Shown piece by piece: positions 1 to 64,000 of a DNA stretch of 64,000 nucleotides; position 1 is the first letter of the stretch; each line of letters opens with the position of its first letter. Made by a program: the position numbers and the translations under genes. The stretch lies in the NCBI GenBank assembly GCA_963281255.1, contig OY725496.1, positions 248,001 to 312,000 of the forward strand, in the 5' to 3' direction. Under the pieces are notes generated by a model that had not been told where the DNA came from, ran no database searches, and was given only the letters and a program-made list of their open reading frames with translations. Source of the stretch: Aphrocallistes beatrix (lineage: Eukaryota; Porifera; Hexactinellida; Sceptrulophora; Aphrocallistidae).

Positions 1-1716
1 ATCATTGTTAGCTTCAAGAGGGATATCTTGATCTTGTGAGTTACTTTTTCCCTGTGCGAGGAAAGCAGCTTTTCTTCTCGTATACAAGTCCTTCACTTGG
101 CTAGTGAATTTCTGTATTCCTATATCTATCTGAGGAATACCAACTTTTATATCCTGAGTATTTGCATCTTCCTTTTCAGTTTTGGTTTTGCTTTTATTTT
201 GCATTTGGTTTATGAGATCCTTGACCATATTTGGAACACTCTTTGTTATTATTGGTTGTTTTGTAGCTTCATTTTCATCTATTTGGTCACTAGGGAGACT
301 AGGTTCAGGTGTTAGTACAATTTGTTCTTCTAAATTTTGTTGTAAATCTTCTTGTTGACTCTTTTCTTCCAATGGCTCTGTACTCGTATCCACTATTAGG
401 TCAATAGGGCCTGTTATCTCGGTATAAAGTCCCACTATTTCAGTATCTAAATCTTTAATCTGAGTATAAATATCCTCGATCTTGCTATACGGATCTTCTT
501 TAGCGGCATTTGATTCGGATATATCAGCGCTTGAAGCTTCTGCTTGGCTGTTTATATCATCAATTTGGATAATTGGGTATGGCACTTGTGAATTCGTTTG
601 CTCGACTTGAACATTTGAAGTTTCTGTTATGGTGCTATGATCTTCTATTACTATAGTTGGATGCTCTTTGTGGTTTTGGTCATCTTTTGTATCGCGATTA
701 CGGTCATCTTTCGCAGTTTTTGAATCTTCTATAAGTGGTTCTGAGTCACTTTGATTTATATGGGTTGTGTTCTCGGGTATAAATACACTCCATCCAACGT
801 GACCAGGTTCTTCAGGGATATCAGGTTCAACAAGAGTTTTATTTCTACGTTTGCGTTTTGGAGTGATAGGATTGGTTGCTCTGATCTCGTTTTCTTCACT
901 CTCATCGATAGACTCATCATTTGACGGATTGCCAGGAATTCTATCAAAATATTCAAATTTTTGTTCTGGCAGTTCAGTGTAAAAACTATCAGCTATAACG
1001 GACTCTTGGTCATAAAGTATATCGTCTAAAATTTGGTTTGATTCCAATACTTTCAACAGTAATTCTTGCCTTTGTATTATGACAGATTCTGTGGCGGCCT
1101 CGAAACTTAGCTTTCTAATCTTATCTGGTTTCTCAATGAATTGGATCGATGGGTTAGTTTCAAAACTCAAATTCAAATTTTCCTTGATACCAATATCTGA
1201 TGATTCCGTTAGGAAATTGACGCTTTGCTCAAATTCATAGGTGCTTGCAATTTTGGTTTTTGCGATTCCATTACCTATAACTCCAGTTTCGGTGAGGCCA
1301 ACGTCTTGAGTAGCGAAATGATCTACGAATTTCTCGAAGATATTTGAGGGCCCAAAAGATAAATTTGATCCAAAGACATCTGAAGGAGAAGTACCTTCTA
1401 GCTGCTCGATGGCCAAGGGAGTTCTTCTATGGGTTCCCGAAACTACTAGATCTTCACTTCTGATAAACAAATCTGAAATCGTTTTTATAAACCCAAAACT
1501 TGTGTTTAGATTTGAAATTTTGACGGCCATCATATTTAAGCCTGCTTTCAACATAACGAGTACCCTGTCATCTTTTTCATTTTTTGACTTTTTAGTTTTT
1601 TTCTTATTTGTTGCATTCAGGTCTTGACTACCTAACACGACGCTTATCAAGTTTAGAATAGGTGACGTCTTTTTTAAAATAATTGATGAGTAATCATCAG
1701 TTTGATTCTTTGCCAT
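1..1716 (-). CDS. Hypothetical acidic protein, single exon, truncated by the left window edge
   Basis: The minus strand is open without a stop from an ATG at 1716-1714 to base 1, giving 572 codons and continuing beyond the window. A TATA-like ttttata (minus-strand TATAAAA, 1762-1768) lies about 46 bp upstream of the ATG. The protein starts MAKNQTDDYSS, is rich in Glu, Asp, Ser and Thr, and has no signal peptide or membrane segment. A basic cluster PKRKRRNK near residue 285 looks like a nuclear localisation signal. A loosely periodic stretch with the words EDIYTQIKDLDTEI and GLYTEI lies nearer the visible C-terminal part. I recognise no domain family. An open frame this long in AT-rich DNA is unlikely by chance, so I treat it as real, perhaps a nuclear or scaffold protein; that role is only inferred from composition. 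Confidence 0.7.
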   Translation of the reverse strand, partial: MAKNQTDDYSSIILKKTSPILNLISVVLGSQDLNATNKKKTKKSKNEKDDRVLVMLKAGLNMMAVKISNLNTSFGFIKTISDLFIRSEDLVVSGTHRRTPLAIEQLEGTSPSDVFGSNLSFGPSNIFEKFVDHFATQDVGLTETGVIGNGIAKTKIASTYEFEQSVNFLTESSDIGIKENLNLSFETNPSIQFIEKPDKIRKLSFEAATESVIIQRQELLLKVLESNQILDDILYDQESVIADSFYTELPEQKFEYFDRIPGNPSNDESIDESEENEIRATNPITPKRKRRNKTLVEPDIPEEPGHVGWSVFIPENTTHINQSDSEPLIEDSKTAKDDRNRDTKDDQNHKEHPTIVIEDHSTITETSNVQVEQTNSQVPYPIIQIDDINSQAEASSADISESNAAKEDPYSKIEDIYTQIKDLDTEIVGLYTEITGPIDLIVDTSTEPLEEKSQQEDLQQNLEEQIVLTPEPSLPSDQIDENEATKQPIITKSVPNMVKDLINQMQNKSKTKTEKEDANTQDIKVGIPQIDIGIQKFTSQVKDLYTRRKAAFLAQGKSNSQDQDIPLEANND

Positions 1717-1761
1717 TTGGAAGTTAGTTTTCTTACATTTAACTTTTTTGGAAAAATATTT

Positions 1762-1768
1762 TTTTATA
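1762..1768 (-). promoter_or_regulatory. TATA-like box of the left-edge gene
   Basis: On the minus strand the sequence reads tgtataaaaaaa about 46 bp upstream of the start codon at 1716. The match and spacing suit a core promoter, but AT-rich DNA makes chance matches common. Confidence 0.35.
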
Positions 1769-1951
1769 CACACACTTAAAGCATATGAAATTCCTATTGA
1801 GCTTATTAGTTTCCTGTTCTTTGTTCATTGTCTATTGAATTCATAAAAGGGATCATTATCTCATATTGCCTCATACCAATCCTGAAAGAGTACAATAAGA
1901 ATTTTGTTTAATACGTTCTTCACAATACGTAATAGTTTAGCTTCAATTTAA

Positions 1952-2446
1952 TACTGACAAGCGCGCTTCGCTTGCTTGCGCTGCGCGGCTGGCGGACACT
2001 TCGTGTCCGCGGGAGGCTCCCTTCGGTCTCCTGGAGGTGACATTGGTTAATTATAAGGGATATATCACTCTAAATATGTCCATCTTAGTTTTAAAATCGA
2101 TATCACTCGAAAAATCACCAAATTTGTCAATTTTAAAATTTTTGATGCGTAATGATGACGTCATAACAGAGTGATGAGTCATCATTTTTTGATGAAAGTC
2201 GCATCATATGTGAGGTATGTTAGTATACAGATTCTATTAAAATTTCAGCCTTCTATCTCCTATAATGGCTGAGTTATGCTCGAATAACTGTGTTGCTTAA
2301 CTTTTAAAAATGTGACAATGACGTCATAATTCCATGATGAGTCGACATTTTGCTCTGAGCTCAGAACTTACTGGAGCCATAGCCAAAATACTCCCACATG
2401 CCAAAAATTAGCTTTCTATGACCGGCAGTTTCTTCAATCAATTCGT

Positions 2447-2490
<44 letters not shown>

Positions 2491-2520
2491 CACAATAATC
2501 GAGTTTTAATAGTAAGGATA
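1952..2520 (+). repeat. Left arm of ~570 bp inverted repeat (GC-rich hairpin end outward)
   Basis: This segment is the reverse complement of 5095-5688 at high identity. From the outer end it has a GC-rich block with the perfect hairpin GCGGACAC-TTC-GTGTCCGC, an AT-rich body with two TGACGTCA palindromes (2156-2163, 2319-2326) and one TGAGTCA (2175-2181), a (TA)n tract (about 2447-2483), and an inner 30-bp block at 2491-2520. A partial copy lies at 14542-14918 and a terminal fragment at 48084-48170, so it is a dispersed family. It may be the terminal repeat of a long foldback transposon or one of two oppositely inserted elements. Confidence 0.8.
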
Positions 2521-2921
2521 GCCTCTTTTATATAGTAAATATGCCGATGAAATCGTGGGCGACAAAGAAACGACGGAGAATAAAAACCGAATGTTTATAG
2601 GGGCCTAGTGTCAAAAAACAACATTTCATCACGATGATATAATATATAAGTTCGAGTCACAATGTCAAACCTTTCAAAACTTTAAAAATAAGTGTTTGAT
2701 AGATATTGCAATAACTTCAATTATAATACACTGAGCATTTTAAAATCGATGAAGCATATTAAAAGCGAAGAATCCTTAAGAGCAGTCGCATGTTGTTAAG
2801 ATGGGCTTCTTTCTTTACTTAAGTTAACATTTAATTAATTTTTGATCATAAAGTATATTCTTGTGACAAAAGGTTGCACATAAGATATGAATAATCTCGT
2901 TCTAATGACTTTAAGAAGTAG

Positions 2922-2929
2922 TATAAATA
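2922..2929 (+). promoter_or_regulatory. TATA-like box of the tetraspanin gene
   Basis: The motif TATAAATA lies 44 bp upstream of the ATG at 2973 in a generally AT-rich leader. It fits a compact core promoter for an intronless gene but is not proof. Confidence 0.35.
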
Positions 2930-2972
2930 TTGCTGAAAATTATTCCTATAAATTTTTGAATATTTGAGAACG

Positions 2973-3764
2973 ATGTATCTTTATCAAATTAATTTTGCTA
3001 AATCAGTTGTATCAATCTTCTTTTTAGTACTAAATCTTATATCAGTACTATTCGCCATTATTGTCATTGCAGTCTCTTCAGCTGCAATTTCATCTTTGAG
3101 TGTTGTCAGGGACCTTGATGGAACGTTGCAATACTTAACAAGTTCCATCATTTTATTGGCGTTCTGTGGTGTGCTTTGGCTAATTGCCTCTTGCGTCGGC
3201 TTCTTTGCTTCTGTTACGACGTTTTATACACTGAAAGATTCCTGCAAACAAACAGCATATGGGTCTCATCTAAGTTTTTCATTTTTGATGGTAATTTTAT
3301 GTATTTTCGAGTTTATTGGTGCTTTAGTAATATTCGGTATTCGGAATGATTTGATGGAGAATTTCGAAGGCGTTTACTTAGATACGTTGCAAAGCGGTTT
3401 ATCGAATAGTGTTGATCCAGATTTTGAGAATGCTTTAGACAGATTACAAAATTATTTTGAGTGCTGTGGTTTTAATGGCCCTGAAGATTATACAACGACG
3501 AAATTTGGTGCTTATGGTCGTTTGGTGAAAAGTTGTTGCGGCCTTCCAAAGGATAGTCTCCTAGAATGCTATCAATTGGGAGCTGGTTTAATCAACTATG
3601 GCTGTCGATCCAAGATAGAAGAGTTGCTCAACAAACATTATACTGATGTGGGTACACTTGGACTCTGCTTCGGGTTTGTGGAACTTCTCTCATTGTCTTT
3701 AAGCTTGTCAATTGTCTATTTTATCTATAAAGAGGATTCTGGTTGCTTTTATACCAAATATTAA
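2973..3764 (+). CDS. Tetraspanin, intronless, 263 aa
   Basis: The product is a four-pass membrane protein that would organise membrane microdomains with partner receptors and adhesion proteins. Hydrophobic segments lie at about residues 11-36, 56-83, 98-120 and 227-252. The large extracellular loop (about 121-226) carries the family signature CCG at 164-166, a second Cys-Cys at 188-189, Cys199 and the Gly-Cys at 210-211, giving the six-cysteine pattern of a typical tetraspanin. I start at the ATG at 2973 (MYLYQINFAK); an in-frame TTG at 2964 is not a plausible eukaryotic start. There is no intron, unlike most animal tetraspanin genes, and the gene sits between two inverted repeats (1952-2520 and 5095-5688), so a retrocopy or a transposon-captured gene is possible. 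ATTAAA at 3833-3838 may be the poly(A) signal. Subfamily not assignable by eye. Confidence 0.88.
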   Translation: MYLYQINFAKSVVSIFFLVLNLISVLFAIIVIAVSSAAISSLSVVRDLDGTLQYLTSSIILLAFCGVLWLIASCVGFFASVTTFYTLKDSCKQTAYGSHLSFSFLMVILCIFEFIGALVIFGIRNDLMENFEGVYLDTLQSGLSNSVDPDFENALDRLQNYFECCGFNGPEDYTTTKFGAYGRLVKSCCGLPKDSLLECYQLGAGLINYGCRSKIEELLNKHYTDVGTLGLCFGFVELLSLSLSLSIVYFIYKEDSGCFYTKY

Positions 3765-4038
3765 TGTGTTTATTTCTGTCCCTAATTTTCTTTCTTTCGT
3801 GTTTTTTGTTTTGTTTTGTTTATTTTGTCGAAATTAAACTATCTAAAATCCCTTTATATACGCTATTCTATTCATCACTATGCCAACAAGATTTTACAAA
3901 ATTCAGGCGATTTTCTCTATTCACTTATATCTAACTAAACTACCCAAAGAGACAATGCATCAATAGAATTTGTACTAAAATTTGATGCCAAAAAATGAAT
4001 TAAAGTCGGGCATAGACGCCACTACTTGTAGCTATATG

Positions 4039-4460
4039 TAGGGCATTAGTCGTTCGTCAAAAAAAGGATCTAGAACCTGATCCCGATCCTAATTTTATAA
4101 AAGGATCTTCGATCCGATCACGAACCCAAAAAGATTTTTTCAATAATAGTCAGAGGCTATCATTTTTAGTACAGCTCCTGGAAGGAGATGCCTAATGGCA
4201 TGGACGGGGCAGCCTGGGGGTGCTTAAGTTAGTATTCAAACCATAAAACACATTAAAAATATATTTAATCAACATAAATTTCAACACTTTCACCTCCAAC
4301 TTGGGGATTAAAAAGAAAAAGGATCGGATCGAATTCAGTAAAAGTTTCGATCCGATCCCGATCCTACTTTTAAAAAGGATCGTCGATCCGATCTCGATCC
4401 TCAAAAAAAGGATCGCGACCCGGATCTTTCGATCATGGATCGAAAGATCCTAATGCCCTA
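4039..4460. repeat. GATC-rich foldback element with agggcatta ends
   Basis: The ends tagggcatta (4039) and taatgcccta (4460) are inverted. The interior is dominated by repeated ggatc, gatccgatc and gatcccgatcc words in both orientations, so the strand could fold extensively. A related element ending gatcctaatgcccta lies at 54110-54435. No coding sequence is credible here. Confidence 0.6.
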
Positions 4461-4812
4461 GCTATATGCCAGTTTTGTTGATTATTAGGCCTCTAAGAAA
4501 AATTCATCAATGTGCTCAAATCCCAGGGATGCATACCGTTTGAGGCTCGTGCGCTGCCATTCAAGGCATTGATAAATAGGGAGCACTGCATTAGTTATAA
4601 TTTTAAAGTCGTCACAAGTTAGAATTTCAGCAACTGTCGATAGTTCGAATCGCTTTTTAAGCCAACTGTCGATAGTTAGAAAGAATTAAGAAATCTATGA
4701 ATAAAGTAAATGAATGGACTCGCACTCAAATTTTTAAGTGTTTAATCAATCCGCCGAATCTTCCATGCGACGATTATCCATACACAATGCATTTTTGTGA
4801 TGGATTTCCCGT

Positions 4813-4995
4813 CATTTATTCTAACTACCGACAGTTGACACAAAATGCGATCCTAACTATCGACAATTGACTCAAAATGCGATTCTAACTATCAACAGTT
4901 GACTCATATATGCGATTCTAACTTGGACAGTTGACACAAAAAGCGATTCTAACTTGGACAGTTGACACAAAATGCGATTCTAACTACCCACAGTT
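4813..4995. repeat. Minisatellite, ~32-36 bp unit, about five copies
   Basis: Degenerate tandem copies of a unit containing the words gacagttgacacaaaatgcg and attctaacta run through this interval, with isolated related words from about 4615. It lies inside the inverted-repeat-bounded segment, downstream of the tetraspanin. Confidence 0.7.
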
Positions 4996-5094
4996 GGCTA
5001 GGGAATTATTCCAAGTATCGACAATTGATTAAATTCCAACTACGTAGTGACAACTTCGAAATTCTAACTAATGCGGCATCCCGAGAAATAATAT

Positions 5095-5154
5095 TATCCT
5101 TACTATTAAAACTCGATTATTGTGTATCCTTACTATTAAAACTCGATTATTGTG

Positions 5155-5187
<33 letters not shown>

Positions 5188-5688
5188 CTGTAACGAATTG
5201 ATTGAAGAAACTGCCGGTCATAGAAAGCTAATTTTTGGCATGTGGGAGTCTTTTGGCTATGGCTCCAGTAAGTTCTGAGTTCAGAGCAAAATGTCGACTC
5301 ATCATGGAATTATGACGTCATTGTCACATTTTTAAAAGTTAAGCAACACAGTTATTCGGGCATAACTCAGCCATTATAGGAGATAGAAGGCTGAAATTTT
5401 AATAGAATCTGTATACTAACATACCTCACATATGATGCGACTTTCATCAAAAAATGATGACTCATCACTTTGTTATGACGTCATCATTACGCATCAAAAA
5501 TTTTAAAATTGACAAATTTGGTGATTTTTCGAGTGATATCGATTAGCACAGTAGAACAGACATATTTAGAGATGTTATCTCCCTTATAATTAACCAATGT
5601 GACTCCAGGCGACCGAAGGGAGCCTCCGGCGGACACGAAGTGTCCGCCAGCCGCGCAGCGCAAGCAAGCGCGAACGCGCTTGTATTAT
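5095..5688 (-). repeat. Right arm of ~570 bp inverted repeat
   Basis: Reverse complement of 1952-2520. The innermost 30-bp block occurs twice in tandem here (5095-5124 and 5125-5154), followed by (TA)n at about 5158-5187. The GC-rich hairpin end faces outward near 5590-5688. Both TGACGTCA palindromes and an AP-1-like heptamer are kept. The small duplication shows the two arms are diverging independently. Confidence 0.8.
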
Positions 5689-6902
5689 ATAATATTATAT
5701 CCGAAATAAATCCACTAACCCATTGTCCAATACAATAGCGAATCCTAGTAGATCCAATTTCTCATTATAGGTCACGGTAGTCACATGATATATAATTATT
5801 GTCTGTCAATGTTTTAAGCCCCCTTGGATATAATCCAGGATTATAAGATTATGAAGCCACAAACCGGACTATGGATTCAAGGTCATTAGACACCAGGTTT
5901 GAAGGGTGTGAATCCAGTCTGATTGTGTACCAAATGGCCCTATTTGGGATTAAATTGGTCAAAAGTGGAAACCAGACCAACCGTACCGATGGCTACAGCC
6001 CTGAGATTAATGTTATTGGGTTTTTTCAGAGATTATAGGTCGTCTACAGGGCCGTAGCCACCGGTCCGGTTCCGGTTCCGGTTTCAACCTAACCACTTTT
6101 GACAAATTTTGCCTCAAAAAGGACCATTCTATATGGCCGGACTAGTTTAAACATAAAACATCCGTCACCCTGAAAGGTGGAGATCAGGTACTACTCACCG
6201 GTATACCGGTATGGTGGAAATAGTTCGCACAAAAACCGGAAATAGTTCGACTTTCCAAAAAAGGAAATGGTTCGAAAAAAACCAAGTCGAACTATTTCCT
6301 TTTTCGAAAAGCCGAACCATTTCCGCATTACCTCTTCAACTATGTTTTGTTATCGACTTGGTAGTTTTGTAGGTAGTTTTGACGGTGTTGGATAGAAATA
6401 GCTTTGTGTTATTTCCGGGTGAGCTCTCTCCAAACCTTTGACGCTAGTGTCACCAGGCACGTAAAAGTTGTTCTCGCCCCCCCCATGAAAAATTTGGGAA
6501 GCATTCGTGATAGTTGATAGACGCAAATTTATCCCTGCCTTTGCCCCCCCCTGAAATACATCTTGCCCCCCTGAATTTCTTACTCTAGCTACGTGCCTGA
6601 GTGTCACATGTCCTTTTTGGACCTATCGTCCGAGGGCTGGGTCTCCCTGTTGTAACTAATGTCCGGATGGGGAGAGGGCAGGGGGGGATGCGGACATCTG
6701 GCATAATGACAAGGTTCGAGTTAGAAATCCGATAGCCGGACAGCGAAACTACGCGCCTCGAATTGAGGTCAGGGTTCGATCACCCGACGGCACTACGTCC
6801 TTGATGTAATGGCCAATGGACAAAAGTTTCTAATAATGACACAATGGACATTACCTTTTACTTCCTTCAATCGCTACTAGCTTTTGTTTATCAAATGCTG
6901 CT
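5689..6902. other. Intergenic DNA upstream of usherin
   Basis: No gene is credible. It holds partial copies of a gggccgtagcca repeat (about 5990-6065), a foldback MITE (6189-6345), a GC-rich inverted repeat with the words caccaggcacgta and tacgtgcctgagtg (about 6434-6606), and C/G-homopolymer-rich text. The usherin promoter should lie in the last few hundred bases, but I see no clear TATA box. Confidence 0.5.
6189..6345. mobile_element. MITE, ggtatggtggaaatagttcg family, copy 1
   Basis: Ends read ggtatggtggaaatagttcg and cgaaccatttccgcattacc, which are inverted with mismatches. The interior repeats gaaatagttcga and tcgaactatttcc. A second copy lies at 17577-17746 in usherin intron 2. No coding capacity. 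Confidence 0.65.
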
Positions 6903-7073
6903 ATGGTGAAAACAAAAGTGAATCGAACCAACTCAGACTATCAATTGACCAGACCAACGATGAAGCCTTATCTCAGATTTGCCATCTTACTCACTTTGCT
7001 CTATTCTGCCACAGCCCAGGACACTGTTCTGACACCTCCAATCGGTGACAGGAGTAGGGAACGGAGAGTTGAA
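6903..7073 (+). CDS. USH2A: Usherin exon 1: signal peptide and mature N-terminus
   Basis: Two in-frame ATGs exist, at 6903 and 6960. From 6960 the protein begins [20 protein letters not shown], a textbook signal peptide with likely cleavage after Ala-Thr-Ala or nearby, so 6960 may be the true start (5038 aa). The 6903 start adds 19 polar residues. The exon ends in phase 0 at a strong gtaagt donor (7074). A 9.1 kb intron follows and hosts a separate bZIP gene. Confidence 0.75.
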
Positions 7074-9889
7074 GTAAGTTATAAGTAAACTTATTTGAAA
7101 AGTGAGAAAATAAGGTATTACGTAGTGAATTTCATGAAATATAAATTACTATGCACTTACCTTAGGTATCCCTTTCGAATCGACACACTGAGATTTAGGT
7201 TTTCCCAGTTATATTCTAAAAGCCTGTCACGGAATATATGGACCCCCTCTGAAATATTTGGACCCCCCTCAGAACTAACATTTCAGAGTTATACTGAAAT
7301 ATATGGACCACTCTGAAATGATTGGTCTCCTCTAGGTACTGAAATTATTTATTCCCTCAAATCATAAAGATAATATTGCTTTATGATTTGAGGGAATAAA
7401 TAATTTCAGTACCTAGGGGAGACCAATCATTTCAGAGTGGTCCATATATTTCAGATAAGACACAACTGAATTGCAGTTAAGAGAAATACAGTAGAACCTG
7501 CTATAACGGCCACTCTATATAGCGGTCACCTGTACATAACTGGCACTTAAGAATAATCCTGTGGTTGACTTATTGCAATTCACCTCCGTATAACGGTGGT
7601 CCATATATTTCAGTATAACACTGAAATATTGGTTGTGGAGGCCCCAAATATTTTGAATTATAAGAACCAGGAATTATAAGAACAGCTTTTGCCTACAAAC
7701 TACTTTTGCTTCCAGCACTACGTACTGTCAAAACCATAGTTATTACCATAGGCGCCGAACCCGGGGGGGGGCTCAAGCCCCTCCTGGATTTAAAGATGGC
7801 CCATAGACGCAATACAAAATTTACGGCCGAGCCCCCCCTGGAACCCCGAAATTCTCCTTAGATTTCGAAAAGTTCGGCGCCCCTGGTTATTACTTATCAT
7901 TTAGTGTAATTTTGAGGATGTTATCACCTGGAAATTATACTAAAGGTTGATTAGTAACTACACAAACATTATTCACCTACTCGTGTGACTTTTTAGTTTG
8001 CCGAATATACTTGATATAGTGGCTAACTTGTGAAATATTTTGCTTTAAATTCGCTTGCTAATCTTCTTGGATTTTCTTTGGATTCAAAATTTATTCAGAT
8101 CCGAGAGTTGGTGTTTCCAGGAATAATGTCCAATATTTTTGGTAGTATTAGGCCATTCACATCACACGAATTAATAAGGTTTGACCTATAAACTTGTCTT
8201 GTGCCTTTTTTTGATTTTTCAGAATATGAATTTACTTAGCATGTAGATCTGTCCTTTTTTTATAATTGCGATGATTTTTCCTTATTCAGTCAATATTTCT
8301 TTTATCGACTTGACTTTTGAGTATTTTGAGGAGATTACATTGCTGTATCGCCTAAATATTTTATTCTCTCATGATAGCATCTGGTTATTCTCGAATATGT
8401 TTTTTCATTTCCTGTATACATCTTGAAACCAATTATATAATAAGGAAACTTCCGTGCATAATTAATTTATTCAATTTTCAATATCTTTCTATATGAGTTA
8501 AATTGATATAGACAATTATTTTCTAATTTCGTTATGCTTATCTTTAGAGTTCCAACAAAACCATTTAAATTTATTCAAATGTTGCCTAAGTTCACATTCT
8601 CATCATACATTCGATATATCAGTACCTTGTACCTAGCCATTATGGTTCTAATAGCTTTCCTTTTTATATTGTAAAACTGAACTTTTTATTATTACTAGGT
8701 CCGAGTATGTCATAATTGACCGCCACTTTATGGGTTTTAATTAAATGTTTGGTTTTCAATTTGACCAAAGATGGGTTAGAAAGATACGTATGTTAATTCA
8801 TAATGCTTGCTTCCCACTTTTTCCTAAAAAATGATGCATAATTTATTAATTTTTCTTTTATTAGTGCAGCTCCTAGTATAGGAGATGCTTATGTCATGAT
8901 CTGCGTGGGACGTCCGTCCGTCTGCTCGCTCCTGGAAATTATATTGGACCAAATTGCATGGACCAAATTTTGGACCATAAATTGTGGAGATTTGAACTGG
9001 GTCCAAATTCTGAAATATTTTCACACCTTTCCACAAAGGTGTCAATACGTATTGACCAATCTTTTGATCATTTTGGATGCTATTGTGTAAGTATTTGCGA
9101 CGTTGGAACTTTTTCAAATTTTCAATAATTTGTACTTCTTTTAACTAGTAAGATAGAAAAAAAACACGATTTTGAATTTCTGATCTTTTTATTTATTTAT
9201 TATTAGTTTTAAATTTTAATCAAAATTAATTCTCACTAAAAATACTCTATTTTTGGAAATTTGAAAATTCTGAACTCAATAGTTAGAATTTTTAAAAGAC
9301 TACTCTCTCCAAGGTTTTATCTTAGGAAAATTGCTTCGTTTTATCTTTGATAATTGCACACAAACCCAGACAAAAGCCACACACCACAACAGACATGTCC
9401 TGTGTATTATAATTCAATTTAAAGTTTGTATAGGAACTTAATATTCTGATATATTTATGGGAACTATAACCAAGTTTAATTAATAACCTAGTATAATCAG
9501 TACAACTAAGTAGAGAGTATGTTCAAATATTCCAAATTTGGAAAAAAGCTTGCTTTTGCCATTATCAAGTACGTAATTACCCTGAATTCCAAATTGAATA
9601 TCATTTAATTTTAATTATTCAGGTAAACAATACTGGAATATCTCGTATCAGCAAACAATATCGATAATCAGAAATTTGACCAACTTATAATGATGAGCTA
9701 TGATTTCTAGTAAGGGCACTTGGGTTCAGGTTTTTAGATTTTAGATCTATATTTTTTATATTTAGGTATGTGCTGCTTCTATAAGGAGATACTCACGCAT
9801 GGACGTGAATACGTCTAAATTTGGAAGCGAGAGTGAAGGTGTTGGATACACTTGATAGAAGTTCTAAATGTCATCGTGACTAAGCCAAG

Positions 9890-9936
<47 letters not shown>

Positions 9937-9959
9937 TATATATAGATATATATAGATAT

Positions 9960-10018
<59 letters not shown>

Positions 10019-13000
10019 TAGATAGATATATAGATAGATAGATAGATAGATATGCGTATATAGATATAGTGTTGAATCCCGTACATTTCATTATACAGAT
10101 GCTGATTTTCGCACTAGATTTTATGATATAAACATTATTCCATGGTTGATTAGTCTGTCATAACTTTGGAAAATGCATTAAGTTACCCTAAAATGCTATC
10201 TGGTCTTTTTTAAAAATCACATCTGTTTTTGATGTTTCTAGCTAGTATTCGACTGAACAAAACTGAAGAGATAACATTGGCAGAAAGCACTATTTCTAAC
10301 TATACTATTTCTAAAACAATAATGATAAAGTAACTATCAATTATTTCTGCAACAAAGCTAACCAAATTTTATGTTTTCAACATCCTGTATACTCAAGAAT
10401 CCATCTTGAACTCAAAGCTAATAACTAGAATCGCGTAAGCAATTTATTCATAAATTGAAACTATCCACCAATATGTACTTGGTACGTCTATTGAACGCAG
10501 GCAATCTTACATTGCAATTGGATCTGAATAATTAGGTTTCTCTTATTTGGTTACAATTGGAACAGAGATTTGCTTGATTTTTCTCAAATATGGAAGTTTT
10601 GGCATATCTTCAAATTTAATAAGGATGTAACATTCAATAATTTATAATCGAATTCGTTTTTTTCTGTCCAAGTTGATTTCATAACTTATCCAACAAAAAG
10701 ACGACAGACAAAAAACCCCGAATATTTTTGAATGGAGTTACTTATTATGAATAAAACATTGTTTAAAGAGGCCTAGCGACAGCAAAAAACGATGGATTCA
10801 GTTGTGACTGGTACTACCTGAAACTAAAATTATCCACATTAAATCCTGTCCAATCGTGAAATAATTTATGATTGAATAGTGAAATTTATCTACAAGAAAC
10901 AGAATGTTATTTTCAGTATTAGTTTATGTTAAACCAAACTTCCTATAGCAAAGTCTGCATGTCTGAAATAATGATGATTTAATTTCATTTGAAACCTTGG
11001 CTACAATTCCAAAAATTATTTTTTATCGATTAAATGTTGCCAATTAGTCAATCATAAATTTATTCTTTACCATTATTAGTACCAGGACTAACCTTTGGAC
11101 TAAAAAGACGTAATTGTACAGTAGATTTGCTCTTCTAATTCCAAGGAATTTAGTGATGTTGGAGAATCGACCAAAATCTCTGATTACTAATAGCAGTTCT
11201 AGATACGTTGAGTGTAATTACATGTGATAAAATATGTATTATGATCACTAGCAACTTTATTACCAAGGTACAACGCTATCCAATTTGCATATTTTAATGT
11301 CTTATTTCTAGTTAAATTAACCTCATTTTTGAACCATCCAGCCTTTTTTTTGATTTTTTATTAACTCAGAGACTAATCATTAATGTTGTTTTATCATGAA
11401 TATTTTATAGTACGTAGTACATGAACTCAACATATGCCTTTGTGAAGATGAATAGCGTAAGAGATTACTAGAACCAGTGGCCTAGAGTGTTAGGTAATTA
11501 AGTTTATCTTGTCTGTGCATCTCCTTAAGGTGAAACCCGTGCCAAACTTGTGTAGTACCAGACAGACATTCAAATGTTCTGCCATTCTTATACAAAAATC
11601 AAAATTTCCCATAAAATACAATTACTACTTTTATGCCAAAACTCGCATGTCCTTATATTTTATTATATTTGTATAGTAATTTTGTTTATGATTTGGTAAC
11701 ACGTCTGTGCCAGGAGTAAAGTGCAATTAATAATCATCTAATCATAGAATTTCATCCATGGTGAAAATAATTGTTAGATGAGAGTAAAAAATGTTTAGCG
11801 GCTGCAGGGGCGAAGCTAGGAGGGGAGGAGACACCACCTAGGTCTCAGGACCCGTGGTCCACTTTTGCCCCCCCCCTCCCTCCCCTTGGACAGTTGGTCC
11901 CTAGCTTTGACATGGTGTAAGTTCAATATTACGAATTAATTGGTTTTAAGAAAAATAACAAAAGCATCATAAACTGTTACAGTTGAGATTTGTGCTGTTT
12001 GATTTCAAGAAGCATTAAGCAAGAAGTGTTGACACAGCTGTGGTACCAATCAACCTTTCTACTGGTCTAATATGATTTTCAGGGATCAAAAAGATTCTAG
12101 AGGGGGGGGGGGCAAATCCCCGCTCTAGAATTATAATTTTTTAATCCATGAAAATTATATTAGGTCAGTAGAAAGGTTGATTGGTGCCGCAGCTGTGTCA
12201 GCATTTCAGACTTGTATCCAAGTGAATAATAGACAAAACGTTAGGATTCTTTCCACGTTAGTTTGAGCTGGTCGTACCGAACATTTCCGACCAGCTCTCT
12301 ATTATTCACATTCTAGTTTTTTGTAATCCGGAAATCAGTGGAAAGGGTCCAAACTTTAAACCCGGACCACCTCCCACAAATCCCAGCTGGTCACACATAT
12401 ATTTGTTTATTGCTTCTTGAAATCAGTTGGAATATTACACATATATATCTACAGCTGCAACAGTTATGTTTTTTCTTGAAACTAATTATTTCGTAATATT
12501 GAACCTATGTACGTACACCTAGTCAACAATAGTAATAGCGTATTTACAGCTCAGATATTTGCTCTTGGTAAATTTTAAAAAATTAAAATACTTTCTTAAT
12601 GAAGAAAATGTGACTTAATATGGCAATAAAATGCTAGCAATGCTTATCAGTAAATTTCTCTTTAACCTAAATTGTTTCAGATTGCTTTCTTGCTGACGGG
12701 AGGAATCGGTTCAGTTTAAGTCTCCTCTAGAGAATAATTCATTAGATAATTCCATCTGTGATATCTCTTCCACAAAATTTGAGTACATATTATTCTTATA
12801 TAAAATCAAATACACTGTGTACCATTCAGTTGCAATTTGCTGTATCGAGTTACTTCATATGTTCTTAGAAAAGTATGAGAGTTCAATCAGTTTAGTTGAA
12901 CACTACACTATTGGGCTAACTTTTTACTTCACTTTTACTAAGAATTTAGCAAGCTTTGCAATCAATTCTTAAAAATTTGGATGTTTGTCAACCGGGAAAT

Positions 13001-16000
13001 TTCTAGGAGATCCCATTGAACATCCTTTAAAACATTATCCTGATGATTTCAACAGAAAAATGCTAGTAACTAGAAAATGATCAACTGAAACAGAGTAATG
13101 TAAATGTACCCTTTAGAGCCATCAAGTTAGAGTTCAGACTAATTTCAGTGTAAAAACAGTCTAAGAAAATATATAAAAGGATTCAATTTATTTTCAAACA
13201 TACAAACTAATCAACTTAAAATTTAATATATAAACATGATGAATACAGAATATCAAGTATATAGCACTCCTATACCAACAACATATATACCACCCTATTC
13301 AGGTTTTGACTTACCATCACCACCTTCACCTTATTACAATGATGATGGACCGAAATATCAACCCATTCTGCAAAATAAACTGAAAAAATGTCTCACACTT
13401 AAAGACTTATTAGTGGACAATTGGCAAGTAAAGATATACAAATCTCAGTTCATCTCTTTACTCGACTCGCATAAAGTTGCTTTTAAAATCGGCGTTCAGG
13501 ACTTGAATAAAATCCTTCAATGCAGTGTTTTCTCTGAGAGTGAAAGGAAACGCATTAAAAAGCTTCGCTATCAAGGGAGGAATAACGAAGCTGCCAAAAC
13601 TTTGAGAATTAAAAATAAGAAGAGAGAGACTGAACTTCATGTGAGTCTATCTGAGTTAGAACAAACAAGGGTTGATTTGAGGAAAGAAAAGGAGCGTTTG
13701 AAACAGGAAATCAATTACTACCAAAGTGCACTTACCAATCAATTTGACTTTTCAAATTGAAATCACTCAATATTTATTATCATTATTGCTTTAATTTTCC
13801 TACACCTGCTGGTCGGGTGTATTATTTATTCTGCATGCTGTTTGATATATTAAAAAATCTACATACACAATTTGAGTAATAATATTACGAGGGATTGGTA
13901 ACTTGTAATGATTTAAATTTAATCCTAAAGTGGGGCGTAGCCAGTAAACTCGGTAAGCGACAAATCTACAGGTCCTGGCGGGCCTTCCAGTAGGCCCTAA
14001 CAGGCCCTTGGCTACCCCTTTGATCTTAAATCGATCGATTAATGACTACTAGTTAATCTTCAAATAATATGACATAATGTGTATGTAGCAGATTAAGCAA
14101 ATACAAATACAGTCGACTCCGCTTAATAGGGTCACATCGGTCAGAGGACATTTTGGCCCGATTAAGCGGAGAACCCTATTAACCGAAAATATTTTGTATT
14201 AGCTTCTATGTGTGAGAGCTATTCCGGTCCTGCCAAAAGTGGCCGGATTAAGCGGTTGACCCGATTAAACAGTGACCCTATTAAGCGGAGTCGACTGTAT
14301 TTAATCTATTCCAAACATGTACATGTATCAAATGCATCAAAAGTAGTGCTTTCCTTTGTCCTTATTCATGTGTTCCTGTCCAAAGAATGGATAAATATTG
14401 CTCATTTCCAGCAATGGCATATCCCAAAAGTGGACGTATACTATTTCACAACTTTTACATTTAAACAGTTCTTAACCATTTGTTTTCTGTAAAAAGGATG
14501 AGTATTAATTTTGTTGGTTTCCTAGTCATTTTCGATTAATTAATTATGACGTCATTGTCACATTTTTTAAAGTTAAGCAATACAGTTATTCGAGCATAAC
14601 TCAGCCATTATAGGAGATAGAACGCTGAAATTTTAATAGAATCTGTATACTAACATACCTCACATATGATGCAACTATCATCAAAAATTGATGACTCATC
14701 ACTCTGTTATGACGTCATCATTATGCATCAACATTTTAAAAATTGAAAAATTTGGTGATTTTTCGAGTGATATCGATTTTAACACTAAGATGGACATATT
14801 TAGAGATGCTATCTCCCTTATAATTAACTAATGTGACCCCAGGCGACCGAAGGGAGCCTCCGGCGGACACGAAGTGTCCGCCAGCCGCGCAGAGCAAGCA
14901 AGCGAAGCGCGCTTGTATTTCTATAATTTGCATAGTTTTAAGTCAGCACATGTCTAGATTAACCATGAAATAGTTATCTGATTGTTAATAGAAACTGGTA
15001 AATCTATTCAATATACGTGATCAAGGGATATTCTTCGATACTGTTGCTTGAATTCATATATTATCCTTTTCCTTTGAGAAATGTAGTGTCATGTGTTATT
15101 TTTCTTGATTTTAATTGGAATTTTGTGTTGTTTTCGTATTCGTAAATCTTGAGATGACTTTCAATGAAGAATGATTTATAACATAATATTTTAAATTGTT
15201 TTAAATTTTGTGTTTGTAATTAAAGGGGAAATTCTTTTCAATTGGGAAATATACGTACACCGTGTACTATATGTGTGTGTATGTGTTTGTGTGTGATCGA
15301 AATTCTAATAATCATACTGATGTAGGATTTAATAAATTAAAACGTATTTGTTTAAATAAATATTCTCATCATTTTCCATTAAAACAAGTTTTCCTATGCA
15401 AGGTAAAAACTTGTGCTTAGTTTTTAATGGAAAATGATGCGAATATTTTATCAATTATATGGTTCATATTATAGCTGACATAGAATCAACTGACAATATT
15501 ACTGATATCAAATCACATTATGGATGAATCAGTAGTTTATAGCTTGTTTACAGAAATTCAATCACTCCTCTACTATTATTAAGCTCATCGTTACATTTTA
15601 GCTGTTCCAGCACATGTATTTTATAATATAGTCACCCTTACTTTGTTACATATGGACTTTTCAATATCATGCAAGTGAACTGTGTGTCACGATGCACAGT
15701 TGCAGATGTATTAATTCCTACGCATAAAATTATATCTAATTGTGCTATGCTTTTTTTCATGTGCTATCTCGAGAAATTAAATTGGCTTGTACGAGTAGAT
15801 CTAATTTGTTCTAGCTATACACATGCTTAGAAGAATGTTCAAGTGGCATGATTAAGCTGTCTTCAACATATTTTGGTCAATTTGAAGACTTTTTTTCAAC
15901 CACTCCGATGCATATACTTAGGTTTTTTTATTCTGATTAGTTAGTGCTAAACTTCAACAAAAATGTTGTTCCTAGAATGTTGTGCCTTAATTTTTCACAC

Positions 16001-19000
16001 ATTTGATTTAATTAAATCAATAAAAAACCTTTTACTCAAAACTTTATTTTATTTTCTAAGAATTTTACATAAATAAGTCGTGTATGAGGTATTCCTAATT
16101 CCTTTACCTAAATATTTCTATGAAATGTCAAATTACTATTGCCAATACTTCCTAGGCTACTAGTACCTGTGGACTTTCAGCATCAGATACGTATTGCAGA
16201 TTTCTGGGTATCTCCAGACCCCCATCAGAATCTCTCTCTCCAAACTGTGTCACAGATATTTGTGATAATACCTGTCCGCATGGAGATACATCTCCAACTC
16301 CTATATACTTGGAAGATGGTAAGATTTCAAGCACAAATATTCATGATTTGTCAACTAATTTAGTCCAACATGTACTTATGAAATATTTTAAATGTTGTAT
16401 CATTCCTACACAGTATTGGAGTCTAAATTAATTGCCGTGAAAATCCTGTGCTAAATGGACTAATTAATCTCATCAGCAGAATTCTGATCCTACTTGTAAT
16501 TTTACCAGCTAGTGAGAATGCAAATATTTTAACAAATGTGTAAATATTTGCATTTTATTATATCCTTAACAAGCCATTTTAGATTATGAGGTTCGTTTGC
16601 CAATTAGGAATCATATTTTTATCATGATTTATGAATCCTATTTGGTATACGTACAAAATGATTATCTATAACAGTGGTTCTCTTATTTTCAAGTTGGATT
16701 CATGTCCCAAGTATGAATTTGGGACTAAATTCAACTTAATAGCACCCTCACTGTATCCTATTCTTTCGAATTCTGAACAAGTAGAACTTTTTCTATCCCA
16801 TAGTAAAAAGTCATTGATCACCAATTAAAATATTTCTCAAGCTCTCTATTATAACATATCTTATACGTATGTATAGATATTAAAGAGTATAGGGCTTTTT
16901 TGGCTACTCTATTTCAATAATGATGCTTGGTAACTTGAATGTAGTGAATAAAGTTTCTCTGCTTAGTTGATACACTTCGGGACGGATTCTGTGACTTCTG
17001 TCATTTTGCTTTAGTAAAGCGGTAATCCCAATTACCCGATTTAAATAGTTTTATGTATGTATCAAAGCATTTGTCCAAACTAACCAGTTAATTAAGGAAA
17101 ATATGTCGACTACATCCAATTCCGTAATAGGATATGTTGATTAATCTAAGATAAATATTTTAAAATTTTCACAGAAATACACTATACAATAACTTTATAA
17201 ATTAATTTGTTAGTGGAAGAGCTAATTTATTCAATAAGATGATCTAGTGACCATAGCAGTATAAGATTCTGTCTAAAAAGGTACTATTCATATATAATGA
17301 GACGTTTATGTTAAAACAGGAAGCGTAATGATATCTGTGACTATATTTTACGATGATATCTGCGTTAATATCTATCATTAATTTCTAGAATGATGCATAG
17401 CAATCTTAATACATTTAGGAAAGAATTTTAATTTAATTTAATTTAATAGTACAGGAAGCAAAGATAATACGGTTTCATCTGCAATAAATCTCTATGGTTA
17501 TACCTAGAAAAATATTATATGTTAAATGTGCAAAGATATTAAGTATATTACGTTTGATATCTATAAAATTTAACGGTATGGTGGAAATAGTTCGCAAAAA
17601 AACAGAAATAGTTCGAATTTCCAAAAAAGGAAATAGTACACATAAAAACCACCATTAATTCTAATGATAAAAAGTCGAACTATTTCCTAAATCTGCAATT
17701 CGAACTATTTCCTTTTTCGAAAAGTCGAACCATTTCCGCATTACCAAATTTAACAATGTGTAGATATCTTATTTTCATGGAGATTGAATGTCATTATTTC
17801 CTTTTATTTAATGAAATTTACAAGTATTTTGCGTTTATAAAATATGTTTAATGAAAGTTTTTAGATAGTTTCAAAAAACAATAGATTCCAGTAAAAACAC
17901 TGGGTACGAATATTCTAGTTAAATAAACATCCTGTAAAAAGGTCTACTTTTATTTTTACAAACCGATTATTATGCATTCTGTGAAGCTTAGCAAAGCATT
18001 AATTTGTTGGATGAAATAGGTATTGATATTATTAATGCTGCTCTCATATAATATTACCTGCTAATATTGCAATTACAGTCGAACCTGCTATAACGGCCAC
18101 TCTATATAACGGTCACCTGTCTATAGCGGTCACCAATGAACAGTCCCGTCCGAAATTCCATAATATTGAACCTGTGTATAGTGGTCACCTGCTCAACGCG
18201 GCCAGCGGCCACCCGTTTGTAATCCCTTACTGACCCTATAACTGTGTATAACGGCCACTACCTGTCTAACGGCCATCACCCTTTCACCTTTTTATGTGTT
18301 TATTACAGGACCTGTTACGAACGATAAACAAGTTACATGTAATTACTTCAAGTAATGGGTTTCTAAAAACTTTGCACTACGTTGATACCTTTTTGGATTA
18401 AGACAATCACCTGTATATAACGGTCACATGTGTATAACGGCCAATTTTGTCCAGTCCCTTGGGTGGCCGTTATATACAGGTGTTATAAATCTTCCAAATA
18501 GTCTTTTAATTTTTCACAAAATGTTATAACCAGTAGAATGATACATTCAGTGAATAATTATAAGAAATACGTACCTAAAATTTAAAAAGAAGTCATTTCA
18601 TAGCCTACTCCATTATTATAGTAGGCTATGGTTATACATTTAATAATACTTGTAATATCCTAATATGATATGATAAGTCAGAAATAATCAAATATTCAAC
18701 ATGTACAAGTATCACGGTAGATGGTCTGCCGTCCTAACTGATCCCCCCTCCCCAGATTTAGAGGGATCAGTTACTAACTATTCGGTACCAGCAAAAAAAT
18801 GGTCCAGCCGAACCCAACTTTTGCGACCAAATGTTTCGTGACAGACCATCTACGACAGTCAGGGATGGTTACCTAGAAGGTCTCGTATGGCCAGACCAAC
18901 ATAAGGATAACCATCCATGACGTGACATTAGCATCATGAAAAGCCCCCACAATTTATACATTTATACATTATACATTTAATCTCTTTATAGGTGCTATTC

Positions 19001-22000
19001 CTTCTTCTGTTACTTCTGATATATCTGCTCCATCTCAGACAGGAAGCTCTCTTAAGTTTTCTGGTCTTTCCAACAGTTTTATTACAAGGAACAGTCTACC
19101 TGATGTGAACGATAATAACGGATTCTCTTTCGCTAGTTGGCTTAGAATAGACAATAGTAATACTAATGGGTAATTGATACATAATGTAATGTTATGTTTA
19201 CTACAAAAAATGTACAATTTTGAATCAGATTTGAAAGAATAATTTCATAAGAACCTTATTCAATGAACAAAGCATAACAGATAATCAAAGAATTAAATAT
19301 TCTCATCTATATTATTAAATAACATTGTATTGTCTAGTGTTCTCGTATCAAGAAACAGTACTAACTCAGAGGAAATATTCAATGTAAGAGTATCTAGCAC
19401 TTCCCTACTACTCTCCTACCTTCCTCTCACCGGATCAACTCTCTCCGAAATTACAATTCCTTCAACCACCCTCCTACCGAATCAATGGTACCATCTAGTG
19501 GTTACTGTGTACCAACAGGATGCTGCTGTATATATTAATGGTATCATACGGTATGCTGTCTCCCTCATTGCCAATGTTAAGGGACCAGCTGGTGTTTTAT
19601 ACTTGGGAAGAGGTGCAAATGGTAGGAGTTTGTTAAAACATTGAATTCCTTAATGCTTTTTTAATATTGGATACAAATTCAGTTATAAAATCCTTGCTCA
19701 AAAGCGTCACAATTGCGCAATAATTGGTCAATTGTGATTCTTTTGAACACAGGGTTTTTAACTGAATTAATTTAATTCTTACGTTTTCTACTTTTTGCAA
19801 GTTATTGTGAAAATATTCCTCAAACATAGCCAGACTTCTAAAAAGTTATTGGCTGATTTACCAGCAGCTGAATTCTTCAAAAGATAGTGAATATATGCAT
19901 TAGTTTTCAGTTATCAGGTCAAAGATTATTGCAGCAACAAATTTCCAATTAAACTCGAATCTACAATATATTAAATTTATTGAAGTCCGGTGGATATGTC
20001 CGGTCTAAACCTCTTTTCTGATAACTTTACGTTTCAGGATTAACTAGTTTGGAGAAATGATTATCTTTATTATTGCGCCGATGTTGAAACATAAAATTGA
20101 TTTAAAAAAAAGCTCCTATTAAGATTGAAAGTTTAAACCTGAGGTTCCATTTCATATTTTCAAAATGAAGTACATATTAATTTGTCTGTAAAATTAGTTG
20201 TATGAATAAGTCACTTTCATTACTTATCTACTGATATGCAGAATATTTAATTATCTCTTATCCCATATTATTCTTTTAGGCAGAAATAGCTTTTCTGGCA
20301 ATTTAGATGTTCCAACGTATTTTACGCTATCATTGACTGAAAGGTTAGGATTTGGTCGATAATTGCATTTTGTACTTCGCAGCGGTCACATTTTATGGGA
20401 ACCTTTTTCCAGCTTATTAAAATTTTGTGAATTGCTAGGAATAAGATTGTGTTTCTGCTTGAGAATGGTATATGGGTTAGATTTGCTTTGTGTTGACACA
20501 GAATTTTTTGGTTAATTGGAATCCAATGGTACTTTAATTTTTGCCATATTTAGAATATTAATTAAACTTACTCAGTCTAATTACAATTCCAAGTGCATTT
20601 TATCTATAACATTCCAGTAATTAGCAGAACCGATTGAACAATAGTTCTTCAGAAATTGTCGACTCTTGTTTAAAATGCAGGCCTAGTTCAAAGTATCTAA
20701 TTAATTCCCATCATTTTTTAAATTTCTAAATATATCTTCGTTCAATGCTTGATTCTCTTTGTTTATTATTTCGCTAACCACATGAAATATTTGAAAGAAC
20801 AATTATAAAGTTTTATTTACCACATATATGTAATTCATGATATTATTATATACTCTTTCTTTTGATCGATGCTTCATTGCATCAGGACAGATCAAGTATT
20901 AAATTTTCTGTTAACTGAGCGATAAATATTTCAAATCCTAGAAAATTCATCATACTATATATACATTTATTTTATATAGAGAAGCATTTGAAGCATATTC
21001 TGGCTCCCTATCCTTCCTACACCAAGCTCCCAATTGTAGATGTCCCCCTTCCAATCCTGTCGTATCAACTACTAACCCATCTATTTGCATACAACACCCA
21101 GGCCTATCCACTAATAGACCGAATGTTGCAAGACTTAATATGAACGCTCACCCCCCTAGCTATTCTAATGATAACATTACCAACTCCTATTGGTTATCTG
21201 ATCCTCCCGAGAGAATGGTCAATATCACGTTCACCTTGAGTGATAAGCTTATTGAGGTAATTAGGTAAAAATATTTTTAGTTTGGAAAACTAAAGTATGC
21301 CTGAGATTTTGTTGAATTATATACGTATACAAAAATTTTAAAAAAGTTGGACATTCTAGTTTGAATTTACTGAAAAATATGTTAATTAAGAGATATGACT
21401 ACAGCCTTTCCTTAAATGGTTCTAGCACTTTTTTTAATTTATCATTTTGGAATTATACCTTCTGTGAATTGTTTTATGTATTCTCCCCGTTTACATATTT
21501 ACAATTTAAACTTGAATGATCGTAGCATGTTTTCAATAATTGTGTAGTCATTTTTACCATTTCTCTAACTTTTCTACTTCATACTATTGAAATATATTTC
21601 AATGAAAATTCATTAGCTGGGATAAAAAATGCAAAATAATGTAGGTTTGAGTGATACCTTTTTTGGTGAGATGGTGGCTATCTGGAAAAAGATTTTTTAA
21701 AATGCTTTATTATCTCTAATCAAATGAAACGTGATGGTATTTTTAAAAAAGGAAATCGAGACTGGGGCAGCATTGATAGGGCCAAGACCCTTCCGCCTCA
21801 TCAACTTATGACGTCCATGGATATGCCACTGCCTTGAATACTACCTTTTCTATAGGTTTTGTTTTTATTGGCCGTCTTCAGCAGTCCTAGACCTCAATCA
21901 CTGGTCATCCTTAAATCTGCTGACAATGGACTTACATTCACACCGTTACAATACTATTCTGATGATTGTATGGGCGACTTTGGTTTGGTAGCAGGTGCTG

Positions 22001-25000
22001 ATATTACATTTCCCTCTGAAGTTGTCTGTCTTAATACATTTTCATTGTAAGTTGGGATACCTTTTTTTATTCCATGGTTTTCATGATTTTCGTTAAAAGT
22101 TTTCTGAAATTTTTTATTATCAGTTGTAGCTGCATTTAAATACTGGAATTAACTTTTCATTAAATAATTTTTTCCCTGCTATTAGGCAAGCTCCGGTTTC
22201 GACTGGTTTGATCAGTTTGAACTTTTTCAACGAAGGAAGACCTGGCTCCTCTTCTTTCAATACCAACTTAGAATTCAGAGATTTCATTGCCGTTAACCAG
22301 ATACGATTGTCCTTTCGGAATTTTTTCAATTCCACAACTACGGATCAACACCTTTACTATGCTATATCTACACTAACAGCTGCAGCTCGGTAAATATGTG
22401 CTAACTATAAAGCAAAATATCGACTATGATTAATCAAAAGCCCAAAGTGCAGTGCTCGACAAAATCAAAATTTTGTGGTGACCACCAAACAACCAGATTT
22501 GTCGAGCACTACCGTAGCATGATATTTTAATATCTTCGTTAATTCGTTAAGAGGATTTTTGAGAGTAAAATATTTGTGTATTTAGGTGCAAATGTAATGG
22601 CCATGCAGCTAACTGCATATACACATCAACAACATCTACTTGTCAATGCCAGCATAATACTCAAGGAGATAGTGTAAGTTTTTAGAACATTTTTCCTAGT
22701 TTGTAGAGAATAAATGCAATACATAATTGTTTTTTCCTAACGTTTTGTTTCATGGGGTCACCCCTCTTATTAATAGTGTTAAATATATTGATGTACGTAT
22801 TCGATTGGGATAAATGTATTGATCTTTTAGTGTGAAGAATGCACTCCTCTATACAACGACAAGCCATGGATGTACGGCATACCTTGTACTGCGTGCAATT
22901 GTAACAATCATGCAGATTCGTGTGTTTATAATCAATCTCTAGATGTTGATCCAAATGATATAACAGTTAGTGGAGGCGGTACGTTGATAGATATAAAGTA
23001 AAATGTACTGAGCTTATTACTGCCTGTGAGACGTTATTAACTCGCAGCCCTCTTTTTGAACTGATGCAATTTTAGCATATTAAATTGAGTGATGATGCTA
23101 TTTCAGGATATCATATACTGATATACACAGTACATCAGGTACAGGGCCGTAGACAAGGGGGGGCTTGGGGGCTTAAGCCCCCCAGTTTTTTTACCATCAG
23201 TTAGGGTTTCTTCAAGACAACCCATCATTGGTGGGGCTATCCCCTCCCAAAAAAATTAGGTTCTCCCCTGGCTTGAATTACATTTTATTTAGATATATTT
23301 AGATTTAGATATAACAACAAACACAATTGAATAATTAAAATGTAGTAATTTTTAAAAGATTAATGTCCAGGATAGTCTAAAAAATCGACGATTAAAATAT
23401 TCAATAAATAAAATGGCAAATATAAATATAAGTTCCACATCGATTTTTAAAGCCCCCCCACTTTCCAAAAGTTGTCTACGGCCCTGAGGTATTTTCGCAG
23501 AGTACATTAAAGATGCAGTTCCCAACTAATTCATCTCAGGAATTGTGTTGTACGTATATTGAGTCAAAAGAAAATATTTACGCATCTAGAAAATTAATTT
23601 CCATAATTACTGAGGTACAGTCGACTCCGCTTAATAGGGTCACATCGGTCAGAGGACATTTTACCCCGATTAAGCGGAGAACCCTATTAACCGAAAATAT
23701 TTTGTATTGGCTTCTATGTGTGAGAGCTATTCCGGTCCTGCTAAAAGTGGCCCAATTAAGCGGTTGACCCGATTAAACAGTGACCTTATTAAGCGGAGTC
23801 GACTGTATTTGTATTTGATCAGCATTTTGCTAATCACAGGATGTAGAATCAGTCAACGTCTGTAGTTACATCATGATTCTTGGCAAAATTGTAAAATAAC
23901 TTATCTCAAAAAAAAAATATCAACAATAGTTCCTTAAATGCCATACATGTGATTCATATTCACTGATGAGGCAAAAACATAATTACTACCCCAATCTCAG
24001 ACTGAACTTTAGATATCTTGGGACATATACAATGAACATATCTTGATTCTATGAAAAACTTACCGCGATTCATTTATATCATTTTACACGATTTAATAGG
24101 GACTATTAGAATAGTTCTTTGATCGCTTTCTTTTTATCTAATTGGAATGCTTATTCCAATTATGAAATATCATTCTTTACAAAAGAATTATCTCATAACT
24201 CAAAAATTTATAAACCCTGTAACCACTATTGTTTTAATCTTAAATTCCATTCCTTTATTATTATTGCTATAACCACGACTGTCAAATTTTTAGTCTCTCC
24301 TTGATCTTATATGAACTTGATAATTAAAAATTTATTTGCTCTATAGAGCCATAAAACCCTCATTGTCCATTAAAGTTATTGAAGTTTGATTTTATCTTTT
24401 GATATTTTAACATCTTAAACAGTGACTTTCCATATATTTGATTTCCGATGCTTGGTCTTATATATTAAAAAACAACAACCATAGGTGTATGTATATCCTG
24501 TAAAGATAACACAAGAGGTCGTTTCTGTGACCAATGCATAGACAGAACTTATCGAGATCCGGACAAACAACTTTCTGATCCAGATGTGTGTATGGCATGC
24601 AATTGTAATCAGGATGGGATTACTGATACAGGATTATGTTCTATCGTAAGTCCAATACTGTTTAGTTTTGGCACAGTTCTAATGTTACAACTAATATATT
24701 TGTATAGAACCCCTCAAACATCCCTCAATGCAACTGCAAGAGTAATGTCGAAGGATCTCAATGTTCTCTTTGTAAGACGGGATACTTTTCACTTAGCGCC
24801 TCTAACCCTGATGGATGTATCGAGTGTGAGTGTAACACTGTCGGAACACCGTTTGGTAGCACTGCATGTGATGCGGATACGGGACAATGTATTTGTAAGG
24901 ATAATGTACAAGGATTAAAGTGAGTTGATCAATATGAGGTTTTTGTTAGATGATTGTATTGCAAAAATGTGAAATCTAAGATACAGTTGACTCCGCTTAA

Positions 25001-28000
25001 TAGGGTCACTGTTTATTCGGGTCAACCGCTTAATCGGGCCACTTTTGGCAGGACCAGAATAGCTTTCACACATAGAAGCTAATATAAAATATTTTCGGTT
25101 AATAGGGTTATCCGCTTAATCGGGGCAAAATGTCCTCTGACCGATGTGACCCTATTAAGCGGAGTCGACTGTATTTGATTGCATTGCAATATAATTTGTA
25201 ATCTAGATTTTTAAATTGAGTAGCTAATGGATAATAACCAAAGGTTTGTGTTTGTAAGTAACTATTAACTCAATACATTTTAGATGCGACGTCTGTAAAC
25301 CTGAATTCACTCGACTTACTTCAAACAACCCAGATGGTTGTGTTGCATGTGCCTGCAGCATTGGCTCAGTTTCTAACAATTGTGACCCAATCACTTCTAT
25401 TTGTGATTGTCAACCTGGTGTCCAAGGTACACGTTGTGATGTATGCACACCTAGTTTTCATTCCTTATCCACAACTGGTTGTCAGGCATGTCAGTGTGAC
25501 ACCTCAGGATCAACAAGTAGTATTTGTGATGTAAATAATGGAAATTGTTCCTGTAAGTCCAATACCGAAGGGATTTTGTGTGATAGCTGTAAAGATGGAT
25601 TTTACGATCTACAATCTTCAAATCCTGACGGGTAAGTTTTTACATGTTATAGTATGTAGCGCATAATTTTATTTGAGACCCTACTCATCCTAAGGTCCTG
25701 GGTTTTGTCCCAGTAATTAGAGTCCTCAGAAAAGCTCCTCATACTACTTAAAGAAGTCAAGATTTCTTTGTATTAACTTTTGTTATCCTTATTTAGATGT
25801 ACGTCTTGTGCTTGTAATGAAGCTGGTACCTCCTTATCTTCAAATACATGTGACACCATCACCGGAAACTGTAACTGTAAAACTAATGTTGGAGGTAGAC
25901 AGTGCAACCAATGTCTGTCTGGTTTCTTTTCATTACTTTCCTCTGATTCTGATGGCTGTCGGTCTTGCCAATGTAATTCTATTGGCACTGATATGACTGG
26001 TGATATATGTGATGTAAACACTGGACAATGTGAATGCAATACTCCTGCTATAGGTTGTTTACTTTTTAATTTTAAGTTATTATTATCTTCTAAATAACAA
26101 ACTACAGTAGTTACACTATATAAGAATACTGTCGGGACCGTGAAAATATATTCTTATACTATGTTGCTGATTTAATTGTGGTAAAATATTTTGCTATTTG
26201 GAAATGAAAGAAATATACATATACAGTCGACTCCGCTTAATAGGGTCACTGTTTAATCGGTCAACCGCTTAATCGGGCCACTTTTGGCAGGACCGGAATA
26301 GTTCACACACATAGAAGCTAATACAAAATACTTTCGGTTAATAGGGTTCTCCGCTTAATTGTGCCAAAATGTCTTCTGATCGATGTGATCCTATTAAGCG
26401 GAGTCGACTGTATACGTATCTCTGCTTAATCAGGACCAATTTTGTCCAGATTAAGCAAGAACAAATGTATTTTGATATTATCCTTCTACTATGTATGGGA
26501 ATGATTTCATTCCTCGAATTATTCAATTCAACGGTTGCTACAATTGATTCCAAATATATTAATTTAATATATTACGTGAAAATGTATAGAATACTATACA
26601 GTCGACTCCGCTTAATAGGGCCACATCGGTCAGAGGACATTTTGGCCCGATTAAGCGGAGAACCCTATTAACCGAAAATATTTTGTATTAGCTTCTATGT
26701 GTGAGAGCTATTCTGGTCCTGCCAAAAGTGGCCCGATTAAGCGGCTGACCCGATTAAACATTGGCCCGATTAAGCGGAGCTGACTGTATATTAATTTAAT
26801 ATATTACGTGAAAATGTATAGAATACTATATTTATAAAATGAATGCGTACTGTGAATATTTTACTTAATTTAAAATGTTTAATGATTGTATTGGTTCAAA
26901 TTATATCAAAGACTGAGTCAACACTCGCCGGTTCAATCAATTTTGAGAAATATTACAACTGCAAATGTTAATTTGTAAAACATAATATTTACTTACCTCA
27001 ACCGCTGTCATTAAAAAAGGAATTCCAATTAATAAAATGAAATAGAATTTATGAAAAAAGCAAAATTAATTAGTTTTAATACTTAACTAATTCCATTATG
27101 CATGCATTATGAACTTATCCTTAAATTAGGAACCAGGTGTGACACCTGTGCTGCTGGATTTTTCCTATCTAACTCTACAACAACACTCTGTGACAGCTGT
27201 TCATGCAATTCAGTCACATCTCTCAATCAGACTTGCGATTCTATTACTGGACAATGTGCATGCAGGATTGCGAGACAAGATGGATTTCTGTTTGGTTTCG
27301 GAGGCCGAACTTGTGAAGCTTGTTTAGAAGGATTTATTAACTTTTCAACAACAGGGTAAATATTTTAAAATGATTAATTAATTAATTAGGGCATGCCTAA
27401 TTTCCGGGACGGGACGAGTCAAGATGCTTAATCTCCGGGACGGGACGGGTTAAGATACCTAATTTCCGGGATGGGATCCCGTCCCGTCCCGTCCCGGAAA
27501 TTAGGTACCTTTTCTGTCCCGTCCCGGAAATTAGGCATGCCCTAATTAATTAATTAATTCAGTAGAATGCCTATTTTGAGTAGTTAAAGGGAGAAAATAG
27601 TTAAAATTACCTAACTCATAATTCTTGTAAATTTATAAGCTTACAATTCATTCCTTAACAACTTTCCTTATCCATCATGAATTACCAACAATTAATAGAA
27701 GATATTTCCATATTTTTTCAGATGTACATCTTGTAACTGTAACACTGCTGGCAGTACCGAAGTTAGTTGTGTTGAGGGAACAGGACAATGCACATGCAAG
27801 AGGAATGTGGAAGGGAATAAATGTGATACCTGCAAAGAGGGATTTGGTTTTCTAAATGCTAACGACCCTTTTGGTTGTTCTGCTGGTATGTGATAACTTA
27901 TATTACTCAATTAAAATTATTTCGTTTAAACTCATTTTTCTTTTTTTAATATTCCGGCTTACAGCTCAAGTTGACTTCAGCTAATACCGTGTAAATTGTA

Positions 28001-31000
28001 TAAATAGTTTTTATAGGAATTACAGTAGAAATTTGTGCGTCTTATCCGGAATTCGTATTAACCGAAGTGATTTACATGCATTTTCCTCCACAGGGATAGC
28101 AAATATGTTCGTATTGTGTTCGTATTAACGAGTTTCTACTGTATATTTCCCCGAAATGTAGCACAAATAGGGTTTCAATTCCGCATCCCGATGATTTTGT
28201 GCTATATAGTATTAGTGATTAGATAATTGTCTAGACCGAAGTTAACAATGAATAAATCTTAAAATACTAACACAATGGAAATAGTAATATAATAGTCAAT
28301 CCCGGAATCCCAGGATTAGAAAAAAATGTCAATCCCAGAATCCTGAAATCCCGGGATTGCAAAATATGTCCGGGGTTGTAAGCAGAGGCGTAGCCAGCCC
28401 AATTTTTAGGGTGCGGCAATTCCGTGAGAGGGTTGCGGCACCCAATGCTAATTTGTGAAATTTTAGTGGGCACAGCCTTTGAGGTTGCGGCCTAGGCCCC
28501 ATGTGCCGCACCCTGGCTACGCCTCTGGTTCTAAGCCCTAAGCACAAATCATGCATCTAAAGGCCAGAGATTTTTAATAAAAAAAAGTATCAATTATTTT
28601 GTATTCTCTCATTCCAGTGCCCACTAACCTTATCGCTCCTACACTATCAGTCCTCAACTCAACCAGCATAATGATAGCCTGGCTACCTCCCAACTCTGAA
28701 TCAGCAATCCTCTCCTATCAAGTGTTACGTAACTCCACTCAAATTGCACAGACAACTACCACCATCCAATACACTGACACTGGATTAGCTCCCTATACGA
28801 TATATTCATATGCTATAAGAGCGACAAATAACGCAGGCATTACTGAAAGCCTTCCAACGCTAGCTCGAACTTTAGAAGATATTCCGATAGGTGTTTTAAC
28901 ACCTACCTTTTCAAATGTCCAAGCTAGGACGGTTCAATCTACCTGGAGTGTACCAACACAGCCTAATGGTGTTATAACGCGATACGAGCTCAGTGTTATA
29001 GCTATTAATGGAGCTGTGATGGATCAAAATGTGTTTTCTGGGTTGGCGTTTTCAACACAAGTAACAGGTACATACACTATACTACGAAACTATCATCAGA
29101 ATTCAGAGATTCATATTTTACGCTAGAAATGAGATCTCTTTATACATACGTAGTTCTAATATCTGTGTATTTTCGCGGTTAATTACATATCGCACCACTC
29201 ATCTTTACTACAGTGGAATTTGCTTATTAGCAATATTGCTCTATTAGCAACCAATTTTCAGGTCCCAGGTGAAGATTTTGTGTTAATTCTGTTCCCTTAT
29301 TAGCAACTTCGCGTATTAGCAACCATTTAATGAGCAAAACTCGAGTTGCTAATAAGCGAATTCCACTGTACTTGTAATTGTATTATTACGAATGCATTAA
29401 ATACATTTTTTCTTAGACTTACAACCATTCACACAGTATACATTCATTCTGCGCGCCTGTACAAGTATAGGCTGTGGCAATAGTTCAACTTCTACCGTCA
29501 CAACTACATCCGCTGCTCCAGAACAGGTGTCTCCACCTGTTGCCAGTAGCATCACCGCCAATTCTCTCCAACTAAGTTGGACCGTACCAGGACAACCAAA
29601 TGGTGTTATAACTCAATACCAGGTGTTCCAGAGGGAATCGCCGTTTACAGGAACGGGAGTTAGTATAGCGGATTTACCAGCGAGTAGTTTGACTCTATCA
29701 GTGACTGGTTTAACTCCATTTACTCAGTTTGAATTCGCTGTGTCAGCTGCTACTATTTCTGGGAGCACTACAAGCACATTCATAAGAATCACTACATTGG
29801 AATCTGGTAAGTGTTTCTATCTAGAATTTCTGTATACAATAGAAACTCTTAAATGGCACTAGATTTTTGCTAACTCATTTTTGATTAAGTCATTTTGGGC
29901 GGGGAAATTTTAGAAGTGTGGGGTCTTTGCTATAAATAGAAATGACTCCAGGTAATTTAATACGGGATAACACCAGGGATGGTTGAAATTTGTTCGAATT
30001 ATCCGGAATTTTAACCGAGTGATTTACTTATGCATTTTCCTCCGTAGGGGATTAAATATATGTTCGTATTAACGAAGTTCTACTATACATGGACCAGGGA
30101 TGGATTTCAATTTGAATTGAAATTCCCCTCCACCCCAATTTGAGGCTACTTGGACTACTAATGTCGCGCTAAAAATGTCACATTTTGACACGATGCTCAA
30201 ACCACTATTTTCCACTCTATTTTCGATTTTTAATCTGTTTCCCATTCCTTATATTCTAGCTCCAACTGGAATAATATCGCCTACCTTAACAGTCCAAAGC
30301 TCCAGATCAATTCAGATAACCTGGCAGTCTCCCACCAATCCAAACGCGGCCTCTTTACTCTACGGCATCCTCCGTACTAACCCCACCCCCTCTCTATCAG
30401 TAGTCACCTCTACGGTCACTGGATCTTTCCTCCTGTCCAATTTAGATCCGTTTACAGCCTATTCATTTTTGCTGCAAGTTTGTAGTGCTATTGGATGTGG
30501 CAATAGTTCTGTTGTTACAGTCACGACGAATGAAGAAAGTATGTACTACTCTCGTTGATCCGAATACTTCATTCTTAGAATCTGAACACGAAAAATACAC
30601 TATTAGTTTATTATCTTTTATTTTTCAATGAGATTGATATAAACCTCGTTTTTAAAAAACAATAATAACGACCGGTTTTTAAAAATAAAAAACAGGGTTC
30701 TATCTAGGGTGTTACATTTAGGAGAACCCCCCCCTCCCCCTCTCCCAGCAGATAGAACCATGAGTAATATATTGCGACGATTTATATAACATTTTATGAG
30801 AAATTTTGGGGGAGAGGAAGCTGTAGCAAAGGAAAGTTTTTAATAAAATTTTCTCTCAATTTTTAAAAACCAATTTGTTTAGAAATTTTAATTTCGAAAT
30901 TTCTTGTCCATTTGTTTCTATTTTGAAATCAATTTCTATCCCAGACATGCATGAATACGTTGATATATATAAATTTTATTTCTTAAACTTATATTTATAT

Positions 31001-34000
31001 ATCTTTAGGCCCATCCGGACAGCAAACACCTCGCATAACATCCTCTGAAAGAGATGCTATTTCGCTGGATTGGGACCCTCCGCTACAACCTAATGGTATA
31101 ATCACCTCATACACAATCTCACGACGTTTCCCAGCCATCACTCTTACCTCACAACCGAATCATGAGAAAGGAATTCGTTTCCATGGAGCGGGTTATGCTC
31201 GTTTCACAGCTGGCACTTTTGTCCCTGGTCTATCCACTACAATACAATTTCTAGTACGGACTTTTTCCAGTAGCGGAATTTTGATGTTATTCTCAACAGC
31301 TAGCATGTCTGACTATATCGTCATTTCATATAACAGTACTTCTGTGCAGTTTGCATTCGATTCAGGTGCAAACTCACCTACGAACACTTTAACATTGAAT
31401 GTCGCGATTGCCAACGGTTTTTGGCACTCAATCACTGCGACTCGTGTTCGAAACGAAGGTACACTTCGTGTTAATAGCAGTTTTACAGTACAGAATACAG
31501 TGATTGGGTCTGATAATGAGATTGCTTCAAGTGTGTTGGCATTTGTTGGAGGTGTGTCTGATGATATTTCCCTTCCGAATGGATTTCCGGTGTTAGCTCA
31601 GTCTAGCTTTGCTGGTTGTATGCGTGACGTGAATTTTAACTCTGAAATGGTGGACTTTGGCACTGTTCAAAGCTCAAAACAATTGAATCTAGGCCTTGAT
31701 GGCTGCCCTCTGTCTATAGAGGAAGGAACACATTATTCTGGAGCTGGTTTCGCGAAATTTGACGCTTCTGTTATCAACTTGAGTGGTGATACATTTGAAA
31801 TCACTTTTGATCTTCGTACCATAGAACCTTCAAGCATTATATTTGCCATTGGACAGGATTCGTCTGTTTCTACAACTGATTTCTTAGTTTTATCGATTTT
31901 CAACTCAGTTCCCATTCTCTCCACCCAAATTGGAGGCACACGAAATACTCTTTCTTTTACAGAAACTGTAGTGACTGTATGTAATGGTCAATGGCATGGA
32001 ATTTCGTTAAGAAAAACCCAGACCTCAATAATCCTGACTGTCGATCAAACTTCACAAACACTTAATGTTCTATCTTCAGTACAAACTGACTTGCTATTCA
32101 TCGGCGGTGTCAATGTACTATCTCCCTTTTATTCCAAACTCATGTCATCTTCAATAGAACTAACCAATTTCGGTGGTTGTTTACGTAATTTGGAAGTAAA
32201 TAACAACAAACTAGACTACACGCTGGCAAGTGAGATACAGAATGTTGACATAGATGGATGCCCCTCTATGGCTGGTGCTTGTAGTGCAGTTGCTATTAAT
32301 GATTTGAACAGTGGGGATGTGCTGAATTTTACTGATTCTGGACTACAATCTTTTCGAGGTTTTTAAAAATTTTATTTACTACATTAGTTTATTTGGTTGA
32401 GTGTATAGCAATAAAAAAGGTCATGTGTATCTTTTCACACCTTTATATACATATGTTCACACCTTTTGACGAATTTTGAAAATTATGCTAGAGATTAGCT
32501 TCTATAACGGTTAATATGGGGTTTTAGGGGTGAATATTTATTTTCGATTTCTTTCTAGAGTATTACTATCGAGTACGTAGTGAGAATGGAGTAGGATCTA
32601 CTGTTGGAAATTGGCAGAGAGCTTCTACTCAACAAGGAGGTTAGTTTACAAATATATATATACGTACGTATATACATATATTTATACTACAGTCGACTCC
32701 GCTTAATAAGGTCACTGTTTAATCGGGTTAACTGTTTAATCGGGCCACTTTTGGTAGGACTGGAATAGCTCTCACACATAGAAGCTAATACAAAATACTT
32801 TCGGTTAATAGGGTTCTCCGCTTAATCGGGACAAAATGTCCTCTGACCGATGTGACCCGATTAAGCGGAGTCGATTGTATATATACTTCTCCACATACAT
32901 GCCGATTTGAGCCATTATAAAAGAAGGACGCGATGATGAATTTCACTGGACATGGCGGAACGCAATAGCTAAGTGTTATACTTGTATAAGGAATCAAAAA
33001 AATCGGGACATAATGGGGAACTTTCATGGAAAAACAGGACACTCGTGAAAGTTAGCTCAATAGAAGAATGACAAAAGCTGGACGGTTGGCATGTACGTGT
33101 ATTGCATGATACAGGTGACTCTGCTTAATCAGGACATTTTGGTCCCGGATATTTTGTCCCGATTAAACGGAATTCCCAATTAACTGATGAAACTTAGTTT
33201 AGCTTCTATGTGTGGGAACCATTCCTTCCCTGGAGACTTCCCAATTAACCTGAGTCCCGATTAAGCGGAGTTGACTGTATTTACATTTCGTTTTCTAGTA
33301 CCGAGTCAACCATCAAGTCTTCAACTCTCAGTTCTTTCAAGTTCTTCTGTACAAGCTACATGGACACCTCCAACCGAGACGAACGGAGTTATCAATTCAT
33401 ACTACATTGCAGTGGATTTAGCTGGTAAATGTTTGGTAGAAATCTCTTGTTTCATGACAATGTTAAAATACCTAAGATGATTTTAATATTTTCAGAGACT
33501 ACCGATCGTTACAACTGATACAGTCGAAGTCCGGTTTATTTTTATACCGTTTTTTTTTGTCCGTCCTTTTTTTGTTGTCTAGGCTATTAAATCAGTTGGA
33601 CAAAAAAACTGCTTACATTTTTTTCCAAATTCCTGCGAAATTATGTGAAAATACGCGTAATTTAATCTTTAAATCTGAACATTTGTACTAAATAGTAGGC
33701 ATCTTTCGGTTTTAGCTAATATTTGTACAGTAGAACCTCCATAATCCGACACTCGTTAGGAAACAAAAAAAGTTTCGGATTACCAAATTGTCGGATTATG
33801 CAGTACAAATTGAATGGTATGAAGCTCATTGGAATATGAAAAAGTGTCAGATTATCGATTATCGAGGTTCTTCTATACTCACAAAACTTTGTTTTTAGGC
33901 TCAACTATTTACAATGCAACAGTTCCAGATACCCAGACCATCCTCAGTATATCTGGACTCAGTCCATTCACTAGTTACACCGTTTCTGTATCCGTACAAC

Positions 34001-37000
34001 TCACTAGTGGCACTAGCTCATCTCCTGTTAATGCAATTGTTACTACACTAGAAGATGGTGAGTTTTAGTTTTGAGATGAGTGAACCAACAGCATACTTGC
34101 CAACCCGTTTAATGATTTCCACAGAATATAGGAAAATTGATATAGGGGGTCCACCAGGGTTTCCGTGGGAATAGAATTTCAACACCCATTTCCATCCCAT
34201 TCCCACATGATTTCTGTGGGAATACCCACAGGAAAACCCACATGTGGGAATACCCATAGGTTAAAGTCATTCCCATTCCCATCCCATATAGGAATACACA
34301 CAGATTCCCATCCCCACGGCAACCCTGGGGTCCACAGTCAAAAATGGTTGAAAACCGCTGCCTTATATGGTAGATATCTGAACCTGGGTATATTATGCAA
34401 ATACCCTATGAATCACTAAATGAAGCTGCACTATCAGTCTGTCGACTGACATTTTAATTCTCCCTCAGCTCCAATTGGTGTCTCCCCTCCTACTATCTCT
34501 GCAATCCGTGCTCGCAATGCCACATTCACCTGGCAGAGCCCATCACAGCCCAACGGAATAATCACGAACTACAGCTTAATACTCCTCGCACCTATACAGA
34601 GTACAGTCTACACAGGAGATACAAATACATTCAATACAATTGTGTTGAACTTGTCACCGTACACTGACTATGAGATAGTATTGAAGGTTTGTACTATGGG
34701 TGGATGTGCTGATAGTGATACTGTTCAATTCAGAACCGACGAGGATATTCCTGAGAGTAAGTTTTAGTAGGATTTATGAACTCTATTATTATAAGTACCA
34801 GCATAGCCCACTGTATATAAGGCCTGCCATCTAAATCTCAAAAATGGAAAAATATACCGCATCCCTGGTCCATTTTTGAGATTTAGATGGCAGGCCTTAT
34901 ATACAGTGGGCTATGGTACCAGATATACTACTAGGTCAGTTTTTTAAGGTTGAAGTTTTGGTGTAACGCTTAACCGTGGTGTTAATCACCGAAAAAATAT
35001 GAACTTTATCACCGAAAAATATGAGTCGTGGTGTAATTTTTAGGGGGAGTTGCATTTGTCAGAATTTTGAAGCTGTCACTTGTCAGAATTTTCCTAGTTG
35101 TCACTTGTCAGAATGGTTTTTAGGACTGCTGTCACTTGTCAGAATGGTTTTTTGGCAAACATGAAGTTGAATAGAATTGGTAGGAAAGTGAGAGTGGGCA
35201 TTTTGAGTTTGAAATAATATAAAGTGGCACGCGAGAGTGGTTCTTTTATTTCGTGAGGGTGGGTGATTGTCATTTATTATTTGGTAGAATGAATGGGAGA
35301 ATGAAAGTAGTGATTCTTTAATTTCATTCAAAGAAATATCAGTGACGAAACATCCGCCATTCCTTAAAAACCATTCTGACAAGTGACAGCTGTTCTAAAA
35401 ATCATTCTGACAAGTGACAGCAGTCCTAAAAACCATTCTGACAAGTGACAGCAGTCCTAAAAACCATTCTGACAAGTGACAGCAGTCCTAAAAACCATTC
35501 TGACAAGTGACAGCAGTCCTAAAAACTATTCTGACAAGTGACAACTAGGATAATTCTGACAAGTGACAGCTTCAAAATTCTGACAAATGCATGCACCCCA
35601 ATTTTTACACCAAGATCTCTCTTAAAAAACATGTCCTAGGTATCTTACTGCTGATGATAATTTAACTCCCCCCCTCTGAAATCTGGTGCTAGATCTATCC
35701 CTGGTTTTGACATCATGATAATGATATCGAATGTTTTGGTTTTTAAAAAACTTTTTACGATTTACGAATTTTTCTGTTATTCTATATACTGAATGTTTTA
35801 TATCGCAATATAAGGGTCTTTCTTTAAGAATCGGTGTCCATACAATTAATGGAACTTTTTACTTTTAGATTTTGATGCACCAACCCTAATTGTACTCGAC
35901 TCCAGACGCATTTTCGTACAATGGATGCAACCTTCCCTACCAAATGGAGTTATAACGAGTTTCACAGTGCTCTATGCCCTCGTTTCAACGCCTTCCAACA
36001 TCATAACTGCTGGAAATACGAACTCAACTGCCCTCGAATTTACTGTTGCAGGTAGATTGGTACAGTAAAGAGGACCAGTCAACTCACCTCAAATACCAAC
36101 TCATCCCTATTCTTTTGGTCAACTCGTCCCTATTTTGGGGGTTTCAGTAATAGTTTGCTGGTATTTTGGGTGTAAGGGTTGGTTGGTTGGGGGTTTCTGT
36201 TGTAAAAGTGGACTATTATAACCTTGGAATTAAAAGATGACACTAGTTAACTTAGAACGAGTTGACTTTAAGACGAGTTTGTATATAGTAGAGTTGTCAT
36301 AGGTTGACTGGCATTTGAGTAAAGAAGTGAGATAATTTCCCTTAAGAAGAACACTGGCTATTTTTTAAGTAAAATATTTCCAAGATTAAGGGTGTAAATT
36401 AAGTGTATTTTCTCAGGTTTCACCTTAATTTAGCCTAAAATCGTGGTTAACCTAAGACTACCGAAATGTACCACGGTGGTACAACTTTATGGCTTCTTTC
36501 CCATTGAAAATGGCTGGAGACATCCGCGATATCACGAGTTTTCGATAATCTAGGGTAAAATTATGAATTGTAGCAATCGTTATACACTTCTGCAGTTCTC
36601 TTATTATAAACGTTTTATTACGTAAACTAATCTAATTTCAATATTTTCAGGTCTTCTCCCTGCTATGCAATACCAATTTTCCGTTCGCGCTACCAATCGA
36701 ATTGGTTCCGTTACAAGTGCATTCACACTCAATTCTACTCTGACTGATGTGCCTGAAGGGATATCTCCTCCCTCGATTTCAACCTTGACTGCTTTTGGAT
36801 TCACAGTGACCTGGCAAGCTCCTACCCTACCTAATGGTGATGTGATTGAGTATAGACTGCTGTTAGGACAGATTCAAGTGTTCACAGGATTGCAGCTTCA
36901 AACAACAATTCTAAGTAAGAATACAGTCAATTCCGCTTAATGGTTCCCGTACATAGAAGCTGATACAGTCGACTCCGCTTAATAGGGTCACATCGGTCAG

Positions 37001-40000
37001 AGGACATTTTGGCCCGATTAAGCGGAGAACCCTATTAACCGAAAATATTTTGTATTGACTTCTATGTGTGAGAGCTATTCCGGTCCTGCTAAAAGTGGCC
37101 CGATTAAGCGGTTGACCCGATTAAACAGTGGCCTTATTAAGCGGAGTCGACTGTACTAAATTTCATCGATTAATTGGGAACTCCGCTTAATCGGGATAAA
37201 ATACAGTCAACTCCGCTGAATCGGGACAACCGCTTAATTGGGACAAGTCTCCAGGAACGGAATGGTTCCCATACATAGAAGCTAATACTAAATTTCATCG
37301 GTTAATTGGGAACTCCGCTTAATCGGGGCAAAATATCCGGGACCAAAGTGTCCCGATTAAGCGGAGTCACCAGTACATCCTTAATTTCTTTGAGATAGTT
37401 TACATGTAGTAGAGGAAAACGTGAAAATGTTGGTCGACAGACCGATAGTGCAGCTCCATTGAACTGAAAATGATTAAAATGGAGTTTACATAGTAAATTC
37501 CCTATATTAGCCGTTGAGATCTTACTTCGAGCTTAAGATACTAAATTGTGTAGAATGTGTGAAAATAATGTATACTATATTATATTTTTTTACATATGTT
37601 AAAAGATGTTTAAATAATTTTAAAAAGGCGCAAAAAGCAGTAAGGAAAATACAAAAAATTCGAAAATATCACTTTCTCATAGGAACTGCACTAAAAGGAC
37701 AAATAGAATTCCAAAAGTCTTTTAGTATCGACCAAATTATTGAGAGACACAAAACTCAAACATTTGATAATTGTTTATTCCTTAGATCTTCAGCCATTCA
37801 CCCAATACACACTGCGTATCCAAGCCTGTACAAGTAGTGGCTGTGGGACAAGTGACTCAACACAGACTAGAACCCTTGAATCCACTCCAGAAGGCATTGC
37901 CTCTCCAACATTGATTTCTCGCACTTCTTCCTCAATCACAATACAACTATCTCCTGTCACTAGTCCCAATGGTGTGGTGGCATATACTCTGTACATTGTT
38001 GGGGTTTTCAATGACAGTATTGGGAGTGAAACTAGAATTGCTTTTACTGGAGATAGCACGGGGATGGTTGTGGTAGAGTCTCTAGTGCCTTTCAATGATT
38101 ATCGTTTATTTCTCGATGCGAATAACACAGTTGGAGGAATTCGTAGTGAGTCTGTTACTGTGCAAACTTTGGGGACAGGTATGTTCATGTATTTTCTAAT
38201 TTATTTTAAGATTTTTTTCAGTTCGTACTTAAAAGAGGCTATCTGTTTACGAAATTTTAACTCCGAATTTAACTTGGATTTTTTATATTTATTGTTAATC
38301 TCACATTTTCCCATTTAAAAATAACTTACAAAAAATGAGTTGACAAATTTCTTAATCAAATTCAAGTTAAATCGAAATATTCACCTTAAAAAATAGCTAA
38401 CAATAATCTCTGATTATTATTTATAATATACGTTGCCAAAAGGCCAGAATTCCATTGGTTATACTAAGTCCAGGCTTTGATTTAAGTCCTTTTAAGCCTT
38501 TTTCAGGGATATTTAAGGCTTAAACCCGGGATTAAGCTCCTTCTATAAGGGATGTACCATAATTTAGGCAACTAAATTGTGTTCTTTTGGCAAAAAAAAC
38601 TGAAATGTCATTATTTAAGCAAATAAACTTAATTATTTCGGCAAACAAGATAGGAGTCACAATCCTTTATTATTTGTCAAAATAATGTTGGCCAAAAACA
38701 ACACAATTTAATTGCCAGAATAATATAACTTCTCTTCTAAAAGGGCTTGAACTTGGACTTAAGTCCTTTCGAAAGGGTCTGTCCCATGCCTGAAATTTTC
38801 TGTTTCATAATGCCCACTTTTGCTTTATTTCCAACTAAGTTGACTAATTCATGAATTATTAATGAATTACTCAAAATTTGAAACTAAAATAATGAATGAA
38901 ATATTTGATATTTCGCTTAGGGACTGAGCAATGTTAGAGATATATAACATGAGCAACCTTTTAACCACTTTTGGGCATATAATCTGCACTAATGTTTGAG
39001 ATTTTGAATAGTTCATTATTTGAATAATTCATAATTCTTCATCATTTTCAATGAATTAGTCAACTTAGATTTTCAAGTACGTCATACTATTATACATACC
39101 ATAGCTCCTTCTGGTTTCTCTGCACCTACACAACTCAGCACGACAGCTACCACACTAAGTGTATCCTGGAATCCTCCATCAATCCCGAATGGAGACATTG
39201 CATCCTATTCTCTCTATGGAGAAGCTAATGGGATTATAACAGGTCCAGTTATAGTACAGTCTGGTAGTGATCTCAATGCTATGCTGATGAACTTAAGACC
39301 TGCAACTGTGTACTCGGTATATGTGGTTGCGTTTAATCAGTTTGGCAATGGGACAAGTGATAGTGCAGATGTTAGTACACTCGAATCAGGTATAATGATA
39401 TTCTCTTATATTATTTAATCCATCTTTTTTGTCCAATAGCACAGACATTATATTCCATAAGTCAATTTTATATTTTTTGTCGCGATTCAGGAATACTCAC
39501 CGAATCAAATGCGAAAATAAAAAAATTTCATTTATTCAGGGTGTCTCAAAAGTTTTTTTCCGGTTTTATTGTTAATTTTTAATTGTACAACGAAAAAGAC
39601 CTTTGAGACACTCTGTAATGTTATAGTTACAACCTCAAATCAGTTATTATGTAAAATACCTGAAAATTCCAGGCATTTTCCATCAGTTATTATGCATAAT
39701 CCCTGAAATCTTCAGATACTTTACAGAATAACTGATTTGACGTTTTAACGGTAACACATATATAGTGGAGTCTCCCAAAAGGGACAACCCCTCTACAACT
39801 GACAAACCTCGTGGAACGGAATGTATTTACCAGACACGTATGTAATAGTTTAGCACTCTCCGATAAGCAGATATTTCTCTATAACGGACAAAAGCCATGT
39901 CCCCAATGTGTCCGTTATTCGGAGACTCCATTCTATGCCTTTTCTCGGACGAGAATTAAATTTACCCGTATTGACAATTACAGTCGACTCTGCTTAATCG

Positions 40001-43000
40001 GGTCACTTTCGGTAGAACCGAATAGCTCTCACACATAGAAGCTAATACAAAATATTTTCGGTTTATAGGGTTCTCCGCTTAATCGGGGCAAAATGTCCTC
40101 TGACCGATGCGACCCTATTAAACGGACTCGACTGTATTTTCTATCGAATCAACAATTGTTTTAATATTTTAATATAAACCTTAGTTTGAGAATAAAATTC
40201 AACTCTTTTATAGTTCCAGAGGATCAACCAGCTCCAACACTGAGCCAAATACAATCCAGATCCCTTCTCCTATCATGGACTGCTCCCTCTACGCCTAATG
40301 GAATTCTCACACAGTACATTATCATACAGAATGGCATAGCTATCATGAATGTCAGCAGAGATGTGCTAGCTAGTAACATCCCATCTCTCATCCCGTTCAC
40401 TCAGTATAGATTTGCTATTGAGGCTTGTACAGCAGTTGGCTGCTTTAGAAGTGATGAGACATTGGTGAACACTTTGGAAGATGGTAGGATTTTTTCTGAA
40501 AAGCCATATTTTTGGATATAAAGATATCCTTTTGCATTATATGTAGTTGAAGTTTTGGGAAGATTGATCAAAATTTTAGCTTAAAATTTAAAAAAATTTC
40601 AAATTAATAAGATATGTTGGTACCTCTTAATTAACTCTTAAATGGCGCTAGATTTTCGCTAACTCATTTTGGGCGGGGAAACCTTAGAAGTGTGGGATCT
40701 TTTCTATAAATAGAAATGACCCCAGGTAATTTAAGGGATAATATATATCATTTATTAACAGGTCTACACATCTTATTAATTTGAATTTTTGTTAAAAATT
40801 TGACCTATCTTGTCAAACTTCAACTACATATAATTCAAAGGGTATATTTTTTTAATAAACAAATTTGATAAACAGATTATCATAATGACACAACAATTTT
40901 TATCGATTTATTTAAATTTTAAAAATTTTTTATCAGATAATTTCAAATCTCTTTTTAGTTCCTGAAAATATCTCACCTCCAATTCTCTCCAGTCAAACCT
41001 CCACCACAGTCCTAATACTATGGTCTCCTCCCTTATCACCTAACGGAGCCATTCTAGCATACACATTAGAGAGATCTCTGCCATCTAACAATAATACAAT
41101 TACCGAAATAGCGACAAGAGCAGCTAATGAATCTCTATTACATGTTGACGATGATGATACTGTGTTACGGCCATTTTTGACAGTGTTGTACCGTATTACG
41201 GCGTATAATCGAATTGGTGGTGTGGTTAGCATGTTCGCGAGTATCACTACATTGTCAGCACGTGAGTTTTATAATTAAATACAATGGAATTCGCTTATCT
41301 CGGTTTTGTTCACACGAAAAAGTTGCTAATAAGAGAACAGAATTAATACAAAATCTACACTTTGGACTTTTTTAATACAAAATTTACACTTGAGAATGTG
41401 GTTGCAGATAGAGCAATTTTGCTAAACATTTTGTTTGTTTCTGGAAATTGAAAAAAAAATCAAATTAGTTCTCAAATATTTTAATCTATTTACAGTAGGG
41501 CTAGCTTATAACAAGTCGCATTTCGTACGAAATACGCTTAATTTTTTTTAATAATGCACTCAGTATATCGTTTGCTAGAATTAACTTCACTACCTGAAGT
41601 AACATTGAATCCCATAGCTATTCCATGTAGACCACAGGATCTCCTATTTCAGCGGTTTTCAACCTTTTTTGGCCGTAGTCCCCCTATAGCAATTTTCCTA
41701 TATTCTGTGGACCCCCTCCTGTTCAACCGTAATAGAATATTTCGAATCCTGGGAGACTGATATTTTGATCAGAAAATATGGAATTTGTATTAATTTGTAT
41801 CAAAATTCTACATATTTTCTGATCAAAATATACAGTCTCTCCTGTGGACCAACTGATATCTTCTGTAGACCACTAAGGGGTCTATGGATCCCAGTTTGGA
41901 AACCACTGTCCTATTTGATGTCCTTGTTCCCAAAGCATACAGAATCGCTTTTCTTTGGAGAATATTTTGATTTGGTTCTTCCTCCAATCTCTAATTTATA
42001 CTTACATTCTTGTTATTCTCCAGACAGAAGTGATAGATAGTAACCTGCATTCCGTAATTGACTGTGATTAGAGAGAGTAGTGCTATATCTTTTCGAGAGA
42101 ACACATGTGCACAAGGATTTTCTGTTTTGCTATGTCTTTTCATCTGTTGTCATTTTAACATTCTTATAAGGTTCTGACATATAAATGTGTGAGATGTTTC
42201 GCTGGTAATTCGGGTCACCATCTATGATTTGAATACGATTGTTACTTTGATCAACGACGAAGACATTTTCAGAAACAGCAATTTTTCGAGGTTTATACGT
42301 ACCTCTCTGATATTATTACTCCGCAGATGTCTGCTTCCACTTTGAGATGATATACGAAGTGCCGGTGGGTCGGTGGGAAATCTTTTGGCAATTTTGGAGT
42401 TCTAGGGGGGGGCTCAGCCCTAAAATTTGTATTGCGTCTATGGGCCATCTTCGAATCCAGGGGGGGCTCGAGCCCCCCAGACCCGCCTATGGGTCGATGA
42501 GCAGGTGTGCCGCTCTCGGGAAATTTGCCAGGGCCGCCTAAGTAGCCCAATCCACTTAGGCGACCCTGACAAATTTCCCGAGAGCGGCCCACCTGCTCAT
42601 CGACCCACAGGCCCACTGGCCTTTGGCGTTTATCCGGTGTCCCGATAGCCCAATTCACCCCTGGTACTACCATGTCCATAACCAGGGGTGGTCCAAAAGG
42701 GTGGAGTGGCATGGGGGGGCTTTGTCCTCGGATCTCATGTACCTGCCCGGAGGCGTAGTCAACTGAATTTAGGCTGAGGTCATAGACTCCTTTAAGTAAG
42801 GACTGTAGGCGTTCAATTTCGGGTCCTGGAACTTGGGTCCATTGTGTATTATTGATATCTCGTAATCCACTCAAGTTAGACATGGGAGATGTATTATTGT
42901 TAAATAGGAAATCGTATATTTAGAGTCCATTGGTCATGTTGACTTACCTCAACTATGTGTGGAATGTGAGTTATGTGGTTCTTCACACCTGTTTTCCCGA

Positions 43001-46000
43001 GATTGAACGCCTACAGTCCTTACTTAAAGGAATCTATGGATGAGGTACAGAATTAAAGTGTTGAGGCTTTATCCGCGTGTGCCACACCCTCGTTACGTCT
43101 CTGGACCGGTCTCTGCCGAAAGCATAGGCCGCCTCCCCTGTTTGCGCCCATGTATGATGCTTCAGAAACATTTTTCACAAAGCTGCACTTGATTTTCTAT
43201 CTCGGTCATTTAATTTCGGACTATAAAAAGGACTTTTGACGTGATTTTGACGTGAGAGTGAGATAATCCGAGATTATTGTGCTATAGACATCCTGAAACA
43301 TGGTTAGGGGAGGGCTCTGAATGTTCTCTCTCGCCCCACCCCAACCCCAGATCACCAAATCCCTGGTTCCACCCCTGTTCATAACATAGACATTGTCCCT
43401 ATGAACCACTATTCCCCAGCGATTCATAGATACAATGTCTACGTTATGGATAAAGTGAGCTTATGTGAAGAGTTTAGAAATGTTCCTTTTCTGAGAAGAT
43501 AGATACACATGTGAGATTGGGTTCTCTTTCATAAAAATAAACTCCTTCTGTGATATATATTTGGTCGGTTTTGGGATCGATAGCGATTGTTTGGGGATTA
43601 TAGAACTTTCCATGGCTTTTCCTACCTTCGTAACAGCTACTTTGGGTCTTATTTCATGATAGTTGGGGATAACTGACACCTCTTCTTCTATGATTTCTCC
43701 CACACCTCGAATCAAATGCTCTAACTCTCAACTGTCACCTCGGAACAGTACACGTATCTCGAGGATATAGCATCTTCATATCTGCCAGTCTTCCTCAATT
43801 CCTGCTAGAATCTGCTCCTGAATATTCCTACATTTTTTAATTTGGAAGCGACGATCGGTTTCGAGGTCTGATTTTTTGTGGTGAAAAAAGGAAATTGGTC
43901 AGTAAATGCTAAGGAACTTGTCTGGTATCTACATAGTTTGATATAGACAATAGCATTATAATGTCTGTATATTATCACACCATCCAGTCTTGCAAAAAAG
44001 CTATTGCATATTCTGATGGTTCACTAAAGCTATCTCTGTAGTTAAATGAGACCGTATTTGATCAGAATTTATGTAGAATTTTGACCAGAAATGTGGAATT
44101 TGTATTAAATTACATTGAAATTCCACTTTTCTGATCAAAATTATACATTAATTATCAAAATAGACAGTCTTACATCAGTTCCTCATATACTATTACATAT
44201 TGTCTTACAGTGAAGTAAACACAAATAAATATATATTGAAATAGTATATTACAATCAAGTTTGTTTATTATGAACTAATCTGACCACAAATCAGTTTGTA
44301 TTTGGGATCTGTATGCGGTAGTTTAGCGGAATATTTGCTGATATATCACAATTTTGGTACATTGAAGAGTTCATAATAAGCCAACTTGAATGTATTAAAA
44401 ACTTGAAGGTTGAAAGTATTATTTCAACAAATCTTTGAACTTGTATATTAAATGTCTATTGTTTTCCTCCAGGTCCTGTATCTATACTCCCACCGACTCT
44501 CTCTCTCATACAAGCTACATCCATACAAATTAACTGGATTCCCCCTCTCATTCCCAACGGAATAATCACAGAATACATCATCAAATACAACCCTACTCTC
44601 CAACCAAATCTAGTACAGAGTATCTCATTACAACCATCAACCACTACTTACACACAGAATAACCTATCTCCATATCTCAACTACAGTTTTACCGTCACAG
44701 CATGTACTACAGGAGGATGTACTGAAAGTTCTGTTGTTTTGATTGAAACCGGTCAAATATTGCCGACTGGATTTGCCGTGATAAGTATTGATGTCTTATC
44801 TGCTGTGGGGATTTTAATTAGTTGGGTAGAGCCTTCTATGCCAAATGGTGTTGTAACGAACTATATACTGAATAGGCTTGGAGGAGATGGTTCTATGGAG
44901 ATCTTTAGAGGTTTGTTATTAAATATTTTTGTATTATTTTGCTATACTTTAGTTTTTACATTAGAGGCCTCATAGTCTGTGTAAATATTTTGTGTCATGC
45001 ACAAACTCAGGAAACGCAAATGATTGTTACATTTTATTTTAAGAAAATAGGACACCTTTTGAAGATTTCTTGACCACTAAAATCCTAAAGTGGTTAATGT
45101 GCACTTGAACCTCCAAAAGTTCGCTTGATTTTCAATGTAACCTTAGATTTCAGTATTCTTCTGTTGATAGAAAAAAATTGCTTGATAAACCGTATTTTTA
45201 CAGAATTTCCCCATAGGTCTTGCGCTAAGTTACAATGACAGTAACCTTCTTCCATTCAATCTCTACCAATACCAGTTATACGTAACAAATGGAGCAGGTA
45301 GCACTCAATACGGTAACACCAGTCTTACAAGAACTTTAGCTTCAACTCCCTTATCTGGGGCTAACCTCACAATCTCTACTACGAACAGTTCAATCATACA
45401 ATTGCAATGGACACCTCCAAGCTTGGAATTGTTAAGGGGGGAAGTTGTTAATTACGAGGTGGTTGGGTATCAACTGGGATCTGTGATGGTGATTTCGTTT
45501 TATAATGGAACGGATACGATGTTCTCTGTTACCAACTTGAATCCGAGCACTACCTATGTATTCAAGGTAGTTCTTGTACAACCTTAAGTTTAGATAGGAC
45601 CTACACTGCCTGTACCAAAGTATTCGTACACCCCAAATTTTGCTATACAAATAGTTCTAATACTGAAGTTATTTAGCAAGTCAAGGACTTTTAATTTGTA
45701 AGAGATACGCTTAATTTAACTTCAAATTCGAATTCTCGATATTCGAATTTCTCATTTTATAATCTTCCCACTCGATTAATCTCTTACAAGGTTAAATATT
45801 TTCAAACTGTGCCACCCCGTACCACTAATGCCATCATATACAATGATGATAACTCGTGATATGTGCCATAGGGTAGCAAATGCCGAAAATACTAAATCTT
45901 GAAGGAGAGTAATTAAGTTGACAGCTTATAAAGTGAGTAATTTGAATGTGAAGGAAACGAGTTTTAAGCCAGATTTAGTATATCTGTAACTAAATAGATG

Positions 46001-47235
46001 TTTAGACTTCACAAATTGATTAGTTTTATAACAATTTGGGTGGAAAATATTGGGGTGTACGGATACTTTAATATATTTTTTAATTTTTAACTTTTTGGTA
46101 TTTAAAAAATATTCGTCAAAACATACCCTTAAAGTTAAACTCATCCGTTAGTTCAATCCACCGATATTTTCTAGGTAATTTTATCAAACGGAGTTGGAAC
46201 AGCTGATAGCAATTCAGTCCAAGCCACCACATTAGACGGAGCCCCAAGAGGTGTCTCCCCTCCTCTCCTCAGCCCAATCAACGCCACATCTGTGCGAACT
46301 GTGTGGCTAGCACCTGAACAACCAAACGGTGTCATCATCTCGTATAATCTACTGAGAGATGGACAGTCAGTGTACAGTAGTAATATGACGGGAGAATTCA
46401 TCGTTACGGGCTTAACTCCGTTTACAGTGTACTCCTTTCTGGTTCGTATTTCAATTTTATTGGATTTTGATGATGAAAAGTAACTGGAAATGAGTTAGCA
46501 AAAGCTTTAGTCCATATTCGTGGAAATTCTAATACGTATTAAGCTTTGTGTAAACAGCTCAAACTATAATTTATGTTATTTGACATAGCTACAGTTCAAT
46601 AAAAATATTCAAAACACCTTTGGGTATTGATAAAATGCAAAATACTTGCAAAAATTCGAACATTAGAAAGATATCAGTCAACAGACTGATACAGCTCCTG
46701 AAAAACATCAACTAGAGGTGTGAAAATAGTGAAAATATTTTATTAATATTTGGACCTACGGACATAGTAATTACATAACAACCACTACTAACCTATTTAC
46801 AATTCTTTAGTTGGTGGCTTGTACACGTTTTGAGTGCACGGATAGCAATGCATCGTCTATCCGCACTCTTCAAGCTCCTCCAACTGGATTAGCTGCTCCT
46901 AATATTACGCAGATTCGACATGACTCTTTTATGGCAATTTGGGGTGAGTTTGCATATTTATATCATAAGTCAAACTTTTACAGTACTTCCAGTCGAATCC
47001 TATGAACTGGCAATAGATTTCGAGACAACGTACTAGAGTTTTTGGATTATATATATACGTATATACAGTCGACTCCGCTTAATAGGGCCACTGTTTAATC
47101 GGGTCAGTCGCTTAATCGGGCCACTTTTGGCAGGACCGGAATAGCTCTCACACAAATATTTTCGGTTAATAGGGTCCTCCGCTTAATCGGGGCAAAATGT
47201 CCTCTGACCGATGTGGCCCTATTAAGCGAAGTCGA

Positions 47236-47297
<62 letters not shown>

Positions 47298-50200
47298 ATA
47301 TATATACAGTCGACTCCGCTTAATAGGGTCACTGGTTAATCGGGTCAGAGTCAACTGTATATATGGATGTAATATTATTCTTGCAATTAAAATGTGAGTT
47401 TTTTAGCAAACATTATTTAAGCAAATAGTTTGTATTGTGACTCCTATCTTGTGTGCCAAATTAATGGAATTTATTTGCCAGAATAATGACATTTCAGATT
47501 TTTTGCCAAAAGAACACTTTATTTGTCAAAATTATGGTACATCCATACTTGATTAAGAATTTGACCACTTTCCATTGTGGGAAGTATTTCCCATTAGTTT
47601 TGGACTATCTTTCTGGCTAACTAATCTTTAAAAAAAACTTGTTTTTACTTACAGCTCCACCTTCAATTACCTACGGAGAAATCACAAGCTACTCCCTCTA
47701 TCTCCGTTCAGTCATTCCTTGTTCCCAAAGTTCAGAGCAAGACACATGCGACTATGTGGAGTGTGTATTAGGACAATCTCAATGCGGTACACAATGCTAT
47801 TTCCCATCAACCCACGTCTGCTGCCAAGGAATGCTTTACTCAAAAACAACGAATTTCGCGTGTTGCAACAGTAACTATACACTACGTAGTGCTAGTACAG
47901 ATGTGTGCTGTGCTGGAACGTTTCAAACTCTACAAACTCAGTCCGTGTGCTGTGGGGGGTTGTATCAAGTGATGCCAGTGGGTGGAGTTTGTTGTGAAGT
48001 TGGTGCTTCTTCTAGTGTAGGAGTTGGTATGTCAACTTTTCATTTGAAATTTAACCAGAGACTGTCTCGTTAATTTATTTTAATACAAGCGCGCTTCGCT
48101 TACTTGCGCTGCGCGGCTTGCGGACACTACGTGTCCGCAGAGTTGCCCAACAAGCGCCTGGAGTTACTTAATCTAACTTATTTTGGGATTTTTTTACTTT
48201 ATATAAATATTGTAAACAAAAGTTAAAGAATAAATTCTCATATGGGCCGAAAATATGATATTCTAAATCTAGAGCCCTGAAAACCCCATGTCAACCGTTG
48301 GAAACCAGCCTCTAGCTTATTTTGTAATTTGTTTACTTTATGTAAACACTTTTTATTTACAGGAGATTCATGTTGTGGACTAACTCCTTTCACTGACACC
48401 GCTGATACGATGTGTTGTGGTGACACTGTAGTAGCGCAACACATCAACACGATGTGCTGTGGAGGCAGTGTGGAGACGACTGTGGGTAGAGTTTGTTGTA
48501 ACGGCGTATCTTATGCTACTACAGATGGGTTTGTGTGCTGTGATACTAGTTATGTAGCTGAGAATGCTACACTTTGTTGCACAGCGAGAAATGGAGTCCA
48601 GAAGGTAAGTTCAACTTAAGAATGGAGAACGATTGTGGGCATGCCTAATTTCCGGGACGGGACGAGTCAAGATGCCTAATCTCCGGGACGGGACAGAAAA
48701 GGTACCTAATTTCTGGGATGGGATGGGATCCCGTCCCGGAAATTAGGCATGCCCACGATTGTTGCAAATCACTAGGAGCCAGGGGTCCTGTAGTGTAGAT
48801 CTTAATGAAAAGAAAATTTACTTTTTAACCGCGCAAATTAAACCTCACTTTTAGGTCATATCCTATAACAGCCCATCACACAAACTTACTGCAAACGAGA
48901 AATGCTGTGACATCACTGCAATTTCATCCCAACTCTCCTGTTGTAATAACCGTGGCTATGACTCACAGATAGAAACATGCGCAGACAGATCAACATCAAC
49001 CGTATCCAACTGTGGAACTGGTGTTACCTGTCCGAATTCACTTTCAAACACTGCTTACTGTAACAGATGCGATTTCGCATTCTCAACACGTACATGTGCC
49101 ACAGTTGATAAAACACTTTCAACCACACAAACCTGCTACCTAACAACTATAATATTCACTGGACTAGCTTTGGGGTATAACGTGACAGGACTCTTACCCT
49201 TTATGCCTTATTTTGTATACGTTGAAGCGTCAAATGCCGCAGGTGCAGGTATTAGCCCTGAGGTATCTGCCCAGACTCTAGAATCCACCCCTCTTGGCCT
49301 ACTCCAACCCTCTCTCACCCCTCTTTCGTCCCAGAGAATTCTAATAGAATGGAGCACACCCATACAACCTAATGGGATTATAATCCATTACTTTGTGAAC
49401 AGAGACGCAATACAAGTTGCTATGGTAAACTCAACACTGTCATATCTTGATGACGAACTATCTCCATTCACACTATACACATACACCATATCTGCTTGTA
49501 CGCGTATTGGCTGTACACAGAGTGAAGCGTCTAATGCGACAACTTTTGAAAGTCCACCGAGCAATCTTTCCCCCCCAGTTTCAACTGGGGTCACTTCTAT
49601 GTCTATAGTATTATCATGGTCTCCTCCCTCATCACCGAATGGTATGATACAGAATTACACAATACAAGATGATGGAAATAACATTATATTTTCAGGCAAT
49701 CTCCTCTCTACAACTGTGACAGGTCTTTCCCCTTTCACTGAATATACCTTTACAATACAAGCTTGTAATAATGTTGACTGTGTTACAAGTTCTTCTGCGC
49801 TTTTCACCACTTCTGAAATCGTGCCTACTGGCATTGACCCTCCTATTTTGCAAATCATTCAGTTTGACGTGATAGAAATAAGTTGGTCACCTCCCACCTC
49901 ACCGAATGGTATAATCCAGTATTTTGTACTACGAAAAAATGAAAATATAATTCTGAACAGTACGAATTTAACCTACACAGACACAGACATCTTCGCTAGC
50001 TCAACATACAGATACACTATCGAAGTCTTTAACAGTGTTGGTTCTATTTTGAGCGGTGCTGCCAGTATAACTACACCCGATTCAACACCTTCTGGTCTCG
50101 ATCCTCCAACGGTAACAGCTTTAAACGCAACAGCTGTTCGAATAGAATGGCAACCTCCAACCTTGCCAAATGGTGTCATAGTACAATACGAATTATACCA

Positions 50201-53200
50201 GGATAATTTTAATTTCATCACCATCACCATTTCAGATGTAACACAGCTTAGTTATATACAAAATGGATTAGACCCATTCACTCAATACAATTTTAGAGTG
50301 GCAGCCTGTACTAGAAATGGCTGTGCCATCTCTACAACGACACAGCAGACAACACTTGAAGCCCCACCCACTGAGATAGCAGCTCCATTCCTCCTTGCCT
50401 TGTCATCATCATCACTACGCATTTCATGGAACCCGCCAAACGCGCTTAACGGTATCATTACAGGTTATGAGCTTTTGCAAACGACACCTCAGCAAACACC
50501 TGTTCTTATTCCCATCCAGCCACAGTTGACTATTAGCGAGATCTCCAGTCTAAATCCATTCACAGAGTATACGTACACTGTGAAAGCTCGTAATAGCGCA
50601 GGGAGTGTTACGAGTGGACCTACGTCTGTTCGAACCTTTGAAGATGTGCCAATGCTTTTCAACGCACCTCTTATAACTAACGTCACAGCACGAACTTTAC
50701 TCATAACCTGGAATGTCCCGATGAAACCTAACGGGATAATAACACTATACGCTATATACGCTAGACTTTTAACCACACCGCTAAATCCTATTCCCATCAA
50801 CCGTGAACCTGTGCTATACTTAACCGTAGGCGGAAATGTGACAGCGAGTTTAGTGCAGGATTTAGAACCAGGCTCCAGTTATGAATTCAGGATAGCAGCT
50901 AATAACAGTGTGGGACAGGTTATCACTGCATGGGTGCCTGTATCCACTGCTGAAGACCGACCTGAATCGTTACAACCAATTCAGTATAATACTGATCCAT
51001 CAGGTACAGCTTTAGATTTGTTCTGGGCTGAGCCGTTAAAACCGAATGGTATCATCAATTTGTACAATATCATCCTTATCTCCACGGGAAGTTTAATTTT
51101 TAGAGGTGTCTCAAACTCGTTTACATATAGACAGCTCACCCCATTCACTCAATACGATCTCTACCTACAAGCCTGTACAACAGCTGGATGCACGAACGGA
51201 AATAATCAAGCAATAACTACCGCAGAAGTTGCTCCTACCAATCAAAATCCTCCCATCCTTGATACTCTCGGCCCCTCATCAATTCGTATCTCATGGCAAT
51301 TGCCGTTGAATCCTAATGGCATTATAACTCGCTTTAGAATTGAACGTGGAAACCCAGATGGAACTATTTCCCTCATACACACTGTCCTTAACACAACTCA
51401 ACGTAATTTTATCGACACTGGGTTATTACCCTATACCATATACAATTATTCAATGATAGCTGAAAACAGTGTCGGAGAGACACAAAGCGAATTTTCCTCG
51501 CAACGGACTGATGAAGGGATTCCAACTGGACTTGAAAGGCCAACTGTCATCCCACAATTGTCCACAGAAGTCCTAATCCAATGGACAATCCCTTCTTCAC
51601 CAAACGGGGTTATAACGAATTATGACGTCATACGAAATGGTAGTACTATTAACTCTTTAGTCAGTGCTTTTGAGTTCCGTGACAGAAACTTGAACCCGTT
51701 CACTTACTACAGTTACCAGATCAAAGCTTGCAATACAAGAGGAGGCTGTGTCACTAGCCCTGCAACGTTGGCCCAAACTTTAGAAAGCATCCCAGAAGGT
51801 GTCATCACGCCTAGTCTTAACGCCATCTCCTTTTCACAGGTTGAAATCACATGGTCCCCACCCACTATACCTAATGGCATCGTGCAACGTTACATGTTAC
51901 GTGTTAATGACGTCAATGGAAGTACGGTTATAACATCTTTTATGTACACTTTAGATGGATTATCGCCTGCTACAGGCTATGCTATATCCATAATAGCCTG
52001 TACTAGTATAGGGTGCAATTACGGGCCTAGTTCAAGTGTGTTGACACTGGAGTATATTCCGTCTGGTCAGCCAGCCCCTGGAGTTAGTACGACCAGCCCC
52101 AAATCTTCAATCGTATCATGGGGACCCCCCACTATGGCTAACGGTATTATTATCCGGTATGACGTCATAAGGAATGGGACGCTTATTCAGTCAACGAATG
52201 ATACACAGAATCGTATGTATGCTGATACAGGACTAGCACCTGCTATGAGTTATGAATACACTATAAGGGCGTATACTATGATTGGAGCTAGCGATCCTAG
52301 TCCTGGTACGTTAATAACGACTTCACCAGATGCCCCTGAACTAGTTCGCCCCCCCACGCTTACAGCTTTATCTTCATCATCTTTCAACGCTGTTTGGTTC
52401 GTTCCACTTATCCCGAACGGGATCATAACACGTTATGATTTGATCGTGGGTGGTAATGTTATTTTCACTGGGCTGGAACTTGAATATAATGTAACGGGTC
52501 TCGCACCTTTTACTGTATATAATGTCCAGATACGTGCATGCACTACAACCTGTTCTGTTAGTTCTATCGTCTCTATCCATACCAACCCTGATACGCCATC
52601 TGGACAGCCAGCTCCTGTGTTAAGTGCACATTCGGGACCTTCTGTATTCGTTCAATGGAGTCCACCGTCCAATCCCAACGGACTCATCTCTGAATATCAA
52701 ATTTTTCGCAGAGAAGAATTCAACATAAATGGACAGATCACTTTTTCAGATGAAATACTCGCCGTAACTGTTACAGGCGTTTTGCAAGCGTTTGATAATA
52801 GTACCCAATTGAAATTCTACACAACATACCAGTACAAAGTTGTTGTTGTCAATTTGGTTGGCAGTGCGATCAGTGAATGGACTGATATACGTACAGTTGA
52901 GGGAATACCCCAAGATGTAGTTCCCCCCGCATTAGTGTCCAACACATTCAACTCTATTACAATTCGTATCTTACCTCCACTCAATCCTAATGGTATTATC
53001 AGGAAGTATATCGTATTCAGAGGTGGAATGCAATTTGCTGAGTTAGCAGGTTAGTTAATAATTGTTGAGAGCTAACCTCAATTTCAAGACGTATCAGCTG
53101 ATAAGCCTTCTAGAACAGTGTTTCCCAACTCATAATTATCCCCAAAATAATCTCCAAATACCAGAGTGGACCAGGGGTCACTTACTTTGACCCATGACCC

Positions 53201-56200
53201 ATCCTATGCGTGACCCATGACCCATTGACCCATGACCCATCCTGACCCATCCCATGCGTAATCCATTGACCCATCTTGACCCATCCCATGCGTGACCCAT
53301 TGACCCATCTTGACCCATCCCATACGTGACACATCACTCATCACGTGACCCAGTGACCTATCGTGTGAAGAACATACATAGGCCAACTCTATTAATTAAA
53401 TACTCAATCACATTAATTTGTTGTGGCTATAAACAAGATTTAATTATAAAGAATGATGCTGTATGAAGCTTTCGAATTGAATTTCAGTTTAGGGCTTTTA
53501 CATTCATCAATTAGACTATGTACTCATGGGTCAAGAGGTCGTGACCCATGGTCCACTCTGCCAAATACAATGCCACCCAACAATAGACGAAAATAAATGG
53601 AATAATTCTCTGATTTTTCACATTCGAAGGACTTTGCAGTCCTAAATGGTCGACCTTTTGTCAGTATAGGTTAGGAAGCCTGTGTTAAAATTCAAGCGAG
53701 ACAAAATGATGATCGCTCAGTTTTTATTCTCCCTTTTTAACACTAAGGTACCGACAACACTACAACACTCACCAACCTCCTACCCTATACGATATATCAG
53801 ATCAGTGTGATGGCTTGTACTGTGGTGGGGTGTAATGGTAGTGAAACCGCAGATCTGAGATCTGGAGAGTCTACTCCTGACGGAGTTTCACCTCCCACCG
53901 CTCAAGTAATCTCATCCCGAAATATTACATTCACATGGACACCACCTACTATCCCTAATGGCGTTATCATCAGGTATCTAATTAACTCTTAAATGGCGCT
54001 AGATTTTTGCTAACTCATTTCCGATTAAGTCAATTCGGGCGGGGAAACCTTAGAAGTGTGGGGTATTTGCTATAAATAGAAATGACTCCAGGTAATTTGA
54101 GGGTTATAACTAGGGCAAGGGCGTAAATCCATATTCAAAAGGGGGGGGGGGTACATATTATTTAGAGGGAGTGAAGCGATGAGTGTACCCCCAAGCAAAA
54201 AAGTGGGGGTATAGTATGTACCCCCAAGATTACTCGATCGTGAAAATAAGATCGCGAGAATAGTCTTTTAGTGCTGGAAGAAGACTCAAATTGGTAACAG
54301 TATTGAAAGATAGGATAAGTTAATAATGGTGAAAAGAGAAGACAATGCAAATTTCTAAAAATGATAAGGGATAAACAAGGTCGCGATCTTCTATCCGATC
54401 ATTCAAAATAAAAGATTACCGATCCTAATGCCCTATACAGTCGAAATCGGGGTTTTTGTCTCATCGTTTTTTTTGTCAATCTTTGCATAAATTGTTTCAT
54501 TCATAGTAATTTCAATGGTAATTTCATCGGATTTTTTTGTTTATCGCTTTTTTTGTCGCTCAGAAAATATACTCAAATGGACTAATACAAACGTTTCGAC
54601 TGATTTAACACATTTTTGAGTTTTATAAAATCTCATTTCACACATTTATTTAGCACATCTTATACAAATTAAAATTTTTTTAACACTTATTCTCCTCGTA
54701 TAGTTACTCCATAATGTCTCAAACAGTATGTCCTCAGCCTCCACAGCCACACATCTTGCCTGGAAACTGTGAAAATGGGCCATTAGTCATAGTGTACACT
54801 GGAGGAAGTGAACTCTTTGGTACAGCCGAGGGCCTCACACCATATGCTACTTTTCAGTTCTTTATTATTGCTCATAATAGCCAATCTAGTAAGATGTCTG
54901 GTCCTTCTAGTTTCTATGAAACTCTATCCGCAGGTAATGTGTGATAAATGCATAATAGCTTGTTGATGTTTATTAAAAAATTTAAATTTTTTAACACCCA
55001 TACCTGCCAACTTGAGCCATGATAAAAGCGCGGCGTTGAATTTCGCAAGACATGGCGGGACGCAACAGAAAAGTATTATTCATGTACTGTAATCCCAAAA
55101 TGGGACATAAGAGAAACTTGGTGTAAAAACCAAGGCTTTTCACAAGTCATCAACTCTAATGACTCGAGTCATCAAGTCATTGACTCATTAATGAAATGTA
55201 ATGACTCGATGACTCGCGAGTCACCGAGTCATATGACTTGTTGGAAATTTTGATTGGAAATTTTAAAAATTTCTAATGACTCGAGTCATCGAGTCATCTG
55301 ACTCGTTGGAAATTTTGATGACTCAAGTCATCGGGTCTGACTCGATGACTCGTGATGACTCACGAGTCATTCAAATGACTCGTGAAAAGCCCTAGTAAAA
55401 ACGGGACACTCGTGAAAAGTAACTCAATGAAAGAACGAAAAAAAGCTGTACGTCCCAATAAAGACGGTTGGCATGCAGAGGTGTAGCGAGGGTGCAACAC
55501 AGGTGGCCAAGGCCGCAACACGATCATTTTATGCCGCACCCTAAAATCCAGCTCACTACGCACGTATGTAGCATATACTCATTGGATCTAAGGCTTGTGG
55601 AATGGTGGTCAAAAATGGGTCAAATTAGCAGTATAAAATATTTCGAAAAGGTTCATTATAAAGCAAATTTAGGATATTCATATGGTGAATATCCTAAATT
55701 TGTTAATGAACCTTTTCGAAATATTTTATGCTGCTAATTTGACCCATTTTTTACCACCATTCCACAAGCCTTAGATCCAATGGGTATATGCTAGTATGCT
55801 CAATTTTCACTAGGCTTACATTATGTCTGTCCCTGATACAGAGGGAATACTTTAATTCTCTTTTTAACTACTGACAGACTATATTCATAAATTTATATTT
55901 CATCTATGAATTTACATTTGAAACTTATTTAGAAGAGGCCTCAGATGTTTTTTTTCCAAAAAGTTATTTTTTGAAGGGATACAGTTTGATTTCATTTAAA
56001 TAGACCCACTTTATAACTAATTATTATGGAAAATAGTAAGAATTTCAAATACTTTTCTCCGATTAGAGTATATATAGTTGGCTATGGCAAATATTTTAAA
56101 GATTTAAGAAGTAAATGACGATGTTGCTTAAGGATATATTTATTATACAAACTTATATTATTACAGAGTTCTTACCAAAACTGAAATGATAACAATAAAA

Positions 56201-59200
56201 TATCGTTTTGATTCTACGCTTCGAGCGAAGAGAAAATTCAATCCCATCTTATCTATGATTAAGAAATCTCCATTATCTAATGTACAGTCGAAGTCGGTGA
56301 ATTTCATAGTTTTTTTTGTCGTTTGGCCTCTTTAAGCATTGTTTTATTAGTAGTTGTAACTCCTTTACAAAATAATCGGGGGGTTTTGTCACCTAGGCTA
56401 TGAATCAATTGGACAAAAGGAACCTTGACTTTGACTATATTTAAGAAATAAATTGGTATAAATCAAGGTTGAAACCGATTGGACCGAATATCAGTATTCA
56501 TGAATAGTTCCTGAACTGAATACGAATACTGATATTCGGTCACTAACCGAATACGAATACTGATACTCGGTTCCCGATCGAATATCAGCTATTTGCCAAA
56601 TAGTATTTGGTCTAACCGAATATTGAACTATTCGGTTGCAACCTTGGTATAAATATTATTTTAAATTTAGACTTTTAATCAAAATTTTCAAAAGAATTAA
56701 TCAAAATTTTATTTAAAAAGCTGTGGAGTAAAGTACTAACAGGCGAAGAAATCATAAAATTAGATATTCAAATAACACAGTACAAATTCCAGTCTTTTGA
56801 AATCATTTTCGAGGTGTAGTTTCTTTCTCAGATGTGTGAAATATTTTTTTTCATCTCTGTTTCCCTTCTTTCTCGAGTGAAAATCTGACTTCTGGAATAT
56901 CTTCATGAGATTGAGAATGGTCTAGTTTTTTCCTCGCAACTTAATGCCCTCCTCCCTATGTGAAATCTCGGTTGATAATTTGTATTTAGAAAATCTTCCT
57001 TTTATACTTTTACTGTCGTCCAGGAATGTTGTTTCGTAGCATTATGTGTTCAATTTGCTCCACCTTTTAGGCCGTAAATTAATTATATCAGTCTCAGATC
57101 AATTAAATAATTAGGTCGCCTTATGTTAAGCAGACACCAGCAGATGGAAATTATCATATCTTAGCATTCTCTAGTGAAATATTGTAATATCATGGTTTGT
57201 TGGGCTCGAGTTGTTACTTCTAATTTATTCCCTCTACCATCAATTTTGTTAAATCCATTAGTACTTAATTGCACTTAAATATTTCCTCAACCGTAGTACT
57301 GCCTTGTACCACCCTTAAAATAACTTGAAAATGTAATTCAGTACCAAATTACAACAGACAACACAATTTTATGGCCCAGACTTACACAAGAGATTATATA
57401 TCCAGTAAAAGCAGTGAAAATATTTTGCTATTCCTATATACACCAAGGGGACAAAAGTATTTGAAAACTTCATTATTTTACTAAAATGGGTCTATTCATG
57501 AAGAGGAATACTTCTAAACGGTATGGGATACAGCTAATCGGATTCGAATAATACGCATTCGAATTAGTCACAGTTGAATTTTTCTAATTAATCAGTCACT
57601 CCTAACTTTTTGTAATTATCAATCAGTGCCACATTATGCCACATACACCCATTTTAACCACTATACATGATGGTAATGAATTACGTATGGTGGCTCAGGC
57701 TGATAAGATTGTTCATTGAGTTGAGTAATTTATTAGTTATGTTCAACTATGACTAATTCGAATGTGTAGATTTCGGATCTGAAATCAGATTTTTAGTATC
57801 TCTTTGAATTTGAACATATTGCCCATCATGAAAAACCCCGATTTAGTATTATTTGTATGGGGAAGAATCGCGTTGAAATACTTTTTTCCGGTTAGTGTAT
57901 AGTGGTATAGCCATGATTTTGTGGTTGGAGGAACACAACATCCAGTTGAGTGTCTGGAGAGGGGGGCATTTTAAACCCCATCGGGGGTGGGGCGGTGGGG
58001 CGGGGGGTATTAGGGGCATTTGCCCCGAATTTAATTCTGCGGTCCCGGATTTTATTCGACCTCCTAAGCCAAAATCATAGGAAGGCCTCCGGAATTTCTT
58101 TCTTTGGCCCCAGTTTGGAAAATTCCTGTGACCGCTCCTGATTGGGGGTCCAGGGGCCTTGCTCATAGAAGCTGATAACATTTATTTTATAACATACTCG
58201 GATTATTCTAAGTTAGAATATACTTCTTCAGCAAATGACAAATAGATACAATATTCGCCATAAAAATTTACTGAAACCGCGGAATAAAAAATCCCGACTT
58301 CGACTCCGAAATCACAGATAGATTTTCTCATTTTAACTACCTTTTAGATCCTGAAAGTCAAGATATGTTGGGTTTTCGCAGGCTATGCAATACAGTAACT
58401 ATAGACTGGACTCTAACCTTTGCGCTCAACGGATTACTCAAGAACTTTGAGGTTTTCATTGATACTCAACTGACAGTTAGGACTGGTGGCTTCACTTCTA
58501 CCTTCAGTGACCTATCCTATAATACAAGTGAGTGGAGAAATTTAGCTTTAGACGATTAACCTCGGCTGGCGTTGGTTTTTTCTATTTATAGTGAAGACCC
58601 AACTTTTTATGGCTTCCCCGCCCAAAATAGCTTAAACCAGAAATATGCAACAAAACACATCGCAAACGCGCGGGAATATATATTATTAATATCATATTAT
58701 AAGTATTATTAATGACACTAATGACCTGCGAAATCTAACTGTCTGATTTCACCTGAATTTTGAATGTGCGAATGAATTCCTTCTTGGTGTAGAGTACTAT
58801 TTTTCGCGAGATCCCATTGCGCTTCTGCCTCAAGTCAAATCTCCAGGAACGAAATAGTTCACACTTCGAAACTAATGCTAAATATCATTGCTTAATTGGT
58901 AACTCTTCTTAATCAAAATATCGAGTCCCGATTAAGCAGAGTCAACTGTAGTTAAAGTATTTTAATTTTCTTATTTCCTAGCATATGAGTTCAGAGTGAG
59001 AGTAGTTACCAGTATTGGAATAGCAGAACAGTCCATTTCCATCAACATTACAATAGCACCGCATTGCTTTGGTAAGTTAGTCATCAAAATAGGCGATACA
59101 TTTCGATCGAAAATAAATCCCCCATCAATTTATGGATATTCTTCCGTCCTATCCCGCTTATTCCAATCCCATACCCCCGTTTATTAATTAAATTTCCTAA

Positions 59201-62200
59201 ATTGACTTATTTTTTCTCCTAACATTTTATTTTGTATCAGCTATTATCTCTTTGAATTCTATGTTATATACCATTCTTAGATCCTTCTACAACTATCTTT
59301 GTAACTCCGACTCAGATAGTTCCTTCACCAGTTAGTCCCAGCTCAGCACAAGCAATTATAGTCATCATAATAGCTGTATTGATCGTGTTAGGTTAGTTAT
59401 TACTTATTATGATAGTCGCAATCCTATTTTTCTTCAAGGTTGACAGGTTTTTGATTATTACCGGGTTATTACCAGGAAGTTCAAACTGAGACTATATTTT
59501 ACCTGAAAAGTTGAATTTCAATCAAAATATTACATTTCTTATCAAAATATACAGTTTCAGTTGAACTAGTTTACGCATATCAGTTTTTTTGCAGGGCTAA
59601 GCCCCTTTTTGTCCAGGTTTTGTAGAGTTACCTTCTTTTCCTGAATAAGCACCCCGGTGCTTGTTCTTTTTCCTGCTCAAAAACTTCCAGAGCTCCAAAT
59701 TTTAAAGCGCCATATCTGTTCAAAAACAGTCGCAATTGGAAGAGATAAACGATTTCTTACATAGGAATCTATATATTAAATGAATTTTGGTTCAGAGTAA
59801 CGAGTTACGTACTAACCGAGTTCTACTCTATTTCACTACATCCTAGATTAGAATTAGAATTAATACAAAATCTACTACACTTGGGACTTGGAATTTTAGC
59901 AACCAATGTGGGGATTTGCTAATACAGTCAGGGTCGCTTATTATGAACCCGCTTTATATGAGCATTCGTTTATTATGAACTAACCTCCTGGTCCCAATTT
60001 CACTTTTTAGAAAGGATTTGTATTGAATCAAATTAATGTGAAGTACAGTCTACTCCGCTTAATAGGGCCACTGTTTAATCGGGTCAGCCGCTTAATCGGG
60101 CCACTTTTGGTAGGACCGGAATAGCTCTCACACATAGAAGCTAATACAAAATATTTTCGGTTAATAGGGTACTCCGCTTAATCGGGGCAAAATGTCCTCT
60201 GACCGATGTGGCCCTATTAAGCGGAGTCGACTGTATCTCTATTATGAGCAGATTTTTTGGTCCCCTGGTGATTCACAATAAGCGACCCTGAATGTAAATG
60301 CGAACTCCACTACTGTAATTATATTTCTCTACATCCTGTGCTATAGGTATCTTGTTCTGTTGCTTCGTGTTTTGTCTCGTGATTATCGCTTCGCGTAGAG
60401 ACCGTGATCGGTATCGTACTCAACTGAAACAAACGCTGACTCCCTTACTAGACAGTGATAAGATTGATGAACACATCTCAGACCTCACTCTACAGGAATC
60501 CCTCATGCTAGTGAGTAGTTGCTAGATTCGTATATGTTTTCAAAATAAAGTGGGAGTTTAGTATACAGTCCCGGCCAAAAGTCTGGAATATTGTATGTAA
60601 AATATGAATATTCTAGTTTTAGCAAAATAACAAATTTTAATATTGCAGAATATTTTTTATCAATTTAATGCAATGAAAATCGAGAGTCTACTCTTTCTAT
60701 AACACGAAAAGTATGAAATATTTAATTAAAATATATTATATGTTTATTACCGGGCGAATTCAAAAAAATTAGAAAATACTAAAATATTCCAGACTTTTTG
60801 CAGGGACTGTATGTTACAGTTAAAACGTCAAATCAGTTATTATGTATAATACCTGGAAATTCCAGGCATTTCCCATCAGTTATTATGCATAAGACCTGAA
60901 ATTTTCAGGTTTTAGCGAGCAAGATCGCATCTAGCCATTCCCCTGGGGGGGTCAAACTCCCCCTGAAAATATCTTAGACCCCTTAACCTCCCGGAAATCA
61001 AGGGCCGGATCCAACCCTGTTATCGAAGGTGTACTCATTTTGGGCGGGAAAATCATAGAAATGTGTCGCATTTACTATAAATAGAATATCCTCCAGGGCT
61101 AATTATGGATTATCTATATAGTATGTTAAAAATGACATTTTTAGGAGAATCGCTCTAACAACTTTGATCTGTCTCTTCCTCGTTCTAAGCAGTCAGTATC
61201 GACTGTCGCTAACTCCAGTATATCCTACGCGAACTCAGTTAGAACACCTCCTAGCATGGGCTACTCTCCTCGCCTCACACACGTAAGTTTATGGTAGGAT
61301 TAGCTCCGAATAATTTTTTACCTTATATGGTAATTTTGTGCGATTTTTTGATTAAATTTTCTGGTCTAAACACTGATTGCAAATATGTGACATAGTTTAT
61401 GCTTATCAGAAGTTTTGAAACAAATTTTAGAATCAGGACGCCAAGTTTAAAATGGGCTATCTCAGAAGGAGAAATTGAAGAATTTCGAATTAAAATTATA
61501 TACGAATATTTAGGTCTTATTTAAAAAACTAAAGAACTCCAGCAGTCTCCAGATTTTTTCATATCCCAAGATTTCAAATTGAAAAATGAACGGCCTGTTG
61601 CATGAAAAAATGCCCCCACCATGGATATTCATGTAATATGGGGAGGGGGCAAAATTTAATGGAGTTAGCGTGAAAAATTGCCCCCCCCGTGAAAAAATGC
61701 CCCCCACCATGGATATTCTAAAGTATGCCAATGCTTATACAAAACATTTTGAATGCTATTTGGCTTCTATTCGTTTACTAAAGCATTGCAAATCAACAAA
61801 CTAGTCGTGTGAAGTAATAACAATGACTTTCATAAATGTATCGTATATAAATAGTATCAGCAATATTTAGTGTTAAACTCAAGAATATCCATGGTGGGGG
61901 CATTTTTTCATGCAACAGACCTCCGTTCATTTTGCAATTTGAAATCTTGGGATATGAAAAATTGTCGAGACTGCAGAAGTTCAATCGTTACAAATGACCA
62001 CTTTTTAAAGCCAAATTCTGAGAAAATATGCTTAATTTAACTTGAAATATTGAACGTCTTAAAATTAGCGCCATTCTTCTTCGGTTAACCTGTAAAAGTA
62101 AAGAAATCTTCGAAAAGATTTGTAAATATGAATATAATTTAAAGATTTTTTTCATCGATCTAGTTGGATGCACCCTTGAGGCAGACTTCTGACATTGACA

Positions 62201-62244
62201 CCTATTCTCAAGATGAATCCGGGTTTAGAGATACAAAATTATAA
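6903..62244 (+). CDS. USH2A: Usherin orthologue, complete 45-exon gene, 5057 aa
   Basis: Single-pass extracellular-matrix/adhesion protein; vertebrate usherin forms stereociliary ankle links and periciliary links, with its PDZ ligand bound by whirlin and harmonin. Predicted exons: 6903-7073, 16156-16318, 18992-19169, 19338-19621, 20280-20343, 20980-21256, 21856-22046, 22186-22389, 22586-22673, 22831-22978, 24485-24645, 24708-24919, 25284-25631, 25797-26053, 27130-27355, 27722-27885, 28618-29067, 29417-29806, 30260-30538, 31009-32358, 32559-32639, 33299-33424, 33899-34057, 34469-34756, 35869-36051, 36651-36914, 37786-38178, 39105-39389, 40214-40483, 40959-41261, 44473-44910, 45217-45566, 46175-46441, 46811-46943, 47655-48026, 48363-48604, 48855-53049, 53748-53973, 54704-54933, 58348-58527, 58982-59071, 59281-59391, 60347-60510, 61145-61282, 62164-62244. 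All introns are GT-AG, phases agree at every junction, and the total (15,174 nt) is a whole number of codons. Human usherin is 5202 aa with the same domain order. No frameshift or stop was found. Individual splice sites are manual predictions. Confidence 0.9.
7293..7456. repeat. Long near-perfect palindrome (two ~75 bp arms)
   Basis: Arms 7293-7368 and 7382-7456 are inverted copies with only a few mismatches, separated by about 13 bp. The transcript of usherin intron 1 could fold here into a long hairpin. It probably derives from a MITE. Confidence 0.8.
7487..7605. mobile_element. TA-CAGT MITE remnant, ctataacgg type
   Basis: Starts TACAGTAGAACCTGCTATAACGG like the better-preserved copy at 18074-18487, with internal tataGCGGTCACC words. 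The right end is lost. Confidence 0.5.
7751..7883. repeat. Inverted-repeat element with ggcgccgaac ends
   Basis: Ends ggcgccgaac and gttcggcgcc are inverse, and the interior has GC-homopolymer words such as ggggggggctcaagcccc and gatggcccatagacgcaata. The same interior words recur at 42404-42475. Confidence 0.5.
9890..10052. repeat. (TA)n and (GATA)n compound microsatellite
   Basis: An alternating TA tract (about 9890-9931) passes into degenerate then regular tagatagatagat repeats. Long translations through it are artefacts of the repeat. Confidence 0.95.
12030..12201. repeat. Foldback element with gacacagctg ends
   Basis: Arms of about 60 bp starting gacacagctgtggtaccaat and ending ggtgccgcagctgtgtca are inverted and enclose a G-run and tctagaat words. 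Probably a MITE. Confidence 0.7.
13169..13180 (+). promoter_or_regulatory. TATA box of the nested bZIP gene
   Basis: The sequence atatataaaagg is a close match to the TATAAAAG consensus and lies about 60 bp before the bZIP ATG at 13236, leaving room for a short 5' UTR. This supports an independent promoter inside the usherin intron. Confidence 0.5.
13236..13760 (+). CDS. bZIP transcription factor (Maf/CNC-like), intronless, 174 aa
   Basis: Nuclear DNA-binding protein nested in usherin intron 1 on the same strand. The N-terminal 45 residues are rich in Pro, Tyr and Ser, like an activation segment. Residues 85-102 (VQDLNKILQ then SVFSESE) resemble the extended-homology region that precedes the basic region in Maf and CNC proteins. 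The basic region is about 103-130 with the core [10 protein letters not shown] at 115-124, then a leucine zipper with heptad positions L134, L141, L148, L155 and Y162. Leu is replaced by Tyr at the last heptad. The basic core lacks the Asn-x-x-Ala-Ala-x-x-Cys/Ser-Arg form (Leu stands before Arg), so the DNA preference could be altered. The ATG at 13236 follows a TATA box; ATTAAA at 13849-13854 may be the poly(A) signal. Family placement within bZIPs is tentative; membership of bZIP is firm. Confidence 0.85.
   Translation: MMNTEYQVYSTPIPTTYIPPYSGFDLPSPPSPYYNDDGPKYQPILQNKLKKCLTLKDLLVDNWQVKIYKSQFISLLDSHKVAFKIGVQDLNKILQCSVFSESERKRIKKLRYQGRNNEAAKTLRIKNKKRETELHVSLSELEQTRVDLRKEKERLKQEINYYQSALTNQFDFSN
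14108..14299. mobile_element. Pogo/Tigger-like MITE (TTAAGCGGA family)
   Basis: Begins TA-CAGTCGACTCCGCTTAAT and ends with its inverse ATTAAGCGGAGTCGACTG-TA: a TA target site plus CAGT termini, as in the pogo/Tigger branch of Tc1/mariner. Internal words acatcggtcagaggacat and gcttctatgtgtgagagc are shared by all copies. About 192 bp, no coding capacity. Confidence 0.8.
14542..14918 (-). repeat. Partial copy of the GC-hairpin-ended repeat
   Basis: Same orientation as the 5095-5688 arm but lacking its inner third. It keeps both TGACGTCA palindromes, the tgactcatcactctgtt stretch and the GC-rich hairpin end. It starts 0.8 kb downstream of the bZIP gene. Confidence 0.75.
15358..15448. repeat. 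Short foldback
   Basis: Inverted arms built on tcatcattttccattaaaa and ttttaatggaaaatgatg with a ~25 bp centre. Confidence 0.65.
16156..16318 (+). CDS. USH2A: Usherin exon 2: N-terminal cysteine segment
   Basis: Reads [16 protein letters not shown], then six-cysteine text with [11 protein letters not shown], matching the Cys-containing segment just after the signal peptide in vertebrate usherin. Acceptor cctag, donor gtaaga; enters in phase 0, exits in phase 1. The next exon is 2.7 kb away. Confidence 0.8.
17577..17746. mobile_element. MITE, ggtatggtggaaatagttcg family, copy 2
   Basis: Same ends and interior words as the copy at 6189-6345, with an extra ~30 bp in the centre. Confidence 0.65.
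18074..18487. mobile_element. TA-CAGT MITE, ctataacggcc type
   Basis: Begins TACAGTCGAACCTGCTATAA and carries many tataacggcc/ggtcacctgt words; the right end has the inverse ggccgttatatacaggt. Its terminus resembles, but is not the same as, the TTAAGCGGA family. Confidence 0.65.
18992..20343 (+). CDS. USH2A: Usherin exons 3-5: LamG-like domain
   Basis: Exons 18992-19169, 19338-19621 and 20280-20343 encode a concanavalin-like jelly-roll domain. Landmarks are [23 protein letters not shown] and [11 protein letters not shown], then [10 protein letters not shown], the usual order for the N-terminal LamG-like domain of usherin. Phases 1-2, 2-1 and 1-2 join in frame. Intron 4 (19622-20279) and intron 5 (20344-20979) are AT-rich with nothing recognisable. 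Confidence 0.85.
20980..22389 (+). CDS. USH2A: Usherin exons 6-8: laminin N-terminal domain
   Basis: Exons 20980-21256, 21856-22046 and 22186-22389. The first has CRCPPSNP, then [16 protein letters not shown]-like text and [15 protein letters not shown], matching the CRCPG...VSRLNPEAHP...VNDNDVGTSW region of vertebrate usherin. The second has the [11 protein letters not shown] and VCLNTFS blocks, the third the QIRLSF and [14 protein letters not shown] blocks typical of laminin N-terminal domains. The domain leads directly into the first EGF repeat. Intron 6 (21257-21855) shows no other feature. Confidence 0.85.
22586..27885 (+). CDS. USH2A: Usherin exons 9-16: ten laminin-type EGF repeats
   Basis: Exons 22586-22673, 22831-22978, 24485-24645, 24708-24919, 25284-25631, 25797-26053, 27130-27355 and 27722-27885 encode about residues 512-1045. 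Ten eight-cysteine EGF-Lam units are countable, the vertebrate number, each with the C-x-C-N start, the GQCxCK centre and the CDxCxxGF end (for example [15 protein letters not shown]). Repeat 2 is longer, as in vertebrates ([13 protein letters not shown]). Repeat 9 has an insert between GQCACR and GRTCEAC. Exon boundaries fall mainly just after the DG/TTG before the first cysteine, in phase 2. Exon 14 uses a weak gttgtt donor. Confidence 0.9.
23144..23488. mobile_element. Inverted-repeat element, gggccgtagac type
   Basis: Terminal inverted repeats of about 15 bp (cagggccgtagacaa and inverse), with ggggcttaagcccc and agccccccca arms inside. Related ends occur near 5990-6065. No coding capacity. 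Confidence 0.6.
23616..23807. mobile_element. TTAAGCGGA-family MITE
   Basis: Full-length copy with TACAGTCGACTCCGCTTAAT ends, in usherin intron 10. Confidence 0.8.
24982..25173. mobile_element. TTAAGCGGA-family MITE
   Basis: Full-length copy in intron 12, inverted relative to the 23616 copy; left terminus has TTG for TCG. Confidence 0.8.
26222..26412. mobile_element. TTAAGCGGA-family MITE
   Basis: Full-length copy in intron 14, TA-flanked. Confidence 0.8.
26557..26830. mobile_element. TTAAGCGGA MITE flanked by an exact 42-bp direct repeat
   Basis: The MITE (26597-26788) is bracketed by identical 42-bp segments at 26557-26598 and 26789-26830, both ending gtatagaatactata. Pogo-like elements duplicate only TA, so the 42-bp repeat needs another explanation. 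Confidence 0.85.
27390..27547. mobile_element. Foldback MITE, agggcatgcctaatttccgg type
   Basis: Ends gggcatgcctaatttccggg and inverse; the interior repeats gggacgggac and gtcccgtcccg. A sister copy is at 48638-48755. No coding capacity. Confidence 0.7.
28021..28143. mobile_element. TA-CAGT MITE, attcgtattaacg type
   Basis: Ends TACAGTAGAAATTTGTGCGT and inverse-like gagtttctactgta flank 123 bp with attcgtattaac words. A relic with the same words lies at 29995-30085. Confidence 0.6.
28384..28530. mobile_element. Inverted-repeat element, agaggcgtagccag type
   Basis: agaggcgtagccag at the left and ctggctacgcctct at the right are inverse; the interior has ggtgcggcaa words. Related text occurs at 55476-55560. 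Confidence 0.65.
28618..30538 (+). CDS. USH2A: Usherin exons 17-19: FN3 domains 1-4
   Basis: Exons 28618-29067, 29417-29806 and 30260-30538. Each FN3 shows the order: P-x-x-L/V start, W-x-P-P ([29 protein letters not shown]), LxPFTxY and the TLE/TTL end. The second is split at [10 protein letters not shown] between exons 17 and 18. Four FN3 units between the EGF array and the LamG pair is the vertebrate arrangement. Phase 1 introns throughout. An in-frame link IGCGNSS recurs in FN3 2 and 4. Confidence 0.88.
29209..29370. mobile_element. TA-CAGT MITE, gcttattagcaa type
   Basis: TACAGTGGAATTTGCTTATT at the left and aataagcgaattccactgta at the right are inverse. 162 bp; ends 46 bp before exon 18. 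A decayed relative lies at 41280-41420. Confidence 0.75.
30539..31008. other. Usherin intron 19
   Basis: AT-rich intron with a C-rich stretch (gaacccccccctcccc, about 30725) and no recognisable element or exon. Confidence 0.5.
31009..32639 (+). CDS. USH2A: Usherin exons 20-21: FN3-5 split by two LamG domains
   Basis: Exon 20 (31009-32358, 1350 bp) begins with the first half of an FN3 ([18 protein letters not shown]), then switches to [12 protein letters not shown] and two laminin G domains. LamG-1 has [20 protein letters not shown] and the closing FAGCMRDV...DGCP; LamG-2 starts [12 protein letters not shown] and has [19 protein letters not shown] and [10 protein letters not shown]...DGCP. 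Exon 21 (32559-32639) completes the FN3 ([18 protein letters not shown]). Vertebrate usherin has the same split. Exon 20 ends at a weak gttttt donor; the frame and homology both need that junction. Confidence 0.88.
32688..32879. mobile_element. TTAAGCGGA-family MITE
   Basis: Full-length copy in intron 21 with some drift (tcgattgta right end). Confidence 0.75.
33110..33279. mobile_element. Diverged TTAAGCGGA-type MITE ending 19 bp before exon 22
   Basis: Left end TACAGGTGACTCTGCTTAAT, right end ATTAAGCGGAGTTGACTGTA. Internal words attccttccctggaga place it in a variant subfamily also seen at 37202-37374. Only ttacatttcgttttctag separates it from exon 22. Confidence 0.7.
33299..46943 (+). CDS. 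USH2A: Usherin exons 22-34: about twelve FN3 domains (FN3 6-17) and start of FN3-18
   Basis: Exons 33299-33424, 33899-34057, 34469-34756, 35869-36051, 36651-36914, 37786-38178, 39105-39389, 40214-40483, 40959-41261, 44473-44910, 45217-45566, 46175-46441 and 46811-46943. FN3 units are recognised by W-x-P-P or equivalent followed by PNG ([18 protein letters not shown]), L-x-P-F/Y-T-x-Y, A-C-T-x-x-G-C and TLE/TTL ends. Some domains fill one exon with phase 1 ends (exons 24, 28, 29, 30), others are split mid-domain. Introns 32 and 33 are phase 0, as needed to keep the FN3-16/17 text ([14 protein letters not shown]). Exons 31 and 33 end in unusual gtttgt and gttcgt donors. All junctions keep frame, but single boundaries may move by a few codons. 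Confidence 0.85.
33726..33876. mobile_element. TA-CAGT MITE, ctccataatccga type, ending 22 bp before exon 23
   Basis: Left end TACAGTAGAACCTCCATAAT, right end tcgaggttcttctata; interior tcggattatc words in both orientations. Short distance to the exon 23 acceptor. Confidence 0.65.
34150..34325. repeat. tgggaatacccaca simple foldback repeat
   Basis: Repeats of cccattcccatcccat and inverse tgggaataccca in intron 23. No gene. Confidence 0.6.
34802..34914. repeat. Perfect 47-bp inverted repeat hairpin
   Basis: Arms 34802-34848 and 34869-34914 are exact inverse copies (catagcccactgtatataag and ttatatacagtgggctatg at the ends) with a ~20 bp loop, in usherin intron 24. Confidence 0.85.
35045..35600. 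mobile_element. Foldback element with 31-bp subterminal tandem repeats
   Basis: Left end tgcatttgtcagaattttga and its inverse near 35585. The right arm has about six tandem copies of a 31-bp unit containing cattctgacaagtgacagca (35364-35549); the left arm has about three inverted copies. The arrays match the structure of tandem-repeat foldback transposons. Confidence 0.75.
36964..37155. mobile_element. TTAAGCGGA-family MITE
   Basis: Full-length copy in intron 26, preceded by a 40-bp fragment of the variant subfamily (36921-36962). Confidence 0.8.
37202..37374. mobile_element. Variant TTAAGCGGA-type MITE
   Basis: TACAGTCAACTCCGCTGAAT left end; right end tcccgattaagcggagtcac. Shares ctccaggaacggaatggttc with the variants at 33110 and 58800. 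Confidence 0.65.
38179..39104. other. Usherin intron 27
   Basis: Contains a repeat with words gataggagtcacaa and aatgtcattatttaagc (about 38440-38770) whose inverse occurs in intron 34 (about 47400-47560). No exon seen. Confidence 0.5.
39537..39617. mobile_element. Small MITE with cagggtgtctcaaaag ends
   Basis: Inverted termini cagggtgtctcaaaag and ctttgagacactctgta enclose ~80 bp in intron 28. Confidence 0.5.
39979..40136. mobile_element. TTAAGCGGA-family MITE with internal deletion
   Basis: 158 bp copy in intron 28; lacks about 35 bp near the left end. Confidence 0.75.
40624..40745. repeat. Dispersed repeat, gggcggggaaacctta type
   Basis: Words taactcttaaatggcgctag, gggcggggaaaccttagaagtg and atagaaatgac..ccaggtaattt are shared by 29848-29965, 40624-40745 and 53986-54106, with shorter relics at 61035-61105 and, inverted, near 58590-58640. 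About 120 bp, no inverted ends seen. Confidence 0.6.
41642..41916. mobile_element. hAT-like MITE with 8-bp target duplication
   Basis: Element 41650-41908 has ends CAGCGGTTTTCAACC and GGAAACCACTG, typical hAT (CAGTGGTT) termini, and is flanked on both sides by tcctattt (41642-41649 and 41909-41916). 259 bp, non-coding. Confidence 0.85.
42130..42303 (-). pseudogene. NHL-repeat fragment
   Basis: The minus strand reads [20 protein letters not shown] followed by IQIID, a near-ideal NHL beta-propeller blade. The frame stops at 42130. No start codon, promoter or splice-linked partner is evident. With the fragment at 43480-43870 it looks like remains of a TRIM/NHL-type gene inserted antisense into usherin intron 30. 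Confidence 0.55.
42490..42608. repeat. GC-rich palindrome
   Basis: Arms of about 52 bp (tgggtcgatgagcaggtg and inverse) around a short centre. Flanked by GC-homopolymer repeats. Confidence 0.75.
43480..43870 (-). pseudogene. TRIM/NHL-type pseudogene fragment with frameshifts
   Basis: Reading down the minus strand: a coiled-coil-like piece ([18 protein letters not shown]), then, after a frame change and a stop, [22 protein letters not shown], then after a further shift [20 protein letters not shown] followed by TEG, an NHL blade. This order (coiled coil, PNY linker, first NHL blade) is that of the B-box/NHL proteins I recall as abundant in sponge genomes. At least two frame breaks make it non-functional. 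Confidence 0.5.
45601..46080. mobile_element. Tc1/mariner-like MITE, right end damaged
   Basis: cctgtaccaaagtattcgta(cacccc) at the left and ggggtgtacggatacttta at the right are inverse, in intron 32. Confidence 0.55.
46944..47654. other. Usherin intron 34 with two MITEs around a (TA)n tract
   Basis: A TTAAGCGGA MITE (47064-47240) is followed by (TA)n (about 47239-47300) and then a ~55 bp truncated MITE with both outer ends (47305-47359). The remainder carries the intron 27-related repeat in inverse orientation. Confidence 0.7.
47655..49150 (+). CDS. USH2A: Usherin exons 35-37 (start): cysteine-rich module inside FN3-18
   Basis: Exons 47655-48026, 48363-48604 and the first ~300 bp of exon 37 (48855-53049), about residues 3050-3345. 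FN3-18 starts in exon 34 (SFMAIWGAPPS) and continues [13 protein letters not shown], then is interrupted by [11 protein letters not shown] and a run of 13 Cys-Cys pairs (five in exon 35, six in exon 36, two in exon 37), such as HVCCQGM, DVCCAGT, MCCGGS and VCCNGV. After [11 protein letters not shown]-like text ([16 protein letters not shown]) the FN3 resumes at [19 protein letters not shown]. Vertebrate usherin has the same module at the same place. Its fold is unknown to me. Confidence 0.9.
48084..48170 (+). repeat. Terminal fragment of the GC-hairpin repeat
   Basis: Matches the outer end of the 1952-2520 arm (acaagcgcgcttcgcttac, gcggacac-tac-gtgtccgc) in intron 35. Confidence 0.7.
48638..48755. 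mobile_element. Foldback MITE, gggcatgcctaatttccgg type, copy 2
   Basis: Same ends and gggacgggac interior as 27390-27547, in usherin intron 36. Confidence 0.7.
48855..53049 (+). CDS. USH2A: Usherin exon 37: 4195-bp exon with thirteen FN3 domains
   Basis: After the end of the cysteine module and second half of FN3-18, this exon encodes FN3 19-31 and the first part of FN3-32 without an intron. Domain starts are [117 protein letters not shown] and PQDVVPPAL. Most have W-x-x-P-x-x-PNGxI and an ACTxxGC-like strand. It ends at MQFAELAG in phase 1 with gttagt. Elsewhere in the gene each exon carries at most about two FN3 domains. Confidence 0.92.
53050..53747. other. Usherin intron 37 with gacccat minisatellite
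   Basis: Irregular tandem gacccat/ttgacccatc units fill about 53188-53355; a related inverse phrase (atgggtcaagaggtcgtgac) is at 53527. The ends cagtgtttcccaact (53115) look hAT-like but I could not match a target duplication. Confidence 0.6.
53748..54933 (+). CDS. USH2A: Usherin exons 38-39: FN3 32 (end) and 33
   Basis: Exon 53748-53973 finishes FN3-32 ([19 protein letters not shown]) and starts FN3-33 ([17 protein letters not shown]). Exon 54704-54933 has [14 protein letters not shown], a two-cysteine insert found at the same place in vertebrate usherin, then [16 protein letters not shown]. The exon 38 acceptor follows aacactaag, a less pyrimidine-rich end than usual. Confidence 0.82.
53974..54703. 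other. Usherin intron 38
   Basis: A copy of the gggcggggaaacctta repeat begins within about 12 bp of the exon 38 donor; then a G-homopolymer/GATC-like foldback (54110-54435) and a TACAGTCGAAATCGGGGTTT relic (54433-54560) related to text at 33513 and 56283. Confidence 0.55.
55143..55387. repeat. Array of gagtcat / atgactc palindromic words
   Basis: About 20 occurrences of GAGTCA or its inverse TGACTC in 245 bp, many as tgactcgagtca. Includes the true AP-1 heptamer TGACTCA. Confidence 0.75.
55583..55790. repeat. Long near-perfect palindrome
   Basis: tggatctaaggcttgtggaa at about 55583 is inverse to ttccacaagccttagatcca near 55780, and the arms meet at catatggtgaat. About 100 bp per arm. Confidence 0.8.
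58348..59071 (+). CDS. USH2A: Usherin exons 40-41: last, degenerate FN3 domain
   Basis: Exons 58348-58527 and 58982-59071. Reads [20 protein letters not shown] then [17 protein letters not shown]. It matches the juxtamembrane FN3 of vertebrate usherin (VNWSDTFLLNGQLKEY), which also lacks the PP of W-x-x-P-P. Ends [13 protein letters not shown] ends 31 bp before exon 41. Confidence 0.82.
58800..58950. mobile_element. Decayed variant TTAAGCGGA MITE, ending 31 bp before exon 41
   Basis: Right end gattaagcagagtcaactgta and internal tctccaggaacgaaatag mark the variant subfamily; the left end is eroded. Confidence 0.6.
59281..62244 (+). CDS. USH2A: Usherin exons 42-45: transmembrane helix, cytoplasmic tail and PDZ ligand
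   Basis: Exons 59281-59391, 60347-60510, 61145-61282 and 62164-62244. A Ser/Pro/Thr-rich stalk leads into [13 protein letters not shown] joined across intron 42 to [16 protein letters not shown] (about residues 4918-4946), stopped by RRDRDRYR. The tail has 111 residues, with SLPRSK and SVRTPPSMG basic/Ser-rich words, and ends SGFRDTKL. The last four residues fit the class I PDZ pattern (T/S-x-L) and differ from vertebrate DTHL only at position -1, so binding to whirlin- or harmonin-type PDZ proteins is likely. Stop TAA 62242-62244. Splicing the helix across two exons is supported by frame on both sides. Confidence 0.88.
59923..60296. mobile_element. TA-CAGT MITE (gggtcgcttatt type) with a nested TTAAGCGGA MITE
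   Basis: Outer ends TACAGTCAGGGTCGCTTATT and aataagcgaccctgaatgta; inside lies a full TTAAGCGGA copy (60044-60235). The outer element ends 50 bp before exon 43. Nesting shows the TTAAGCGGA insertion is the younger. Confidence 0.8.
60564..60811. mobile_element. Tc1/mariner-like MITE
   Basis: TA-CAGTCCCGGCCAAAAGTC... and inverse ...GACTTTTTGCAGGGACTG-TA. Termini of this form are typical of Tc1/mariner elements. 248 bp, AT-rich interior, non-coding. Confidence 0.75.
61533..61982. repeat. 450-bp foldback with ~100 bp arms in usherin intron 44
   Basis: Left arm 61533-61630 and right arm 61883-61982 share inverse words atcccaagatttcaaattga, catgaaaaaatgccc and ccatggatattc. A third copy of the ccatggatattc phrase is near 61700-61720. 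Confidence 0.8.
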
Positions 62245-62375
62245 ACTCTCTTATCTGCTTTTACGCTATTATTTTCATATTTTAAGAGGAAAAACTTGAT
62301 TACTAGTTTATTTTCATATTTTATCATAATATTACTACACTATAACATTTATATAACTGTATTTTATTGAAAAAT

Positions 62376-62545
62376 ATTAAACTTTTATCTATTTTCCTGA
62401 AAAATTCTTATTTGGATTTACACTGGGTCTAAGCTTGTAATACAGAGGTGTGAAATGTTTAACCCCGAATTAAACTAACTCATTTCCGGTTAAGTCATTG
62501 TGGGTCCTGGGATGCCATTGTTCTTGTCAAAGGCTTCAAAATAAA
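62376..62545 (+). terminator. Candidate usherin poly(A) signals
   Basis: ATTAAA at 62376-62381 (about 132 nt after the stop) and AATAAA at 62540-62545 followed by tgtattcatgtg (GT-rich). Either could be used. Confidence 0.4.
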
Positions 62546-63470
62546 TGTATTCATGTGCCAACACGATACACTACTAATCTTATAGGAACCATCGTAGAAT
62601 GGTAAGAATAGTTTGAAAAAGCTTCAAATATTTATGTTTTATGACAACAGGTATATGTTGGTAGACATTGGCGTAGCTAGGACTTTTTGTAGGGGGGCAT
62701 AGCAACCAACTGGGGGGTCTGAGGGGTACGACGCTTTAACCCCCCCTGTAGGACCCAGGAGCAAAGCCATGGAAGCAACCAACAATTTGTCTCAGAATTT
62801 GGACAGATTCATCTAATTTTGAGGTCCTAGATATACAAATTAACTCCGATGACACACCCCTCTGCCCTCTATAAAAATCTTAGACACTGAAATATCGATC
62901 TACAGCCATTCTAACCATCTATAGAAGATAATTAGCACAATAAGCGCGGGGGTTGGAAAAATCCATAAATTAATAAGCGGGGGGGTCCCATTTATTCGGA
63001 CCCTTAGAGTATGGAGCAATAATTTTGATCTAATGTATCTTATTATTCATTCATTTTGATGCATAAAAATCAAGACAAAAGTAGAAAGCAACTTTATGAC
63101 TTTATTTAGGGTGCCGTGGAGCCGCTACTGTAGACAGATGGACATGTTACAGGCCTCTCAACTCTCACGATTTAGAACCACTGTTCGTAATACTATTTTC
63201 CCATATCCAGGCGGCATCTCAACCTGTGATCTAACCAAATCGTGTGATGGCATATAAATAGTGAGATATGGTAAAATAGTCTTACGAACAGTAGCTCTAA
63301 ATTGTGAGATAATAGTGAGTAATGGTCTCATACGTATAACTCGTGAGACACACGACGAGATCGTGAGAGTTGAGGGGCCTGCATATCTCATGATTTAGAA
63401 CCACTGTTCGTAATACTATTTTCCCAGATCTCACGATTTGTCAGTAGCCATCACACGATTTAGTCAAATT
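62546..63470. other. 3' flank with inverted repeats
   Basis: A ggcgtagctaggactttt/gggggg element (62660-62780) and a complex foldback (about 63148-63470) built on aaccactgttcgtaatacta, ctcacgattt and gagagttga words in both orientations. No gene. Confidence 0.55.
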
Positions 63471-63579
63471 ACAGGTTGGGAGGCCTGGTGATAATTATAA
63501 GCCATCCATACTATAAGTGCAATCTCCCGATAGGAACTACACTAAAATGGGGTTTCGAATCGCATATATTGAAAAGTAC

Positions 63580-63645
63580 ATTGCGCATGCGCAATCGTCA
63601 CATTGCGCATGCTCAATTGACACATTGCGCATGCACAGTGAACTT
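63580..63645. promoter_or_regulatory. Triplicated 22-bp unit with NRF1-like sites
   Basis: Three tandem units of acattgcgcatgc plus 9 bp. The first contains the perfect palindrome TTGCGCATGCGCAA, which fits the animal NRF1 consensus (YGCGCAYGCGCR); the other two are half-matches. Confidence 0.5.
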
Positions 63646-63714
63646 TTTAATACCTCCGAATCGGGCAACAATTATAGTTTCTTTACATTGAGGTCACGGC
63701 CTCTTTCTAAAACG

Positions 63715-63944
63715 TTCTAGAATGTTCCATTATTCTTATAGAACCTTTTACAAGTAATAGAATTGACGCAATAATTTATTATTAGAAGATATAATGACAT
63801 TGTAATGGAGCCTTTATGTTACTCGTTCTAGAACATTCTATTGCTTCCATTCAAACTCAATTATACTATATGGAATTCTGCATCACATCTTTCTAAAGCA
63901 CTACAATTCTAAGAACATTCTAGAACAATTCCATAAAATATAAG
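63715..63944 (+). promoter_or_regulatory. Heat-shock promoter: three perfect HSEs and a TATA box
   Basis: Each element is an uninterrupted three-unit heat-shock element: TTC-TA-GAA-TG-TTC (63715-63727), TTC-TA-GAA-CA-TTC (63826-63838) and GAA-CA-TTC-TA-GAA (63913-63925). TATAAG (63939-63944) follows 13 bp after the last. The order HSE then TATA predicts transcription to the right from about 63970, so an HSF-controlled gene should begin beyond the window. Confidence 0.6.
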
Positions 63945-64000
63945 TACAAGTCACTTCTTAGGCAGATACTTTTGATTATTTGCAAAATTTTCTCTTACTT

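Follow-up and report, generated by a model that had tools for sequence, protein, structure and literature searches.

A single long gene lies on the plus strand of the window, by which we mean the whole stretch of 64,000 nucleotides analysed here (G000:C10:248001-312000), taken from a genome of 100.54 Mb in 28 contigs, 19 of which exceed 2.8 Mb. When read in six frames, this strand carries, in order, open frames with laminin-EGF, FN3, LamG and CC-rich features. Curation by hand gathers them into one gene of 45 exons (6903-62244), with consistent phases and introns that are all of the GT-AG type, three of them longer than 3 kb. From the ATG at 6903 to the stop codon at 62242-62244 the coding sequence has 15147 nt, that is 5049 codons including the stop, for a protein of 5048 residues. 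The original prediction had counted exactly 5058 codons with all phases consistent: the phases are consistent here too, and its count exceeds that of the curated model by nine codons. The gene is organized as follows:

6903..62244, plus strand: usherin (USH2A) gene model, 45 exons, from hand curation, with full-length alignment to human usherin
6903..7073, plus strand: exon 1, start and signal-peptide-like segment, from sequence and splice donor; a hydrophobic stretch follows the Met at 6960, the signal peptide being called by eye
16156..16318, plus strand: exon 2, Cys segment near the N terminus, corresponding to human residues 51-102 in the alignment
18992-19169, 19338-19621, 20280-20343 and 20980-21256, plus strand: exons 3-6, laminin-G-like domain (Laminin_G_3, 9.4e-15) and first part of the laminin N-terminal domain (Laminin_N, 2.3e-29), from Pfam and alignment
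21856-22046 and 22186-22389, plus strand: exons 7-8, laminin N-terminal domain (Pfam Laminin_N); in the PDB, netrin-1 gives the best matches (2e-40), which extend into the first LE repeats
22586-22673, 22831-22978, 24485-24645 and 24708-24919, plus strand: exons 9-12, laminin EGF repeats, from Pfam and alignment
25284-25631, 25797-26053, 27130-27355 and 27722-27885, plus strand: exons 13-16, laminin EGF repeats, from Pfam and alignment; over exons 9-16, EGF_laminin matches ten stretches (1.3e-77), with 41.5% identity to human LE1-10
28618-29067, 29417-29806 and 30260-30538, plus strand: exons 17-19, first FN3 block, from Pfam fn3 and FN3 HMM positions
31009..32358, plus strand: exon 20, a pair of laminin G domains (PF00054 at 31254-31652 and 31812-32216) within an FN3 domain
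32559-32639, 33299-33424, 33899-34057, 34469-34756, 35869-36051, 36651-36914 and 37786-38178, plus strand: exons 21-27, second FN3 block, from the FN3 profile
39105-39389, 40220-40483, 40959-41261, 44473-44910, 45217-45566, 46175-46441 and 46811-46943, plus strand: exons 28-34, second FN3 block, from the FN3 profile
47655..49110 (end approximate), plus strand: Cys-rich galaxin-like module (Pfam Galaxin_repeat, 2.5e-13) inside an FN3 domain, on exons 35-36 (47655-48026 and 48363-48604) and the start of exon 37
48855..53049, plus strand: exon 37, a single exon of 4195 bp with the last part of the Cys module and the bulk of the third FN3 block; its open frame of 1399 codons scores 709 bits by tblastn to human usherin
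53748-53973, 54704-54933, 58348-58527 and 58982-59071, plus strand: exons 38-41, last FN3 domains, from alignment and the FN3 profile
59281-59391 and 60347-60510, plus strand: exons 42 and 43 of the hand-curated model; an in-frame stop lies directly beyond 60510
59352-59391 and 60347-60390, plus strand: transmembrane helix, split by an intron, identified by eye and aligned to the human transmembrane segment
60391..62241, plus strand: cytoplasmic tail, on the rest of exon 43, exon 44 (61145-61282) and exon 45 (62185-62244)
62230..62241, plus strand: C-terminal DTKL, of the class I PDZ-binding form, in both the gene-finder and the hand-curated models

Pfam, applied to 2528 of the 5048 residues, identifies ten EGF_laminin stretches, Laminin_N, Laminin_G_3, two copies of Laminin_G, fn3 and, on the Cys module, Galaxin_repeat. 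Together with alignment and inspection of the sequence, this bears out the domain order that had been proposed for the locus: ten laminin-EGF repeats, the LamG pair, the Cys-rich module, a transmembrane helix and the terminal DTKL.

A home-made, splice-aware gene finder, run without homology, also returned one gene, with 90 exons at 6688-62244 and the same DTKL exon (protein end GFRDTKL), while adding small exons that are spurious and a bZIP ORF nested within the gene. Its score was 865.6 on the forward strand; the reverse strand scored 211.4, and the ten dinucleotide shuffles 143-175. The coding model was trained on 20073 codons from long ORFs, those of the window among them. The chosen frame scores highest in 44 of the 45 exons; the exception is the last one, only 60 nt long, which bears DTKL and has a weak coding signal. 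With a homology bonus, the mildest intron penalty kept a single gene, two heavier ones split it at 26097/27102, inside the laminin-EGF block, and the heaviest also dropped the first and last usherin exons, so that the gene ended earlier.

The first intron (9 kb) contains a nested single-exon ORF of the Maf bZIP type (13227-13757, plus strand; PF03131, 7.2e-06). This ORF and the small exons that the gene finder placed between 7.1 and 18.9 kb were rejected as parts of usherin, because the join between exons 1 and 2 keeps the phase and exon 2 can be aligned with the human protein. Upstream of the gene lies a single-exon ORF of 270 residues, named tetraspanin-like by eye (2952-3764, plus strand), and an open frame of 608 codons (1-1824, minus strand) runs off the left edge of the window. 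Several introns (e.g. 14166-14489, 23674-23862, 47099-47394 and 60020-60260) harbour recurrent transposon-like stretches with similar translated signatures, adjoining AT-rich microsatellites.

Usherin is a central protein of human deaf-blindness (Usher syndrome), and the function of its ectodomain is poorly known. The human reference sequence used here covers residues 33-5202 and was tested against the positions named in PMC7317166. It agrees at 54 of 55 of them (52/52 of those first picked and 2/3 of the others), the odd one being position 3441, where text and legend of that source disagree. Against this sequence, blastp aligns residues 47-4874 of the window protein with human residues 43-5002 in one HSP of 5065 columns (31.4% identity, 2259 bits), and a global alignment gives 33.0% identity over 4920 aligned positions. 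By region, identity is 25.9% at the N terminus, 22.0% in the laminin-G-like domain (LGL), 32.4% in the laminin N-terminal domain (LN), 41.5% in the LE repeats, 33.1% in F1-4, 28.7% in the LamG pair, 32.0% in F5-16, 34.0% in the Cys linker between F16 and F17, 34.6% in the last FN3 block, 23.4% in the juxtamembrane segment, 23.3% in the transmembrane segment and 32.2% in the cytoplasmic region (87 aligned positions).

A profile of FN3 domains, made from the two proteins together, finds 36 segments in each, partial ones included, in the same order. In both, one FN3 domain is interrupted by the LamG pair and another by the Cys module, each leaving two partial matches at the same ordinal positions. 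Among the 31 full FN3 pairs, the same-index mean score is 118.3 as against 79.8 off the diagonal (75-85 for shifts of one to four), a value reached in none of 20000 permutations. Row by row, the same-index partner ranks first in only 11 of 31 cases, and column by column in 9 of 31; it scores above all sponge paralogues in 5 of 31. The signal is thus one of positional orthology of the array, as judged by profile scores, and is not certain for each repeat.

Searching the genome gave a contrasted picture. With the Cys module as the query, whether from the window or from human usherin, all three matches (3/3 each time) fall in the window locus. A human LGL-LN-LE query gave seven matches, three of which, elsewhere in the genome, score 103.9, 101.9 and 53.2 bits, above the window exons (44.6 and 40); these three begin at query residue 323, 431 or 492, in the LN-LE part. 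The spliced window protein reaches 249.4 bits over query residues 8-574. In the direction from human protein to this genome, the reciprocal search that had been suggested thus singles out the window locus for the Cys module, but not for LGL-LN-LE taken exon by exon. A better match to another FN3/LamG family, which would have undone the original prediction, did not materialize as far as the domain architecture and the queries of this genome tell. A tenascin- or perlecan-like protein was rejected on architecture, given the combination of laminin N-terminal, LE, FN3, LamG and galaxin-like domains with a transmembrane segment, as set against the general make-up of those families. Conservation of introns with human exon 13 (limits from PMC7317166) was dropped as an argument, one boundary being two residues off and the other unmatched.

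The assignment of the gene as a USH2A orthologue is supported by the full-length alignment, by an FN3 array that matches in position and is interrupted at the same points, and by a Cys module that the queries find nowhere else in this genome. In line with the original prediction of a complete usherin in an invertebrate, the protein aligns end to end with human usherin, with the same domain order and a DTKL tail. Human usherin (5202 residues) has in common with it the domain order, the ten LE repeats, the LamG pair, the Cys module, the order of FN3 domains, the transmembrane segment and a class I PDZ tail. The sponge protein differs in being 154 residues shorter, with 33% identity, a shorter cytoplasmic tail and DTKL in place of DTHL.

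The host displays the traits of a glass sponge. On a contig of 17,996 bp (C28), cox1 has 523 codons, with 14 TGA, no TGG and 42 ATA; it is preceded by nad3 (named by eye), which contains one TGG. Compared by eye with the COX1 chain 8ugh_4A, none of 16 AGA codons falls at an arginine and six fall at serine, while seven of nine CGN codons fall at arginine. Reading AGR as serine also occurs in bilaterians and is not by itself diagnostic of a hexactinellid. Glass sponges are described as reading AGR as serine, using UGA for tryptophan while avoiding UGG, and preferring AUA, and nad3 adjoins cox1 in Aphrocallistes (PMC2267718, PMC5908954). A genome search for homeodomains gave at least 19 matches (24 of 24 candidates scored), and 20 homeodomain proteins are reported in the glass sponge Oopsacas (PMC10280926). 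The mitochondrial code and a homeodomain count near that of Oopsacas make Hexactinellida the most likely class of the host, as far as its sequences tell. Glass sponges are animals without eyes, ears or nerves.

Candidate partners of usherin are encoded in the same genome:

contig C1, 8.58-8.61 Mb, minus strand: ADGRV1-like gene, with a Calx-beta array, a LamG-like domain, GPS, seven transmembrane segments (7TM) and DTHL, joined by adjacency
contig C1, 0.518-0.521 Mb: whirlin-like gene, with an N-terminal HHD-like segment, PDZ1 and PDZ2 in order; a further PDZ domain lies at C1:521095 on the same strand
contig C20, 2.537-2.552 Mb, minus strand: whirlin/PDZD7-like gene, with PDZ1, linker and PDZ2 in order and PDZ3 about 10 kb beyond, taken as one gene by adjacency
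contig C1, 5.82 Mb: harmonin-like gene, with two PDZ domains and an N-terminal harmonin domain that barely passes its cut-off

Eight of the 11 Calx-beta matches in the genome lie on the minus strand of C1 (8.583-8.613 Mb), one ORF there also having a LamG-like domain. Downstream of this cluster, an ORF combines GPS (the sole family given by Pfam) with seven hydrophobic segments seen by eye. Its best PDB sequence match is ADGRV1 (9fte, 7.8e-18), aligned through the last residue: the sponge protein ends in RRISIADTHL and the ADGRV1 of 9fte in RRIPIADTHL, with IADTHL identical. The Calx-beta position and this match are the grounds for calling the gene ADGRV1-like. PF00002 has at least 134 matches in the genome, and among the matches listed none falls at this locus. 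No match was found for the EAR repeats of ADGRV1 with the EPTP profile, the control searches being empty as well. Elsewhere, a dense array of 7tm_2 (family B-like) GPCRs extends over 4.94-5.90 Mb of contig C4, with 53 of the 54 C4 matches among the matches listed, and a Calx-beta match on contig C11 (434563-434799, minus strand) sits in a 5904-codon open frame, the genome having several such giant frames on single exons.

Human whirlin, used as a query, gave 17 matches in the genome, the two best on C1 at 0.5187-0.5194 Mb and the next two on C20. The view that the C20 gene is the sole whirlin was rejected on this account, and the C1 gene at 0.519 Mb is the better candidate, by sequence match, for a whirlin. 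The N-terminal segment of the C1 gene resembles a harmonin-homology domain, though its Pfam matches stay under the cut-offs (USH1C_N 0.02, CCM2_C 0.0072). Its PDZ1 matches DLG4 best in the PDB, then whirlin; its PDZ2 matches 1uf1 best (71.2 bits), there named KIAA1526, which we take to be the whirlin PDZ2 chain. At C20, no harmonin-homology domain was found in the gene, and PDZ3 has DLG4 as its best match, extending over several domains, followed by four whirlin chains; InaD-like and scribble chains rank ahead of PDZD7. The PDZ3 frame (C20:2537301-2538000, minus strand) ends in LEPETSF before the stop, itself a possible PDZ ligand tail. In the harmonin-like gene, the first part matches harmonin best, and the single PDZ domains match DLG4, whirlin or scribble equally or better.

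The scaffold PDZ domains carry the LGF loop and the helix histidine, the latter kept, as judged by eye, in PDZ1 and PDZ2 of both the C1 (0.519 Mb) and C20 genes. We take this histidine to be the position of THAEAV or LHDEAV in human whirlin, which presumably places it under the class I rule. Gene structure, orthology, partner genes, both tails and these two scaffold features can all be read in the assembled genome. The partner search put forward with the original prediction was productive, with an ADGRV1-like gene ending in DTHL, two whirlin/PDZD7-like genes and one harmonin-like gene. The vertebrate USH2 ankle-link complex comprises USH2A, ADGRV1, WHRN and PDZD7; the sponge counterparts are USH2A, one gene resembling ADGRV1 and two of the whirlin/PDZD7 type. 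In both, the two membrane proteins have DTxL tails; the sponge set belongs to an animal without hair cells. Since usherin and ADGRV1-like, whirlin/PDZD7-like and harmonin-like genes share this genome, the set predates eyes and ears, as had been predicted, a view already published for freshwater demosponges (PMC4942974).

In Ephydatia, a freshwater sponge, orthologues of usherin and VLGR1 were reported in 2016 to be enriched in choanocytes, and two whirlin homologues were likewise reported (PMC4942974). This set, likened to ours by description only, has orthologues of the same two proteins and two whirlin homologues, in a demosponge. In Amphimedon, Aqu2.1.32274_001 is annotated as usherin in a table of PMC5890393, a likeness by name only. 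Usherin in sponges and its likely place at the collar are thus already in print (PMC4942974) and not new in principle. In the open-licence literature we found no prior report of a glass-sponge usherin or of conserved tails in sponges, and the main text of both glass-sponge genome papers leaves usherin unmentioned. The glass sponge contributes an unbroken domain architecture, a DTxL tail on each of the two membrane proteins, and retention in a class reported to be without most basement-membrane components. In vertebrates, the USH2A and ADGRV1 tails both end in DTHL. The USH2A tail depends on this motif to bind whirlin; the binding of ADGRV1 relies more on the N-terminal domain of whirlin and suffered less when the tail motif was lost (PMC10039067).

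We consider it probable that the glass-sponge USH2A orthologue takes part, with ADGRV1, in links between microvilli or between collar and flagellum, docked by the two tails on whirlin-like scaffolds. The gene encodes a very long single-pass membrane protein, the ectodomain of which (a LamG-like domain, a laminin N-terminal domain, ten laminin-EGF repeats and thirty-odd FN3 domains with two inserted modules) would span, in a link with ADGRV1, the gap between neighbouring microvilli or from the collar to the flagellum. The two tails, DTKL in usherin and DTHL in ADGRV1, would bind class I PDZ domains carried by the whirlin-like scaffolds and so anchor the links to actin cores. This supposes that the tails bind these domains, that the genes are expressed together and that their products lie at the collar and act as links; the choanocyte enrichment in Ephydatia, which belongs to another sponge class, speaks for such a place.

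Other accounts have to be weighed. That annotation joined two or more adjacent FN3/laminin genes into something that is not an usherin is very improbable: heavier intron penalties do split the gene at 26097/27102, and it has three long introns, yet such a cut would sever the laminin-EGF block, while the joined protein forms one HSP with human usherin and has both FN3 insertion points in common with it. A true orthologue might instead serve mainly in the extracellular matrix or in basal adhesion, through its laminin-like N terminus, rather than in apical links. The netrin- and laminin-like character of this region points that way, as does the binding of collagen and fibronectin by human usherin LE repeats in vitro (PMC7317166). 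We nevertheless find this unlikely. Oopsacas is described as having no basement-membrane components except laminins (PMC10280926), which weakens a basement-membrane role in glass sponges, and ADGRV1-like and whirlin-like genes are kept, with matching tails and PDZ domains.

The conserved tail and scaffold could also belong to a complex of other cilia, in larval multiciliated cells or in signalling at the ciliary base, and not of collars. Multiciliated cells are reported in Oopsacas larvae (PMC10280926), which gives this account some appeal; it remains a minority view for us, as usherin and VLGR1 are both choanocyte-enriched in Ephydatia, albeit in another sponge class (PMC4942974). Collar links are thus the preferred reading. 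We are evenly divided on a broader claim: that glass sponges kept the whole USH2 kit despite their missing basement-membrane parts and syncytial tissue, that ancestral collar linking was separate from a basement-membrane role, and that DTxL-whirlin docking is older than the split between sponges and vertebrates.

The match implies that the number of FN3 domains, the two inserted modules and the PDZ tail were already fixed when sponges and vertebrates separated, and have been kept ever since. Because the positional match extends over the whole array, constraint probably acts along the full length of the rod and not at its ends alone, and deep alignments of usherin may be used for judging missense variants. 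An animal without hair cells, photoreceptors or basement membrane is, moreover, a system for asking what usherin does. The finding fits an origin of usherin in the collar links of feeding cells, long before sense organs.
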